Source: Mansonella perstans (Eukaryota > Nematoda > Chromadorea > Rhabditida > Onchocercidae). From it: a DNA stretch of 64,000 nucleotides. The notes below the pieces were generated by a model. The model was given only the letters and a program-made list of their open reading frames with translations, made no database searches and was not told where the DNA came from. The stretch lies in assembly GCA_037074765.1 (NCBI GenBank), contig JBAMDO010000143.1, positions 1 to 64,000 on the forward strand. Reading direction: 5' to 3'. The position numbers and the translations under genes were made by a program. Below, one piece after another: positions 1 through 64,000 of the stretch (positions are counted from its first letter, which is position 1; each line of letters begins with the position of its first letter).

Positions 1-62
1 AAAAATTCACAAAAACCATTATGAAAAAAAAATATGAGAAAATACCTAACCTATTTTTTTAA
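1..62 (+). CDS. Peptide-family copy 1, 3' end only
   Basis: Only the cationic tail of a peptide-family member lies inside the window; its leader and variable body are off the left edge. The frame reads KKFTKTIMKKK and then, because the A-run is nine long, continues through YEKIPNLFF to a TAA at 60-62. It shows that the array extends beyond the window. Confidence 0.6.
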   Translation, partial: KFTKTIMKKKYEKIPNLFF

Positions 63-720
63 ATTATGAAGACGATACCTAATCTATTATCGCTTTTGAT
101 AAATTTAAATAGTCATGATAACAAGCCGAATCACAAGGTTGCTCATTATCACGTAGTATCACACAGATAAGCCTTGACATCTGATTTAGCTGCGTTGATT
201 ATAATCATTGCTTATGGCCTAGAATTTATGCCACTATGCGTAATATTTTTAAGAATTTTAATAGTTTTCCGTAAGCATTGTCACACAATCTGCTGTTCGC
301 ATTAAATTTAATGAAAAAAGTTTAATTTTGTATTGTCTAATTCGTAAAAGAATAATTATATTGAGTTATATTTTTAAATATTGTGCTATAGGAATGCGAT
401 AGGAGCATAACAAAATTATAAACGATAACGTTGATTTGATTTTGACTTTTAGACAATGGTTAATATCATCTCCTCATCGTTCAACACCCCACTGCATATG
501 CGTCAGGACAACTGTCTTCATCAATATCGCTGTGCATTTTCAATCATTATGCCTTAATTCCAATGGATATTTTCATCAATATATATCATCTTAGACCATT
601 TTTAATTACATTAGATTGGATTATGTTTAATTGTATTGCTCTTCGATCACGTTTAGTTGTTTTCGATTAGTATAATATCAACAGACGTGTACGTAAGTAT
701 TGCTGTATTTAGATAACAGG
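63..720 (+). repeat. Conserved 3' block of the peptide unit
   Basis: This block follows every + strand peptide copy at high identity. It contains a possible exon-2 acceptor (GATTTAG ending at 189) followed by an open frame reading AYGLEFMP. Further down are a second acceptor-like site (GACTTTTAG) and the segment around the GACGTGTACGTAAG motif. No independent gene is supported. Confidence 0.6.
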
Positions 721-1678
721 ATAATAAATCACCGAGAATTCGCAGTTCTATCATTCATTATAGCCTTTGTGGCTTTGTGGCACTATTCCAAAGAATGGAG
801 CTCCATCGTGCTGTAATTTCTTTATCGAAGCAAATTTGGGGTATATTGATGAAATGATTTCGCTTCATTAATAGCTCCAAATCAATCCAGTTTAATATGG
901 TTCACTTTTTTCTCTAAAATTTAATCGTAAGTTTTACGTTTTAAACTTAATGATGCGTTATTAAATATATTTTCTTCATATTGTCTGTTTAATTTTTTGC
1001 CAAATAAATTTCTATCTCACAGGGAGACTATATTTTCGTACAATGAAATGCGCACTTTTATATATTATGCTGAACAATGATTTCATGCTTTTTGCTTTTA
1101 AAGATAATGCCGAAACTGTGTACAGTTAAAGTGTCACATATATAGAATATAATTCGCATCAATCATCAAATTCGTATTTCTACGGTCAAATTCTAATGGT
1201 TAAATTGAGATAGAGTTTATTTGGTAATTTGAGTTGTTAGAAACCGACGCATTTTTATTCTCTTATCTAAATACAATTATACTTACGTACACTTTTCTTA
1301 ATATCATACTAATTGAAAATAACTAAACGTGATACAGTACCACTACAATTAAACACAATCCAATTTAATGTAATTAAATATGATCTAAGATAATATATAT
1401 TAATGAAAATATAAAGGCTTATGATTGAAAATGCACAACGATGTTGAAGGTGATAGTTTCCTGATTCTTGACTGAAAATTAGCAATGATGCTGATAAGGG
1501 CATTTGTCCTGACTTACATGACAGTAGAACGTTGAACAATGAAGAGGTGATGTGAACTAACTATTTAATAGCCAAAATCAAATCAGTGTTACCATCCTGG
1601 TGTTATTGCAATAACATAACATTTACAAACAATATAAGTAACCTCTTACAAGTTAAACAATAGAAAGTAAATTTGTTG
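721..1678 (-). repeat. Diverged unit in reverse orientation, duplicated at 23807-24900
   Basis: Read on the - strand, this is a diverged version of the 3' block that follows the + strand peptide genes. It is nearly identical to 23807-24900, including the junction with the upstream + strand block, so both are products of one segmental duplication. The 76-codon open frame at 1309-1539 (-) matches the third frame of the + strand block, but the differences are mostly amino-acid-changing, so I do not call it a gene. Confidence 0.6.
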
Positions 1679-1970
1679 ATGTCCGACAAAAATTTGGTGC
1701 CCGAGGTGAGGTAACGATGTCGAGCAAGATTACACACAGTATTCAAACAGCAAAAACCAGGTTAGTCCCTCTCCAAGAAATAAATTCCCTGAGCTTGAAT
1801 CTCCGGATCCAAAAGCGTCACTAGAACAACAGGAAAACGTTTATGGAACGTTTATACAACGAGGAAAAAAGTACTCGCAGATAAAATCGATGGAGTTCAA
1901 TCATGCGTTGATTCACTTGATATGGCAAACGACAAGTGGTTCAATTACATTCAAACAATCATCGCAACGA
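1679..1970 (+). mobile_element. LTR-retrotransposon fragment: LTR end, PBS and gag start
   Basis: The fragment starts with the last bases of an LTR (GTCCGACA), a short spacer and a primer-binding site beginning TGGTGCCCGAGG at 1695. A gag-like start ATG follows at 1717, with a frame that later breaks. A partial frame near the end reads LADKIDGVQSCVDSLD-like sequence. The rest of the element is absent. It interrupts the diverged peptide copy that begins at 2086. A near-identical fragment sits at 24901-25192. Confidence 0.65.
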
Positions 1971-2086
1971 CATAGGAGATAAGGAGCGCAGAAGGCACAC
2001 CTGGTGGACTCTTTGAGAACAATAAATGATAAAAATAAGGAATAAAACAAATAAAACAAATTTTGGACTAGTAGCGACTTTGACAT
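1971..2086 (-). pseudogene. Diverged reverse-strand peptide copy m1, truncated by retroelement
   Basis: Starting at 2086 on the - strand, the frame begins MSKSLLVQ exactly like the + strand family, then continues as a diverged hydrophobic stretch (NLFYLFYS). The 3' half is cut by the PBS/gag fragment at 1679-1970. It lies head-to-head with the gene at 2805. Confidence 0.6.
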
Positions 2087-2804
2087 ATCTTAATGAGCTA
2101 TGGTTTCTGTCGAACGTTAGCATTTATGAAACCATTGTCAAATTTGCGTCATTTTTATGAATTCCTCTTTGATGATAGAATCGTCTAAATTGGAGAGATA
2201 AAAAAAGTTGCTTCAGAAAGTTACTCCTAATGCCTACTGCTACTTCTAGTATCTAATGCTACTCTCTATCTCTAAAATCGCCGAAACACTCTAAGTATTT
2301 TTTCAATAACAAAATGAAGGAATGAAGAAACTATTAATGGTTCATAACAAAATAAATTGCCCTAATTTTTAATACCTAAGCATCACTTCTCTCCACTTAT
2401 CCATCTTAACTCATTCTTTTATCATTGAATAAACAAAATCGAAAAAAAACAGGTTGCTGAAAGATCGAATTGTTTAACGCATTTACAATGCGAGAAAAAT
2501 TATATTCACTACTTCCGTTATCGAAGTATATAAAGCGCGATTTGTTTTGATATGAACCATTAATAGTTTTTCATTCTTTTTTGATTACTGAAAAAATAAT
2601 TGGAGTGTTTTGGTGATTTCAGAGATTTTATAGTAGCAGTAGGTACTAAGTATAGCGGTAGGTATTAGGAGTAACTTTCTGAAGCAAGCTTATTTCTCCA
2701 ATTCTGTTGGTTCTGTCATCAAAGAGGGATTCATAGATGACACCAATTTAAAAATGGATTCAAAAATGCTAACATTCAATAGAAACCACAGCTCATTTTA
2801 GAAT
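2087..2804. repeat. Head-to-head leader/promoter dyad
   Basis: The left arm (2087-2345) is the reverse complement, with divergence, of the right arm (about 2546-2804). Both contain the TTCTGAAGCAA, ATTGGAG and GGTTTCTRTCGAA segments that lead to the ATG of a peptide copy. The roughly 200-bp centre holds the TATA box. The same dyad recurs upstream of 9287, 21009, 26028 and 38809. A shared central promoter region firing both ways is an inference. Confidence 0.65.
2527..2535 (+). promoter_or_regulatory. TATA box of copy 2
   Basis: TATATAAAG, followed by CGCGATTTG, lies 278 bp before the ATG at 2805. The same nonamer and spacing recur in most copies of the array. Confidence 0.6.
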
Positions 2805-3029
2805 ATGTCGAAGTCGCTGTTAATCCAGATGTGGCGATATTTGTTATTGTTTCTTATTTTCATCATTCATTGTATGGACAACAATGCAGGAGCACCACCA
2901 ATGCCACCAAGGCCAGGAGCACAACCACAAGGACCAGTGGCACCACCACCAGAACCACGAATGCCACCAGTGAATGGTGGTAAGCTCTTGAAAAAATTCA
3001 CAAAAACCATTATGAAAAAAAAAATATGA
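2805..3029 (+). CDS. Hypervariable secreted peptide, copy 2 (74 aa)
   Basis: Residues 1-24 form a hydrophobic signal-peptide-like leader ending FIIHCM, of the W-R-Y subtype. Residues 25-58 are the variable body, rich in Pro, Ala and Gly (APPMPPRPG, VAPPPEPRMPP). Residues 59-74 are the constant tail GKLLKKFTKTIMKKKI, carrying seven Lys and able to form a cationic amphipathic helix. The ATG is three bases after a TTTTAG acceptor (AG at 2800-2801), whose TAG is an in-frame stop, so translation must start here. A GGTAAG donor falls at the body/tail boundary, so a spliced form lacking this tail is possible. The family is not recognised; an antimicrobial or effector role is inferred from layout only. 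Confidence 0.75.
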   Translation: MSKSLLIQMWRYLLLFLIFIIHCMDNNAGAPPMPPRPGAQPQGPVAPPPEPRMPPVNGGKLLKKFTKTIMKKKI

Positions 3030-4052
3030 GAAAATACCTAACCTATTTTTTTAAATTATGAAGATGATATCGAACCCATTATTGCTTTTGATAAATTTAA
3101 ATAGTCATGATAACAAGCCGAATCACAAGGCTGCTCACTATCACGTAGTATCACACAGATAAGCCTGGCATCTGTTTTAGCTGCGTTGATTATAATCATT
3201 ACTTATGGCCTAGAATTGATGCCACAATGCATAATATTTTTAAGAATTTTAATAGTTTTCCGTAAGCATTGTCGCACAATCTGCTGTTCGAATCAAATTA
3301 AATGAAAAAAGTTTTATTTTGTATTGTCTAATTCGTAAGAGAATAATTATATAGGGTTATATTTTTAAATATTGTCCTATGGGAATGCGATAGGAGCATA
3401 ATAAAATTATGAACGATAACGCTGATTTGATTTTGACTTTTAGATGGTTAATATCATCTCCTCATCGTTCAACACCCCACTGCATATGCGTCAGGACAAC
3501 TGTCTTCATCAATATCGCTGTGCATTTTCAGTCATTATGCCTTAATTCCAATCGATATTTTCATCAATATTTATCATCTTAGATTATTTTTAATTACATT
3601 AGATTGGATTATGTTTAATTGTATTGCTCTTCGATCAAGTTTAATTGTTTTCGATTAGTATGATATCAACAGACGTGTACGTAAGTATTGCTGTATTTAG
3701 ATATCAGGATAAAAATAGTAAAAATACGTCGGTTTCTAACAACGCAAATTACAAATGAACTCTCTCTGAATTTAACCATTAGAAATTGACCATTGATATA
3801 CGCATTTGATGATTAATGCGAATGTTCCATAGAGGTGACACTTTAACTGCACATAATTTCGGCATTATCTTTAGCAGCAAAAGGCATAAAATCATTGTTC
3901 AACATATGTACAGTCATTTCATTGCCCGAAAATGCGGTCAGGTAGAAATTTATATGGCAAAAAATTAATCAGGCAATGAAAAAAATGTATTTAATAACAC
4001 ATCAATCATTAAGGATGAAACGTAAAACTTACGATTCAGCTTTGAAGAAAAT
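3030..4052 (+). repeat. Conserved 3' block after copy 2
   Basis: This is the standard unit 3' block. A CTGTTTTAG acceptor near 3181 is followed in the phase of the upstream donor by an open frame (AALIIITYGLELMPQC, then RKHC and ICCS) ending at a TGA. A second acceptor-like GACTTTTAG follows near 3444. The block ends where the LTR foldback begins. Confidence 0.6.
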
Positions 4053-5067
4053 ACGGAAAACTAACACAACAAATCCGCAATCCCAGATCAAAACAACAAC
4101 CCCTGGTCAAACATTGGTTGTTACTGGCTTTTAATTGACCTCTTAACAAAATATGCGACAAAAATTTAGTGCCCGAGGTGAGGTAACGATGTCAAGCAAC
4201 ATTATAGCCAGTATTCAACCAGCAAAAACCAGGTTAGTCCTTCTTCTCCAAGAAATAAATTCCCTGGAGCTTGAATCTCCGGATCCAAAAGCGTCACTAG
4301 AACAACAGGGAAACGTTTATGGAACGTTTATACAATGAGGAAAAAAGTACCCGCAGATAAAATCGATGGAGTTCAATTATGCGTTGATTCACTTGATAAG
4401 GCAAACGACAAGTGGTTCAGTTACATTCAAACAATCACCGCAACGAAAAGAAGGGAAGAAGAAGGACTAACCTGGTTTTTGCTGGTTGAATACTGGCTAT
4501 AATGTTGCTTGACATCGTTACTTCACCTCAGGCACCAAATTTTTGTCGCATATTTTGTTAAGATGTCAATTAATAACCAGTAACAACCAATGTTTGACCA
4601 GGGGTTGTTGTTTTGACCAGGGATTGTGGATTTGTCGTGTTAGTTGAGCGCGCACCGGACAATAAACCTTTTTTGGTAACAAGAATACTCGGTTTAATGC
4701 AATCGGGTTTATATGTGTTAAAAAGTGGGAGTGGTTTACGATAACTATTCTCAGGCATTCACTTACATACACTGGAAATTGTACGATATAATTACAGTGT
4801 AAGCCTTGTAACAAGATTAAATGAGGAGATTAGAATGGAAATTTGTACAATAATGTGTATTTAGATAGATATTTTAAGCAATTGCTAGTAAAGGCATTTC
4901 CTTTAAGGCGGGCATACAAAGATGTGAGTTTAGATAAAACAGAAAAAACATGGAAAATAAATCCAAGGAATGCAAAATTAGTTAAATGATTCATAATGTC
5001 ATTAATATTCATTTACAATTTGATTTATTGGTTCATTGGCAGTTTCGCGATATGATAGTTCGCGACA
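4053..5067. mobile_element. LTR-retrotransposon foldback fragment
   Basis: A partial LTR end in + orientation (4053-4160) is followed by a PBS-like segment and a gag-like frame starting ATG at 4189. That frame breaks at an early stop near 4338. From about 4470 the order inverts: gag start, PBS (CACCAAAT on the + strand) and then a full reverse LTR at 4544-5067, which on the - strand begins TGTCGCGAAC and ends in CA. No matching target duplication is visible because the left LTR is truncated. It belongs to the same LTR family as 5888-6514 and 21026-22979, as judged from their shared 5' ends. Confidence 0.65.
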
Positions 5068-5887
5068 ATGCCTGCTGCTACTTCTAGTACCTATTGCTAC
5101 TGCAAGATCTCTGAAATCGCCGAAACACTTTAAGTATTTCTTCAATAAAAGAAAAATAAAGGAATGAAGGAACTACTAATGGTTCATAACAAAATAAACC
5201 GCTCTTTATATACTTCAATAACGGACAAATTATCAGTATTCTTGTATAACAATATACAAAAAAAGAAAATTTAATTGAAATAGTTTACATTCTAAATCAT
5301 CTGTGCATTGTTATTTCTGAAAGGAAATTTTCTATCAAATTCTCTCTCCTTAATCTATTCATTTAGAATTCGAATTTCAAGCTTTTTTCTTCATTGTGGA
5401 AGTTTTGTAGGCAAGCAGAAATATTAGTATATTTGGTCAATGTGCTTTATATTGCATAATTTGTATTTGCTAATTATATTTAAAATAATTAGCAACTGAA
5501 TTCAATTCAAGAACCCGTTTTGTTCATCTCTTGCTTTTCTTAATAAAGTAATATAATAAGCAAAATAAGTATTGAACTCATTTTGTTTCAATGTATAATG
5601 TTTCGTTGTAACACAGTTTCACTGATTTGTTTGTTGTATATCTGAAAGCTTTGGAAGAATTCGCTTATTCTATTGTTGGATGACCATATTTGCGTCTTTA
5701 TTAATTGCAGTAAAAAAGAACTTTAGATTTCTGAATGCCAAGAATAATATCAACTGTAAGACCTCTCTTCCCGGTTTCTTTTGTAATCTAGTAAGAAATA
5801 GAAAAATATATGAAAAATGAATTGATTTTGTCAGTGAATGTTAATATTTTCTTTTTATTATTTCGTTATCTGTAAAAGTGTGATCGG
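5068..5887. other. Inverted leader fragment plus old duplicated AT-rich DNA
   Basis: Bases 5068-5210 are a reverse-strand leader/promoter arm of the peptide unit, cut by the foldback element. Bases about 5340-5515 are shared with 36680-36850 and, more divergently and inverted, with 15750-15830 and 32420-32500. No gene is supported. Confidence 0.5.
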
Positions 5888-6514
5888 TGTTGCGAATTTC
5901 ATAACGCGAAACTTCCAATAGGTCAATAAATCAAATTGTAAAATGAATGGTCTTTACGAGTCATCTAATTAATTTTATAATTTTAGGTTTATCTCCTATA
6001 TCTTTGTTGTAATCTAAACTCACATCCAGTTATAAGCTGTCAATCCTCTTCCCTACCATAAACTAACAAAGAGGCAGTTGCAGTAATATCTTATTAAATA
6101 AAGTCATTGTATAATTATGTCATAAAATTCTTTGTTTGATGAATATGCTTACATGCAATGTATTGTACTTTTTAAATCAAGCTTGTCTTTACAAAGGATT
6201 TCGCTTTTTTTATGAGCTTCAGTTTCTTTTAACTCAGCTCATTAAGGCTAACTTTTCTCCGCCTACAATACTCATTTACTACTATTTAAACTATCAATCA
6301 TCCCACAAAGACCATTTTTGTGAGTCTATTCACCTCAATGGCTGCTGGTTCTGTTCTCCTCATTATCATCATTTTCATTATATTAAGTTTACCATTAAAT
6401 ATGCGTTGTATATAATTGTTACGTAACTCTCGCGTTATCAAATTCTTCTAATAAAGGTTTAATTACCCAAGTTTGATATTCGATTGTGCCACGAGACAAA
6501 AAACTTTCCCGACA
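5888..6514 (+). mobile_element. Solo LTR with 5-bp target-site duplication
   Basis: The segment begins TGTTGCGAA and ends CCCGACA, so it is bounded by TG and CA. ATCGG occurs directly before it (5883-5887) and directly after it (6515-6519). An AATAAAGG polyadenylation-like motif lies near 6453. A paralogous empty site with a single ATCGG is visible near 24058. Internal sequence, including the AATAAAGGTTTAATTACCC segment, matches the arms of the palindrome at 21026-22979. The retroelement interior is gone. Confidence 0.8.
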
Positions 6515-6519
6515 ATCGG

Positions 6520-7299
6520 TAGTTTTTCGGAATTGTGAATCTTAAATTAATAGCTCCAAATCAGTTCAGTTTAATATGGCTCACTTTTTTCCCTAAAATT
6601 TAATCCTAAGTATCACGTTTTAAACTTAATGATACGTTATTAAATATATTTTTTTCATTGTCTGTTTAATTTTTATCAAATAAATTTCTACCTCACAGGG
6701 TGACCACTTTTTCGGGCAATGAAATGTTGAAAAATGGTTTTATGCTTTTTGCTTTTAAAGATATGTCGAAACTATGTGCAGTTAAAGTCTCACATCTATG
6801 GAACATGCGCATTAATCATCAAATGTATATCTATGGTCAATTCCTAATGGTCAAATTTAGAGAGAGTTCATTTGTAATTTGCGTTGTTAGAAACCGACGT
6901 ATTTTTACCATTTTCATTCTCTTATCTAAATACATTTTCATATTGATGAAAATGTTCAAATGAATAAAGGCTTATTGACTGAAAATGAACAGACGATGTT
7001 GATGGAGGCAGTTGTCCTGATTCTTGATTGAAAATTACATAGGGATGCTGATGGAGGCAGATGTCCTGATGCACATAACGATAGAACGTTGAACGATGAA
7101 GAAATGATGTGAACTAACTATCTAATAGTCAAAATCAAATCACCGTAATTGTCCTGCTGGTCCCGATGATCCTACTTGTCCCAGTGGTCCTGCTGGTTCT
7201 AACAACAGCGCAATATTTACAAATATGACCATTATAATTAACCTCTTACAAGTTAAACAATAGAAAATATATTTGTTGGTACCCCAATTTTTTCATTAA
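6520..7299 (-). repeat. Reverse-orientation 3' block of the peptide unit
   Basis: Read on the - strand, this is a diverged copy of the block that follows the + strand peptide genes. It includes the GACTATTAG acceptor-like site near 7130 and the TACGTCGGTTTCTAAC segment near 6890. A short collagen-like Gly-X-Y stretch lies at about 7148-7205 on the + strand. Confidence 0.55.
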
Positions 7300-7360
7300 A
7301 TTTAATGCGAAACATTAAACAGTTACTGAAATTCTTGAAAATATTAGCAGTTCAACGTAG

Positions 7361-7396
7361 ATCCTAGGCCATACCTCAATGTGTATGGCCTAGGAT
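7361..7396. repeat. Perfect 14-bp hairpin
   Basis: The two 14-base arms, ATCCTAGGCCATAC and its exact reverse complement, flank an 8-base loop. The flanks pair weakly further out (AACGT with ACGTT). The arms resemble the TATGGCCTAGAA segment of the candidate second exon, so a short inverted duplication of that segment may have made the hairpin. Confidence 0.8.
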
Positions 7397-7664
7397 CGAC
7401 GTTATAATCGACGCAGCTGAACTAAGTTTAGTAGTATAACTTCACGTGAGCTACACACAGACGCAGTACACTACACAGACGACTTGTCACTTTCATTCTC
7501 AGTTATCACATACTTTAATAGTGCTCAGTGAGCAGATTCATCAGGCAAGAAAGACTGATAGAAACGCACTGATATATCTCAGTCTGAATATCTGACACGT
7601 CAAGTTACTTGATGGAGTAGCATTTCCATTAATCAGTACTAGGATGTTGCAGGCTGAATATATA

Positions 7665-7770
7665 TGATTTCTAAACTGATTTGATCATTCATGATTTCTA
7701 AAATGATTTGGTCACTCATGATTTCTAAACTGATTTGGTTATTCATTATTTCTAAACTGATTTGGTGATC
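7665..7770. repeat. Minisatellite, about four copies
   Basis: The phrase GATTTCTAAACTGATTTG with small changes repeats about every 31 bases, four times in all. It is absent or shorter in the inverted paralogue near 18780. Confidence 0.75.
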
Positions 7771-7916
7771 TCTGGTAGGTGAACGGCTAATCCACATGGC
7801 ACTTTTCGCTGTTTCATTTACCAACGATAGTTTTTTTTTGGAATAATTTTCTGGAAATAGCTTGAGAAATTTGTTTTTTCTAGCATGGAATTATCTAAAC
7901 ACCGCTGGTGAAATAT

Positions 7917-8012
7917 CGTTGGATTGAGTATGACTGAGATTTATTGTCAAATAATATCTAAGATATCTCTGAGATTTACTGTCGAATGATATCTGAGATA
8001 TCTCTGAGATTG
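7917..8012. repeat. Minisatellite built on GATATCTGAGATATCTC
   Basis: About two copies of a roughly 44-bp phrase containing GAGATTTACTGTC and ATATCTGAGATATCTCTG. Related arrays lie at 18530-18605 (inverted) and 19615-19745 (three copies). Confidence 0.65.
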
Positions 8013-8045
8013 TCTTATCGGTCCTTTTTCCAGCACTTTTTCCAG

Positions 8046-8444
8046 AACATAAACTATTTCAAAAATGGAAGAGAGAGTTGTGTTGCGGAAATGCCAAGAA
8101 AGGAAAATGAAATTTTATGTAAAAAAGAGTTTTCTGGTTTCAAACTGTTTTGATTACTAATTAGAAGTGTGAGTATTGACCATTCCATACATGTGACATT
8201 TGCTGAATTTACGCGCAGGAAGGTGACAATTTTTAGGCAGTGTGACATAAGTTCTAGTTCATGTGCAATGGTTATAATCGATACAACTGAATTTTTTGCC
8301 AAGGCTTATCTGTATAGCATTACAGAGAGCAGCCCAGTGATTCCGCTTGCTATCACCATTATTTAAATTTATCAATAGCAATAAATAGATTAGTTATCGC
8401 CTTTGTAACTTTTTTTTTCTGAATTTTACCATTTGTGAATTTTT
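8046..8444 (-). repeat. 3' block of diverged reverse-strand copy m2
   Basis: Downstream of m2 on the - strand, this segment aligns with the intron and candidate exon 2 of the + strand unit. An AATTCAG acceptor-like site occupies the place of the + strand CTGTTTTAG. The open frame that follows (8054-8302, -) contains AHELELMSHC, which parallels AYGLELMPQC of the + strand block. Related frames exist at 19788-20030 and 37525-37719. Frame breaks upstream make a functional gene doubtful. Confidence 0.5.
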
Positions 8445-8570
8445 TTACCTGGCATAGGAGATAAGGAGGTGCAGGAGGCACACCTGGTGGAGCTCTTTGA
8501 GAACAATAAATGATAAAAATAAGGAATAAAACAAATAAAACAAATTTTGGACTAGTAGCGACTTTGACAT
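8445..8570 (-). pseudogene. Diverged reverse-strand peptide copy m2 (41-codon frame)
   Basis: The frame opens MSKSLLVQNLFY, is hydrophobic to about residue 24, and ends ISYAR before TAA. A one-base shift in the hydrophobic part moves the ancestral Pro-rich body (APPGVPPAPP) into another frame, so this copy no longer encodes a leader joined to a Pro-rich body. A CAG|GTAAAA donor-like site sits where the + strand copies have GGTAAG. The 41-codon frame is nevertheless also open in m3 and m5, so a shorter product cannot be excluded. Confidence 0.5.
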
Positions 8571-9286
8571 ACTCTTAAGTGAGCTGTAGTTTCTGTCGAA
8601 CGTTAGCATTTATGAAACTATTGTCAAATTTGCGTCATTTTAATGAATTCCTCTTTAATGATAGAATCATCTGAATTGAAGAGATAAAAAAAGTTGCTTC
8701 AGAAAGTTACTCCTAATGCCTACTGCTACGTCTAGTATCTAATGCTACTGTAACATCTCTAAAATCGCCGAAACACTCCAAGTATTTCTTCAATAACAAA
8801 ATGAAGGAATGAAGAAACTATTAATGGTTCATAACAAAATAAATTGCCCTAATTTCTAATACCTAAGCATCACTTCTCTCCACTTATCCATCTTAACTCA
8901 TTCTTTTATCATTGAATAAACAAAATCGAAAAAAAACAGGTTGCTAAAAGATCGAATTGTTTAACGCATTTACAATGCGAGAAAAATTATATTCACTACT
9001 TCCGTTATCGAAGTATATAAAGCGCGATTTGTTTTGATATGAACCATTAATAGTTTTTCATTCTTTTTTGATTACTGGAAAAATAATTGGAGTGTTTTGG
9101 TGATTTCAGAGATTTTATAGTAGCAGATACTAAGTTAGCGGTAGGTATTAGGAGCAACTTTCTGAAGCAAGCTTATTTCTCCAATTCTGTTGGTTCTGTC
9201 ATCAAAGCAGAATTAATAAATGGCACGGATTTAAAAATGCATTCATAAATGCCAACATTCGATAGAACCATAGCTCATTTTAGAAT
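8571..9286. repeat. Head-to-head leader/promoter dyad upstream of copy 3
   Basis: Same arrangement as 2087-2804. The left arm to about 8830 is the inverted leader, the centre carries the TATA box, and the right arm is the leader of the gene at 9287. Confidence 0.6.
9014..9022 (+). promoter_or_regulatory. TATA box of copy 3
   Basis: TATATAAAG followed by CGCGATTTG, 273 bp before the ATG at 9287. Confidence 0.6.
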
Positions 9287-9532
9287 ATGTCGAAGTCGCT
9301 GTTAGTCCAGATGTGGCGATATTTGTTATTATTTCTTATTTTCATCATTCATTGTATGGATAACAATGCAGGACCACCACCAAGGCCAGCACCACGACAA
9401 CCAATGAATGGAGGGGGTGGAATGATGGGAATGATGGATATGATGAATGGTAAGCTCTTGAAAAAATTCACAAAAACCATTATGAAAAAAAAAAATGTGA
9501 GAAAATACCTAACCTATTTTTTTAAATTATGA
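9287..9532 (+). CDS. Hypervariable secreted peptide, copy 3 (81 aa)
   Basis: The leader is of the W-R-Y subtype. The 30-residue body is unusual within the family: after PPPRPAPRQP it becomes Gly/Met-rich (GGGGMMGMMDMMN). The tail GKLLKKFTKTIMKKK is followed by NVRKYLTYFFKL, because an 11-base A-run shifts the frame past the usual TGA. A TTTTAG acceptor lies three bases before the ATG and a GGTAAG donor at the body/tail boundary. Confidence 0.75.
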   Translation: MSKSLLVQMWRYLLLFLIFIIHCMDNNAGPPPRPAPRQPMNGGGGMMGMMDMMNGKLLKKFTKTIMKKKNVRKYLTYFFKL

Positions 9533-10520
9533 AGATGATATCGAACCCATTATTGCTTTTGATAAATTTAAATAGTCATGATAACAAGCCGAATCACAAG
9601 GTTGCTCATTATCACGTAGTATCACACAGATAAGCCTGGCATCTGTTTTAGCTGCGTTGATTATAATCATTGCTTATGGCCTAGAATTTATGCCACAATG
9701 CGTAATATTTTTAAGAATTTTAATAGTTTTCCGTAAGCATTGTCATACAATCTGCTGTTCCAAAAAAAAAAGTTTTATTCTATATTTTTAACTTGTAAGA
9801 GGATAATTATATTGGGTTATATTTGTAAATATTGTGCTATAGGAATGCGATAGGAGCATAACAAAATTATGAACGATAACGCTGATTTGATTTTGACTTT
9901 TAGGTGGTTAATATCATCTCCTCATCGTTCAACGCTCCACTGCATATGCATCAGGACAACTGTCTCCATCAACATCGCTGTGCATTTTTAGTCATTATGC
10001 CTTAATTCCAGTCGATATTTTCATCAATATATATCATCTTAGATCATTTTTAATTACATTAGATTGGATTATGTTTAATTGTATTGCTCTTCGATCACGT
10101 TTAGTTGTTTTCGATTAGTATGATATCAACAGACGTGTACGTAAGTATTGCTGTATTTAGATAGCAGGATAAAAATGGTAAAAATACGTCGGTTTCTAAC
10201 AATGCAAATTACAAATGAACTCTCTCTGAATTTAACCATTAGAAATCGACCATTGATATACGCATTTGATGATTAATGCGAATGTTCCATAGATGCGACA
10301 TTTTAACTGCACACAATTTCGGCATTATCTTTAGGAGCAAAAGGCATAAAATCATTGTTCAACATATGTACAGTCATTTCATTGCTCGAAAATGCGGTCC
10401 TCCAAAAGGTAGAAATTTATATGACAAAAAATTAATCAGGTAATGAAAAAAATGTATTTAATAACACATCATTAAGTATGAAACGTAAAATTTATGATTC
10501 AGCTTTGAAGAAAATACGGA
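9533..10520 (+). repeat. Conserved 3' block after copy 3
   Basis: The standard unit block. The candidate exon 2 frame reads AYGLEFMPQC, RKHC, ICCS and then KKKSFILYF to a stop, differing from other copies because a segment is deleted after ICCS. No separate gene is seen. Confidence 0.6.
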
Positions 10521-10641
10521 AATATTCATTCTTTTATCATTGAATAAATAAAAACGAAAAAAAACATATTGTAGAAAGACGGAATTGTTTAACGCGTCTA
10601 CAATGCGAGAAAAATTATATTCACTACTTCCGTTATCGAAG

Positions 10642-10650
10642 CATATAAAG
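10642..10650 (+). promoter_or_regulatory. Orphan promoter, CATATAAAG
   Basis: A full promoter and leader segment (10642 to about 10855) resembles those of the peptide genes but runs into a (TTTG)n tract instead of a coding copy. It may still serve copy 4, about 580 bp downstream, which has no TATA box at the normal distance. Confidence 0.5.
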
Positions 10651-10862
10651 CGCAATTTGTTTTGATGTGAACCATTAATAGTTCTGTCATTCTTTTTTAA
10701 TTATTGAAAAAAATAATTGAAGTGTTTTGGTGAATTCAGAGATTTTATAGTAGCAGTAGATACTAAATGTAGCGGTAGATATTAAGAGTAACTTTCTGAA
10801 ACAAGCTTATTTCTCCAATTCTGTTGGTTCTGTCATCAAAGAGGAACTCATACATTATAAGA

Positions 10863-10962
10863 AGAATGATTGTTTATTTGTTTGTTTGTTTGTTTGTCTC
10901 TTTATTTGTTTATTTATTTGTTCGTTTATTTGTCTGTCTGTTTGCTTGTTTCTTGTCTTGAG
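10863..10962 (+). repeat. (TTTG)n / (TTTA)n tract
   Basis: Degenerate tetranucleotide tract of TTTG, TTTA and TCTG units. Related tracts occur at about 13909-13958, 14250-14342, 30410-30458, 30956-31085, 34095-34125 and 34480-34555. Confidence 0.8.
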
Positions 10963-11232
10963 GAAGAGAATTTGATAGAAATCTTCCTTCTCTTGTAAAA
11001 AATTGCTGATAATTTGTTGTAAGATAAATTGATTGGTAGTAGGACCTAATTTAATGACCTAGGACCTAATTTTTAAGACCTAGCGGTAGGTATTAGGAGT
11101 AACTTTCTGAAGCAAGCTTATTTCTCCAATTCTGTTGGTTCTGTCATCAAAGAGGGATTCATAGATGACACCAATTTAAAAATGGATTCAAAAATGCTAA
11201 CATTCGATAGAAACCACAGCTCATTTCAGAAT

Positions 11233-11406
11233 ATGTCGAAATCGCTATTAGTCCAGATGTGGCAATATTTGTTATTATTTCTTATTTTCATCATTCATTG
11301 TATGAATAACAATCCAGCAGCACCACCACCACCAGCAATGGCACCAATGGGTAATGGTAGTCTCTTGAAAAAATTCACAAAAACCATTATGGAAAAAAAA
11401 ATATGA
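11233..11406 (+). CDS. Hypervariable secreted peptide, copy 4 (57 aa)
   Basis: The leader is of the W-Q-Y subtype with a TTTCAG acceptor three bases before the ATG. The frame is open further upstream (to 11182), but trans-splicing at this acceptor would remove that part. The 17-residue body is NNNPAAPPPPAMAPMGN. The tail is GSLLKKFTKTIMEKKI: the usual GGTAAG donor has become GGTAGT, so this copy is the least likely to splice there and would make the tailed form. Confidence 0.75.
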   Translation: MSKSLLVQMWQYLLLFLIFIIHCMNNNPAAPPPPAMAPMGNGSLLKKFTKTIMEKKI

Positions 11407-12470
11407 GAAATCATCTAACCTATTTTTTTAAATTATGAAGATGTGACCTAATCTATTACTGCTTTTGATAAATTTAAATAGTCATGATAACAAGCCGAAT
11501 CACAAGGTTGCTCACTGTCACGTAGTATCACACAGATAAGCCTGGCATCTGTTTTAGCTGCGTTGATTATAATCACTACTTATGGCCTAGAATTTATGCA
11601 ACAATGCATAATATTTTTAAGAATTTTAATAGTTTTCTGTAAGCACTGTCACATAATCTGCTGTTCGAATCAAATTTAATGAAAAAAGTTTTATTTTGTA
11701 TTGTCTAATTTGTCAGAGGATAATTCTATTGGACTGTATTTGTAAATATTGTGGTATAGGAGCATAACAAAATTATGAACGATAACGCTTTGATTTTGAC
11801 TTTTAGGCGGTGGTTAATATCATCTCCTCATTGTTCAACGCTCAACTGCATATGCGTCAAGACAACTGTCTCCATCAACATCGCTGTGCATTTTCAGTCA
11901 TTATGCCTTAATTCCAATGGATATTTTCATCAATATATATCATCTTAGATCATTTTTAATTACATTAGATTGGATTATGTTTAATTGTATTGCTCTTCGA
12001 TCACGTTTAGTTGTTTTCGATTAGTATGATATCAACAGACGTGTACGTAAGTATTGCTGTATTTTGATATCAGGATAAAAATGGTAAAAATACGTCGGTT
12101 TCTAACAACGCAAATTACAAATGAACTCTCTCTGAATTTAACTATTAGAAATTGACCATTGATATACGCATTTGATGATTAGTGCGAATGTTCCATAGAG
12201 GTGACACTTTAACTGCACACAATTTCGGCATTATCTTTAGGAGCAAAAGGCATAAAATCATTGTTCAACATATGTACAGTCATTTCATTGCCCGAAAATG
12301 GGATCCTCCAAAATGTAGAAATTTATATGGTAAAAAATTAATCAGCAATGAAAAAAATGTATTTAATAACACATCATTAAGTATGAAACGTAAAACTTTC
12401 GATTCAGCTTTAAAGAAAATCGGAAATATTCATTCTTTTATCATTGAATAAACAAAAACGAAAAAAAACA
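11407..12470 (+). repeat. Conserved 3' block after copy 4
   Basis: The standard unit block. Candidate exon 2 reads TTYGLEFMQQC and ends soon after ICCSNQI. A longer spurious frame at 12182-12451 covers the conserved GCGAATGTTCCATAGAGG segment that is present in all units. Confidence 0.6.
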
Positions 12471-12545
12471 TGTTGCCGAAAGACGGAATTGTTTAACACG
12501 TTTACAATGCGAGAAAAATTATATTCACTACTTCCGTTATCGAAG

Positions 12546-12554
12546 TATATAAAG
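12546..12554 (+). promoter_or_regulatory. TATA box of copy 5
   Basis: TATATAAAG followed by CGCGATTTG, 267 bp before the ATG at 12813. Confidence 0.6.
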
Positions 12555-12812
12555 CGCGATTTGTTTTGATATGAACCATTAATAGTTTTTCATTCTTTTT
12601 TGATTACTGATTGGAGTGTTTTGGTGATTTCAGAGATTTTATAGCAGCAGATACTAAGTGTAGCGGTAGGTATTAGGAGCAACTTTCTGAAGCAAGCTTA
12701 TTTCTCCAATTCTGTTGGTTCTGTCATCAAAGTGGAATTAATAAATGGCACCAATTTAAAAATGGATTCATAAATGCTAACATTCGATAGAAACCACAGC
12801 TCATTTTAGAAT

Positions 12813-13022
12813 ATGTGGAAGTCGCTGTTGGTCCAAATGTGGCGATATTTGTTATTATTTCTTATTTTCATCATTCATTGTATGAATAGCAATCCAGGAG
12901 CACCACAACAACAAATGCCAAGAGCAGCACCAGCAGCAAATGCAGATATGCGACGAATGATGGATGGTGGTGGTAAGCTCTTGAAAAAATTCACAAAAAC
13001 TATTATGGAAAAAAAAATATGA
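12813..13022 (+). CDS. Hypervariable secreted peptide, copy 5 (69 aa)
   Basis: The leader starts MWKSLLVQMW, with Ser2 changed to Trp, and is otherwise of the W-R-Y subtype. The 29-residue body begins NSNPGAPQQQMPR and ends with a Met/Arg/Asp stretch. The tail is GKLLKKFTKTIMEKKI. It has a TTTTAG acceptor and a GGTAAG donor at the body end. Its closest relative is copy 9 (27622), which shares the first 13 body residues and then diverges. Confidence 0.75.
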   Translation: MWKSLLVQMWRYLLLFLIFIIHCMNSNPGAPQQQMPRAAPAANADMRRMMDGGGKLLKKFTKTIMEKKI

Positions 13023-13905
13023 GAAAATACCTAACCTATTTTTTTAAATTATGAAGACGATACCTAATCTATTATTCTTTCGATAAATTTAAATAGTCAT
13101 GATAACAAGCCGAATCACAAGGTTGCTCACTATCACGTAGTATCACACAGATAAGCCTGGCATCTTTTTTAGCTGCGTTGATTATAATCACTACTTATGG
13201 CCTAGAATTTATGCAACAATGCATAGTATTTTTAAGAATTTTAATAGTTTTCCGTAAGCATTGTCACACAATCTGTTGTCCGAATCAAATTTAATGAAAA
13301 AAGTTTTATTTTATAATGTCTAACTTGTAAGAGGATAATTATATTGGGTTATATTTTTAAATATTATGCTATAGGAGTGCCGATGAGAGCATAACAAAAT
13401 TATAAACGATAACGCTGATTTGATTTTGACTTTTACGCGCTGGTTAATATCATCTCCTTATCGTTCAACATTCCACTGCATATGCATCATCAGGACCTCT
13501 ATCAACATCGCTGTGCATTTTCAGTCATTATGCCTTAATTCCAATCGATATTTTCATCAATATATATCATCTTAGATCATTTTTAATTACATTAGATTGG
13601 ATTATATTTAATTGTATTGCTCTTCGATCACGTTTAGTTGTTTTCGATACTATGATATCAGCAGACGTGTACGTAAGCATTATTGTATTTAGATAACAGG
13701 ATAAAAATGGTAAAAATACGTCGGTTTCTAACACACAAATTATCAAATCCACAGATGTACGCATTTGATGATTAATGCGAATGTTCCATAGATGTGACAC
13801 TTTAACTGCACACAATTTCGGCATTATCTTTAGGAGCAAAAGGCATAAAATCATTGTTCAACATATGTACAGTCATTTCATTGCCCGAAAATGCGGTCCT
13901 CCACA
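13023..13905 (+). repeat. Conserved 3' block after copy 5
   Basis: The standard unit block up to the start of the TTTG tract. From about 13700 onward it belongs to a segmental duplication shared with 30200-34100. Confidence 0.6.
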
Positions 13906-14345
13906 AGGTTTATTTGTTTGTTTCTTTATTTGTTTGTCTGTTTGCTTGTTTGTTTGTCTTGAGGAAAGAGAATTTGATAGAAATCTTCTTCCTCTTATAA
14001 AAGATTGCTGATAATTTGTTGTAAGATAAATTGATTAGCAGTAGGACCTAATTTTATGACCTAAGACCAAAGCAGTATATAAAACGCGATTTGTTTTGAT
14101 ATGAACCATTAATAGTTCCGTCATTCTTTTTTAATTATTGAAAAAAATAATTGGAGTGTTTTGATGAATTCAGAGATTTTATAGTAGCTAAGTGTAGCAG
14201 CAGGTATTAGGAATAACTTTCTGAAGCAAGCTTATTACTCCAATTCTGTTGTTTATTTGTTTGCCTGTCTGCTTATTTGTTTATTTATTTGTTTATTTGT
14301 CTGTTCGTTCGTATATTAGTTAGTTTGTCTGTTTGTTTGTTTTTA
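13906..14345 (+). other. TTTG tracts around an orphan promoter
   Basis: TTTG/TCTG tracts at about 13909-13958 and 14250-14342 flank an orphan promoter-leader with TATATAAAA at 14076-14084. The leader ends at CCAATTCTGTTG and passes straight into the second tract with no coding copy. Confidence 0.6.
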
Positions 14346-16020
14346 ATGATCTTGATCAAATGAAATTTGAAATTTCACAAAATCTTAGTAAATTTCCAAT
14401 ATATTTTAATGCCAAAAATTTCGATAATGAAAATATCAATTACGAATTAAATGGCTTTCATAAAATTAAAACAGAAAAAAAAAACGCTAAAATATCACAT
14501 CTTAAATGAATTCAGATATATATAAGAATTTAGAGATAAATGAATTTATAAACAAGTTCAAATTTGAGTCTTAACTACATCTGAGTATAAATCGTAAATT
14601 AAAATAATTTAAGAACAAGTCTCATAAAATGTCTGTGGTTTAAGTAAATTATTAGCAAAAGTTTAAAGCAAATTTTAGTCTGTCTCATATTTAGTATGCA
14701 ATGAGATAATTTCAGGTTTCATTTTTTGGTCGTTTTCACGTAAGAATGATGGGAATTTCAGTTAGCATTAATCAGAAAAACAAACAATCATTGGATGATA
14801 ATTGCTGACTCAGGGAAACTTGTTGAAATTTTTTTGAAATTTCACAAATCTTTTTACAAAGCACACTGACCAAATGACCAAATGTACCAATATTTCTGCT
14901 TGTCCACAAAATTTCCATAATGAAAAAAAAAAATTGAAAACTGAATTCTTAAAGAAAGAGGATTTGATTGAAAACTTCCTTTCAAAAAAAAAAGCAGTGC
15001 ATAGATGATTTAGAATGTAAATTATACTGAAAAGGAATTCTTCTCATTATTAAATTGTACTGGTTATTAAGTTTTATTGGTTTGGGATTATTAATTAATG
15101 ATTCGCAATGTCGAAAAACTACCGATCTCACTTTCCCAAATAACGAAGTAATAAAGAAAGAATTTTGACACCAATACTGACGAAATCAATTCATATTTTA
15201 ATAAATTGTCTTACTTTTTATTAAATAACAAAAAGTCTGGAAAAAATGATCGTACAGCCAGTGTTATTCCTCTATACTAATAATCCTGACTCCACTGCTT
15301 TTTTTTACTGCAGTCAATAAAGATGCTATTAAAATGAAATCACCCAACAATCGAATAAAAGCTCTGAGATATAGAATAAATTAGTGGAACTGTGCTAAAG
15401 TGAAAAGTGATTTACTGGAATGAAATGGTTCAATGCTTGTTTTACTTAGCATATTACTTTATTAAGTAAATGAAATGAATGAACAAAAAAAGTATGTGCA
15501 ACTAACTGCAAGTACTTCATTGGGATATTGAAAAAAAGTGAAAAGCTTTGCAGCAAAAATCGAATTTTTTCTTACAAGTTTCTGCGCCTTAGCAAGCTTT
15601 TGCAAACGACAGACAATATATGCAAAGATACAGGAGTGTCCACAAAATTCCCGAAATTGATTTACGTCCTTTTCACAAGTTCGAATTCATTACATTCAAT
15701 TTTTTAAAGTTAATAAGCAGATGCCTATTCTACAAGCATTTGCAATGCAAAGCGCACTGAGCAAAGCACCAATATTTCTGTTTGTCCACAAAATTTTCAT
15801 AATGAAGAAAAAAATCTGAAATTTGAATTTCAAATGAACAAATTAAGGAAAGAGAATTTGATAGAAATCTTCTTTCTCTTAAAAAGATTGCTGATAATTT
15901 GTTGTAAGATAAATTGATTGGCAGTAGGACCTAATTTTATGACCTAAGACCTAATTTTTAAGATCTAAGCGTCACTTCTTCCGCTTATCCATCTTAACTC
16001 ATTTTTTTGTCATCGAATAA
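14346..16020. repeat. AT-rich block duplicated at 31086-32690
   Basis: This block is nearly identical to 31086-32690; 14822-14950 contains a segment missing from the second copy. It carries no supported gene. A truncated third copy of its first 500 bases lies at 34550-34846. Confidence 0.7.
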
Positions 16021-16113
16021 ATAAAACCGAAAAAAACAGGTTGCCGAAGGATCGAATTGTTTAACGCGTTTACAATGCGAGAAAAATTATATTCACTACT
16101 TCCGTTATCGAAG

Positions 16114-16122
16114 TATATAAAG
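16114..16122 (+). promoter_or_regulatory. TATA box of copy 6
   Basis: TATATAAAG followed by CGCGATTT, 278 bp before the ATG at 16392. Confidence 0.6.
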
Positions 16123-16391
16123 CGCGATTTTTTTGGCATGAACCATCAATAGTTCCGTCATTCTTTTTTAATTACTGAAAAAATAATTGGAGTGTTTTGG
16201 TGAATTCAGAGATTTTATAGTAGCAGTAGATACTAAGTATAGCGGTAGGTATTAGGAATAACTTTCTGAAGCAAGCTTACTACTCCAATTCTGTTGGTTC
16301 TGTCATCAAAGCGGAATCAATAAATAGCACCGATTTAAAAATGGATTCATAAATGCTAATATTCGATAGAAACCACAGCTCATTTCAGAAT

Positions 16392-16529
16392 ATGTCGAAA
16401 TCGCTACTAGTCCAGATGTGGCAACATTTGTTATTATTTCTTATTTTCATCATTCATTGTATGCGACCAATACGACCAGGTAAGCTCTTGAAAAAATTCA
16501 CAAAAACCATTATGAAAAAAAAAATATGA
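16392..16529 (+). CDS. Hypervariable secreted peptide, copy 6 (45 aa, shortest)
   Basis: The leader is of the W-Q-H subtype with a TTTCAG acceptor. The body is only RPIRP, followed directly by the full tail GKLLKKFTKTIMKKKI, so leader and tail alone may be enough for the family product. The candidate second exon is damaged here: its acceptor reads TTTTAAC instead of TTTTAG, and an in-frame TAG follows. This copy can therefore make only the tailed form. It is paralogous to copy 11 (33064) in a segmental duplication, yet the bodies differ. Confidence 0.7.
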   Translation: MSKSLLVQMWQHLLLFLIFIIHCMRPIRPGKLLKKFTKTIMKKKI

Positions 16530-18240
16530 GAAAATAACTAACCTATTTTTTTAAATTATGAAGACGATACCTAATCTATTATTCTTTCGATAAATTTAAA
16601 TAGTCATGATAACAAGCCGAATCACAAGGTTGCTCACTATCACGTAGTATCACACAGATAAGCCTGGCATCTGTTTTAACTGCGTTGATTATAATCACTA
16701 CTTATGGCCTAGAATTTATGCAATAGTGCATAATATTTTTAAGAATTTTAATAGTTTTCCGTAAGCATTGTCACACAATCTGTTGTCCGAATCAAATTTA
16801 ATGAAAAAAGTTTTATTTTGTATTGTCTAATTCGTAAAAGAATAATTATATTGAGTTATATTTTTAAATATTGTGCTATAGGAGACCAATGAGAGCATAA
16901 CAAAATTATAAACGATAACGCTGATTTGATTTTGACTTTTACGCGCTGGTTAATATCATCTCCTCATCGTTCAACGCCCCACTGCATATGCGTCAGGACA
17001 ACTGTCTCCATCAACATCGCTGTGCATTTTCAGTCATTATGCCTTAATTCCAATGGATATTTTCATCAATATATATCATCTTAGACCATTTTTAATTACA
17101 TTAGATTGGATTATGTTTAATTGTATTGCTCTTCGATCACGTTTAGTTGTTTTCGATTAGTATGATATTAACAGACGTGTACGTAAGTATTACTGTATTT
17201 AGATAGCAGGATAAAAATGGTAAAAATACGTCGGTTTCTAACAACGCAAATTACAAATGAACTCTCTCTGAATTTAACCATTAGAAATTGACCATTGATA
17301 TACGCATTTGATGATTAATGCGAATGTTCCATAGAGGTGACACTTTAACTGCACACAATTTCGGCATTATCTTTAGGAGCAAAAGGCATAAAATCATTGT
17401 TCAACATATGTACAGTCATTTCATGGCTTGAAAATGCGGTCCCCCATGAGTAGAAATTTGCACGGCAAAAAATTAGTCAGGCAATGGGAAAAATGCATTT
17501 AATAACACATCATTAAATATATATATGCATTTGATAATTGATGCAAATTATGTTCCAAAGATGTAACACTTTAACTGTACACAGTTTGAGCAAATCACTG
17601 TTCAACATATATATAAGTACTTATTTCACTGCCCGAAAACGCGGTGCCCCATAAGGTAGAAATTTATATGGCAAAAAATTAATGCAATGGAAAAAATATA
17701 TTTAATAATACATCATTAAGCTTAGATCTTAAAGCTTAGGTTCGATTTTAAGGAAAAAACGAACCATATTAAATTCTATTGATTTGGGATTATTAATTTA
17801 TGATTCACAATACTGAAAAACTACTGATCTCACTTTCCCATATAACGAAGTAATAAGGAAAGATTTTTAGCATTCACTGACGAAATTAATTCTTATTTTA
17901 TAAACTATTTTACTTTTTACTAAATAACAAAAGGATCTGGGAAGAATGATGGCACAGCTAATGTTATTTACTTGCACAATTAATCTAAACCCCACTACCT
18001 TTTTTACTGCAATCAATAAAGATGCTACTAGAATGAAATCTTCCAGCAATCGAATAAATGAATGATTAATAAAATAAGCTAAAAAATATACTTCTATCTA
18101 ATTGTTTAATATTACTGATAGTAAAGCTGATGATTTAAGTAATTTATGATTGAATTTTACGACAGCAGAAAAAATGAAATTCCTCTTGCAGCTATCTGCG
18201 TTTTAGCAGACTTTTGCAAACGATAGACAATTACAATAAA
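16530..18240 (+). repeat. 3' block after copy 6, plus older duplicate
   Basis: The standard block extends to about 17460. From 17520 a more diverged partial repeat of the same block follows (ATGTAACACTTTAACTGTACAC, then a GCGGTGCCCC segment). Bases 17760-18050 resemble the reverse-orientation block around 15060-15350. No gene is supported. Confidence 0.5.
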
Positions 18241-19000
18241 AAGTATGGATAGTGATATCGGAGTGAAGCAATTCGTCCTCTATCACCATCATTCTGGTGT
18301 CACATTGTCACCTATCTGCGCATAAAGAAGTCAGCAAATGTCACATGCATGGAATGGTCAATACTCACACTGCTAATTAGTAATCAGCTCATTAGTAATC
18401 AGAACAATTTGAAACGAGAAAACTCTTTTTTACATCAAATTTCATTTTTCTTTCTTAACATTTCACAACACAACTCTCTCTTCCATTTTTGAAATAGTTT
18501 ATGTTCTGGAAAAAGAACCGATAAGGCAATCTCAGAGATATCTCAGACATCATTCGACAGTAAATCTCACGGATATCTCAAATATTATTTGAAAGTAAAT
18601 CTCAGTCATACTCAATCCAACGATATTTCACCAGCTGTGTTTAGATGATTCCATGCTAGAAAAAACAAATTTCTCAAGCTATTTCCAGACTACATTTCAA
18701 AAAAAAGTTATCGCTGGTAAATGGAAACAGCGAAAAATGCCATGTAGATTAGCCGTTCATCTATCAGAGATGACCAAATCAGTTTAGAAATCATATATAT
18801 TCAGCCTGAGACATCCCAGTACTGATTAATGGAAGTGCTACTACATCAAGTAACTTGACGTGTCAAATATTCAGACTGAGATATCCCAGTGCATTTCTCT
18901 CAATCTTTCTTCCCTGATGAATCTGCTTATTGAGCACTATTAATAAAGAATGCCCACTACAAGGAAAAGGCAAGGTTTGTCCAACTCGCTATTGTCATTA
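18241..19000 (-). repeat. Inverted copy of the 7300-8190 spacer block
   Basis: In reverse orientation it matches the region containing the GATATCTGAGATATC minisatellite and the CATCAAGTAACTTGACGTGTCA segment. No gene is supported. Confidence 0.6.
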
Positions 19001-19430
19001 GTGTCCTCATGACTTGAACAATTGCCGATTTAAACTGTCATCCTCCGAATCGATGCTTAGCTGTCTGCTAATTACTACATTTGTATTTATGTATATTTGA
19101 ATGCACAGCAAAAGATGTCCAAACGACGGCCGTAAATGACGGAGTCCGTGGCATCGTGATGCCAAAGGTCATCTGAAGTGCAAGCACTCTTTGTCTCTCT
19201 GAGTATGTGATAACTGAGAATGGAAGTGACAAGTCGTCTGTGTAGTAATATGAGTAACAAGTGGTCATTTGGTAATTGAATAATAGCAAAGATCGTGTCC
19301 AATACATTATGCAATAGAAATTGACCAATAAGTCTTCATCTTCCAAGTGACACTAGACTGCCTAAAAAAAGAGAAAGGAGAAAAAACAGAGCAGCCTTGT
19401 AATTCGGCTTTACTATCCCGACTATCTAAA
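19001..19430 (-). other. Spacer with unassigned 92-codon open frame
   Basis: A - strand open frame (19068-19346) spans most of the stretch. Part of it is shared with 7470-7510 (GACTTGTCACTT segment). It has no recognisable domain and no signal peptide, and an overlapping frame of similar length exists, so I do not call it a gene. Confidence 0.3.
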
Positions 19431-19554
19431 TTTATTAAAAAGAATAATAGGTTAGGTATCGTCTTCATAATTTAAAAAAATAAGTTAGATATATTTTCAT
19501 AATTTTTTTATGATTTAAAAAATTTTTTCATAATACTTTTTGTGATTTTAATAG
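19431..19554 (-). pseudogene. Inverted tail fragment of a peptide unit
   Basis: The reverse complement contains the AAAATCACAAAAAGTATTATG tail region and the ACGATACCTAACC segment that follow + strand genes. Leader and body are absent. Confidence 0.45.
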
Positions 19555-20171
19555 CTTGAGAAATTTGTTTTTTCTAGCATGGAATCATCTAAACACCGCT
19601 GGTGAAAAATCGTTGGATTGAGTATGACTGAGATTTACTATCAAATAATATTTGAGATATCCCTGAGATTTACTGTCAAATGATATCTGAGATATCTCTG
19701 GGATTTATTATTGAATGATATCTGAGATATTTCTGAGATTGCCTTGTTGATTCTTTTTCCAGCATTTTTTCCAGAACATAAACTATTTCAAAAATGTAAG
19801 AGAGAATTGTGCTGTGAAATGTTAAGAAAGAAAAATGAAATTTGATGTAAAAAAGAGTTTTCTCGTTTCAAACTGTTTTGATTACTAATTAGCAGTGGGA
19901 GTATTGACCATTTCATGCATGTGACATTTGCTGAATTTACGCGCAGGGAGGTGACAATTTTTAGGCAGTGTGACATAAGTTCTAGTTCATGTTCAATGGT
20001 TATAATCGATACAACTGAATTTTTTGCCAAGGCTTATCTGTATAGCATTACAGAGAGCAGCCTTGTGATTCCGCTTGCTATCACCACTATTTAAATTTGT
20101 CAATAGCAATAATAGGTTAGTTATCGTCTTTATAACTTTTTTTTCTGAATTTTACCATTCTGTGAATTTTT
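19555..20171 (-). repeat. Spacer minisatellite and 3' block of reverse copy m3
   Basis: Bases 19615-19745 hold three copies of the GATATCTGAGATATC minisatellite. The - strand open frame at 19788-20030 parallels the one at 8054-8302 (EHELELMSHC) and corresponds to the candidate exon 2 position of a diverged unit. Confidence 0.5.
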
Positions 20172-20297
20172 TTACCTGGCATAGGAGATAAGGAGGCGCA
20201 GAAGGCACACCTGATGGAGCTCTTTGAGAACAATAAATAATAAAAATAAGGAATAAAACAAATAAAACAAATTTTGGACTAGTAGCGACTTTGACAT
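20172..20297 (-). pseudogene. Diverged reverse-strand peptide copy m3
   Basis: Same 41-codon frame as m2, opening MSKSLLVQNLFY and ending before GCCAGGTAA, with several amino-acid changes. Downstream, the Pro-rich-frame reading stops early because of an added base, unlike m2. Confidence 0.5.
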
Positions 20298-20739
20298 ATC
20301 TTAAGTGAGCTATGGTTTCTATCGAACGTTAGCATTTATGAAACCATTGTCAAATTTGCGTCATTTTTATGAATTCCTCTCTGATGATAGAATCGTCTGA
20401 ATTGGAGAGATAAAAAAAGTTGCTTCAGAAAGTTACTCCTAATGCCTACTGCTACTTCTAGTATCTAATCCTACTGTAACATCTCTAAAATCGCCGAAAC
20501 ACTCTGAGTATTTTTTCAATAACAAAATGAAGGAATGAAGAAACTATTAATGGTTCATAATAAAATAAATTGCCCTAATTTTTAATACCTAAGCATCACT
20601 TCTCTCTACTTATCCATCTTAACTCATTCTTTTATCATTGAATAAACAAAATCGAAAAAAAACAGGTTGCTGAAAGATCGAATTGTTTAACGCATTTACA
20701 ATGCGAGAAAAATTATATTCCCTACTTCCGTTATCGAAG

Positions 20740-20748
20740 TATATAAAG
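20740..20748 (+). promoter_or_regulatory. TATA box of broken copy 7
   Basis: TATATAAAG followed by CACGATTTG, 269 bp before the ATG at 21009. Confidence 0.55.
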
Positions 20749-21025
20749 CACGATTTGTTTTGATATGAACTATTAATAGTTTTTCATTCTTTTTTAATTA
20801 CTGAAAAAATAATTGGAGTGTTTTGGTGAATTCAGAGATTTTATAGTAGCAGTAGATACTAAGTGTAGCGGTAGGTATTAGGAGTAACTTTCTGAAGCAA
20901 GCTTATTTCTCCAATTCTATTGGTTCTGTCATCAAAGAGGGATTCATAAATGACACCAATTTAAAAATGGATTCAAAAATGCTAACATTCGATAGAAACC
21001 TTCAGAATATGTCGAAATCGCTATT

Positions 21026-22979
21026 TGTCGCGAAATTAGCGAATTATAAAATAAACCTAATCTTAATCGATGGGGAATGAATTCTATAAATGACAGCTAT
21101 CCCATCAATCAATTGGTTAACTTACATTCACTATGATTTTGATCCATTATTTTAATATCGTTAATTATTCCAACTTCTTACCCCTATCAACTGTCATCTC
21201 ACTACACTCATTATGATCTTTGGACCGTTGTAAGCTACACCTCATCTTCCTTTTCATTTACCAGCTGTCGCATCTTATACAAGCAGCATACAGGCAGCTG
21301 CAGCTAATATCTTATTAAACACAGCCACATGCCGAATTCCTTTGTTTGATGATAATGCTTACATGCAATATACAAGCAACATAAATGTTTTAATCATGTC
21401 CAGACTAATTGGCATGAATCCAAGGCTTTCTTCACTTCCGGTCGGAAGGAATCAAAGCTTCTCCTTATCAAATGTAACTCCTCTACTATCATCATGATCT
21501 TTAAACCTAATTAGTCTCCACCTCTTCTTCTCCTCATATATAAACTGTTTAAACCTTCAACATGGGTTAATACACTCAACAATTACGGACTGACTGGTAT
21601 CTACACCAGTTCCCCCTTTTTTACATCTACTTTTATTATATATTTTACTTCGCGTTTTGTGTAATTACTTCGCGTCTTGTGTATTACTCCGCGTTTCGTG
21701 TATTATCATTATAAATTAGTGTTTGTTATTAATAAAGGTTTAATTACCCAAGTTTGAGATCGTCACTGCGCATTCAATTCAATCCAACACGCTTACTCTA
21801 CCACAACTCATCATCACCTTCAACTCAACCCGTTCACCCTACCACAAATCGTCATTCAATTCAACTCAACCCGTTTACTCCAACACAATCCACTACATAT
21901 ACACAATTAAGTGTACCACCTACACAAGTCCTAAACAAATTTTAGGAAACACTAACACACAAGTTGACCACTCACAAAAACTTTCACAACAAATTGAAGT
22001 CTCAGTCTCATAATCTGAAGGTTGTGAGTTCACCTCACCTCGTGGCACCAATTTGTTGTGAAAGTTTTTGTGAGTGGTCAACTTGTGTGTTAGTGTTTCC
22101 TAAAATTTGTTTAGGACTTGTGTAGGTGGTACACTTAATTGTGTATATGTAGTGGATTGTGTTGGAGTAAACGGGTTGAGTTGAAGGTTATGATGAGTTG
22201 TGGTAGAGTAAGCGTGTTGGATTGAATTGAATGCGCAGTGACGATCTCAAACTTGGGTAATTAAACCTTTATTAATAACAAACACTAATTTATAATGATA
22301 ATACACGAAACGCGGAGTAATACACAAGACGCGAAGTAATTACACAAAACGCGAAGTAAAATATATAATAAAAGTAGATGTAAAAAAGGGGGGAACTGGT
22401 GTAGATACCAGTCAGTCCGTAATTGTTGAGTGTATTAACCCATGTTGAAGGTTTAAACAGTTTATATATGAGGAGAAGAAGAGGTGGAGACTAATTAGGT
22501 TTAAAGATCATGATGATAGTAGAGGAGTTACATTTGATAAGGAGAAGCTTTGATTCCTTCCGACCGGAAGTGAAGAAAGCCTTGGATTCATGCCAATTAG
22601 TCTGGACATGATTAAAACATTTATGTTGCTTGTATATTGCATGTAAGCATTATCATCAAACAAAGGAATTCGGCATGTGGCTGTGTTTAATAAGATATTA
22701 GCTGCAGCTGCCTGTATGCTGCTTGTATAAGATGCGACAGCTGGTAAATGAAAAGGAAGATGAGGTGTAGCTTACAACGGTCCAAAGATCATAATGAGTG
22801 TAGTGAGATGACAGTTGATAGGGGTAAGAAGTTGGAATAATTAACGATATTAAAATAATGGATCAAAATCATAGTGAATGTAAGTTAACCAATTGATTGA
22901 TGGGATAGCTGTCATTTATAGAATTCATTCCCCATCGATTAAGATTAGGTTTATTTTATAATTCGCTAATTTCGCGACA
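21026..22979. mobile_element. Inverted-LTR palindrome joined by a tRNA-Met fragment
   Basis: The element starts TGTCGCGAAATT and ends with its exact reverse complement. It is bounded by TG/CA and flanked by a 5-bp duplication, CTATT (21021-21025 and 22980-22984). The left arm is about 970 bp and the right arm about 930 bp. They are almost identical except for a 40-bp internal duplication in the left arm near 21800-21880. The left arm has an AATAAAGG signal near 21733. There is no gag or pol. The 54-bp centre resembles the 3' part of a tRNA-Met and in reverse serves as an extended primer-binding site. The simplest reading is two LTRs of one retrotransposon joined tail-to-tail through the tRNA primer. 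Confidence 0.8.
21996..22050 (+). other. 3' part of elongator tRNA-Met with CCA, between inverted LTRs
   Basis: The segment reads TCAGTCTCATAATCTGAAGG, then a GTGAG/CTCAC T-stem pair, and ends TGGCACCA. This matches the anticodon arm (CAT), variable region, T arm and acceptor end of an animal elongator tRNA-Met. Nuclear tRNA genes do not encode CCA, so it derives from a mature tRNA primer. The T loop appears two bases short at the position of m1A58, a known reverse-transcription stop or error site. It lacks the 5' half and is not a tRNA gene. Confidence 0.75.
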
Positions 22980-23168
22980 CTATTAGTCCAGATGTGGCAA
23001 CATTTGTTATTATTTCTTACTTTCATCATTCATTGTATGAATAACAATGCAGGACCACCACAACAACAAGTGCCAGGAGCACTACCACGAATGCCTGGTA
23101 AGCTCTTGAAAAAATTCACAAAAACCATTATGAAAAAAAATGAGAAAATACCTAACCTATTTTTTTGA

Positions 23169-23806
23169 ATTATGAAGACGATACCTAACCTATTATTGCT
23201 TTTGATAAATTTAAATAGTCATGATAACAAGCCGAATCACAAGGTTGCTCACTATCACGTAGTATCACACAGATAAGCCTGGCATCTGTTTTAGCTGCGT
23301 TGATTATAATCATTGCTTATGGCCTAGAATTTATGCCACAATGCGTAATATTTTTAAGAATTTTAATAGTTTACCGTAAGCATTGTCATACAATCTGCTG
23401 TTCAAAAAAGTTTTATTCTATATTTTTAACTTGTAAGAGGATAATTATATTGGGTTATATTTGTAAATATTGTGCTATAGGAATGCGATAGGAACATAAC
23501 AAAATTATGAACGATAACGCTGATTTGATTTTGACTTTTAGGTGGTTAATATCATCTCCTCATCGTTCAACACCCCACTGCATATGCATCAGGACAACTG
23601 TCTCCATCAACATCGCTATGCATTTTTAGTCATTATGCCTTAGTTCCAATGGACATTTTCATCAATATATATCATTTTAGATCATTTTTAATTACATTAG
23701 ATTGGATTATGTTTAATTGTATTGCTCTTCGATCACGTTTAGTTGTTTTCGATTAGTACGATATCAACAGACATGTACGTAAGTATTGCTGTATTTAGAT
23801 AACAGG
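23169..23806 (+). repeat. Conserved 3' block after copy 7
   Basis: The standard unit block with an intact CTGTTTTAG acceptor and an exon-2 frame that stays open longer than in most copies (to 23491), because part of the post-ICCS segment is deleted. Confidence 0.6.
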
Positions 23807-24900
23807 ATAATAAATCACCGGGAATTCGCAGTTCTATCATTCATTATAGCCTTTGTGGCTTTGGGGCACTATTCCAAAGAATGGAGCTCCATCGTGCTGT
23901 GATTTCTTTATCGGGAGCGAATATGGGGCATAATAATGAAATGGTTTCGCTTCATTGCTGGCAAAAGCCTGAAACAATATATTGTATTTAAAGTGTCAGT
24001 AAATGTTAATATTTCTTTTTTATTATTTCGTTATCTGGAAAAGTGAGATCGGTAGTTTTTTGGAATTGTGAATCTTAAATTAATAGCTCCAAATCAGTCC
24101 AATTTAATATGGTTCACTTTTTTCTCTAAAATTTAATCGTAAGTTTTACGTTTTAAACTTAATGATGCGTTATTAAATATATTTTCTTCATATTGTCTGT
24201 TTAATTTTTTGCCAAATAAATTTCTATCTCACAGGGAGACTATATTTTCGGACAAAGAAATGCGCACTTTTATATATTATGCTGAACAATGATTTCATGC
24301 TTTTTGCTTTTAAAGATAATGCCGAAACTGTGTGCAGTTAAAGTGTCACATATATAGAATATAATTCGCATCAATCATCAAATTCGTATTTCTACGGTCA
24401 AATTCTAATGGTTAAATTGAGATAGAGTTTATTTGGTAATTTGAGTTGTTAGAAACCGACGCATTTTTATTTTCTTATCTAAATACAATTATACTTACGT
24501 ACACTTTTCTTAATATCATACTAATTGAAAATAACTAAACGTGATACAGTACCACTACAATTAAACACAATCCAATTTAATGTAATTAAATATGATCTAA
24601 GATAATATATATTAATAAAAATATCCAAGGGAATAAAGGCTTATGATTGAAAATGCACAACGATGTTGAAGGTGATAGTTTCCTGATTCTTGACTGAAAA
24701 TTAGCAATGATGCTGATAAGGGCATTTGTCCTGACTTACATGACAGTAGAACGTTGAACAATGAAGAGGTGATGTGAACTAACTATTTAATAGCCAAAAT
24801 CAAATCAGTGTTATTATCCTGGTGTTATTGCAATAACATAACATTTACAAACAATATAAGTAACCTCTTACAAGTTAAACAATAGAAAGTAAATTTGTTG
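23807..24900 (-). repeat. Reverse-orientation unit, duplicate of 721-1678
   Basis: Nearly identical to 721-1678, with about 115 extra bases near 23960-24080. Those extra bases include the empty ATCGG site matching the solo LTR at 5888-6514. Confidence 0.65.
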
Positions 24901-25192
24901 ATGTCCGACAAAAATTTAGTGCCCGAGGTGAGGTAACGATGTCGAGCAAGATTACAGCCAGTATTCAACCAGCAAAAACCAGGTTAGTTCTTCTCCAAGA
25001 AATAAATTCCCTGAGCTTGAATCTCCGGATCCAAAAGCGTCACTAGAACAACAGGGAAACGTTTATGGAACGTTTATACAACGAGGAAAAAAGTACTCGC
25101 AGATAAAATCGATGGAGTTCAATCATGCGTTGATTCACTTGATATGGCAAACGACAAGTGGTTCAATTACATTCAAACAATCATCGCAACGA
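24901..25192 (+). mobile_element. LTR-retrotransposon PBS/gag fragment, duplicate of 1679-1970
   Basis: Same truncation points as 1679-1970: LTR end GTCCGACA, PBS, gag-like ATG at 24939, and loss of homology at GACATAGGAG. It was therefore copied with the surrounding segment rather than inserted independently. Confidence 0.65.
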
Positions 25193-25309
25193 CATAGGAG
25201 ATAAGGAGGCGCAGAAGGCACACCTGGTGGAGCTCTTTGAGAACAATAAATGATAAAAATAAGGAATAAAACAAATAAAACAAATTTTGGACTGGTAGCG
25301 ACCTGACAT
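25193..25309 (-). pseudogene. Diverged reverse-strand peptide copy m4, truncated
   Basis: The frame starts at 25309 with ATG and is cut by the PBS/gag fragment exactly as in m1. A base loss near the start (GACCTGACAT versus GACTTTGACAT) adds further damage. Confidence 0.5.
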
Positions 25310-25750
25310 ACTCTTAAGGGAGCTGTGGTTTCTGTCGAACGTTAGCATTTATGAAACCATTGTCAAATTTGCGTCATTTATGAATTCTTCTTTGATGATA
25401 GAATCATCTGAATTGGAGAGATAAAAAAAGTTGCTTCAGAAAGTTACTCCTAATGCCTACTGCTACTTCTAGTATCTAATGCTACTGTAACATCTCTAAA
25501 ATCGCCGAAACCCTCTAAATATTTCTTCAATAACAAAATGAAGGAATGAAGAAACTATTAATGGTTCATAACAAAATAAATTGCCCTAATTTTTAATACC
25601 TAAGCATCACTTCTCTCTACTTATCCATCTTAACTCATTCTTTTATCATTGAATAAACAAAATCGAAAAAAAACAGGTTGCTGAAAGATCGAATTGTTTA
25701 ACGCATTTACAATGCGGGAAAAATTATATTCACTACTTCCGTTATCGAAG

Positions 25751-25759
25751 TATGTAGAG
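25751..25759 (+). promoter_or_regulatory. Degenerate TATA box of copy 8
   Basis: TATGTAGAG replaces TATATAAAG at the usual place, 277 bp before the ATG at 26028. Expression of this copy may be reduced. Confidence 0.4.
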
Positions 25760-26027
25760 CGCGATTTGCTTTGATATGAACCATTAATAGTTTTTCATTC
25801 TTTTTTGATTACTGAAAAAATAATTGGAGTATTTTGGGATTTCAGAGATTTTATAGTAGCAGCAGATACTAAGTGTAGCGGTAGGTACTAGGAGCAACTT
25901 TCTGAAGCAAGCTTATTTCTCCAATTCTGTTGGTTCTGTCATCAAAGCAGAATTAATAAATGGCACCGATTTAAAAATGGATTCATAAATGCTAACATTC
26001 AATAGAAACCACAGCTCATTTCAGAAC

Positions 26028-26204
26028 ATGTCGAAATCGCTATTAGTCCAGATGTGGCAATATTTGTTATTTTTTATTATTTTCATCATTCACTGTATGA
26101 ATAACAATCCAGCAGCACCACCACGACCAGTAGTAATGCCACAAATGGATAATGGTAAGCTCTTGAAAAAATTCACAAAAACCATTATGAAAAAAAAAAT
26201 ATGA
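26028..26204 (+). CDS. Hypervariable secreted peptide, copy 8 (58 aa)
   Basis: W-Q-Y leader with FFIIFIIHCM, one substitution away from the family FLIFIIHCM. The TTTCAG acceptor is followed by AAC before the ATG. The 18-residue body is NNNPAAPPRPVVMPQMDN, closest to copy 4 at its start. The tail is GKLLKKFTKTIMKKKI and the GGTAAG donor is present. An upstream in-frame ATG at 25989 lies before the acceptor and is not used in my model. Confidence 0.75.
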   Translation: MSKSLLVQMWQYLLFFIIFIIHCMNNNPAAPPRPVVMPQMDNGKLLKKFTKTIMKKKI

Positions 26205-27240
26205 GAAATCATCTAACCTATTTTTTTAAATTATGAAGACGATACCTAATCTATTATTGCTTTTGATAAATTTAAATAGTCATGATAACAAGCGGAATCA
26301 CAAGGTTGCTCACTATCACGTAGTATCACACAGATAAGCCTGGCATCTGTTTTAGCTGCGTTGATTATAATCACTACTTATGGCCTAGAATTTATGCAAC
26401 AATGCATAATATTTTTAAGAATTTTAATAGTTTTCCGTAAGCACTGTCACACAATCTGCTGTTCGAATCGAATTTAATGAAAAAAGTTTTATTTTGTATT
26501 GTCTAATTTGTCAGAGGATAATTCTATTGGATTGTATTTGTAAATATTGTGGTATAGGAGCATAACAAAGTTATGAACGATAACGCTTTGATTTTGACTT
26601 TTAGGCGGTGGTTGATATCATCTCCTCATTGTTCAACGCTCAACTGCATACGCGTCAAGACAACTGTCTCCATCAACATCGCTGTGCATTTTCAGTCATT
26701 ATGCCTTAATTCCAATGGATATTTTCATCAATATATATCATCTTAGATCATTTTTAATTACATTAGATTGGATTATGTTTAATTGTATTGCTCTTCGATC
26801 ACGTTTAGTTGTTTACGATTAGTATGATATTAACAGACGTGTATGTAAGTATTGCTGTATTTAGATAACAGGATAAAAATGGTAAAAATATGTCGGTTTC
26901 TAACAACGCAAATTACAAATGAAATCTCTCTGAATTTAACTATTAGAAATTGACCATTGATTTACGCATTTGATGATTAATGCGAATGTTCCATAGATGC
27001 GACATTTTAACTACACACAATTTCGGCATTATCTTTAGGAGCAAAAGGCATAAAATCATTGTTCAACATATGTACAGTCATTTCATTGACCAAAAATGCG
27101 GTCCTCCAAAAGGTAGAAACTTATATGGCAAAAAATTAATCAGGCAATGAAAAAAATGTATTTAATAACACATCATTAACTATGAAGCGTAAAATTTACG
27201 ATTCAGCTTTGAAGAAAATACGGAAATATTCTTTTTTATC
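26205..27240 (+). repeat. Conserved 3' block after copy 8
   Basis: The standard unit block, closest to that of copy 4 (shared GGTATAGGAGCATAAC deletion near 26550). Exon-2 frame TTYGLEFMQQC. Confidence 0.6.
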
Positions 27241-27343
27241 ATTGAATAAATAAAAACGAAAAAAAACATGTTGCCGAAAGACGGAATTGTTTAACGCGTC
27301 TACAATGCGAGAAAAATTATATTCACTACTTCCGTTATCGAAG

Positions 27344-27352
27344 TATATAAAG
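27344..27352 (+). promoter_or_regulatory. TATA box of copy 9
   Basis: TATATAAAG followed by CGCGATTTG, 278 bp before the ATG at 27622. Confidence 0.6.
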
Positions 27353-27621
27353 CGCGATTTGTTTTGATATGAACCATTAATAGTTTTTCATTCTTTTTTG
27401 ATTACTGAAAAAGTAATTGGAGTGTTTTGGTGATTCCAGAGATTTTATAGTAGCAATAGATACTAAGTGTAGCGGTAGGTATTAGGAGCAACTTTCTGAA
27501 ACAAGTTTATTTCTCCAATTCTGTTGGTTCTGTCATTAAAGCGGAATTAATAAATGGCACCGATTTAAAAATGGATTCATAAATGCTAACATTCGATAGA
27601 AACCACAGCTCATTTTAGAAT

Positions 27622-27864
27622 ATGTCGAAGTTGCTGTTGGTCCAGATGTGGCGATATCTGTTATTATTTCTTATTTTCATCATTCATTGTATGAATAGCA
27701 ATCCAGGAGCACCACAACAACAAATGCCAAGAGTACCACAAGCAGCAGATGCAAATATGCCACGAATGATGGGTGATGGTGGTAAGCTCTTGAAAAAATC
27801 CACAAAAACTATTATGGAAAAAAAAAATATGAGAAAATACCTAACCTATTTTTCTAAATCATGA
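27622..27864 (+). CDS. Hypervariable secreted peptide, copy 9 (80 aa)
   Basis: The leader starts MSKLLLVQMW (Ser4 to Leu), subtype W-R-Y, with a TTTTAG acceptor. The 29-residue body shares NSNPGAPQQQMPR with copy 5 and then differs at many sites (VPQAADANMPRMMGDG). The tail has Phe to Ser (KKSTKTIMEKK), and the A-run shifts the frame into NMRKYLTYFSKS before the stop. Confidence 0.72.
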   Translation: MSKLLLVQMWRYLLLFLIFIIHCMNSNPGAPQQQMPRVPQAADANMPRMMGDGGKLLKKSTKTIMEKKNMRKYLTYFSKS

Positions 27865-28900
27865 AGACGATACCTAACCTATTATTGCTTTTGATAAATT
27901 CAAATAGTTATGATAACAATCCGAATCACAAGGCTGCTGACTATTACGTAGTATCACACAGATAAGCCTGGCATCTGTTTTAGCTGCGTTGATTATAATC
28001 ACTACTTATGGCCTAGAATTTATGCAACAATGCATAGTATTTTTAAGAATTTTAATAGTTTTCCGTAAGCATTGTCACACAATCTGCTGTTCGAATCAAA
28101 TTTAATGAAAAAAGTTTTATTTTATAATGTCTAACTTGTAAGAGGATAATTATATTGGGTTATATTTTTAAATATTATGCTATAGGAATGCCAATGGAGC
28201 ATAACAAAATTATGAACGATAACGCTGATTTGATTTTGACTTTTACGCGCTGGTTAATATCATCTCCTCATCGTTCAGCACTCCACTGCATATGCGTCAG
28301 GACAACTGTCTCCATCAACATCGCTGTGCATTTTCAGTCATTATGCCTTAATTCCAATGAATATTTTCATCAATATATATCATCTTAGATCATTTTTAAT
28401 TACATTAGATTGGATTATGTTTAATTGTATTGCTCTTCGATCATGTTTACTTGTTTTCGATTAGTATGATATCAACAGACGTGTACGTAAGCATTACTGT
28501 ATTTAGATATCAGGATAAAAATGGTAAAAATACGTCGGTTTCTAACAACGCAAATTACAAATGAAATCTCTCTGAATTTAACTATTAGAAATTGACCATT
28601 GATATACGCATTTGATGATTAATGCGAATTTTCCATAGAGGTGACACTTCAACTACACACAATTTCGGCATTATCTTTAGGAGCAAAAGGCATAAAATCA
28701 TTGTTCAACATATGTACAGTCATTTCATTGCTCGAAAATGCGGTCCCCCATAAGGTAGGAATTTATATGGCAAAAAATTAATCAGGCAATGGAAAAAATG
28801 TATTTAATAACACATCATTAAGTATGAAATGTAAAATTTACGATTCAGCTTTGAAGAAAATACGAAAATATTCATGCTTTTATCATTGAATAAACAAAAC
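27865..28900 (+). repeat. Conserved 3' block after copy 9
   Basis: The standard unit block. The frame 28155-28388 reads through the second acceptor-like site into RWLISSPHRSALHCICVR and shows the longest open version of this segment. Coding status is unproven. Confidence 0.55.
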
Positions 28901-28993
28901 CGAAAAAAATAGGTTGGCAAAAGACGGAATTGTTTAACGCGTTTACAATGTTTACAACGAGAAAAATTATATTTACTACTTCCGTTATCGAAG

Positions 28994-29002
28994 TATATAA
29001 AG
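28994..29002 (+). promoter_or_regulatory. TATA box of copy 10
   Basis: TATATAAAG followed by CGCGATTTG, 279 bp before the ATG at 29273. Confidence 0.6.
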
Positions 29003-29272
29003 CGCGATTTGCTTTGATATGAACCATTAATAGTTCCGTTATTCTTTTTTAATTATTGAAAAAATAATTGGAGTGTTTTGGTGAATTCAGAGATTTTATA
29101 GTAGTAGTAGGTACTAAATATAGCGGTAGGTATTAGGAGTAACTTTCTGAAGCAAGCTTATTACTCCAATTCTGTTGGTTCTGTCATCAAAGTGGAATTA
29201 ATAAATGGCACCGATTTAAAAATGGATTCATAAATGCTAACATTTGATAGAAACCACAGCTCATTTTAGAAT

Positions 29273-29554
29273 ATGTCGAAGTCGCTGTTAGTCCAGATAT
29301 GGCGATATTTGTTATTATTTCTTATTTTCATCATTCATTGTATGGATAACAAGGCAGGAGCACCACCGATGATGCCACCAAGGCGAGAAGCACAACCACA
29401 AGTACCAGTGGCACCAGAACCAGCAGCGCCACCACAAGCGGCAATGATGCCAATGCCACCAGTGGATGATTATGGTAAGCTCTTGAAAAAATTCACAAAA
29501 ACCATTATAAAAAAAAAATATGAGAAAATATCTATCTATTTTTTTAAATTATGA
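29273..29554 (+). CDS. Hypervariable secreted peptide, copy 10 (93 aa, longest)
   Basis: Leader subtype W-R-Y with Met9 changed to Ile, and a TTTTAG acceptor. The 43-residue body begins DNKAGAPPMMPPR and continues as Pro/Ala/Met repeats (VPVAPEPAAPPQAAMMPMPP). It is an expanded relative of the copy 2 body. The tail is GKLLKKFTKTIIKKK, followed by YEKISIYFFKL because the A-run is short. The GGTAAG donor is present. Confidence 0.75.
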   Translation: MSKSLLVQIWRYLLLFLIFIIHCMDNKAGAPPMMPPRREAQPQVPVAPEPAAPPQAAMMPMPPVDDYGKLLKKFTKTIIKKKYEKISIYFFKL

Positions 29555-30400
29555 AGAAGATATCGAACCCATTATTGCTTTTGATAAATTTAAATAGCCA
29601 TGATAACAAGCCGAATCACAAGGTTGCTCACCTTCACGTAGTATAACACAGATAAGCCTGGCATCTGTTTTAGCTGCATTAATTATAATCACTACTTATA
29701 GCCTAGAATTTATGCAACAATGCATAATATTTTCAAGAATTTTAATAGTTTTCCGTAAGCACTGTCACACAATCTGCTGTTCGAATCAATTTTAATGAAA
29801 AAAGTTTTATTTTATGTTATCTAATTCGTAAGAGGACAATTATATTGGTTATATTTGTAAATAATGTGCTATAGGAATGCGATAGGAGCATAACAAAATT
29901 ATGAACGATAACACTGATTTGATTTTGACTTTTAGATGGTTAATATCATCTCCTCATCGTTCAACGCTCCACTGCATATGCGTCAGGAAAACTGTCTCCA
30001 TCAACATCGCTGTGCATTTTCAGTCATTATGCCTTAGTTCCAATGGATATTTTCATCAATATATATTATTTTAGATCATTTTTAATTACATTACATTGGA
30101 TTATGTTTAATTGTATTGCTCTTCGATCAGTTTAGTTGTTTTCGATTAGTATGATATCAGCAGACGTGTACGTAAGCATTACTGTATTTAGATAACAGGA
30201 TAAAAATGGTAAAAATACGTCGGTTTCTAACACACAGGTTATCAGATCCACAGATATACGCATTTGATGATTAGTGCGAATGTTCCATAGAGGTGACACT
30301 TTTAACTGCACACAATTTCGGCATTATCTTTAAGAGGAAAAGGCATAAAATCATTGTTCAACATATGTACAGTGATTTCATTGCCCGAAAATGCGGTCCT
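29555..30400 (+). repeat. Conserved 3' block after copy 10
   Basis: The standard unit block with exon-2 frame TTYSLEFMQQC. From about 30200 it is part of the segmental duplication shared with 13.7-17.4 kb. Confidence 0.6.
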
Positions 30401-31085
30401 CCACAAGGTTTATTTGTTTGTTTCTTTATTCGTTTGTCTGTTTGCTTGTTTGTTTGTCTTGAGGAAAGAGAATTTGATAGAAATCTTCTTCCTCTTATAA
30501 AAGATAGCTGACAATTTGTTGTAAGATAAATTGATTGACAGTAAGACCTAATTTTATGATCTAAGACCTAATTTTTGAGACCTAAGCAACACTTCACTCC
30601 ACTTATCCATCTTAACTCATTCTTTTATCATTGAACAAAATCGAAAAAAAACATGTTGCCGAAAGATCGAATTGTTTAACGCGTCTACAATGCGAGAAAA
30701 ATTATATTTACTACTTCCGTTATCAAAGTAAATAAAGCGCGATTTGTTTTGATATGAAACATTAATAGTTCGTTCATTCTTTTTTAATTATTGAAAAAAT
30801 AATTGGAGTGTTTTGGTGAATTCAGAAATTTTATAGTAGTAGTAGGTACTAAATATAGCGGTAGGTATTAGGAGTAACTTTCTGAAGCAAGCTTATTACT
30901 CCAATTCTGTTGGTTCTGTCATCAAAGATGAATTCATACATTATGAGAAAAATGATTGTTTATTTGTTTGTTTGTTTGCCTGTCTGTTTATTTGTTTATT
31001 TATTTGTTTGTTTATTTGTTTGTCTCTTTGCTTGTTTATTTGTCTGTTCGTTCGTATGTTAGTTAATTTGTCTGTTTGTTTGTTT
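30401..31085 (+). other. TTTG tracts around an orphan promoter
   Basis: TTTG tracts at about 30410-30458 and 30956-31085 flank an orphan promoter with TAAATAAAG at 30729-30737. A full leader follows down to AAAGATGAATTCATACATTATG, where the tract replaces the gene. Confidence 0.6.
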
Positions 31086-32690
31086 TCAATGACCTTGATC
31101 AAATGAAATTTGAGATAATTTCATGGTTATAATTCTTTTTTTTTCACGAAATCTTAGTAAATTTCCAATGTATTTTAATGCCAAAAATTTCGGTAATGAA
31201 AATATCAATTACGAATTAAATGGCTTTCATAAAACTAAAACAGAAAAAAAAAACGCTAAAATATCACATCTTAAATGAATTCAAATATATATAAGAATTT
31301 AGAGATAAATGAATTTATAAACAAGTTCAAATTTGAGTCTTAACTACATCTGAGTATAAATCTTAAATTAAAATAATTTAAGAACAAGTCTCATAAAATG
31401 TCTATGGTTTAAGTAAATTATTAGCAAAAGTTTAAAGCAAATTTTAGTTTGTCTCATATTTAGTATGCAATGAGATAATTTCAGGTTTCATTTTTTGATC
31501 GTCTTCGTATGAATGATGGGAATTTCAGTTAGCACTAATTAGAAAAACGAACAATCATTGGATGATAATTGCTAACTCAGGGAAACTTATTGAAATTTTG
31601 AATTGAAAATTGAATTCTTAAAGAAAGAGGATTTGATTGAAAACTTCCTTTCAAAAAAAAAAAACAGTGCATAAATGATTTAGAATGTAAATTATACTGA
31701 AAAGGAATTCTTCTCATTATTAAATTGTACTGGTTATTAAGTTTTATTGGTTTGGGATTATTAATTAATGATTCGCAATGTCGAAAAACTACCGATCTCA
31801 CTTTCCCAAATAACGAAGTAATAAAGAAAGAATTTTGACACCAATACTGACGAAATCAATTCATATTTTAATAAATTATCTTACTTTTTTATTAAATAAC
31901 AAAAAGTCTGGAAAAAATGATCTTACAGCCAGTGTTATTCCTCCATACTAATAATCCTGACTCCACTGCTTTTTTTTACTGCAGTTAATAAAGATGTCGC
32001 TAAAATGAAATCACCCAACAATCGAATAAAAGCTCTGAGATATAAAATAAATTAATGGAACTGTGCTAAAGTGAAAAGTGATTTACTGGAATGAAATGGT
32101 TCAATGCTTGTTTTACTTAGCATATTACTTTATTAAGTAAATGAAATGAATGAACAAAAAAAGCATGTGGAACTAACTGCAGGTACTTCATTGGGATATT
32201 GAAAAAAAGTGAAAAGCTTTGCAGCAAAAATCGAATTTTTTCTTGCAAGTTTCTGCGCCTTAGCAAGCTTTTGCAAACGACAGACAATATATGCAAAGAT
32301 ACAGGAGTGTCCACAAAATTCCCGAAATTGATTTACGTCCTTTTCACAAATTCGAATTCATTACATTCAATTTTTTAAAGTTAATAAGCAGATGCCTATT
32401 CTACAAGCATTTGCAATGCAAAGCGCACTGAGCAAAGCACCAATATTTCTGTTTGTCCACAAAATTTTCATAATGAAGAAAAAAATCTGAAATTTGAATT
32501 TCAAATGAACAAATTAAGGAAAGAGAATTTGATAGAAATCTTCTTTCTCTTATAAAAGATTGCTGATAATTTGTTGTAAGATAAATTGATTGGCAGTAGG
32601 ACCTAATTTTATGACCTAAGACCTAATTTTTAAGATCTAAGCGTCACTTCTTCCGCTTATCCATCTTAACTCATTTTTTTGTCATCGAAT
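31086..32690. repeat. AT-rich block, duplicate of 14346-16020
   Basis: Nearly identical to 14346-16020 with a deletion near 31590. No gene is supported; the - strand frames at 31577-31801 and 32117-32314 have no recognisable features. Confidence 0.7.
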
Positions 32691-32785
32691 AAATAAAACC
32701 GAAAAAAACAGGTTGCCGAAGGATCGAATTGTTTAACGCGTTTACAGTGCGAGAAAAATTATATTCACTACTTCCGTTATCGAAG

Positions 32786-32794
32786 TATATAAAG
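32786..32794 (+). promoter_or_regulatory. TATA box of copy 11
   Basis: TATATAAAG followed by CGCGATTT, 278 bp before the ATG at 33064. Confidence 0.6.
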
Positions 32795-33063
32795 CGCGAT
32801 TTTTTTGGCATGAACCATCAATAGTTCCGTCATTCTTTTTTAATTACTGAAAAAATAATTGGAGTGTTTTGGTGAATTCAGAGATTTTATAGTAGCAGTA
32901 GATACTAAGTGTAGCGGTAGGTATTAGGAGTAACTTTCTGAAGCAAGCTTATTACTCCAATTCTGTTGGTTCTGTCATCAAAGCGGAATCAATAAATAGC
33001 ACCGATTTAAAAATGGATTCATAAATGCTAATATTCGATAGAAACCACAGCTCATTTCAGAAT

Positions 33064-33210
33064 ATGTCGAAATCGCTACTAGTCCAGATGTGGCAACATT
33101 TGTTATTATTTCTTATTTTCATCATTCATTGTATGCGACCAATGCCACCAGGGAATAATGGTAAGCTCTTGAGAAAATTCACAAAAACCATTATGAAAAA
33201 AAAAATATGA
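33064..33210 (+). CDS. Hypervariable secreted peptide, copy 11 (48 aa)
   Basis: W-Q-H leader and TTTCAG acceptor, as in copy 6. The eight-residue body is RPMPPGNN against RPIRP in copy 6, although promoter, leader and flanks are almost identical. The tail is GKLLRKFTKTIMKKKI. Unlike copy 6, the exon-2 acceptor (CTGTTTTAG) is intact. Confidence 0.72.
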   Translation: MSKSLLVQMWQHLLLFLIFIIHCMRPMPPGNNGKLLRKFTKTIMKKKI

Positions 33211-34080
33211 GAAAATACCTAACCTATTTTTTTAAATTATGAAGACGATACCTAATCTATTATTCTTCCGATAAATTTAAATAGTCATGATAACAAGCCT
33301 GCTCAAGGTTGCTCACTATCACGTAGTATCACACAGATAAGCCTGGCATCTGTTTTAGCTGCGTTGATTATAATCACTACTTATGGCCTAGAATTTATGC
33401 AACAGTGCATAATATTTTTAAGAATTTTAATAGTTTTCCGTAAGCATTGTCACACAATCTGTTGTTCGAATCAAATTTAATGAAAAAAGTTTTATTTTGT
33501 ATTGTCTAATTCGTAAAAGAATAATTATATTGAGTTATATTTTTAAATATTGTGCTATAGGAATGCGATAGGAGCATAACAAAATTATGAACGACAACGC
33601 TGATTTGATTTTGACTTTTAGGTGGTTAATATCATCTCCTCATCGTTCAACACTCCACTGCATATGCATTAGGACAACTGCCTCCATCAACTTCGCTGTG
33701 CATTTTCAGTCATTATGCCTTAATTCCAATGGATATTTTCATCAATATATATCATCTTAGATCATTTTTAATTACATTAGATTGGATTATGTTTAATTGT
33801 ATTGCTCTTCGATCAGTTTAGTTGTTTTCGATTAGTATGATATCAGCAGACGTGTACGTAAGCGTTACTGTATTTAGATATCAGGATAAAAATGGTAAAA
33901 ATACGTCGATTTCTAACACACAAGTTATCAAATCCACAGATATACGCATTTGATGATTAGTGCGAATGTTCCATAGAGGTGAAACTTTAACTGCACACAA
34001 TTTCGGCATTATCTTTAAGAGCAAAAGGCATAAAATCATTGTTCAACATATGTACAGTCATTTCATTGCCCGAAAATGCG
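33211..34080 (+). repeat. Conserved 3' block after copy 11
   Basis: The standard unit block with a short deletion near 33298 (AAGCCTGCTCAAGG). No independent gene is seen. Confidence 0.6.
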
Positions 34081-34846
34081 GTCCTCCACAAGGTTTATTT
34101 GTTTGTCTGTTTGCTTCTTTGTTTGCCTTGAGGAAAGAGAATTTGATAGAAATCTTCTTCCTCTTATAAAAGATTGCTGATAATTTGTTGTAAGATAAAT
34201 TGATTGGCAGTAGGACCTAATTTTATGACCTAAGACCTAATTTTTAAAACCTAAGCAGTATATAAAGCGCGATTTGTTTTGATACGAACCATTAATAGTT
34301 CCGTCATTCTTTTTTAATTATTGAAAAAAATAATTGGAGTGTTTTGGTGAATTCAGAGATTTTATAGTAGCTAAGTGTAGCGGCAGGTATTAGGAGTAAC
34401 TTTCTGAAGCAAGCTTATTACTTCAATTCTGTTGGTTCTGTCATCAAAGAGGAATTCATATATTATGCGAAAAATGATTGTTTATTTGTTTGTCTCTTTG
34501 CTTGTTTGTTTGTCTGTTCGTTCGTATGTTAGTTAGTTTGTCTGTTTGTTTGTTTTCAATGATCTTGATCAAATGAAATTTGAGATAATTTCATGGTTAT
34601 AATTCTTTTTTTTTCACAAAATCTCAGTAAATTTTCAATGTATTTTAATCCCAGAAATTTCGATAATGAAAATATCAATTGCGAATCAAATGGCTTTCAT
34701 AAAACTAAAACAAAAAAGAAAAAAAACGCTAAAATATCACATCTTAAATGAATTCAGATATATATAAGAATTTAGAGATAAATGAATTTATAAACAAGTT
34801 CAAATTTGAGTCTTAACTACATCTGACTATAAATCGTAAATTAAAA
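34081..34846 (+). repeat. Truncated third copy of the TTTG/AT-rich block, with orphan promoter
   Basis: TTTG tracts at about 34095-34125 and 34480-34555 flank an orphan promoter with TATATAAAG at 34259-34267. Bases 34556-34846 are a truncated version of 14346-14610. Confidence 0.6.
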
Positions 34847-34854
34847 TAATAAAG
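34847..34854 (+). promoter_or_regulatory. Degenerate TATA of copy 12
   Basis: TAATAAAG followed by CGCGATTT. The segment upstream of this point has been replaced by the truncated AT-rich block, so the box is altered. It lies 275 bp before the ATG at 35122. Confidence 0.4.
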
Positions 34855-35121
34855 CGCGATTTTTTGGCATGAACCATTAATAGTTCTGTCATTTTTTTAA
34901 ACATTGAAAAAAATAATTGGAGTAATTTGGTGAATTCAGAGATTTTATAGTAGCAGTAGATGCTATGTGTAGCGGTAGGTACTAGGAGTAACTTTCTGAA
35001 GCAAGCTTATTACTCCAATTCTGTTGGTTCTGTCATCAAAGAGGGATTCATAAATGACACCAATTTAAAAATGGATTCAAAAATGCTAACATTCGATAGA
35101 AACCACAGCTCATTTCAGAAT

Positions 35122-35307
35122 ATGTCGAAATCGCTATTAGTCCAGATGTGGCAACATTTATTATTATTTCTTATTTTCATCATTCATTGTATGAATAACG
35201 ATGCAAGACCACGACCTCCAGGGCCTAGTAAGCTCTTGAAAAAATTCACAAAACCCATTATGAAAAAAAAATATGAGAAAATCGTAACCTATTTTTTTAA
35301 ATTATGA
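35122..35307 (+). CDS. Hypervariable secreted peptide, copy 12 (61 aa)
   Basis: W-Q-H leader and TTTCAG acceptor. The body is NNDARPRPPGP. The tail starts Ser instead of Gly (SKLLKKFTKPIMKKK), and a Pro inside the helix would weaken it. A short A-run gives YEKIVTYFFKL before the stop. The donor reads AGTAAGC. The frame is open for 54 codons upstream, but that part lies before the acceptor. In the 3' block the exon-2 frame stops earlier than in other copies. Confidence 0.7.
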   Translation: MSKSLLVQMWQHLLLFLIFIIHCMNNDARPRPPGPSKLLKKFTKPIMKKKYEKIVTYFFKL

Positions 35308-36130
35308 AGACGATACCTAACCTATTATTGCTTTTGATAAATTTAAATAGTCATGATAACAAGCCGAATCACAAGGATGCTCACTATCACGTAGTATCAT
35401 ACAAATAAGCCTTGGCATCTAATTTAGCTGCGTTGATTATAATCATTACTTATGGCCTAGAATTGATGCCACAATGCGTTCTATTTTTAAGAATTTTAAT
35501 AGTTTTCCATTAGCATTGCCATCAAATCTGCTGTTCGCATTAAATTTAATGAAAAAAGTTTTATTTTATATTGTCTAATTTGTCAGAGGATAATTCTATT
35601 GGATCATATTTGTAAATATTGTGGTATAGGAGCATAACAAAATTATGGACGATAACGCTGATTTGATTTTGGCTATTAGGCGGTTGTTTATATCATCTCA
35701 TCATCGTTCAACGCTCCACTGTCATATGCGTCAGGACAACTGTCTCCATCAACATCGTTGTTCATTCCCAGTCAGTAAGCCTTTATTTTCTTGAATATTT
35801 TCATCAGTATGAAAATGTATTTAGATAAGAGAATAAAAATGGTAAAAATACGTCGGTTTCTAACACACAAATTATCAAATCCACAGATATACGCATTTGA
35901 TGATTAATGCGAATGTTCCATAGATGTGACACTTTAACTGCACAAAATTTTAGCATTATCTTTAAGAGCAAAAGGCATAAAATCATCGTTCAACAGATGT
36001 GCAGTCATTATATCGCCCGAAAATTCGGTCCCCCATAAGGTAGAAATTTATATGGCAAGAAATTAATCAGGCAGTGGAAAAAATGTATTTAATAACACAT
36101 CATTAAGTATGAAACGTAAAACTTACGATT
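35308..36130 (+). repeat. Conserved 3' block after copy 12
   Basis: A more diverged unit block (CTAATTTAG acceptor at about 35419). A large deletion between about 35780 and 35820 removes the GATTGGATTATG segment. Confidence 0.55.
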
Positions 36131-37270
36131 CAGCTTTAGAGAAAATACGGAACCACATTAAACTGGACTGATTTGGAACTATTAATTTGTGATTCACAAT
36201 GGGGAAAAATTCCCGATTTCATTATTCCAGATAACGGCAGAGTGACGCTAGGAATTTTGGAAACTTTAAGTGAAATGCGCCATAGATCGGCCTCGCATAC
36301 GAATGATCGAAGTATCAGTAAGCAATGATTAGAAAAACGAAAAATCATTGGATGATAATTGCTAACTCAGAGAAGTAGTTGAATTTTGGCATTACACAAC
36401 CGGATGATTGTCTTAGGTTATATATTTCTAATGGATCTGTGGCATTTTGTTTTCAGCTATTAGGAAAAAAAATTCTGAGTGAAAGAATGATTAAAAAAAT
36501 GGTTCAAATCAAAACAAATGCGCTTTATAAATTTCAATGACAGAAGCAGTGAATATAATTTGTCTCGTATTATAGATGCGTTAATCAATTCCGATTTTCA
36601 GCAATCTGTTTTTCTGTTTTTGTTTATCCAATGATAATAGGATGAATAAGATGAATAAATGGAAAAGAACTAGAAAATTTCTTATCTTCCCTTAATGTGT
36701 TCATTTAGAATTCGAATTTCAAGCTTTTTTCTTCATTGTGGAAGTTTTGTAGGCAAGCAGAAATATTAGTATATTTGGTCAATGTGCTTTATATTGCATA
36801 ATTTGTATTTGCTAATTATATTTTAAATAATTAGCAACTGAATTCAATTTAAATTCAACTATGATTCATCAACCCGTAAAAAGGTTTTCCCCAAATTTAT
36901 CACACGATTCGGAATCTGAAAAAATTTCATCCTTGAAAAGCAAAAGAGGAATCAAAAGTTTAAAAATTGCGTTATAATTTTTTTCAGAAAGAAAATGATT
37001 CAGAAAATTAGTAATTCAAAACATTCAATTAGTAATCTCATGTCCGAAGTAAAACAACAAATACAAAAAAAAAGTAAAGTTGTAAAGAAATTGATAACGT
37101 AATCTGCGCGAAGTGAATAAAATTGATGTTAGCGAAGATTGGATAGCGATGTTGCGCAGAATATATCTTTTCATGAGCTGCATGGGCAAGATTACTTCTA
37201 CTGCGCACCTGAAATATAAAGCAAATATCGGCCGGGAAAGAATATGTTAACATTTGAGAGAAACAAATTT
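36131..37270. other. Mixed old repeats, no gene
   Basis: Bases 36150-36240 resemble the CTGATTTGGAACTATTAA block seen inverted elsewhere. Bases 36680-36850 repeat 5340-5515. The stretch 36880-37270 looks single-copy within the window, and its - strand open frame at 37038-37292 has no recognisable feature. Confidence 0.4.
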
Positions 37271-37470
37271 TTGATTTGGAAAAAAAAATCACCGGGAATT
37301 CGCAGTTCTATCATTCATTATAGCCTTTGTGGCTTTGGGGCACTATTCCAAAGAATGGAGCTCCATCGTGCTGCGATTTCTTTATCGGAGCAATATGGAG
37401 CATATTGATGAAATGGTTTCGCTTCATTGCTGGCAAAAGGCTGAAATAATATATTGTATTTAAAGTGTTC
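37271..37470. repeat. 200-bp block also at 735-860 and 23815-23990
   Basis: The block from TCACCGGGAATTCGCAG to TGAAATAATATATTG occurs three times at high identity. On the - strand one frame reads through it (37318-37500), but it is broken in the other copies. Confidence 0.6.
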
Positions 37471-37524
37471 AGACAATATTAATCTAAGAAATTCCTTCAA
37501 AAAACTGACATTCTTAATATTTGT

Positions 37525-37972
37525 TCAAGCTATCAACATAAAAAAATGTTGTGGGTGTGGCGAGATTCTAAAAAATTCTGGATCATCACAAGCAACAAGG
37601 AGAGAGTTGTGTTGTGAAATGTTAAGAAAGAAAAATGAAATTTGATGTAAAAAAGAGTTTTCTCGTTTCAAACTGTTTTGATTACTAATTAGCAGTGTGA
37701 GTATTGACATTCCATGCATGTGACATTTGCTGAATTTACCCGCAGGGAGGTGACAATTTTTAGGCAGTGTGACATAAGTTCTAGTTTATGTACAATGGTT
37801 ATAATCGATACAACTGAATTTTTTGCTAAGGCTTATCTGTATAGCATTACAGAGAGCAGCCTTGTGATTCCGCTTGCTATCACTACTATTTAAATTTATC
37901 AATAGCAGTAATAGGTCAGTTATCGTCTTTATAACTTTTTTTTTTCTGAATTTTACCATTCTGTGAATTTTT
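37525..37972 (-). repeat. 3' block of reverse copy m5
   Basis: Same arrangement as 8046-8444: a diverged unit read on the - strand, with the LTLLISNQNSL frame partly open (37525-37719). Confidence 0.5.
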
Positions 37973-38089
37973 TTACCTGGCATAGGAGATAAGGAGGTGC
38001 AGGAGGCAAACCTGGTGGAGCTCTTTGAGAACAATAAATGATAAAAATAAGGAATAAAACAAATTTTGGACTAGTAGCGACTTTGACAT
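37973..38089 (-). pseudogene. Diverged reverse-strand peptide copy m5
   Basis: A 38-codon frame like m2 and m3 but with a 9-bp in-frame deletion in the hydrophobic part (NLFYSLFL). It lies head-to-head with copy 13. Confidence 0.5.
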
Positions 38090-38530
38090 ACTCTTAAATA
38101 AGCTGTGGTTTCTGTCGAACGTTAGCATTTATGAAACCATTGTCAAATTTGCGTCATTTATGAATTCCTCTTTGACGATAGAATCATCTGAATTGGAGAG
38201 ATAAAAAAAGTTGCTCCAGAAAGTTACTCCTAATGCTTACTACTACTTCTAGTATTTAATGCTACTGTAACATCTCTAAAATCGCCGAAACATTCTAAGT
38301 ATTTCTTCAATAACAAAATGAAGGAATGAAGAAACTATTAATGGTTCATAACAAAATAAATTGCCCTAATTTTTAATACCTAAGCATCACTTCTCTCCAC
38401 TTATCCATCTTAACTTATTCTTTTATCATTGAATAAACAAAATCGAAAAAAAACAGGTTGCTGAAAGATCGAATTGTTTAACGCATTTACAATGCGAGAA
38501 AAATTATATTCACTACTTCCGTTATCGAAG

Positions 38531-38539
38531 TATATAAAG
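38531..38539 (+). promoter_or_regulatory. TATA box of copy 13
   Basis: TATATAAAG followed by CGCGATTTG, 278 bp before the ATG at 38809. The inverted leader of m5 lies on the other side of the dyad (38090-38360). Confidence 0.6.
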
Positions 38540-38808
38540 CGCGATTTGTTTTGATATGAACCATTAATAGTTTTTCATTCTTTTTTGATTACTGAAAAAG
38601 TAATTGGAGTGTTTTGGTGATTCCAGAGATTTTATAGTAGCAATAGATACTAAGTGTAGCGGTAGGTATTAGGAGCAACTTTCTGAAACAAGTTTATTTC
38701 TCCAATTCTGTTGGTTCTGTCATCAAAGTGGAATTAATAAATGGCACCGATTTAAAAATGGATTCATAAATGCTAACATTCGATAGAAACCACAGCTCAT
38801 TTTAGAAT

Positions 38809-39060
38809 ATGTGGAAGTCGCTGTTAGTCCACATGTGGCGATATTTGTTATTATTTCTTATTTTCATCATTCATTGTATGGATAATGCAGGAGCACCACA
38901 ACAACAAATGCCAAGAGCACCACCACAACCAGGAAGGCGACCGAATGGTGGTAATGACAATGCACCCCCTCTGCCTGGTAAGCTCTTGAGAAAATTCACA
39001 AAAACCATTATGAAAAAAAAAAGTATGAGAAAATACCTAACCTATCTTTTTAAATTATGA
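38809..39060 (+). CDS. Hypervariable secreted peptide, copy 13 (83 aa)
   Basis: The leader starts MWKSLLVHMW (Ser2 to Trp, Gln8 to His), subtype W-R-Y, with a TTTTAG acceptor. The 32-residue body begins DNAGAPQQQMPRAPPQPG and turns Asn/Gly-rich before PPLP. The tail is GKLLRKFTKTIMKKK, followed by SMRKYLTYLFKL after an A-run shift. This is the last copy of the array on the right. Confidence 0.75.
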   Translation: MWKSLLVHMWRYLLLFLIFIIHCMDNAGAPQQQMPRAPPQPGRRPNGGNDNAPPLPGKLLRKFTKTIMKKKSMRKYLTYLFKL

Positions 39061-39948
39061 AGACGATACCTAATCTATTATTGCTTTTGATAAATTTAAA
39101 TAGTCATGATAACAAGCCGAATCACAAGGTTGCTCACTATCACGTAGTAACACACAGATAAGCCTTGGCATCTGATTTAGCTGCGTTGATTATAATCATT
39201 GCTTATGGCCTAGAATTGATGCCACAATGCGTAATATTTTTAAGAATTTTAATAGTAAGCATTGTCATACAATCTGCTGTTCGCATTAAATTTAATGAAA
39301 AAAGTTTTATTATATATTGTCTAATTCGTAAGAGGACAATTATATTGAGTTATATTTATAAATATTGTGCTATAGGAATGCGATAGGAGCATAACAAAAT
39401 TATGAACGATAACGCTGATTTGATTTTGACTTTTACGCGCTGGTTAATATCATCTCCTCATCGTTCAACACTCCACTGTATATGCGTCAGGACAACTGTC
39501 TCCATTAACATTGCTGTGCATTTTCAGTCATTATGCCTTAGTTCCAATGGACATTTTCATCAATATATATCATCTTAGATCATTTTTAATTACATTAGAT
39601 TGGATTATGTTTAATTGTATTGCTCTTCGATCATGTTTACTTGTTTTCGATTAGTATGATATCAACAGACGTGTACGTAAGCATTACTGTATTTAGATAT
39701 CAGGATAAAAATGATAAAAATTCGGTTTCTAACAACGCAAATTACAAATGAACTCTCTCTGAATTTAACTATTAGAAATTGACCATTGATATATTTGATG
39801 ATTAATGCGAATGTTCCATAGATGCGACACTTTAACTACACACTATTTCAGCATTATCTTTAAGTGCAAAAGGCATAAAATCATTGTTCAACATATGTAC
39901 AGTCATTTCATCGCTTGAAAATACGGTCCTCCACAAGGTAGAAATTTA
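39061..39948 (+). repeat. Conserved 3' block after copy 13; right end of the array
   Basis: The candidate exon-2 frame stays open to 39386 because a 7-bp deletion removes the usual stop. Array homology ends at about 39948, after the CCTCCACAAGGTAGAAATTTATA segment. Confidence 0.6.
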
Positions 39949-42327
39949 TACACTTGATAACACTGCCACACCTGATAATTGCACTTCGAATTTTTATTTA
40001 AAAAACTTAAAAGGTATCACTGATTGTGAAGTATTGTGATTCTGTATTTAGCAAAATATGGAAAAAATGTCTATTAATAACAGGTATTTATTTAAGATAT
40101 GGTAATTGAAATTGGTTAATACAATAATAAAATCAAACAAACGAGATCTTACCTATTTCATGGTATATGAAATATATAAAAAAACTATGCTGTATGAAAT
40201 ATTAATCAAAATATGCCCAATCATAGTAAACAGAAACAATTATATCCCTTTGCGCTTTCTGTGACCCACAGATTTTTGTTTGCATTTTTTTTTTACTTTT
40301 CTGAACGGTTTATCTTCTCTTCATCGGTTTTATTAAATTGAACTGTTAATTGATACCGAAGTGGAAGTGGCAAACTAATCATACCTAACTTATGCTAATC
40401 ATCGGAAGATGGTTAAGACTACTTAATAAATAACAGACCGAATTCTTTGTCTACTAAATAAAGTTACCTCTATAGCACCATTCAATTCAAATGAGTTGTC
40501 TGAAAAATGACCTAAATCAAATTTAGTTTTTTATATTCCCGCGTATCGTTTTTTACCAGTGCCAACCAACTGTACTTTGATTCCGAGCAAGAATGACCCT
40601 CAGAAATTCAGTACCTTCAGTTAGCGCGAATGCCTGATTTTCATTCATGAAGTTTTTGAGAATTACTGAATAAACTAGCGCAACACATCACATGTAGATT
40701 TGTATAGCAGCAATTTAAAACTTTTGAACATCTCTCAGTGCTCACTTGGCAATTCTGTCGATTTTGCGCGAATTATTTTATATTCCCTAGGAAACATAAA
40801 ATCAAAATAATCCTAATTTGCAAAAAAAAAACCTTTTTCAATACCTTTGTAAATTTATTAAACATAGGCGGAAATCCAGGTCTCCTAGATTATGACTAAC
40901 AAGATCATAATGAAACTTGGAAAATAACAGCATCATCGCTTCCCATAATTTGACCAAGGAAAATGTTTGCATGGGAATGTTGCAGTCATTGTTCCGACAA
41001 AAAACTGATTCTAGAAATACTAGCAAATAATATTATGTAATACTTTTATGTCCAAAACTCTTGTCAAAACAGTCGAAAATAAATAAATAAAACGACGTAA
41101 TAACAATAATACAAATCATTTCGAAAAACAGCTCAATCAACATGAACAAAACATGAATATAAGAAAATGTATTAATAAAGAATAATAGTAGCAGCATTCC
41201 ACAGTAGCAAGGATCATCAGAATAACCCACAGGAATTTCATTCAACAGAGTATGACGTGATAGAAAAAAATTATGCTATCTTTATTCAGAAATACTCGAA
41301 CAAAAATCGGAAAATTTGTCCTAATAATCCAAAGTAAACTGGAGAAGAATTTGAAGTTCTTTATAATTAAAATGCTTAGGATGGAATCTGAAACTGCTAG
41401 TCAGATAACATATGATACATCAGTAATAAAATCGAAGACAAAGGGAAATGCCATTGTCCACTTAACAAATTTTTTAAAAACAATATTTTCTTGAAGTGTA
41501 CGAAAACATGAAAGTGGGTGCATCTTGGTGGCAAAAAGGCATGCTTCAAGCACAAGAAATAAACAACGAAAAACAATAAGTTGTGCCAATTTAAAGAAAA
41601 ATAATTGATAACCAAGAACAACAGAAATAATAAGCATTAACGAGTATATGAAACAGAATATGAAATCATTGAATAGTGGTACTCATATACACATATAAAA
41701 TTCCACATTACCATTACCTCGAGAAGTAGAAGACATAAAACACCGCATAATGTGCCGAATTTACATTGTTCGGCTGATCAAAGACATAAAATGGATCATA
41801 TTGTGCCGAACCAGTAAAGATGCAACAAATTACTTTCGGAAATATTCTTAAAAACATTTCCAATAATTCCTGACAAACTGCTATGACAGAAGTTGCGGGT
41901 AAACCTGAAGAAGAAACAAAGGAAAGGGAAGGGGTTATTTCTCTTCCACATTCTTTCTCAAATTTTCATAATTTCGCCCAACAGATTCTGCAAAAATTTA
42001 AGCTTAGTCAAAATACGGAATCTAAACGCTATAAACTTTGAGAAAGTTTTTGTTACGGACAAGTTTCGGCAGTAAAAATTGGGAGAATCCCCCATCGGCT
42101 CTAACTCTAATTAAAAAGTCAGGTAATATAGTTCAACATAAGCAACGCCTAACATGAAATTCAAAAAGCAATAAAAAGCAGTACCCGTTAAAACAACAAT
42201 GAATACTTTCTTGAGCTCATTTTCCTGCTGCTTCTGGAAATGATAGCATAACGTCACACTGCCTCAGCAAGCCATCATACGGTAGAATTAAGGAAAGAAA
42301 AATTTATGGAGAGTCTGTGGAGTAAGT
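39949..42327. other. Single-copy intergenic DNA downstream of the ARID1 gene
   Basis: No array repeats and no supported gene. Short open frames on both strands (for example 41397-41637 on -) overlap each other and lack recognisable features. The part next to 42327 must contain the 3' UTR of the ARID1 gene. No single AATAAA was chosen as its signal. Confidence 0.5.
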
Positions 42328-45300
42328 TTACGCAACTGCTTGTACTGAACCGGCCGGTGTTGCTGGAGTGCTTCTGGAAACAGCTTGAATAGATGTTACA
42401 GCAGCTTTCACATCACCATTTACCAAAGATTTCAGAGAATTGGGAGCTGAAGTACTGGTATTATTACCCTTGCTGGTTGGTAAGTAATTCAAGAGACCAT
42501 TCTCCAATTTCTGTTTTTTTGCTGCTTGTGGAGATATATCATCCTTTATTTGTCTCAAACAATCTTCATGTCCGTCCATGTTTTCCACTGAAAAAAGCAT
42601 CAAAACCGTATTGATAAATCTTTAAAAAAGTATTTATCAATACTAGATCTTTTTTTGGCAGTAAGATAAATGAGACTATAAACAAGACACATGCTTTCAA
42701 GCAAATTCAGTAGACAATGTTAAACACGAATATCATGAATACCACTTATGCTTTTCGTAATCCAAATCACTGGCAATCTAACGAACTACTAGTTTAAATG
42801 AAACAGACTGTGGACCACTCATGATTCTATGACCAAAGAAAAATTAATATTTGATGACAAAAAAATCTCAGGATACATATGCTTCGATTCGGTTTAAAAA
42901 ACTGGCATCCAAAAAATCCGAAAAAAAAAAAGGACGAATGAAAAGATACCTTTCGACAAACCATTGTGCTCATCGGGATGTTTTATGGAATTCCTTTCAG
43001 AAAAAATTTTTGATTCCAGTTCATTTTTGAAAGGTTTCACATCACCATTCGTTCTTACATTTAATTTACTCCTCTTTCGTTGATAATCCTCTCCATCTGA
43101 TTCTTCGCCTTTCTCAGTGCTTCCTCTCTCTATATCCGAAAAGTATTGCATTGCGTATAGGACATTCGTAATGGTCTGTCCTACTCGCGAATCCATCTGC
43201 AGCAGTAAATTTTAGAACCAGAAAACTGAGCCAAAACGACATTAAGGGATAATCCAAATACAGTCACTGTAAAGACATTTTAACCAGACCTGATAGATTA
43301 AAGTAAATTAGTGTAAAACCATGACAAACAAATTACAATAACCGAATATCAAACATACCAAATGTGACATTGTGAACTGCAGTAATCTTTGTTGATGTCG
43401 AATGAGATGCTGTCTGCAAGCTGGAATTTTACAGAGCTGCTGAAGAATAGAAGCTGCTCTCCTCAACATTGGAACTGAAGTGCCCATCATTTCCGGATTA
43501 TCTCGAAGTGCCTGAATCCCGTGCTGCTGAGCTATCTGAAATACCAAATTTAATTTCAAAATGATAATCTGGAAATACGCTTCAAGACTGCTAAACATAT
43601 AGGAGCCGATTTCACTAAAAAAGAAACCACTGCCTATCTACTACTTCTTACTTATCTCCCTAAAAAGCAACACGGTCGCGTTTCCAGTTGAAAAAAAAAT
43701 CGTTCCCAACTAATAGCATTCTAGGCAAATACCTGTTTTCGATGCAATCCCAAAGCAAAGTAACCTCATTGCAAACCTGATGCATATTTGCATCGCCCAT
43801 TTCAAGAAATGCCACCAAATAATGTACTGCTGGGGATTCAGCCGCAACAACGTAGCATGTTGGTTCCGAGACAGAGCACAACGCACATAGTATAACAATC
43901 GCAAACTCTCTGAATAAATAATCAGCAATATAAGCAACGATAAATAAAAGTCAAGAAGATAAGAATAGCCCATATCTATTCACTTTCTAAAACGCTTTCT
44001 AACCCCTTCTGGTGCTAATTATATACTAAGTACATTTTCGGAAACAGTACGCAAATGTACCCGGTGTTTAGTTATGCCATCATTTGAATTATCCATATTT
44101 TTAATGTTAAATGAAACTTAATAGGAAAGCTCACACTACCAACCTGCTTGGTATTTCTTCATTCAAAGCAAGCAATCCGACCAATATTTTGATAAAGCTT
44201 TCCAAGCGCGACCATGGGCCCGTGGAAAGTAGAAGATCAACATTGTGTTCAATTACTGATAACTTGCATAAGGCTTCCAAAGCATAGTTTCTTTAAAATT
44301 ATATGTTGCAAAACAAATGAATTTTAGTTTCAATATCAAAGTAATCAAACCAATCAAAATAGCTAGCTAGCTCAATTCGTAAGTCTGATCTAGCTAGACA
44401 ACACACGGTAACCAAAAAAAATTCACGGTGACAGAATATTCCGCATACATCAAATTCGTTGCATATGAAATAACTAATACACTAGGAATGGCTTATCCAA
44501 GTATGTCAAGAAAGCGTACCTCGGGGAAACGCCGGCTGAAATCAACGGGTCCTTCGCTTCAGCACATTTACTCACACACCAATGAATGAGTGCATCAAAT
44601 AACGGCCAAGCAATATCTGATTCAAATTCAATCAAATCCAGCTGGAAAACCCAATAGTGAAGAACGCAAACTAAGAAATACAATTTCTAAATATTATATT
44701 ATCAATAAATTTGAAATAATCAAAACCAAAGATACCTGAACACTAATGTGCACTAGAGTAACAAATGCATCTTCTCGCAACTGACAAGCTGTTTCAAACA
44801 ATAATAAAGCATTATCATCATCGGATTCCAGTAAATCTCCGGGCTCCATCAAACGGCGGTTTGCTTCCGAAAGCGTGCCAACAGCTAGAACTGGCTGAAC
44901 TTCCTCCTGAAATAAGATACTCTAGTGTTATAATGATTCCTGGCGTTCAACGATTTCAATTAAAACAAGCAATCCGATCAATACTTTCATAAAACTTTCT
45001 AAGCACGACCATGAGCATGTAAAAAGCAAAAGATCGACACTATTTTAACTAGAGCTGTCTCACTGTTATAATTCATAAATCACGAGTGAACTCATAACAA
45101 ATCACCAGCCAATTGGAACTCAGCTATACTTAAAAATTGAATTAGGAAACCAGAACTGACATTCTTTGATAACTGTTTCGCGAGCGATCCTGGCAATTCC
45201 AGCGTTCTTTCGTCCGTATAAAGCCGTAACAATCTCCCAATAATATACAAAAGCCCTGCATGCCTAGCCATTGGTCCTTCATTACCCGGCAAAAAGGACA

Positions 45301-48300
45301 AGCCACGCAGAACATTTGAAACTGCTAAGCAACGTTTTACCTGAAAATGGGAAAGATTTCAGTAATATTTTTAAAAAAAAGTTGCCAAAAAATCGTTTAA
45401 TCATAAATACAATCTAGCTAGAAATCTTGCAAACGATATATGCTTCTATACACTAGTTGACTGATGCAAGCACACGATATCAAGCGAATCTTCCGCTTTA
45501 TTAAAAACTTACAAGCTGTAGTCGCGATTCATCACGAACGCAAAGTGCTGTTGGTCGAATAGTCTTTAGTTCTATTACTTTCTTGCATTCATTTTCATCC
45601 CTAATCTTTTCCGACTCAGATGGAATGATTCGCATTGACTGCAAATATTCTGTTCAAACTATATAGTAATTGACGGCGGAGTAGTCACAAAAAGTTTTGA
45701 AAAAAAACTAAAAAAGTTATGATGGAGTATGAGGTTTTCCGTTTTCATAAAATGCATTATGAAGGTCATGAAAAAATATCAAGAAGAATATCGAACAGCG
45801 CTTATCCACCTTATCAATTTTACTGTAACATGCCACTTCATCGATGTTAGCTTCAATCAGTTTCGACATCCCATTCACTTCTTTCACAAAAAATCTCGGT
45901 TTCTTCAGCTGTTTTCTAAATTCGATATCAGTGATCAATCGAGCCGCAAGATACGAAGATGTTTCACCTCCCAACCCACTTGACATTCGCGACTCATGAT
46001 AATCCAGTGAAAGAGTTTCTGTAAATGAAAAGGGATAATTGAAAGTTTTGACAAAAAGTGAAAACGTCTGAGAAATGACAACGCTTACAATATATTTCCT
46101 TTCCCAGCATCTACTTATAAATCACTGATAGACTATTTCTGTCCGGCAGGAAGCTTATAAAAACAGCGCTACAGCTATCTACAAAAAGTAATCCCATTAA
46201 AAATTGTTATCTAACTTTATCTAGCTCATTAAAAATTGAGTTAGATAACTACCATCTGCAATGTCACATGACCATCCACTCGGCCTCGAACGTTTCAAAC
46301 ATTCAGGTAGTTCCTTCTTCTCAATGTAAACCGTTCGGCCTAAACAGTTTCGTAAAGCTGTAAACAACTGAAATATCAGTATACTGATCGCATTACTTTT
46401 TCAAATCCCGGAAAATTTTTCAAAACCACAATTTCACCAAAGTGCTTGTTGTAACCTTATCAACCCCACAAACGCAAATATTTGATCTAAGTAACCGTTT
46501 AATTCATCTATAAAAACTGACCTGTACGTGATATTTTTGTGAAATTTACTGGTTCATTTTTTAAGTTACGGGAAACAACCAACGAAACTGCTGTACGTTC
46601 CAGTTCTGAAGAATGCATCGGAGACTCATTATATTCATCATCCCTTGTTCGTGCTTTCGATTCTGCACTAACCTGGAAAATATGTTATTTTTGAGAATGA
46701 TTATAAAACCTTCAATAAACTTTATGAAAAATGTACATCTCTACATCTATGTAGAAAACACCTAACATTTCCGAGATGACATGATACCAGATTTCTTGAG
46801 CAAATTAAAGTGCGCGAAATTTGTTCCTAATGGAAGAATTTACTACAGTCGACTTAGCCAGTTTGATTATAATTAGAAGAAAATAAAACATAATTTCCAG
46901 CTATATTTTTAGGAACAAAAATAAATACCTCAAAAACTTTCGGATAAAGAAGAGACAGCAATGCCCTGAAATGCTCGACGAGCAAATTCAAAAGTCCAGG
47001 AGTATGATTTAGTATTGTTGGCGGAGCACAGTCGTCGTACAACATAACGTTCAATGCATTCAGCGCCCACGTTGCTTCCGTTTCTAATCCGCTACGTAAA
47101 GCCATCGTTATACGCTTTGTACTGACCTACAAAACAAGAAAACATACAACTGTTCATTAATCAACAATCAACAGACTGTCTTAAATAAGTTTAGCTTACT
47201 CGTATTAAATCTTTCATCACTAATTTCCGCCTTCTTCGTTGACTGATTGTTGTTGCTTCAACACTTCCTGCCGGAAACTGCATAGGTTGAGGCTGAGTGA
47301 ACTGGGCAAATGAAGGGTGCATAATTGTTACAGCTGTACCCGGACTTGAAGCTGCGTTGGGCATATGCGTGCCACTAGGAAGCAAATTTAGACCTGATGC
47401 TGACTGCCCCAATGATCCAGCTGTGCTGTGCATTCCTGTGAAACCTGCAGACGTTGATGGCCCCATGTGCGAAAAAGGACTCGACGATACACCAACTACG
47501 CGACCTCCCTGCAATACAAATAAATGCTACCTTATAATTAGAGACGCAAAATGATGTAATAACAAATCATTTTTTCTCAAAATTATGCAAGCAGAAGACA
47601 GCATAAGGCACAAAAGTACGACCGACTGCTTCATTTTTATAGACACAATTTGCAATGGTATTTCATCAAAAATATATATATCCGAGGCAGAAATTTGCAT
47701 ATTTTTGAAATATTCAAAATAACAAAATCATTTTTTATTCGCAAAATTATGCAGGCAGAAAGAGCGCAAGGCACGAAAAGTACAACTAACTGCTTCATTT
47801 TTATAGACACAATTTGCAATGGTATTTCATCAAAAATATATCCGAGGCAAGAATTTGCATATTTTTGAAACATTCAAATACCTGCACTGTGGAATGTGAT
47901 ACATATTGCTGCTGCAACTGCTGATGCGCTGTCGAATTAGACGATGGAGCGGAATACTAGAATTTTTATTGATTTAAAAATGTAAAATGGATCAATAGAA
48001 GATAAATTCATGTCCTTACTTGCTTATAGTTAGTTTATTAAATAACCGCACCATTCTAAGATCATCGGTCCAGGTGATAAAAGTATTTAATACAAATACA
48101 ATATATTCCTAAACGGAAATATACATATTTCCACGATTTAATTACACTTTTGATTTGATTTTTTTAAGATAAAAATTGATGTTATTGCTACAATGCAATT
48201 TACACAGCAACCACAGCTCTCGATAATGATTTTACTGTTGTTGTCTACATTATAAAACTAACTCTTAATCGAGTGGTTGTTCCCGGAACAGCAGAAGCTA

Positions 48301-51300
48301 TGGCTGGTCCAGATGCTTGCAAGCAAAAAGGCGGCCGTCTTGCAGCATAATGTTGCTGCATTTCAGGAGGTAGAGTTCCAGAAACCCGTGGTACTATTGC
48401 AGCACCCATTTGGGCGTTCCCCATAGAAGAAGAAGTGGGTATATTTGCATGCGGTCCTGAATACCTTTGCATTTGTTGCGAGTTCCACATCTGTAACAAG
48501 AAACAAGTAACAAGAGTGATTTATTTAATTAGTATATTAGAGATAGAAGCGAATAAAAAAATGACCTGTTGCTGGTACATTTGAGTTGCCACGTTAGGAT
48601 GCATTGCTTGGTAACCTTCCTGATAAGGGGAATATCCGGGTTGAGAATGTGGATAGGCTTGATGATAACTGCCAGTTTTCATTGACAGCGCTCCAGGAGG
48701 TCCGGCTCCTGGACGCAAGTTCGCTGCACCATACATCTGAGGTGCGTGAGGTTGCCCATAATATGGTACTGCAAAAAGTAAATTTGAAAAAAAATATGAT
48801 AATCAAGTTATCACAGTTTTAATACGAGTAGTAGTTGAAATTAACTATTGCCATTTTGCTAAACCATCAATGTAGTTCTTGTTGCGAGATTATTTTAAAA
48901 TATTGGCAAAAAAACCATTATAAAATAAGATTTCACATAAATCTCATATAAAGAATCTCATACAAATAGCTAACCAGAAGGCTGCTGTTGCGAAGGTACA
49001 GATGGAGGAATCGTTGAGGTCGTTGCATTTGGTACTTGTTGTGGATGACTTGGTGGTCGTAAGGGTATATTATCTTCAACTGACTGCCTGCTACTACTGT
49101 CTGGAGTTGTGGCCAATGGTGGACCTGTACTTGGTGCTCGACTTTGCGAACTCTGACCCTGATGACTGTCTACCTGAATATGAAATAAGTATGCATTACA
49201 AGTTAACTCATTTTGACAGCATCGCAGTACTTCCTATATGTATGAACTTTTATCAAATAAAGTTACACACATCTCGATTATGCTAAAACGACAAGTATAA
49301 TTATTTAAATCTAGTTGGACCATCTCTTTCAGCACTGATGTGTAATTCAACAATATAATTAGGCAAAAAATAATCTCTTCTTTCAATAAAGCTTCCAGAA
49401 TGCATAAAAATTCTGAAGAATTAGGACCTGTAAGGTGGATGAAGGAGTCGCTGTACGCGGTAACTGTTGCTGTACAGCATATGCTGCTGCTTGCTGTTGA
49501 TGAAAATAATGCTGCCGCTGCTGTTCTTCATATCTCTGCTGCTCATCAATTACTGGACCTTGCTGAAATACATTTATGTACAGCCTATGTTATATTTAAA
49601 AAAAAATTGAAGCTTATGAGATGTTTTCACTAATCTCCAAATCCTAATTCCTGATTCTACAGAATGATACCTTTCCAAATGTTGAATATATAATGTGAAA
49701 AAAGCGAAAAAAAATATTCTGAATGGTACAATTAAGCTTTACCTGCATCATTTGCGGTGGCAAAGGCGGTCGCATTGGAGTACCAGGTCGCATCCCTGGA
49801 TGATATACGGGAGCATTTGGTGGACCGGTAACAGCTGGACCAGGTGGATAACCTTGCGGTTGCCAACCAACTGGGGCTTGCAACCGTCCTTGCATGCTCG
49901 GATCCACGTTGCCATAAAAGTAAGCTGCATTTGGATCACCCAAATGACCATATCCCGTAGGACCTGACTGACCTGAAGTTGATTTGTTCTTAAAATACTA
50001 ATACAGAATACCAGTCAAGAAAGAAAAATTTAATGAAACTACATTTCAAGAAAAGCTATAAACATTTATAACGGAAAATAACGCAAATATTCTCTTTGTA
50101 GCTAATGAAGCATGTGTTGCCGTGAATGCCGTTTTCCTTATTAAAAAAATAGACTAAAGAAAAAAACAAAAAATATATATTTGGTCAATTCAAAAAAAAA
50201 AAATCAAGGTATCAAGAATGAAATATGGGCATAGAAATTGTGGCAATTTCATTTCATTTTTGATTACTATTGCAATAGTAAAAAGATTGCTTCTATTTAA
50301 AAAAGATCTCATTTCAAACAGGGCATCCTCCATTGAATAATTTGTGTAAAATTAAAAGAGTTCCAGTAGAAATTTGGAGAGGAAGCTAGAAAGCTTTTTC
50401 ACTCTTCTACTTTTTACCTGATTGAACAGGATTACTCATGCAAAACTGCCAGAACAACATTAGACCATTTATAATACTGTAATATTGTATAACAAATCCA
50501 GGATATTAAATGAGCGGAACTGGAGAAACAGTGGGCAATGACATGACGATAATGCTAGGATATTCATAAATGCAGTATGAGTGAACGAGAATTTAGCAAT
50601 ACCAAAAAAAAAGTAATCATGAATGTAAAAAAGGAATAGAAACAGAAGTAACGACTATATTACAAATACTTTTGCACCAATCCAGAAGTTCAAACTAATA
50701 GTAAACATAAATGTCACTCCCCATTGCGCATTAATAAGAACTCAAAAAGAAAACAGGAAAATGTATGGATCATTCTATTTCAATAAGACAAACATCTACT
50801 AAGTCCGAACTGCAGACTTCAATGAATTTATTGTGATAATTGGAAAGATTAAATGATAATGATGCACCAGATCATTATTATAATGAAATATAGCTTGAAC
50901 TGTCACAGCATATTTCAAATATGTTTAAGATTTAATTGAGTACTCATGACTTTAAAGCTTTAGAAATAATACGCAGTCCGGTTGTATGCATGTATGTCCC
51001 TCATGTAACTTTGAGATCTTTCACTTTTAGTCGCCTTGAAATAAGCTACAAATCATATGCCATACGCAAATTAACTCGAAGCATCAAACTATCTAATTAA
51101 CCGAATTAAATGAATTACATGATAAAGTCCTACTGATTCAAGAAAAAATCCCAAGATTATCTTTAAAAATTCATTTTCCTTTTACTGATTTTCATCCTTA
51201 TCAGTTTCATGAACAAAACTATTACCGATACATCTGTTAGAAATCCTTCCCTTGGCTTGTCTGCTATACTGAGATTTGTTCTGTACATAATCTTTCACTC

Positions 51301-54300
51301 GCATTTATTTCATACCAAGCTTTAAAAAATATAAAATAAACCACTCTTTCTCTCGAATATTGTAAATTTGAAAATTCCCAGAATTCAACTGCTTTTGATA
51401 ATTTTGAACGGACAGGAATCGAATCCAGCTTACTATATCTTGCTTGGTGTCCCTACATGGGAATACTTCACTGACAACTACTTTATTTTTTGAATAAAGA
51501 ACTTCCTAGTTTTGCATTACTTTTGCAGTTGCACACAACATCGCTGTAGTTAATAGCAGTTCATCATACCGTAGATTAAATTAACATCAATAATTGAATT
51601 GTAAGATATCACACTCGAAGTACATCGCTGCTGCTGGATACAGTGGATATCATTTAAAAAGGGAAAAAAAAAAACTAGATTTTGCGAGACGGAAAAATAA
51701 AGATCAGCGAAGCAGATGAAATAAAAAGCTGGAGTTGCTCGCAGTGATCTAATGACGGTAAAAATTTCGACAATGTTGAAAACAGTCAGATTGTGATAGA
51801 GGGAAAAGGAAAATGATCGGCTATTGAGGAGAAAACCGATGCGCGAAATATATAAGACGTAAGAAAATGTATCAAAACCTTATGAAGATTAAAATATCCG
51901 TAATGATTAAAAAAAAATTTTAAAAAAAGTGATCTCATCTCTATGTTAGCAGCAAGAGCAAAAGAAAAATTTTTATAAATAACATAGATATAGGAAGAAC
52001 CACTGATCATAGAGGAAAATGATAGATGTTAACAGTAAAATGAAACTGCGCAATTAACCAACTCCACGATAACAAATGAAACATTTGTAATTGTTAATTA
52101 ACAGAAAATAAAAAAGCAAAAAAATTGTGTCGTGAAAAAAAAGGCATTGATTCACATATTTGTGGTAAATGATATTAATTTCATTTTCCACCCCAATAAA
52201 AACAACATCTTTTGAAGATGAAAGTGTTTTAAAAAAAGTCTAACAGATATCTGAAAAATAAACAGCTATTGCTGTACAGCGTAATAAAAATGTCAGAAAT
52301 AATTAATCGTTAATTTATGTAGTATCATGGAAAATTAAAAAATTAATACTTTTCTTCAACAGAAATAACTACTAATGCAGGAAAAAGCGCCAAGTGGTTT
52401 AATTATGCAAACTGGCTTTTTTATTTTTTTTATTATGCAAACTTGTAAATTTGCTTCTTACATCTAATTGTTTTATCCCAAAAATAGCAGTTAAACCATG
52501 TTACTTTCGATCGTTAAATTCAAGCACATGAAGTGAAATAATACTATTAATTGGTTGGAAACAAAAGATTAGCCTGTCTGAGATTCATGCACGAATATAA
52601 TGAAGCAGAGAGGAAAGAACGACCCAACAACGACCTAGAATTTAATAGCTCGTGCAATAAGATGAGAAACAAAATTATTCCCTTCCGTCTCTCTTCCTTC
52701 CTGGAACTACTACTGTTACCGATACTGCTGCTCCCTCTCCATTTATCTTTTTACTTAACAACTTGCTTCAACTACAGCCCAGTCGTCTCAACTTCCAATA
52801 AGCGATGGCTTTTAGAGGACAGGTATGGTGGTTATCTCTAGGTATCTATGATAAGAAATAAATGAAAATAATGACCAAAACAATAACATTAATCACGGAT
52901 TCAGTATTGAATGACATATAAATAATGTACAGATGGATGCTCGGAAAAGATTATTTTGTTGCTTTTAAATTCTTAATGTAAAAATTGTAGAACAGTGGCT
53001 TTTATCTATACTTCTTAGAAATGTTGCTGTTTTTCGTGATTTTCATACTATTGTTTCTTTATGATGACAATGATAAAAACCTAATTGATTCATCCTGAAT
53101 ACTTCAAAATGTCACATTCTTTATTGTCCTAAAAAAGAGGCCCTCTCACATAACTGCAACGGAACACATAAGTCCTTCACTAAATCAAACATGATGCCGA
53201 CATTCACAATAACCTGTTCAATGTAGAAAATACAATAGGATGTGACATAGGCGACCAGCAAAATTTAGTTATCGATTCCATTATATATAATTATCAGTTA
53301 TATGATAATCATATTTCGACATTAAATAACAAATTAACTGAAGATTCAACTACAAAAGCTATAATATTTAATGAACCATCACACCATGTACAGAATTTCC
53401 AATTTTTAGCAATTCATTCCAGTATCATTTTCGCAATTTTTATTTCCTTTGCAGAGTATTCAGATCCCTATATCGAAATGAAAAATTGCAGAAATCGGGA
53501 ATGTTTTACACATTCGTAATTTCTTTATAAAAATGAATGAGCTTCATCCGGAACATCTAAAGAATAGTTTCGCTGAAGCAAAATAACAGTTTCAATAATT
53601 TAAAGAAATTACGAGTTACAGGAGAAAAAAAATGACAGTAACAAGGATAGAAATAAGAAAGCTATTGGATGGTAAGAAAAACAATCAATTTTAATAAGGG
53701 ACTTTTCTGAAATATTAACTCTTTAAAAAGAGTAACGTAGGATAAAGTTTGAGTGAAATGCATTGTACTTTATCAATAGATGAAGCATTTATTTACTTCC
53801 CTTCACATATTCATCTGCATTAAAACTATCATCGTTTTTTTTAATGAATAATGTCCCTAAAATGGATGGAAACTGTACAAAAATGTTTCGATTATAAATT
53901 GTTACATTAAGCACATTCTTATTACCAAATTAAGGTTCCAATGACTAACAGCGGCAGCACCAGTTTTGCCCTTGATAGATCACTTCTTAAAAATTTGCAT
54001 TTTGGATTCGATAAATCTTGAGAATGGATTCCCCGCAGTGTTGTTGTAGGAATTTGCGCAAAACTTAGACAGGTAATCAAAAAAGCGCTAGCCGATTGGC
54101 AAGACGAATTATTAATACGATAATAAAGTAAAACATCGTAGTTATCTCGTCGAGCGTTAGCATTTTCGCGAAGAGTTAATATCAGCTGGACACGCTGTAG
54201 TTTGCCTCGAATAGATTTCTCGAGCATACTTCTAGGATTTAGAAAGCAATAGCTTTTTGACGCAAGTTAATTTTAAATGTTGTGGAGCTTCTTCTTCATT

Positions 54301-57300
54301 AGCAGAGCGTTTCCCAAATCACAGCTGTTGCAAACAAATGTCATATTTTTATGAATCATTATGAACTTAGAAAAAGTTATTTTCATTTAATATGATTTCC
54401 AAAATATGAAATGAAAAGCGAATAATGAGCCATTAACAAAAAATTACTTATTCATTCAGGAAAAAAAAGAAAAGAAAATGCAAACAATTAGAGGCTACTG
54501 CTCAACTACTTGCTCACAGAAAAAGTTTTGCGTACGATATTGCCAGTAACTACTAGCCTCCTTCCCTCATTCTCGTGCTTCAATTTTTCGACTGATCATA
54601 ACCTTAATGATATGGAAAAATTCACTCTTAAACTCAGAACAAAAATCTTGTCCAGAACACTACACATAATTCTGTGATTATGTGATGAACAAAATACTCG
54701 CAATTCCTCCAACTTCCATTCCATACCAATCACACATCAATGCATCCATTGGAAAATTACAAGAAAAAACGGTATTCTCGAAACAATTCAATGCTCGAGA
54801 TGAGTTGTGTCTTTGCAAAGAATTAAATAACGACAAGATTTGCAACGAACTAAATAATTATAGATTCAAATAATGGAAAGCGTTTATAATGATATCACAA
54901 GACCCCTCTATTAATTGACCATAAATATGTCCGACCACGAATATCTCTCTCATTCTGATACTGATTCAGTCAATATAACTCATTTCAACGTAGATGATAG
55001 CACTGGAAGGCTCAGATTCATACAGCAGAAAACCTCCTTCGCATTAGTTTCTAATTAAATCACAGAATGTCTGTCGTCAATTAACGAGGATACAAAAATG
55101 ATCCATCAGAAGTAAAGCACCCAATTCAAGTGCAACAGAGTATGAAATTCAGTAGCGAATGTAATGGCAAAAAATCAAGAAACTCGGAAAAAATGCAGAA
55201 AAAAAAATAAAGTTGACATAGACTGAAAAGCAAAAGAAAGGATATGATTGGCAACAACAGCAGAACGACCGCTTTCGAATCAATTACCGCAGAGTTAAAG
55301 CTGGTGTAAGTTCATGTCCAAAAAACATTTAAAATTGAAGAATTAAATGCCATAAAAATTTTACACCCAAATAGAAACAAGTTGTAAAAAGGGGTTAAAC
55401 ACTACCAATTGCTTTCTTTCGCTGGAGCTTTTTATCACATGTCAAAAAATGCCTTTTTTTATAAAACGTCATAAATTTGCTTAGAATAATTAATGGTGCT
55501 CTGGAAATATAACTAAAGGCAACAAGCCAAAGCAAACAAAATCTCGATAAAGTTACAAATACAAAACACTGCCGAAGGAGATGAAACGAAAAAGGATGAT
55601 AAGCCGAAGAGAAAATAGGGACAGTGCCATGCCGAATTAATTTGTAAACTAATACTATATCTTCTGACTATTTAAGAAAGAGAAATGAAGTTTGATTTTA
55701 TCGCTATTTTTAAGCACTGTACAACACGGCTTCCGTAGTTTTCATGAGATAAATAAGCATAGAAATATAATTATTCCACGGACAATTTTTCCTAAATTTC
55801 ATCAAAGAGAAAGAGGAAAACAATCCTCTCAGCCAATCCGATATTTCTCTCGTTTTTCACATTTGCAAACTATCAAATGTATAGAAATACATTATCTAAC
55901 GGAAATGAAATTAAGTTCAAATATTTAAATCAAGTTAATTGTGTCTACCATTTTTTTTTTTTTTTTAATACAATGTATTTTTGTATGCATTATATAAATT
56001 TTTATAAACTCATGCAGTAAACTGCACTGGAGCGAAATCAAATCTTGAACTTTTTAAAGTATGAAACAGCACCATTACTGCTCTTTTCAAAACAAAAGAC
56101 ATTTTTTTCAAGTCGAAAACAAAGTTATCTCAATGAATGCTCAGTATATTGAATTCAGCATTCAAAAAAAAAAAAAAAAGGTAAGCAATCCAGTGCAATG
56201 GTTTCATTCTTTCGACAAGAGCTTAAATTTGCATTAGAGCCTTAATAAAAATTTAAAAGTGCCACATTTCCTAGTTTTCTCTAAATTTATGAATACACTT
56301 TGATTACCTAATTTCCCATCAATTAATACTAGTAAAAAATTCCTCTATTAATATTAAGTAATGGGAAATGGATTTGTAAACAAAAATTCTGCAATCAAGG
56401 CATCACACATTCAATCTTCCTAACTTAATGACTTAATGAAAAAGCAAAGCATTATGGGACTTAAAATTTTTCTAAACTAATTGTAACTGCAAGAACTATT
56501 GAAAATTTGTGGTATTATCGAGCTTTAAATGATATATTGAAATAAACACAACCACTGATTACCATCATCGTCAACTTTTCCACTTTCCATTACTATACAC
56601 TAAAGATCATTAAGTTAGGAAGATTGAATTAAATTAAAACCTACCAATAAAACTAATTAAAACCTACCAGGCCCTGGATATTGTTGCGCACTATGATCCT
56701 TGTTGTCTTTTCGGCGTTTTTTCAAGCGCTCTGCAAATGCAACCACCTCACTTGCATTCTTGCCCGTTTCCAAACATTCCAATCCTAGTAAGTACTTTTG
56801 GTAATGTCGCCTTAACTGATAACCAGCTGCAGAGGACTCGGACATCTCCGAATTTGCTTCTGTACAAACCTGTTTCCATGTTTTGTCACGTGTAACCTAT
56901 AAAAATAATGAAAAATTCGATTTAGATGTAGAAGATCCAGTAAATAACTTTTCAGAACTCTAATAAAATCATTAAATTCCGGGAAGGAGACTGTAAGCAT
57001 GCTTCACGTGATATATACTGATCTGTTATATACTGGTTTATAAGGATGTTTTATGTACAGGATATGTAATTCAAGAATTAGTAAATAACAAAATTTTGGA
57101 GCATTTTGAATAGTAGTTTCTGCCAATCACCTGTTCAAAACCGCCGCGTTTCATTACAGCTAAATAAAGACGATGCAAATCAACCGTTTGTTTTGAAACC
57201 TGTGGAACTTGCGTAATTGGTTCGCCCTACAAACAAAAAAAATTGAAATGGTAACGTTATCAAAAATTGTGCAGCACCGACTTACTTTTGGACAAAATAC

Positions 57301-59244
57301 GCTTAAGAGTACTTACAGATTAACAACGTTCTCGAGGAATACACTGAATGACAATATTTTGTCCCTAGCAATTTTCTTACCCACCAAATGGATTTATACC
57401 TGTTGCTCACAGAATTGGACCAATTTTTCGAAAAAAGCTCTCCTTTCAGGCATTATGTGTTGGGGATTCATTGCAGTTACAGGTCCCACCTGAAATAATA
57501 GTCATAAATTTTTTAAAACTAGTAGTAACAAGATAAATATCGTTCCAAAATTCCGCAACAATTTCTTCAAATATTATTCCAAGGTTTGAAATTTCCTAGT
57601 TCAATGATTATATGCTAGTGATGAAATCAAACCTAAAAGACTGGACAAAACTCAACTCATTCAATAATCAAGAAAAAGGACTTACTAATCTATCAATAAT
57701 AGAAGCTGGTTCTTGCCGTTTATTCACCGTGGGTGTATTTGGCCGATTTGCAGGCACCGGGGTCCTCTGCAAGCAAAAAGGGCGATCATAAAGCAAAATC
57801 TATTCCAACAAATTCTCTCAAGAATCCAAGACAAACTTACATGTCCTTGACTCATCTGTGAAGGCGTGTGAGGCCATGGATTCGGTGAAGCACCGGGTAA
57901 AGATTTGGAATCTTCTAACGACTCATCAGCAGCTGAAGAAGCACCACCTGGGCTCGGTGCTGGCATCCCAGAAGATGGAGTCAACGACTGCTGCCCCGAA
58001 GTAGTTTGCTGTACCGCTTCCTGCATGGCAAGAACACAAGACATGAGTTAAATTCAACGGAATATTTATCTTTATCAAGAATAAATTGATTGCGGAGGAT
58101 TGCTTCATCTTAAATCACGCTACTGATTAATGTTGATGAATACAAGAAGATGTGCAATTATCACAATATATTAATAAACATAAAATTTCCATTGAAATTT
58201 GTCCCCTAAATATTTGTCGACGAACAAACTTTCGATAGACGCTTACCGGAAGAGTTTTTGCAGTATTTATTCTAGACTGCCAGTCAGATGGCACCAGTCC
58301 ATTTGGTAAACGTGGCATTTCCATCTGTGATGGCTGCTGCATCTTAGCTGAATTAGCTGGCACCATTTGACGTGCTCCTGGAGGCATACCATATCCAGTG
58401 AAAGCTGAAAAGTATTTGTAATATAAATTGTGTAAGTACGGACGGTCAATACTTGAAGCACAAGACGAGAAATTTCACAAAAACTAGAATCAAAATTACC
58501 TGACGGTGGCATTGGACCTTGGTTCTGCACCGGATAGTAGTGGCCAGCATGAACATTGCCCGGTTGTATATATCGCATCTGCTGTGGCTGCCAATACGAC
58601 GGGTACATACCAGCCGAATAAGCTGTAGACAACAAAGTTTTAATCTTATTTTTTTCGAATTTTGCGATAAACTTTACCCTACCTTTATTCCAGATTCAAT
58701 TCCGAAAAATTACAAAAACTAACCGGGAGATTGCACCTGACCCATGCCCTGCTGATTAGGCACCTGCTGTTGCATCTGTTGAGATCCTAAAATCACAGAA
58801 GACTGTTAAAAGAGAGATTTTGCTGCTAATTTTACGGAAGGTCTTCTACTGCAAGTGGTAACAACATCGAACATTTTTCCTACCTAATACAATATTTGAT
58901 TTCAGCAAGTTAAACATTTTTTGCAGAAATCGCATAATGAAAATGATAAAAAACACAGCCATTATTAATGAAGCGGATTATTAATAACTCAGATCAAATA
59001 TAAACTTACCCAGTGTGGAACTAGATGAAGGTACTTCCATCCGGACAGAACCAGATAATGCAGTACCAACTGGCGAATTCTGCATGTGTAACATTTGTGG
59101 TGGTGGCCCACCTTGACCAGCAGCCGGTGAAAACACAACATCGCGCGAATCCGGCCTTCCAGCTACTTTACCTTTTACATTACCTTTTTGAAGGCCAACC
59201 GATCCCGGATTAGTATAACTACCGTTCGCAAGCGGTGATGGCTG
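42328..59244 (-). CDS. let-526 (ARID1 orthologue): ARID1/BAF250/Osa-type SWI/SNF subunit, 3' 29 exons (5' incomplete)
   Basis: This encodes the DNA-binding, complex-defining subunit of a BAF-type chromatin remodeller; it should act in the nucleus. Exons, 5' to 3': 59010-59244, 58724-58786, 58500-58622, 58247-58404, 57841-58020, 57686-57766, 57400-57489, 57131-57226, 56668-56896, 49743-49972, 49428-49562, 48975-49173, 48566-48768, 48263-48490, 47882-47956, 47200-47508, 46929-47126, 46522-46672, 46253-46357, 45810-46018, 45513-45638, 45161-45340, 44736-44906, 44520-44641, 44144-44290, 43777-43909, 43359-43535, 42950-43196, 42328-42587. All have GT/AG ends and all phases join, giving 1,619 codons plus TAA. 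Order of parts: Gln/Pro/Met-rich N part, ARID (about 281-385), low-complexity linker, then BAF250_C (about 880 to 1,500). The first listed exon begins at an acceptor without an ATG, so 5' exons are missing. The boundaries of 45161 and 46357 are the least certain. Confidence 0.9.
42950..47126 (-). CDS. let-526 (ARID1 orthologue): BAF250_C domain exons
   Basis: Exons from 47126 down to 42950 encode the conserved C-terminal domain of ARID1 proteins, which holds the subunit in the complex. Landmarks are MALRSGLETEATWALNALN with LLYDD-like sequence (MLYDDCAPP), SNVLRGLSFLPGNEGPMARH, LREDAFVTLVHISVQLDL, NVDLLLSTGPWSRLE, REFAIVILCALC and GTSVPMLRRAA. Each lies in the same order as in human ARID1A. 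The last exon is a short Ser/Thr-rich extension after the domain. Confidence 0.92.
44964..45048 (-). pseudogene. Decayed copy of exon 44144-44290 inside an upstream intron
   Basis: In the intron between exons 45161-45340 and 44736-44906, the - strand reads SVDLLLFTCSWSCLESFMK followed by VLIGLLVLIE. The real exon reads NVDLLLSTGPWSRLESFIK and ILVGLLALNE. No good splice sites flank it, and a stop lies just upstream. It is a displaced exon duplicate. Confidence 0.7.
47565..47880. repeat. Intronic tandem duplication, about 165 bp unit
   Basis: Two copies of a segment containing AAAATTATGC, GACTGCTTCATTTTTATAG-like sequence and AATTTGCAATGGTATTTCATC lie next to each other in the intron between exons 47882-47956 and 47200-47508. 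The open frames over it on both strands are by-products. Confidence 0.75.
49973..56667 (-). other. 6.7-kb ARID1 intron
   Basis: The intron separates the ARID exons from the linker exons; both ends have matching phase 1 (donor CCTG|GTAGGT, acceptor TTCAG|GTCAG). It is AT-rich. It contains a possible nested ORF at 52662-52841 (+) and a 101-codon open stretch at 53922-54227 (-), neither with a recognised domain. No transposon of the left-hand array type was seen. Confidence 0.7.
52662..52841 (+). CDS. Possible nested small secreted protein ORF (59 aa)
   Basis: From MRNKIIPFR the frame has a strong hydrophobic stretch (LELLLLPILLLPLHLSFYL), a short Cys/Asn/Ser-rich segment, a dibasic NKR, and WLLEDRYGGYL before TAG. 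A donor-like ACAG|GTATGG lies inside WLLEDR, so it could instead be a first exon. It is on the strand opposite to the host gene. No family is recognised, and chance origin is quite possible. Confidence 0.25.
   Translation: MRNKIIPFRLSSFLELLLLPILLLPLHLSFYLTTCFNYSPVVSTSNKRWLLEDRYGGYL
56668..57489 (-). CDS. let-526 (ARID1 orthologue): ARID domain exons
   Basis: Three exons (57400-57489, 57131-57226, 56668-56896) encode an AT-rich interaction domain. Landmarks are PERRAFFEKLVQFCEQQG, VDLHRLYLAVMKRGGFEQV, RDKTWKQVC, and SSAAGYQLRRHYQKYLLGLE. These parallel the DLYRLYVSVKEIGGL, NKKWRELA and SSLKKQYIQCLYAFE landmarks of vertebrate ARID1 proteins. The domain binds DNA, in this subfamily with little sequence preference. 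Confidence 0.93.
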
Positions 59245-62200
59245 CTACAAAAATATTTTTTGATTTCGTTTATGGAAAAGGAAAAAATTGCTCGAATTAA
59301 GCCTAAACTCTGATGTAAAATTTGAACATTTGTATGAGATTTTGTGAGAGTAATATGATTATGCATAGCCGTATTCATATAAATATAATAAAGTTGGACA
59401 GAGAATTTTAATAAATAATGTCATTGCAAAAATTCATATCAATAATGATAGATCTTTTTTTTTTAGAACTATCATAATTTTCTTGCATCTATATAAATGA
59501 GTTCTTTTAAGCATGAAAATTAAATTCATGCAAGACTTATTCAATTTACCTTAATGTATTGAAGATATTGAGTATTATTCACATTGAAAATCCTTTCATT
59601 TGTGGTAAAATTTTTAAGATGCAATATAGTAGGTTGTAAAAACATTTGCTTAATTTAGTCTTAAATTCATCAATATCAAATTAAGTCGTATAAATTTTTT
59701 TTTTTCTTTTTAGCTTCATAATTGAAATGATGCTTGAAAAAAAAAGAAATCTTCGTTAATCCTTCATTCCTCTCTCTCTCTCTCTTATTGTTTCTATAAT
59801 AAAATAAATTTTATAATTTTTTTTATTAAAATAAAAATTTGTTAATAAACGTCACAAAAATTTTATATATTTTGGCAATATCTCACTAATAGAGACTTTA
59901 CAGGTTGTGTGTAATTTTTATTTATGAACAACATAACTTGACACTTCTTCACACCCAAACATAAACTTTTTTCTTCACACCCAATTTTTCTTATGGCTTC
60001 TTATCCTATTTATACCCTCCTCCTCTTCCTCTTCCTCCTTCTTCTTCTTCTACAACAATTATCATCATTTATTTAATGATAGTCGTCGTCATATCATACA
60101 TACATACAAATTATTCCTTCCCATCTCCCTGAGAACATTAAACGACCCAAAACTATCCCATCCCTTTTGCCCCCTGCCCCCTCACGGCATCTCATATACA
60201 CTTTATATGACCACGTGTTTCCGACTTCAAAACCTTCTCTTTTTTTTTTTTTTTTTTTTTCAAACAAAACAATCAACCAAACAAAAGTGCATGGGAATTC
60301 CCCGACAAGTAATGAATGAACTCATCATCATCATCATCGTTTCCAAAAAAAAAAAAAAATTAAGGCATAGCTAGAAAGAAAACTATTATGTTGCTATTTT
60401 TTGCGTGTATAAATTTGTTGCAAAAAAAAATTTTTCTACATTCTACATATGATATATCATGTGCAGCAGCATAACATTTATTAATTTTATGGGATATTTT
60501 CAATGTAATAATTAATTACTTTTACTTCATTACATAAGATATTTTAATTAAAGAGAGGAAATTAAACAAAAGTAAATTAAATAAATTCAAATCAATACTA
60601 TGATTTTCTCCATTCCAATACGTACATGTTACTTTATTAGTAAAAGTCATTTCATTATATTTAAATTTTAATTTCTTTAAATGGCTATCTAGCTTTTTTT
60701 CGTCCATACATTTATTGCAATAATAAATAGCATTATTGTTGTTTTTGAACAAATTAACATGTTTACTTGAAGATGAAAGAGATGATCAGGCAAGATAAAT
60801 TCTCTTAATTTGCCTATATAATCAATAGAAAAATATAGCAAAGGATATTTTAATAAAAAATATTTCACAAGTAATTTTTTGCATTATCCGAAAGTAGCAT
60901 GAATTTTTGAATGGAATCAATTAGAATGATAATTACAAATAAATCGTTCTTGTACTTTTCTTCTCATTAGCAACTATTTTATCTTCCATTTTTTAGTATT
61001 TTATGAAAATTTATGCTACTAACAATTATTATACTTTATAAATTCTGCCTTTTCATATCTGGAGAATAATCTATGCTAGCTAAATACCATTTTGTTGTTA
61101 ATTTTGAAAAAAATTTTTTTCCTATATATGAAAAATTTATGCTTTAGTAATGATATCCCTTAAAATATTCGCAGCTCAGATAAAACCATCATAATATTTT
61201 ACCTAAATTGTAATATTTTACAAATAAACAAACTGTATTACTACTATTTTATAAATGAAAAGAGTAAATTGAAATTTTTTGGAATGAATAAGATTAATTT
61301 TACAGTGTAACCCTCGTTATCAAATCAGGTATAGAATAAAAAGGTTTTATTGATAAGTTTTATTCGAAATTACTATCTTTATTGATAACTTTTAATGATA
61401 AGACAAAAAAACAATAATCATTTGAATTTTTTTTATTCATACTCATTATATATACTGTGTGTAATGTGTGTATGTGTAAAATTGTATCATTCATTCATTC
61501 ATTATTATTATTATTATTTCATTGTTTCTTTTTTTGTTTTGTAATATATACATATATATGTGTAATATTTATGTTATCAAAGTAATAATAACAATAATAA
61601 TAATTGAACATTGATTATTAACAAACAATCATTGTTACATAACACTGTAATAGTTACTCATCTATTGTGTTCCTTGCTGCACATTGACCCTATTTCTTTC
61701 TTTCATTACATTATGCTTCAATTTCAATAGTAGTAATAGCATAGGATAGGATATGATAGGCTATTAGCCTAGTACCTAACAAACACAATTTTTGCAAAAT
61801 CATTCGATTCGGTCCCCTCCTCGTCCCCTCTTTCCTTCTTTCTTTCCTTCCTTACTCGTTAGAATGGAATGGAATGGAATGAAATGAAATGGTATGATGC
61901 TGATGCTGATGATAGTTGTGTATGAGTGAGTGCTCCTGCTGTTGCTCTGATCGTGGTGATGGTAATGGTGTATCTATCTATCAATACATTATGTATCGAG
62001 ATGGAGGGGGGTAATATGAAGGAAGAGATAAAGAGAAAAGGACCATCATTATATTCACAAATAGCACAATAAATGCTCTCTCTCTCTCTCTCTCTCTCTC
62101 TCATCCCAAGGGATCTTTTCATTGCACACGCGTTGCTTGCGGAATGAATGAATTGTTGAAGAATTGCCCTAATGTTGCTGCTGCTACTACTTTATACTTG

Positions 62201-64000
62201 TTCACTAAACAAACGATAATAATAGGTGAATAGATGGAAGGCCATTCATTCATTCATTCATTCATCCATCCATCCATCTATCTCTATCACTATCATTTCT
62301 CTCTCTCTCTCTCTCTCTCCCTTTCAATTACTCATTTATTCGAATGATAGCAATACTAAAATTATTGGAGACACTTCACTTCACTTCACTTCATTCTACT
62401 CTATCCTCAATAACTTCATGCACAAACAGAGGAAATTGATGAGAAGGCACACATACATACACACATCATTGTCCTAAAAAGTTTCTCCTTCTAAATACAT
62501 ACATAGAAATAACGAGTTTACAGTGACAGAGAGAGACAGAGAGAGAGAAAGAGAAAAAGATACGGCAATGGCCTCTCAATCTTAATGGATAACTCTCTCT
62601 CTTTCTCTCTATCTCTCTTTTACATAGCAATGATGATAATAATGGATACATACCATCATTATGAATTATCTGTCTCTCTCTCTCTCTCTTCTCTCTGATA
62701 TATCTAATAAATTCAAGATTAAACTTCCTCTCTCTCTAGAGAAATTACAATAGTATATGTGTATGTGTGTATGAATGAGAGAAAAATGAAAAAGCAATTC
62801 TTAGCGAAAAAATTTGCCGATGGGAAAATGAATGAATGAATGAATGAGTGAATGGAGAAATTTTTGAAAGGTTTTTACAGCTTAACAAAGAATAAAAAAG
62901 ATGTACTTTTACTTATAAACAAGTAAAGAAGATGAAGAATTACAATTGTATTAAGAGAGGGAGGGAGGGAGGCAAACATATCATTGTTTAAAAAGTACAA
63001 CTATTTAATCTTTTCTTTTCTTTTCTTTCTTTCCTTCCTCCCTCCTTCCTTCCTTCTTTCCTTTCTTCCTTCTACTTGTTAAAATATTAAAATATTGCTG
63101 TTCCTATTCCTATTACTGCTTACGGCTCACTGGCATGAATCCTTTTCTTCTTCTTCTTCTTCTCCTCTCTCTCTCTCTCTCCCATTCCACCTTTCCCTTG
63201 CTCTAAACTATCACTCTACCATTGCCATTACCGTAACCCATCTCAATTTCAGAAATTCAGTTCCCAGCTGCAATTGACGTATGCAAACATCAATCAGAAA
63301 TCGAATAAACGCTAAAAGCAATTAAGGTCACAATTTTTGTTCCTTACAAAAGAAACTTTTTGGTCTGTGATCAAAAAGATTACAGAACCATCATCATTAT
63401 CATTATTATTATTATTATCATTATTATCATCATCATCTCCTCTATTAGAACTACATTTATAAAACCTTGTCCTTCACACTATCACAACATTTCCCGCATC
63501 TTCGCGAAATCATAATAGTCGAGAAATCCATATCATTACTACCACTACTACTACTATCTCTTTTAGATCTCTTTGCAAAATGTATGCTATACTTCTGACC
63601 CACCCGTTTAGCAACATAGAATATAGGTAATTAGCATCTTTAGCATTTAAAATATACACACGCATTTTAACTACTACTACTACTACTTAAATCTCTTAAA
63701 AATATCCACACTTTGTCAACTCTAATCTATCTATTACTCATCTTTGTTCACTAAATTCAAAGTTTCATTTCTCAATGAAATGTCAAAAGTTGTTTTCCTT
63801 TTACTTTCATTCTACTATGTTTCAGCGTCTTCTATATATATATATATATAATGTCTATAATAATCTAATTGAATAAGCTATCTTCACAACAGTATTGAAT
63901 TAGCATTCCAGACAAGCATGGCAGAAAACAACAAATAAGCTTAAAAAAAAAAAAAACCTCTGTACTTAACCAAACAGCTGGCAATAATTCAATTTCTTCT
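59245..64000. other. Microsatellite-rich DNA upstream of the placed ARID1 exons
   Basis: No exon of the missing ARID1 5' part could be supported here. The stretch holds many simple repeats: poly-T at 60238-60260, (CT)n at 62082-62101, 62301-62319 and 62665-62690, (ATTC)n at 62246-62270, (GA)n near 62527-62556, CTTC/CCTT runs at 63010-63075, (TTC)n and (CT)n at 63147-63182, (ATT)n at 61500-61517 and 63397-63432, (TAC)n at 63540-63556 and 63673-63688, and (TA)n at 63833-63850. It is probably a long first intron, 5' UTR or promoter DNA. Confidence 0.5.

Follow-up and report, generated by a model that had tools for sequence, protein, structure and literature searches.

Organization of the Gene Array

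The window analyzed here is a stretch of 64,000 nucleotides (positions 1 to 64,000) of contig JBAMDO010000143.1 from Mansonella perstans. Between positions 1 and 39,060, the plus strand carries 12 copies of a small gene with a common leader, together with a 13th copy (1–539) whose intron is interrupted by the contig start, in agreement with the thirteen copies counted in the preliminary description. Eleven copies are complete and begin with an ATG. Their first exons, each consisting of the constant, signal-like leader and a hypervariable body, are located at 2805–2979, 9287–9449, 11233–11356, 12813–12972, 16392–16479, 26028–26154, 27622–27781, 29273–29474 (the longest body in the window), 33064–33160, 35122–35227, and 38809–38977. 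The remaining plus-strand copy (22977–23097, start approximate) has neither an ATG nor the usual 5′-flank and retains the leader, the body, and the splice donor.

Five degenerate leader copies were found on the minus strand at 2019–2086, 8503–8570, 20230–20297, 25243–25311, and 38031 to approximately 38090, the lower end of each being approximate. Four of the five are divergent, head-to-head with a plus-strand copy at 717–719 nt: 719 nt from 2805, 717 nt from 9287, 717 nt from 26028, and 719 nt from 38809, respectively. Outside the window there are 55 further leader places, for a family total of 72 on 14 contigs when weak and broken matches are counted. The minus-strand copies and the outside places were not part of the preliminary description.

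Leader and Upstream Signals

The leader combines a polar start with a hydrophobic core, and this signal-like character suggests that the peptides are secreted. A TATA-like box is conserved approximately 285 nt upstream of the ATG (26 copies), and 51 of 62 copies carry the hexamer TTTCAG or TTTTAG three bases before their start codon. An in-frame extension of the protein upstream of the ATG (MLTFDRNHSSFQN...) was considered and rejected, since 6 of the 11 copies with an ATG have an in-frame TAG that terminates it. The other five copies have CAG at this position, and the alternation of TAG and CAG before the ATG fits a splice acceptor. SL1 RNA genes are present, a nematode-like trait, and the acceptor-like hexamer is possibly an SL1 trans-splice site. 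The SL1 repeats that were checked, 3.1 kb in all, gave no match to 5S rRNA.

Predicted Splice Structure of the Genes

The preliminary description treated each copy as a single-exon gene for a leader, a variable body, and a constant cationic tail, and compared the product with antimicrobial peptides and with the HYP effectors of plant-parasitic nematodes. The reading frame is indeed open from the ATG across the body into the tail in all 11 complete copies. The tail, however, begins with GTAAGC, a 5′ splice site, in 11 of the 12 window copies; the donor of copy 11233 is altered to GTAGTC and contains no GTAAG. The base that precedes the donor is G (G/GTAAGC in copy 2805), except in copy 35122, where it is A (A/GTAAGC). 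The donor is in phase 1 in 12 of 12 window copies, and the earlier observation that the body lengths differ by multiples of three is thereby upheld. Across the subfamilies, a donor-like GTAAG or GTAAAA is found at the end of the body with acceptors downstream. Using these patterns, a donor was identified in 51 of the 62 copies examined and not in the other 11, and it is in phase 1 in 43 of the 51. Among copies with an ATG and an open first exon the proportion is 37 of 38, the exception being in phase 2; seven of the eight donors that are not in phase 1 belong to broken copies.

In the models that were kept, the donor is separated from a second exon by an intron of approximately 340–450 nt. In copy 9287 the intron spans 9450–9842, and its first 45 nt or so are what had been called the tail. 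The second exon of most window copies is predicted to encode only 2–6 residues, and its position was set by alignment to subfamilies in which this exon is long. The predicted second exons, all on the plus strand, encode GMR* in copies 9287 (9843–9853), 29273 (29875–29885), 33064 (33561–33571), and 38809 (39376–39386); GA* in copies 2805 (3394–3401), 11233 (11760–11767), and 26028 (26558–26565); GVPMRA* in copy 12813 (13375–13394); GDQ* in copy 16392 (16882–16892); and RA* in copy 35122 (35630–35637). In copy 2805 the usual acceptor AG is absent, GG being found at the aligned site, and the coordinates given use the next AG. The second exon of copy 27622 (28186–28388) is unlike those of the other window copies in being open for approximately 66 residues.

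In the sister clusters, a large share of the variable peptide lies in the second exon, in the frame that splicing predicts. In this frame, A occupies 72% of third codon positions, compared with 15% and 17% at the other two, and was highest at the third position in 14 of 14 genes tested. The 14 models (C169, C410, C118, and C90), for which the first AG after the motif was used, came from a set of 27 models that were picked by hand, with copies bearing stops or having no clear donor or acceptor excluded; in this set, copy 2805 was modeled with the aligned GG site in place of an AG.

The tail itself does not behave as coding sequence. In 17 copies the length of its A-run modulo 3 is distributed 7/5/5, and the read-through stop falls in three frames. 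Its distinct substitutions number 8 nonsynonymous to 1 synonymous, as expected without selection (neutral expectation, 0.82 nonsynonymous), and its variation by codon position is nearly flat at 0.049, 0.042, and 0.042. Because it starts with a 5′ splice site, carries an A-run that ignores the frame, and accumulates neutral-looking changes, the tail most likely does not encode protein and represents the beginning of an intron removed by splicing. In favor of the single-exon gene, apart from its open frame, similarity among copies is somewhat greater over the first 43 nt of the intron than over the whole intron (p = 0.040 versus 0.072 in 13 copies), and Lys-rich read-throughs occur in other subfamilies as well. 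The donor at the junction, the phase-matched second exon downstream, and the frame and codon tests speak against it, and we reject the single-exon cationic peptide as highly improbable. Given the donor and a downstream exon with codon periodicity in the predicted frame, we consider it very likely that the genes have two exons, with a conserved phase-1 intron that splits a short, low-complexity peptide. This corrects a protein model that, though plausible, is probably wrong, in which the conserved start of an intron was taken for a conserved cationic domain.

Pattern of Sequence Change

The rate of change of the body was determined with three pairs of copies, chosen from the possible pairs because they are linked by segmental duplication. 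The bodies of these pairs differ by 18 substitutions in 153 sites and the introns by 34 in 1204 (p = 4.7e-6), so that the body changes at 4.2 times the rate of the intron. Relative to the whole duplicated blocks (193 substitutions in 5365 sites) the corresponding p is 1.8e-5. Gene conversion of the flanks could exaggerate this contrast. In one of five pairs the body is slower than its own intron, and in the pair 11233/26028 the 5′-flank differs by 0.197, which is above the value for the intron that flanks the body.

Insertions and deletions follow the same pattern. In 13 copies from the window and C521, indels occur at 7.4 per 100 sites in the exon-1 body, with 68% being multiples of three, and at 0.8 per 100 sites in the intron, with 7% being multiples of three. 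In exon 2, multiples of three account for 30% of the indels in the window group and for 50%, 69%, and 69% in three other groups. In C169, C410a, and C410b (6, 4, and 4 copies, respectively), exon 2 is more divergent than the intron, the leader, and the flanks, and in C169 the short exon-1 body is conserved. The earlier claims that the noncoding DNA is better conserved than the bodies and that change is concentrated in the body therefore hold for the window copies, as does the broader picture of small, secreted-looking peptides encoded by a tandem family, with a variable part that outpaces its flanks, largely by in-frame indels.

Nonsynonymous and synonymous changes were also compared. With pN at 0.027 and pS at 0.076 (5 pairs), the leader is, judging from these values, under purifying selection. 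The body has a pN of 0.144 and a pS of 0.033 in the three segmental-duplicate pairs; taken alone, this excess of amino acid change is borderline, with a binomial p of 0.053 for 3 pairs and 0.097 for 5 pairs. The selection on the leader bears on whether these are dispensable genes in a duplicated cluster, with low-complexity bodies that mutate fast in near-neutral decay. Many copies are visibly broken by stops or by loss of the ATG, 24 of the 62 lack either a donor that fits the patterns used or an intact open first exon, and degeneration has affected the divergent copies on the minus strand of the window. The leader is nevertheless constrained, phase 1 is kept in nearly all copies with an open first exon, and the splice signals and TATA-like box are kept across subfamilies. 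We regard decay of this kind as improbable.

Predicted Mature Peptides

With the predicted splicing, the mature peptides are 8–49 residues long in 26 of the 27 models and 97 residues in one. Their net charge (K + R – D – E) ranges from –1 to +4, with +3 or +4 in two models, and so the reading as a cationic antimicrobial peptide, already deprived of its constant tail, loses its basis. The composition is of low complexity, with a few dominant codons and mostly A at the third position, and two C118 copies have GGTGGA repeats in their second exon. No constant cysteine framework was seen in the predicted peptides. A Pfam scan of three exon-1 proteins returned no family at E ≤ 0.1, no protein relative was found at E ≤ 0.01 among 310 candidates, and a search for GST_N gave no match. 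A viral origin was considered and set aside, since one query found no relative among viral contigs. No description of this peptide family was found in the open-licence literature that was searched.

Composition of this kind is reminiscent of filarial sheath proteins. The same gene structure could encode Pro/Gln/Gly/Met-rich secreted peptides of the eggshell, sheath, cuticle, or seminal fluid, varying mainly by triplet slippage under weak constraint. The low complexity, the codon usage, the GGTGGA repeats, and the freely varying length are all consistent with such a structural or reproductive role. However, substitutions in the body are raised as well, beyond the indels, and amino acid change exceeds silent change there, if at the borderline. 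We consider this role possible but rather unlikely.

We tentatively favor, at somewhat less than even confidence, a repertoire of secreted peptides that are probably disordered and subject to diversifying selection, of the kind expected at an interface with a host or with microbes. In the gene structure that we consider very likely, exon 1 encodes the leader together with a first portion of the mature peptide, the conserved phase-1 intron follows, and exon 2 supplies the remainder and the stop. The short, low-complexity, nearly neutral peptide would diversify by amino-acid-changing substitutions and by gains and losses of triplets, and the leader, intron, and UTRs would be kept alike by recent duplication and possibly by gene conversion. 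The gene structure, copy number, and pattern of change are, as far as the models are correct, legible in the DNA itself; expression, trans-splicing, secretion, and the site of action of the peptides are what we infer from it. If expressed at a host interface, the family would provide a compact set of paralogues for testing how such peptides diversify.

Comparison with Known Systems

Precursors of the conotoxin type and families of secreted antimicrobial peptides combine a conserved signal peptide with a fast-changing mature peptide and gene duplication. The nematode family shares the conserved leader, the fast-changing mature part, and the duplication, but differs in that its peptides show no constant cysteine framework and, once the intron is removed, no constant cationic segment.

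The HYP effectors of potato cyst nematodes are described as single-gene loci that have many alleles and whose central domain is built of ordered motifs (PMC11228951). Both are nematode proteins in which one part is hypervariable and the rest of the gene constant, but dozens of paralogues on 14 contigs are found here, with one constant end instead of constant domains on both sides, the C-terminal constant part being very probably intronic, and by eye the predicted peptides contain no ordered motif set. The proposed likeness to HYP-like effectors is not borne out.

A closer parallel in layout, compared by description only and with no sequence kinship implied, is the SSSGP-1 family of the Hessian fly. 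The genes for these small secreted salivary gland proteins are reported to form a tandem and inverted cluster, in which the promoter, the UTRs, the signal-peptide region, and the intron are conserved and the mature region is super-diversified; positive selection with concerted homogenization has been proposed (PMC2955719). As in SSSGP-1, the nematode copies are clustered in tandem and inverted orientation, and the intron, UTRs, and leader are more conserved than the mature region. In SSSGP-1 the first or only intron falls either inside the signal-peptide region or at its boundary (PMC2955719); in the nematode family the intron interrupts the variable mature region, and the nematode mature parts are short. 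One nematode cluster has its variable block mainly in exon 1, another in exon 2. It is conceivable, though we think it doubtful, that this is a large repertoire in which only the coding sequence of the mature peptide varies, to the left and to the right of a conserved intron, that a locus-specific process or selection alters residues and whole triplets here while the flanks are homogenized, and that diversification of the SSSGP type has evolved independently in nematodes.

As a separate observation, an exon of LysRS, a protein too conserved to decide on a filarial origin, matches PDB 5hgq, presumably the LysRS of the filaria Loa loa, at 52 of 55 residues.

Gene Organization

At least 72 leader places, spread over 14 contigs and including 17 in the window, occur in the genome (75.7 Mb in 539 contigs; the window is the start of contig JBAMDO010000143.1, or C143). 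This count takes in broken and weak matches and combines searches with three family peptides, which give lower bounds, with minus-strand copies. The leader type MSKSLLVQMWRYLLLFLIFIIHCM was found in 12 plus-strand copies in the window, 11 of which retain the ATG, and a further plus-strand copy is truncated within its intron by the contig start. The plus-strand array of the preliminary description was thus recovered. Because many of the leader places are clustered near contig ends, some of the contigs that carry them may be adjacent in the real chromosome. Divergent pairs are frequent. Divergent neighbors are separated by 1207–1326 nt in all seven cases on contigs C410, C118, and C90, and by 717–719 nt in four of five cases in the window, where the minus-strand partner is degenerate. 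The leader at 6865 on the minus strand of contig C521 is near-identical to the window copy with its ATG at 9287, and the reading frame is lost in the body of the C521 copy; the two are possibly alleles, recent duplicates, or the result of an assembly error.

Exon Structure and Predicted Splicing

In 11 of the 12 window copies, the end of the body is marked by GTAAGC (GTAGTC in copy 11233); many copies outside the window have GTAAG or GTAAAA at this point. Using GTAAG/GTAAAA-type patterns, a donor was identified in 51 of the 62 copies examined and none by these patterns in the other 11. The donor is in phase 1 in 43 of the 51, including 37 of the 38 copies in which the ATG is present and exon 1 is open, and stops or a missing ATG are found in seven of the eight out-of-phase copies. 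The segment that directly follows the body, taken earlier for a constant cationic tail, is very probably the start of an intron. When the segment is read through, the A-run lengths modulo 3 are distributed 7/5/5 among 17 copies, and the stop therefore falls in three frames. The distinct substitutions in this segment, eight amino-acid-changing and one silent, are near the 82% amino-acid-changing expected without selection. The first 43 nt of the intron are slightly more similar than the entire intron (difference of 0.040 vs 0.072), which the intron model must attribute to the splice site or to chance.

In the 27 retained models, exon 2 is predicted about 340–450 nt downstream; it follows a conserved stretch like TTTGTAAATATTATGCTA and an acceptor, which in most models is TATAG, TATCAG, or TTTAG. 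Exon 1 of most copies on contig C169 stops after a short, nearly invariant NAGM, and exon 2 there specifies peptides such as GPAQQPPPPANNAGRNMPANMEQQ or GPPQPPLRQAADAAQQ; some copies on C410, C118, and C90 vary in both exons; and exon 2 in the window, except in copy 27622, is only 2–6 residues including the junction codon. When the acceptor is placed at the first AG downstream of the motif and the frame is taken from the exon-1 phase, 72% of third codon positions in exon 2 are A, vs 15% and 17% at the other two (14 models). The share of A is highest at position 3 in 14 of 14, which fits the predicted frame. GGTGGA hexamer repeats in exon 2 of the minus-strand C118 copies 6082 and 1996 suggest that length can change through slippage.

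When 26 upstream regions are aligned, a TATA-like CGAAGTATATAAAGCG lies about 285 columns before the ATG. In 51 of 62 copies, A(A/G)T ATG is immediately preceded by TTTCAG (42) or TTTTAG (9). Trans-splicing at this site would be plausible because the genome carries a tandem array of SL1 RNA units of about 307 bp (C518:7301–22977). SL1 RNA and 5S rRNA genes are often linked in nematodes; no 5S rRNA match was found in the 3.1 kb of SL1 repeats checked.

Divergence of the Body

Among 13 copies from C143 and C521, compared over all pairs and not independently, the pairwise differences were 0.086 (5′ flank), 0.070 (leader), 0.177 (exon-1 body), 0.072 (intron), and 0.112 (after the stop), with 7.4 indels per 100 sites in the body (68% multiples of three) vs 0.8 in the intron (7%), and with multiples of three making up 30% of exon-2 indels in this group and 50%, 69%, and 69% in three others. 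The body indels thus largely respect the reading frame. A cleaner test of rate used the three pairs joined by segmental duplication in the window (11233/26028, 12813/27622, and 16392/33064). Differences were counted at 18 of 153 body sites and 34 of 1204 intron sites, a rate ratio of 4.2 and an odds ratio of 4.6 (p = 4.7e-6). When the body is compared with the duplicated blocks in full, which have 193 mismatches in 5365 positions, p = 1.8e-5. The proposed concentration of change in the body is upheld by this test.

The residue is altered in 15 of 15 changed body codons, with a Nei–Gojobori pN of 0.144 and pS of 0.033, the latter near the intron rate of 0.028. Taken alone, the body N excess is borderline (p = 0.053 with three pairs and 0.097 with five). 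Together with one of the five pairs, 2805 and C521:15557, in which the body is slower than the intron, and a 5′ flank difference of 0.197 in the 11233/26028 pair, this weighs against a strong claim of selection on the body. Purifying selection acts on the leader (pN 0.027, pS 0.076; five pairs).

Probable Role and Related Systems

The mature peptide would be short and of low complexity, with a net charge of –1 to +4 (27 models). Together, a signal-like leader, a short peptide, many clustered paralogues, and change concentrated in the mature part are what would be expected of a secreted repertoire undergoing diversification. A role at a host or microbe interface is, tentatively, the likeliest function, at somewhat below even chance; a structural or reproductive role ranks next and is rather unlikely.

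Searches for sequence relatives found none in the collections covered, which are not known to be rich in nematode proteins. The closest described pattern found, alike in layout only, is the SSSGP-1 family of the Hessian fly, whose genes are clustered in tandem and inverted arrangement; their promoter, UTRs, signal-peptide region, and intron are conserved, and their mature region is super-diversified (PMC2955719). HYP effectors, as described, are single loci with ordered motifs, unlike the present family (PMC11228951).

Elsewhere in the window, exons of a BAF250/Osa-like (SWI/SNF) gene probably lie on the minus strand at 42,300–59,000, an extent guessed from Pro/Gln-rich ORFs; one of five ORFs tested (43308–43595) gave a Pfam BAF250_C match. 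COX1-like fragments, many with stops, occur in nuclear contigs C25, C98, C85, and others (20 matches), and are possibly mitochondrial or endosymbiont DNA moved to the nucleus.
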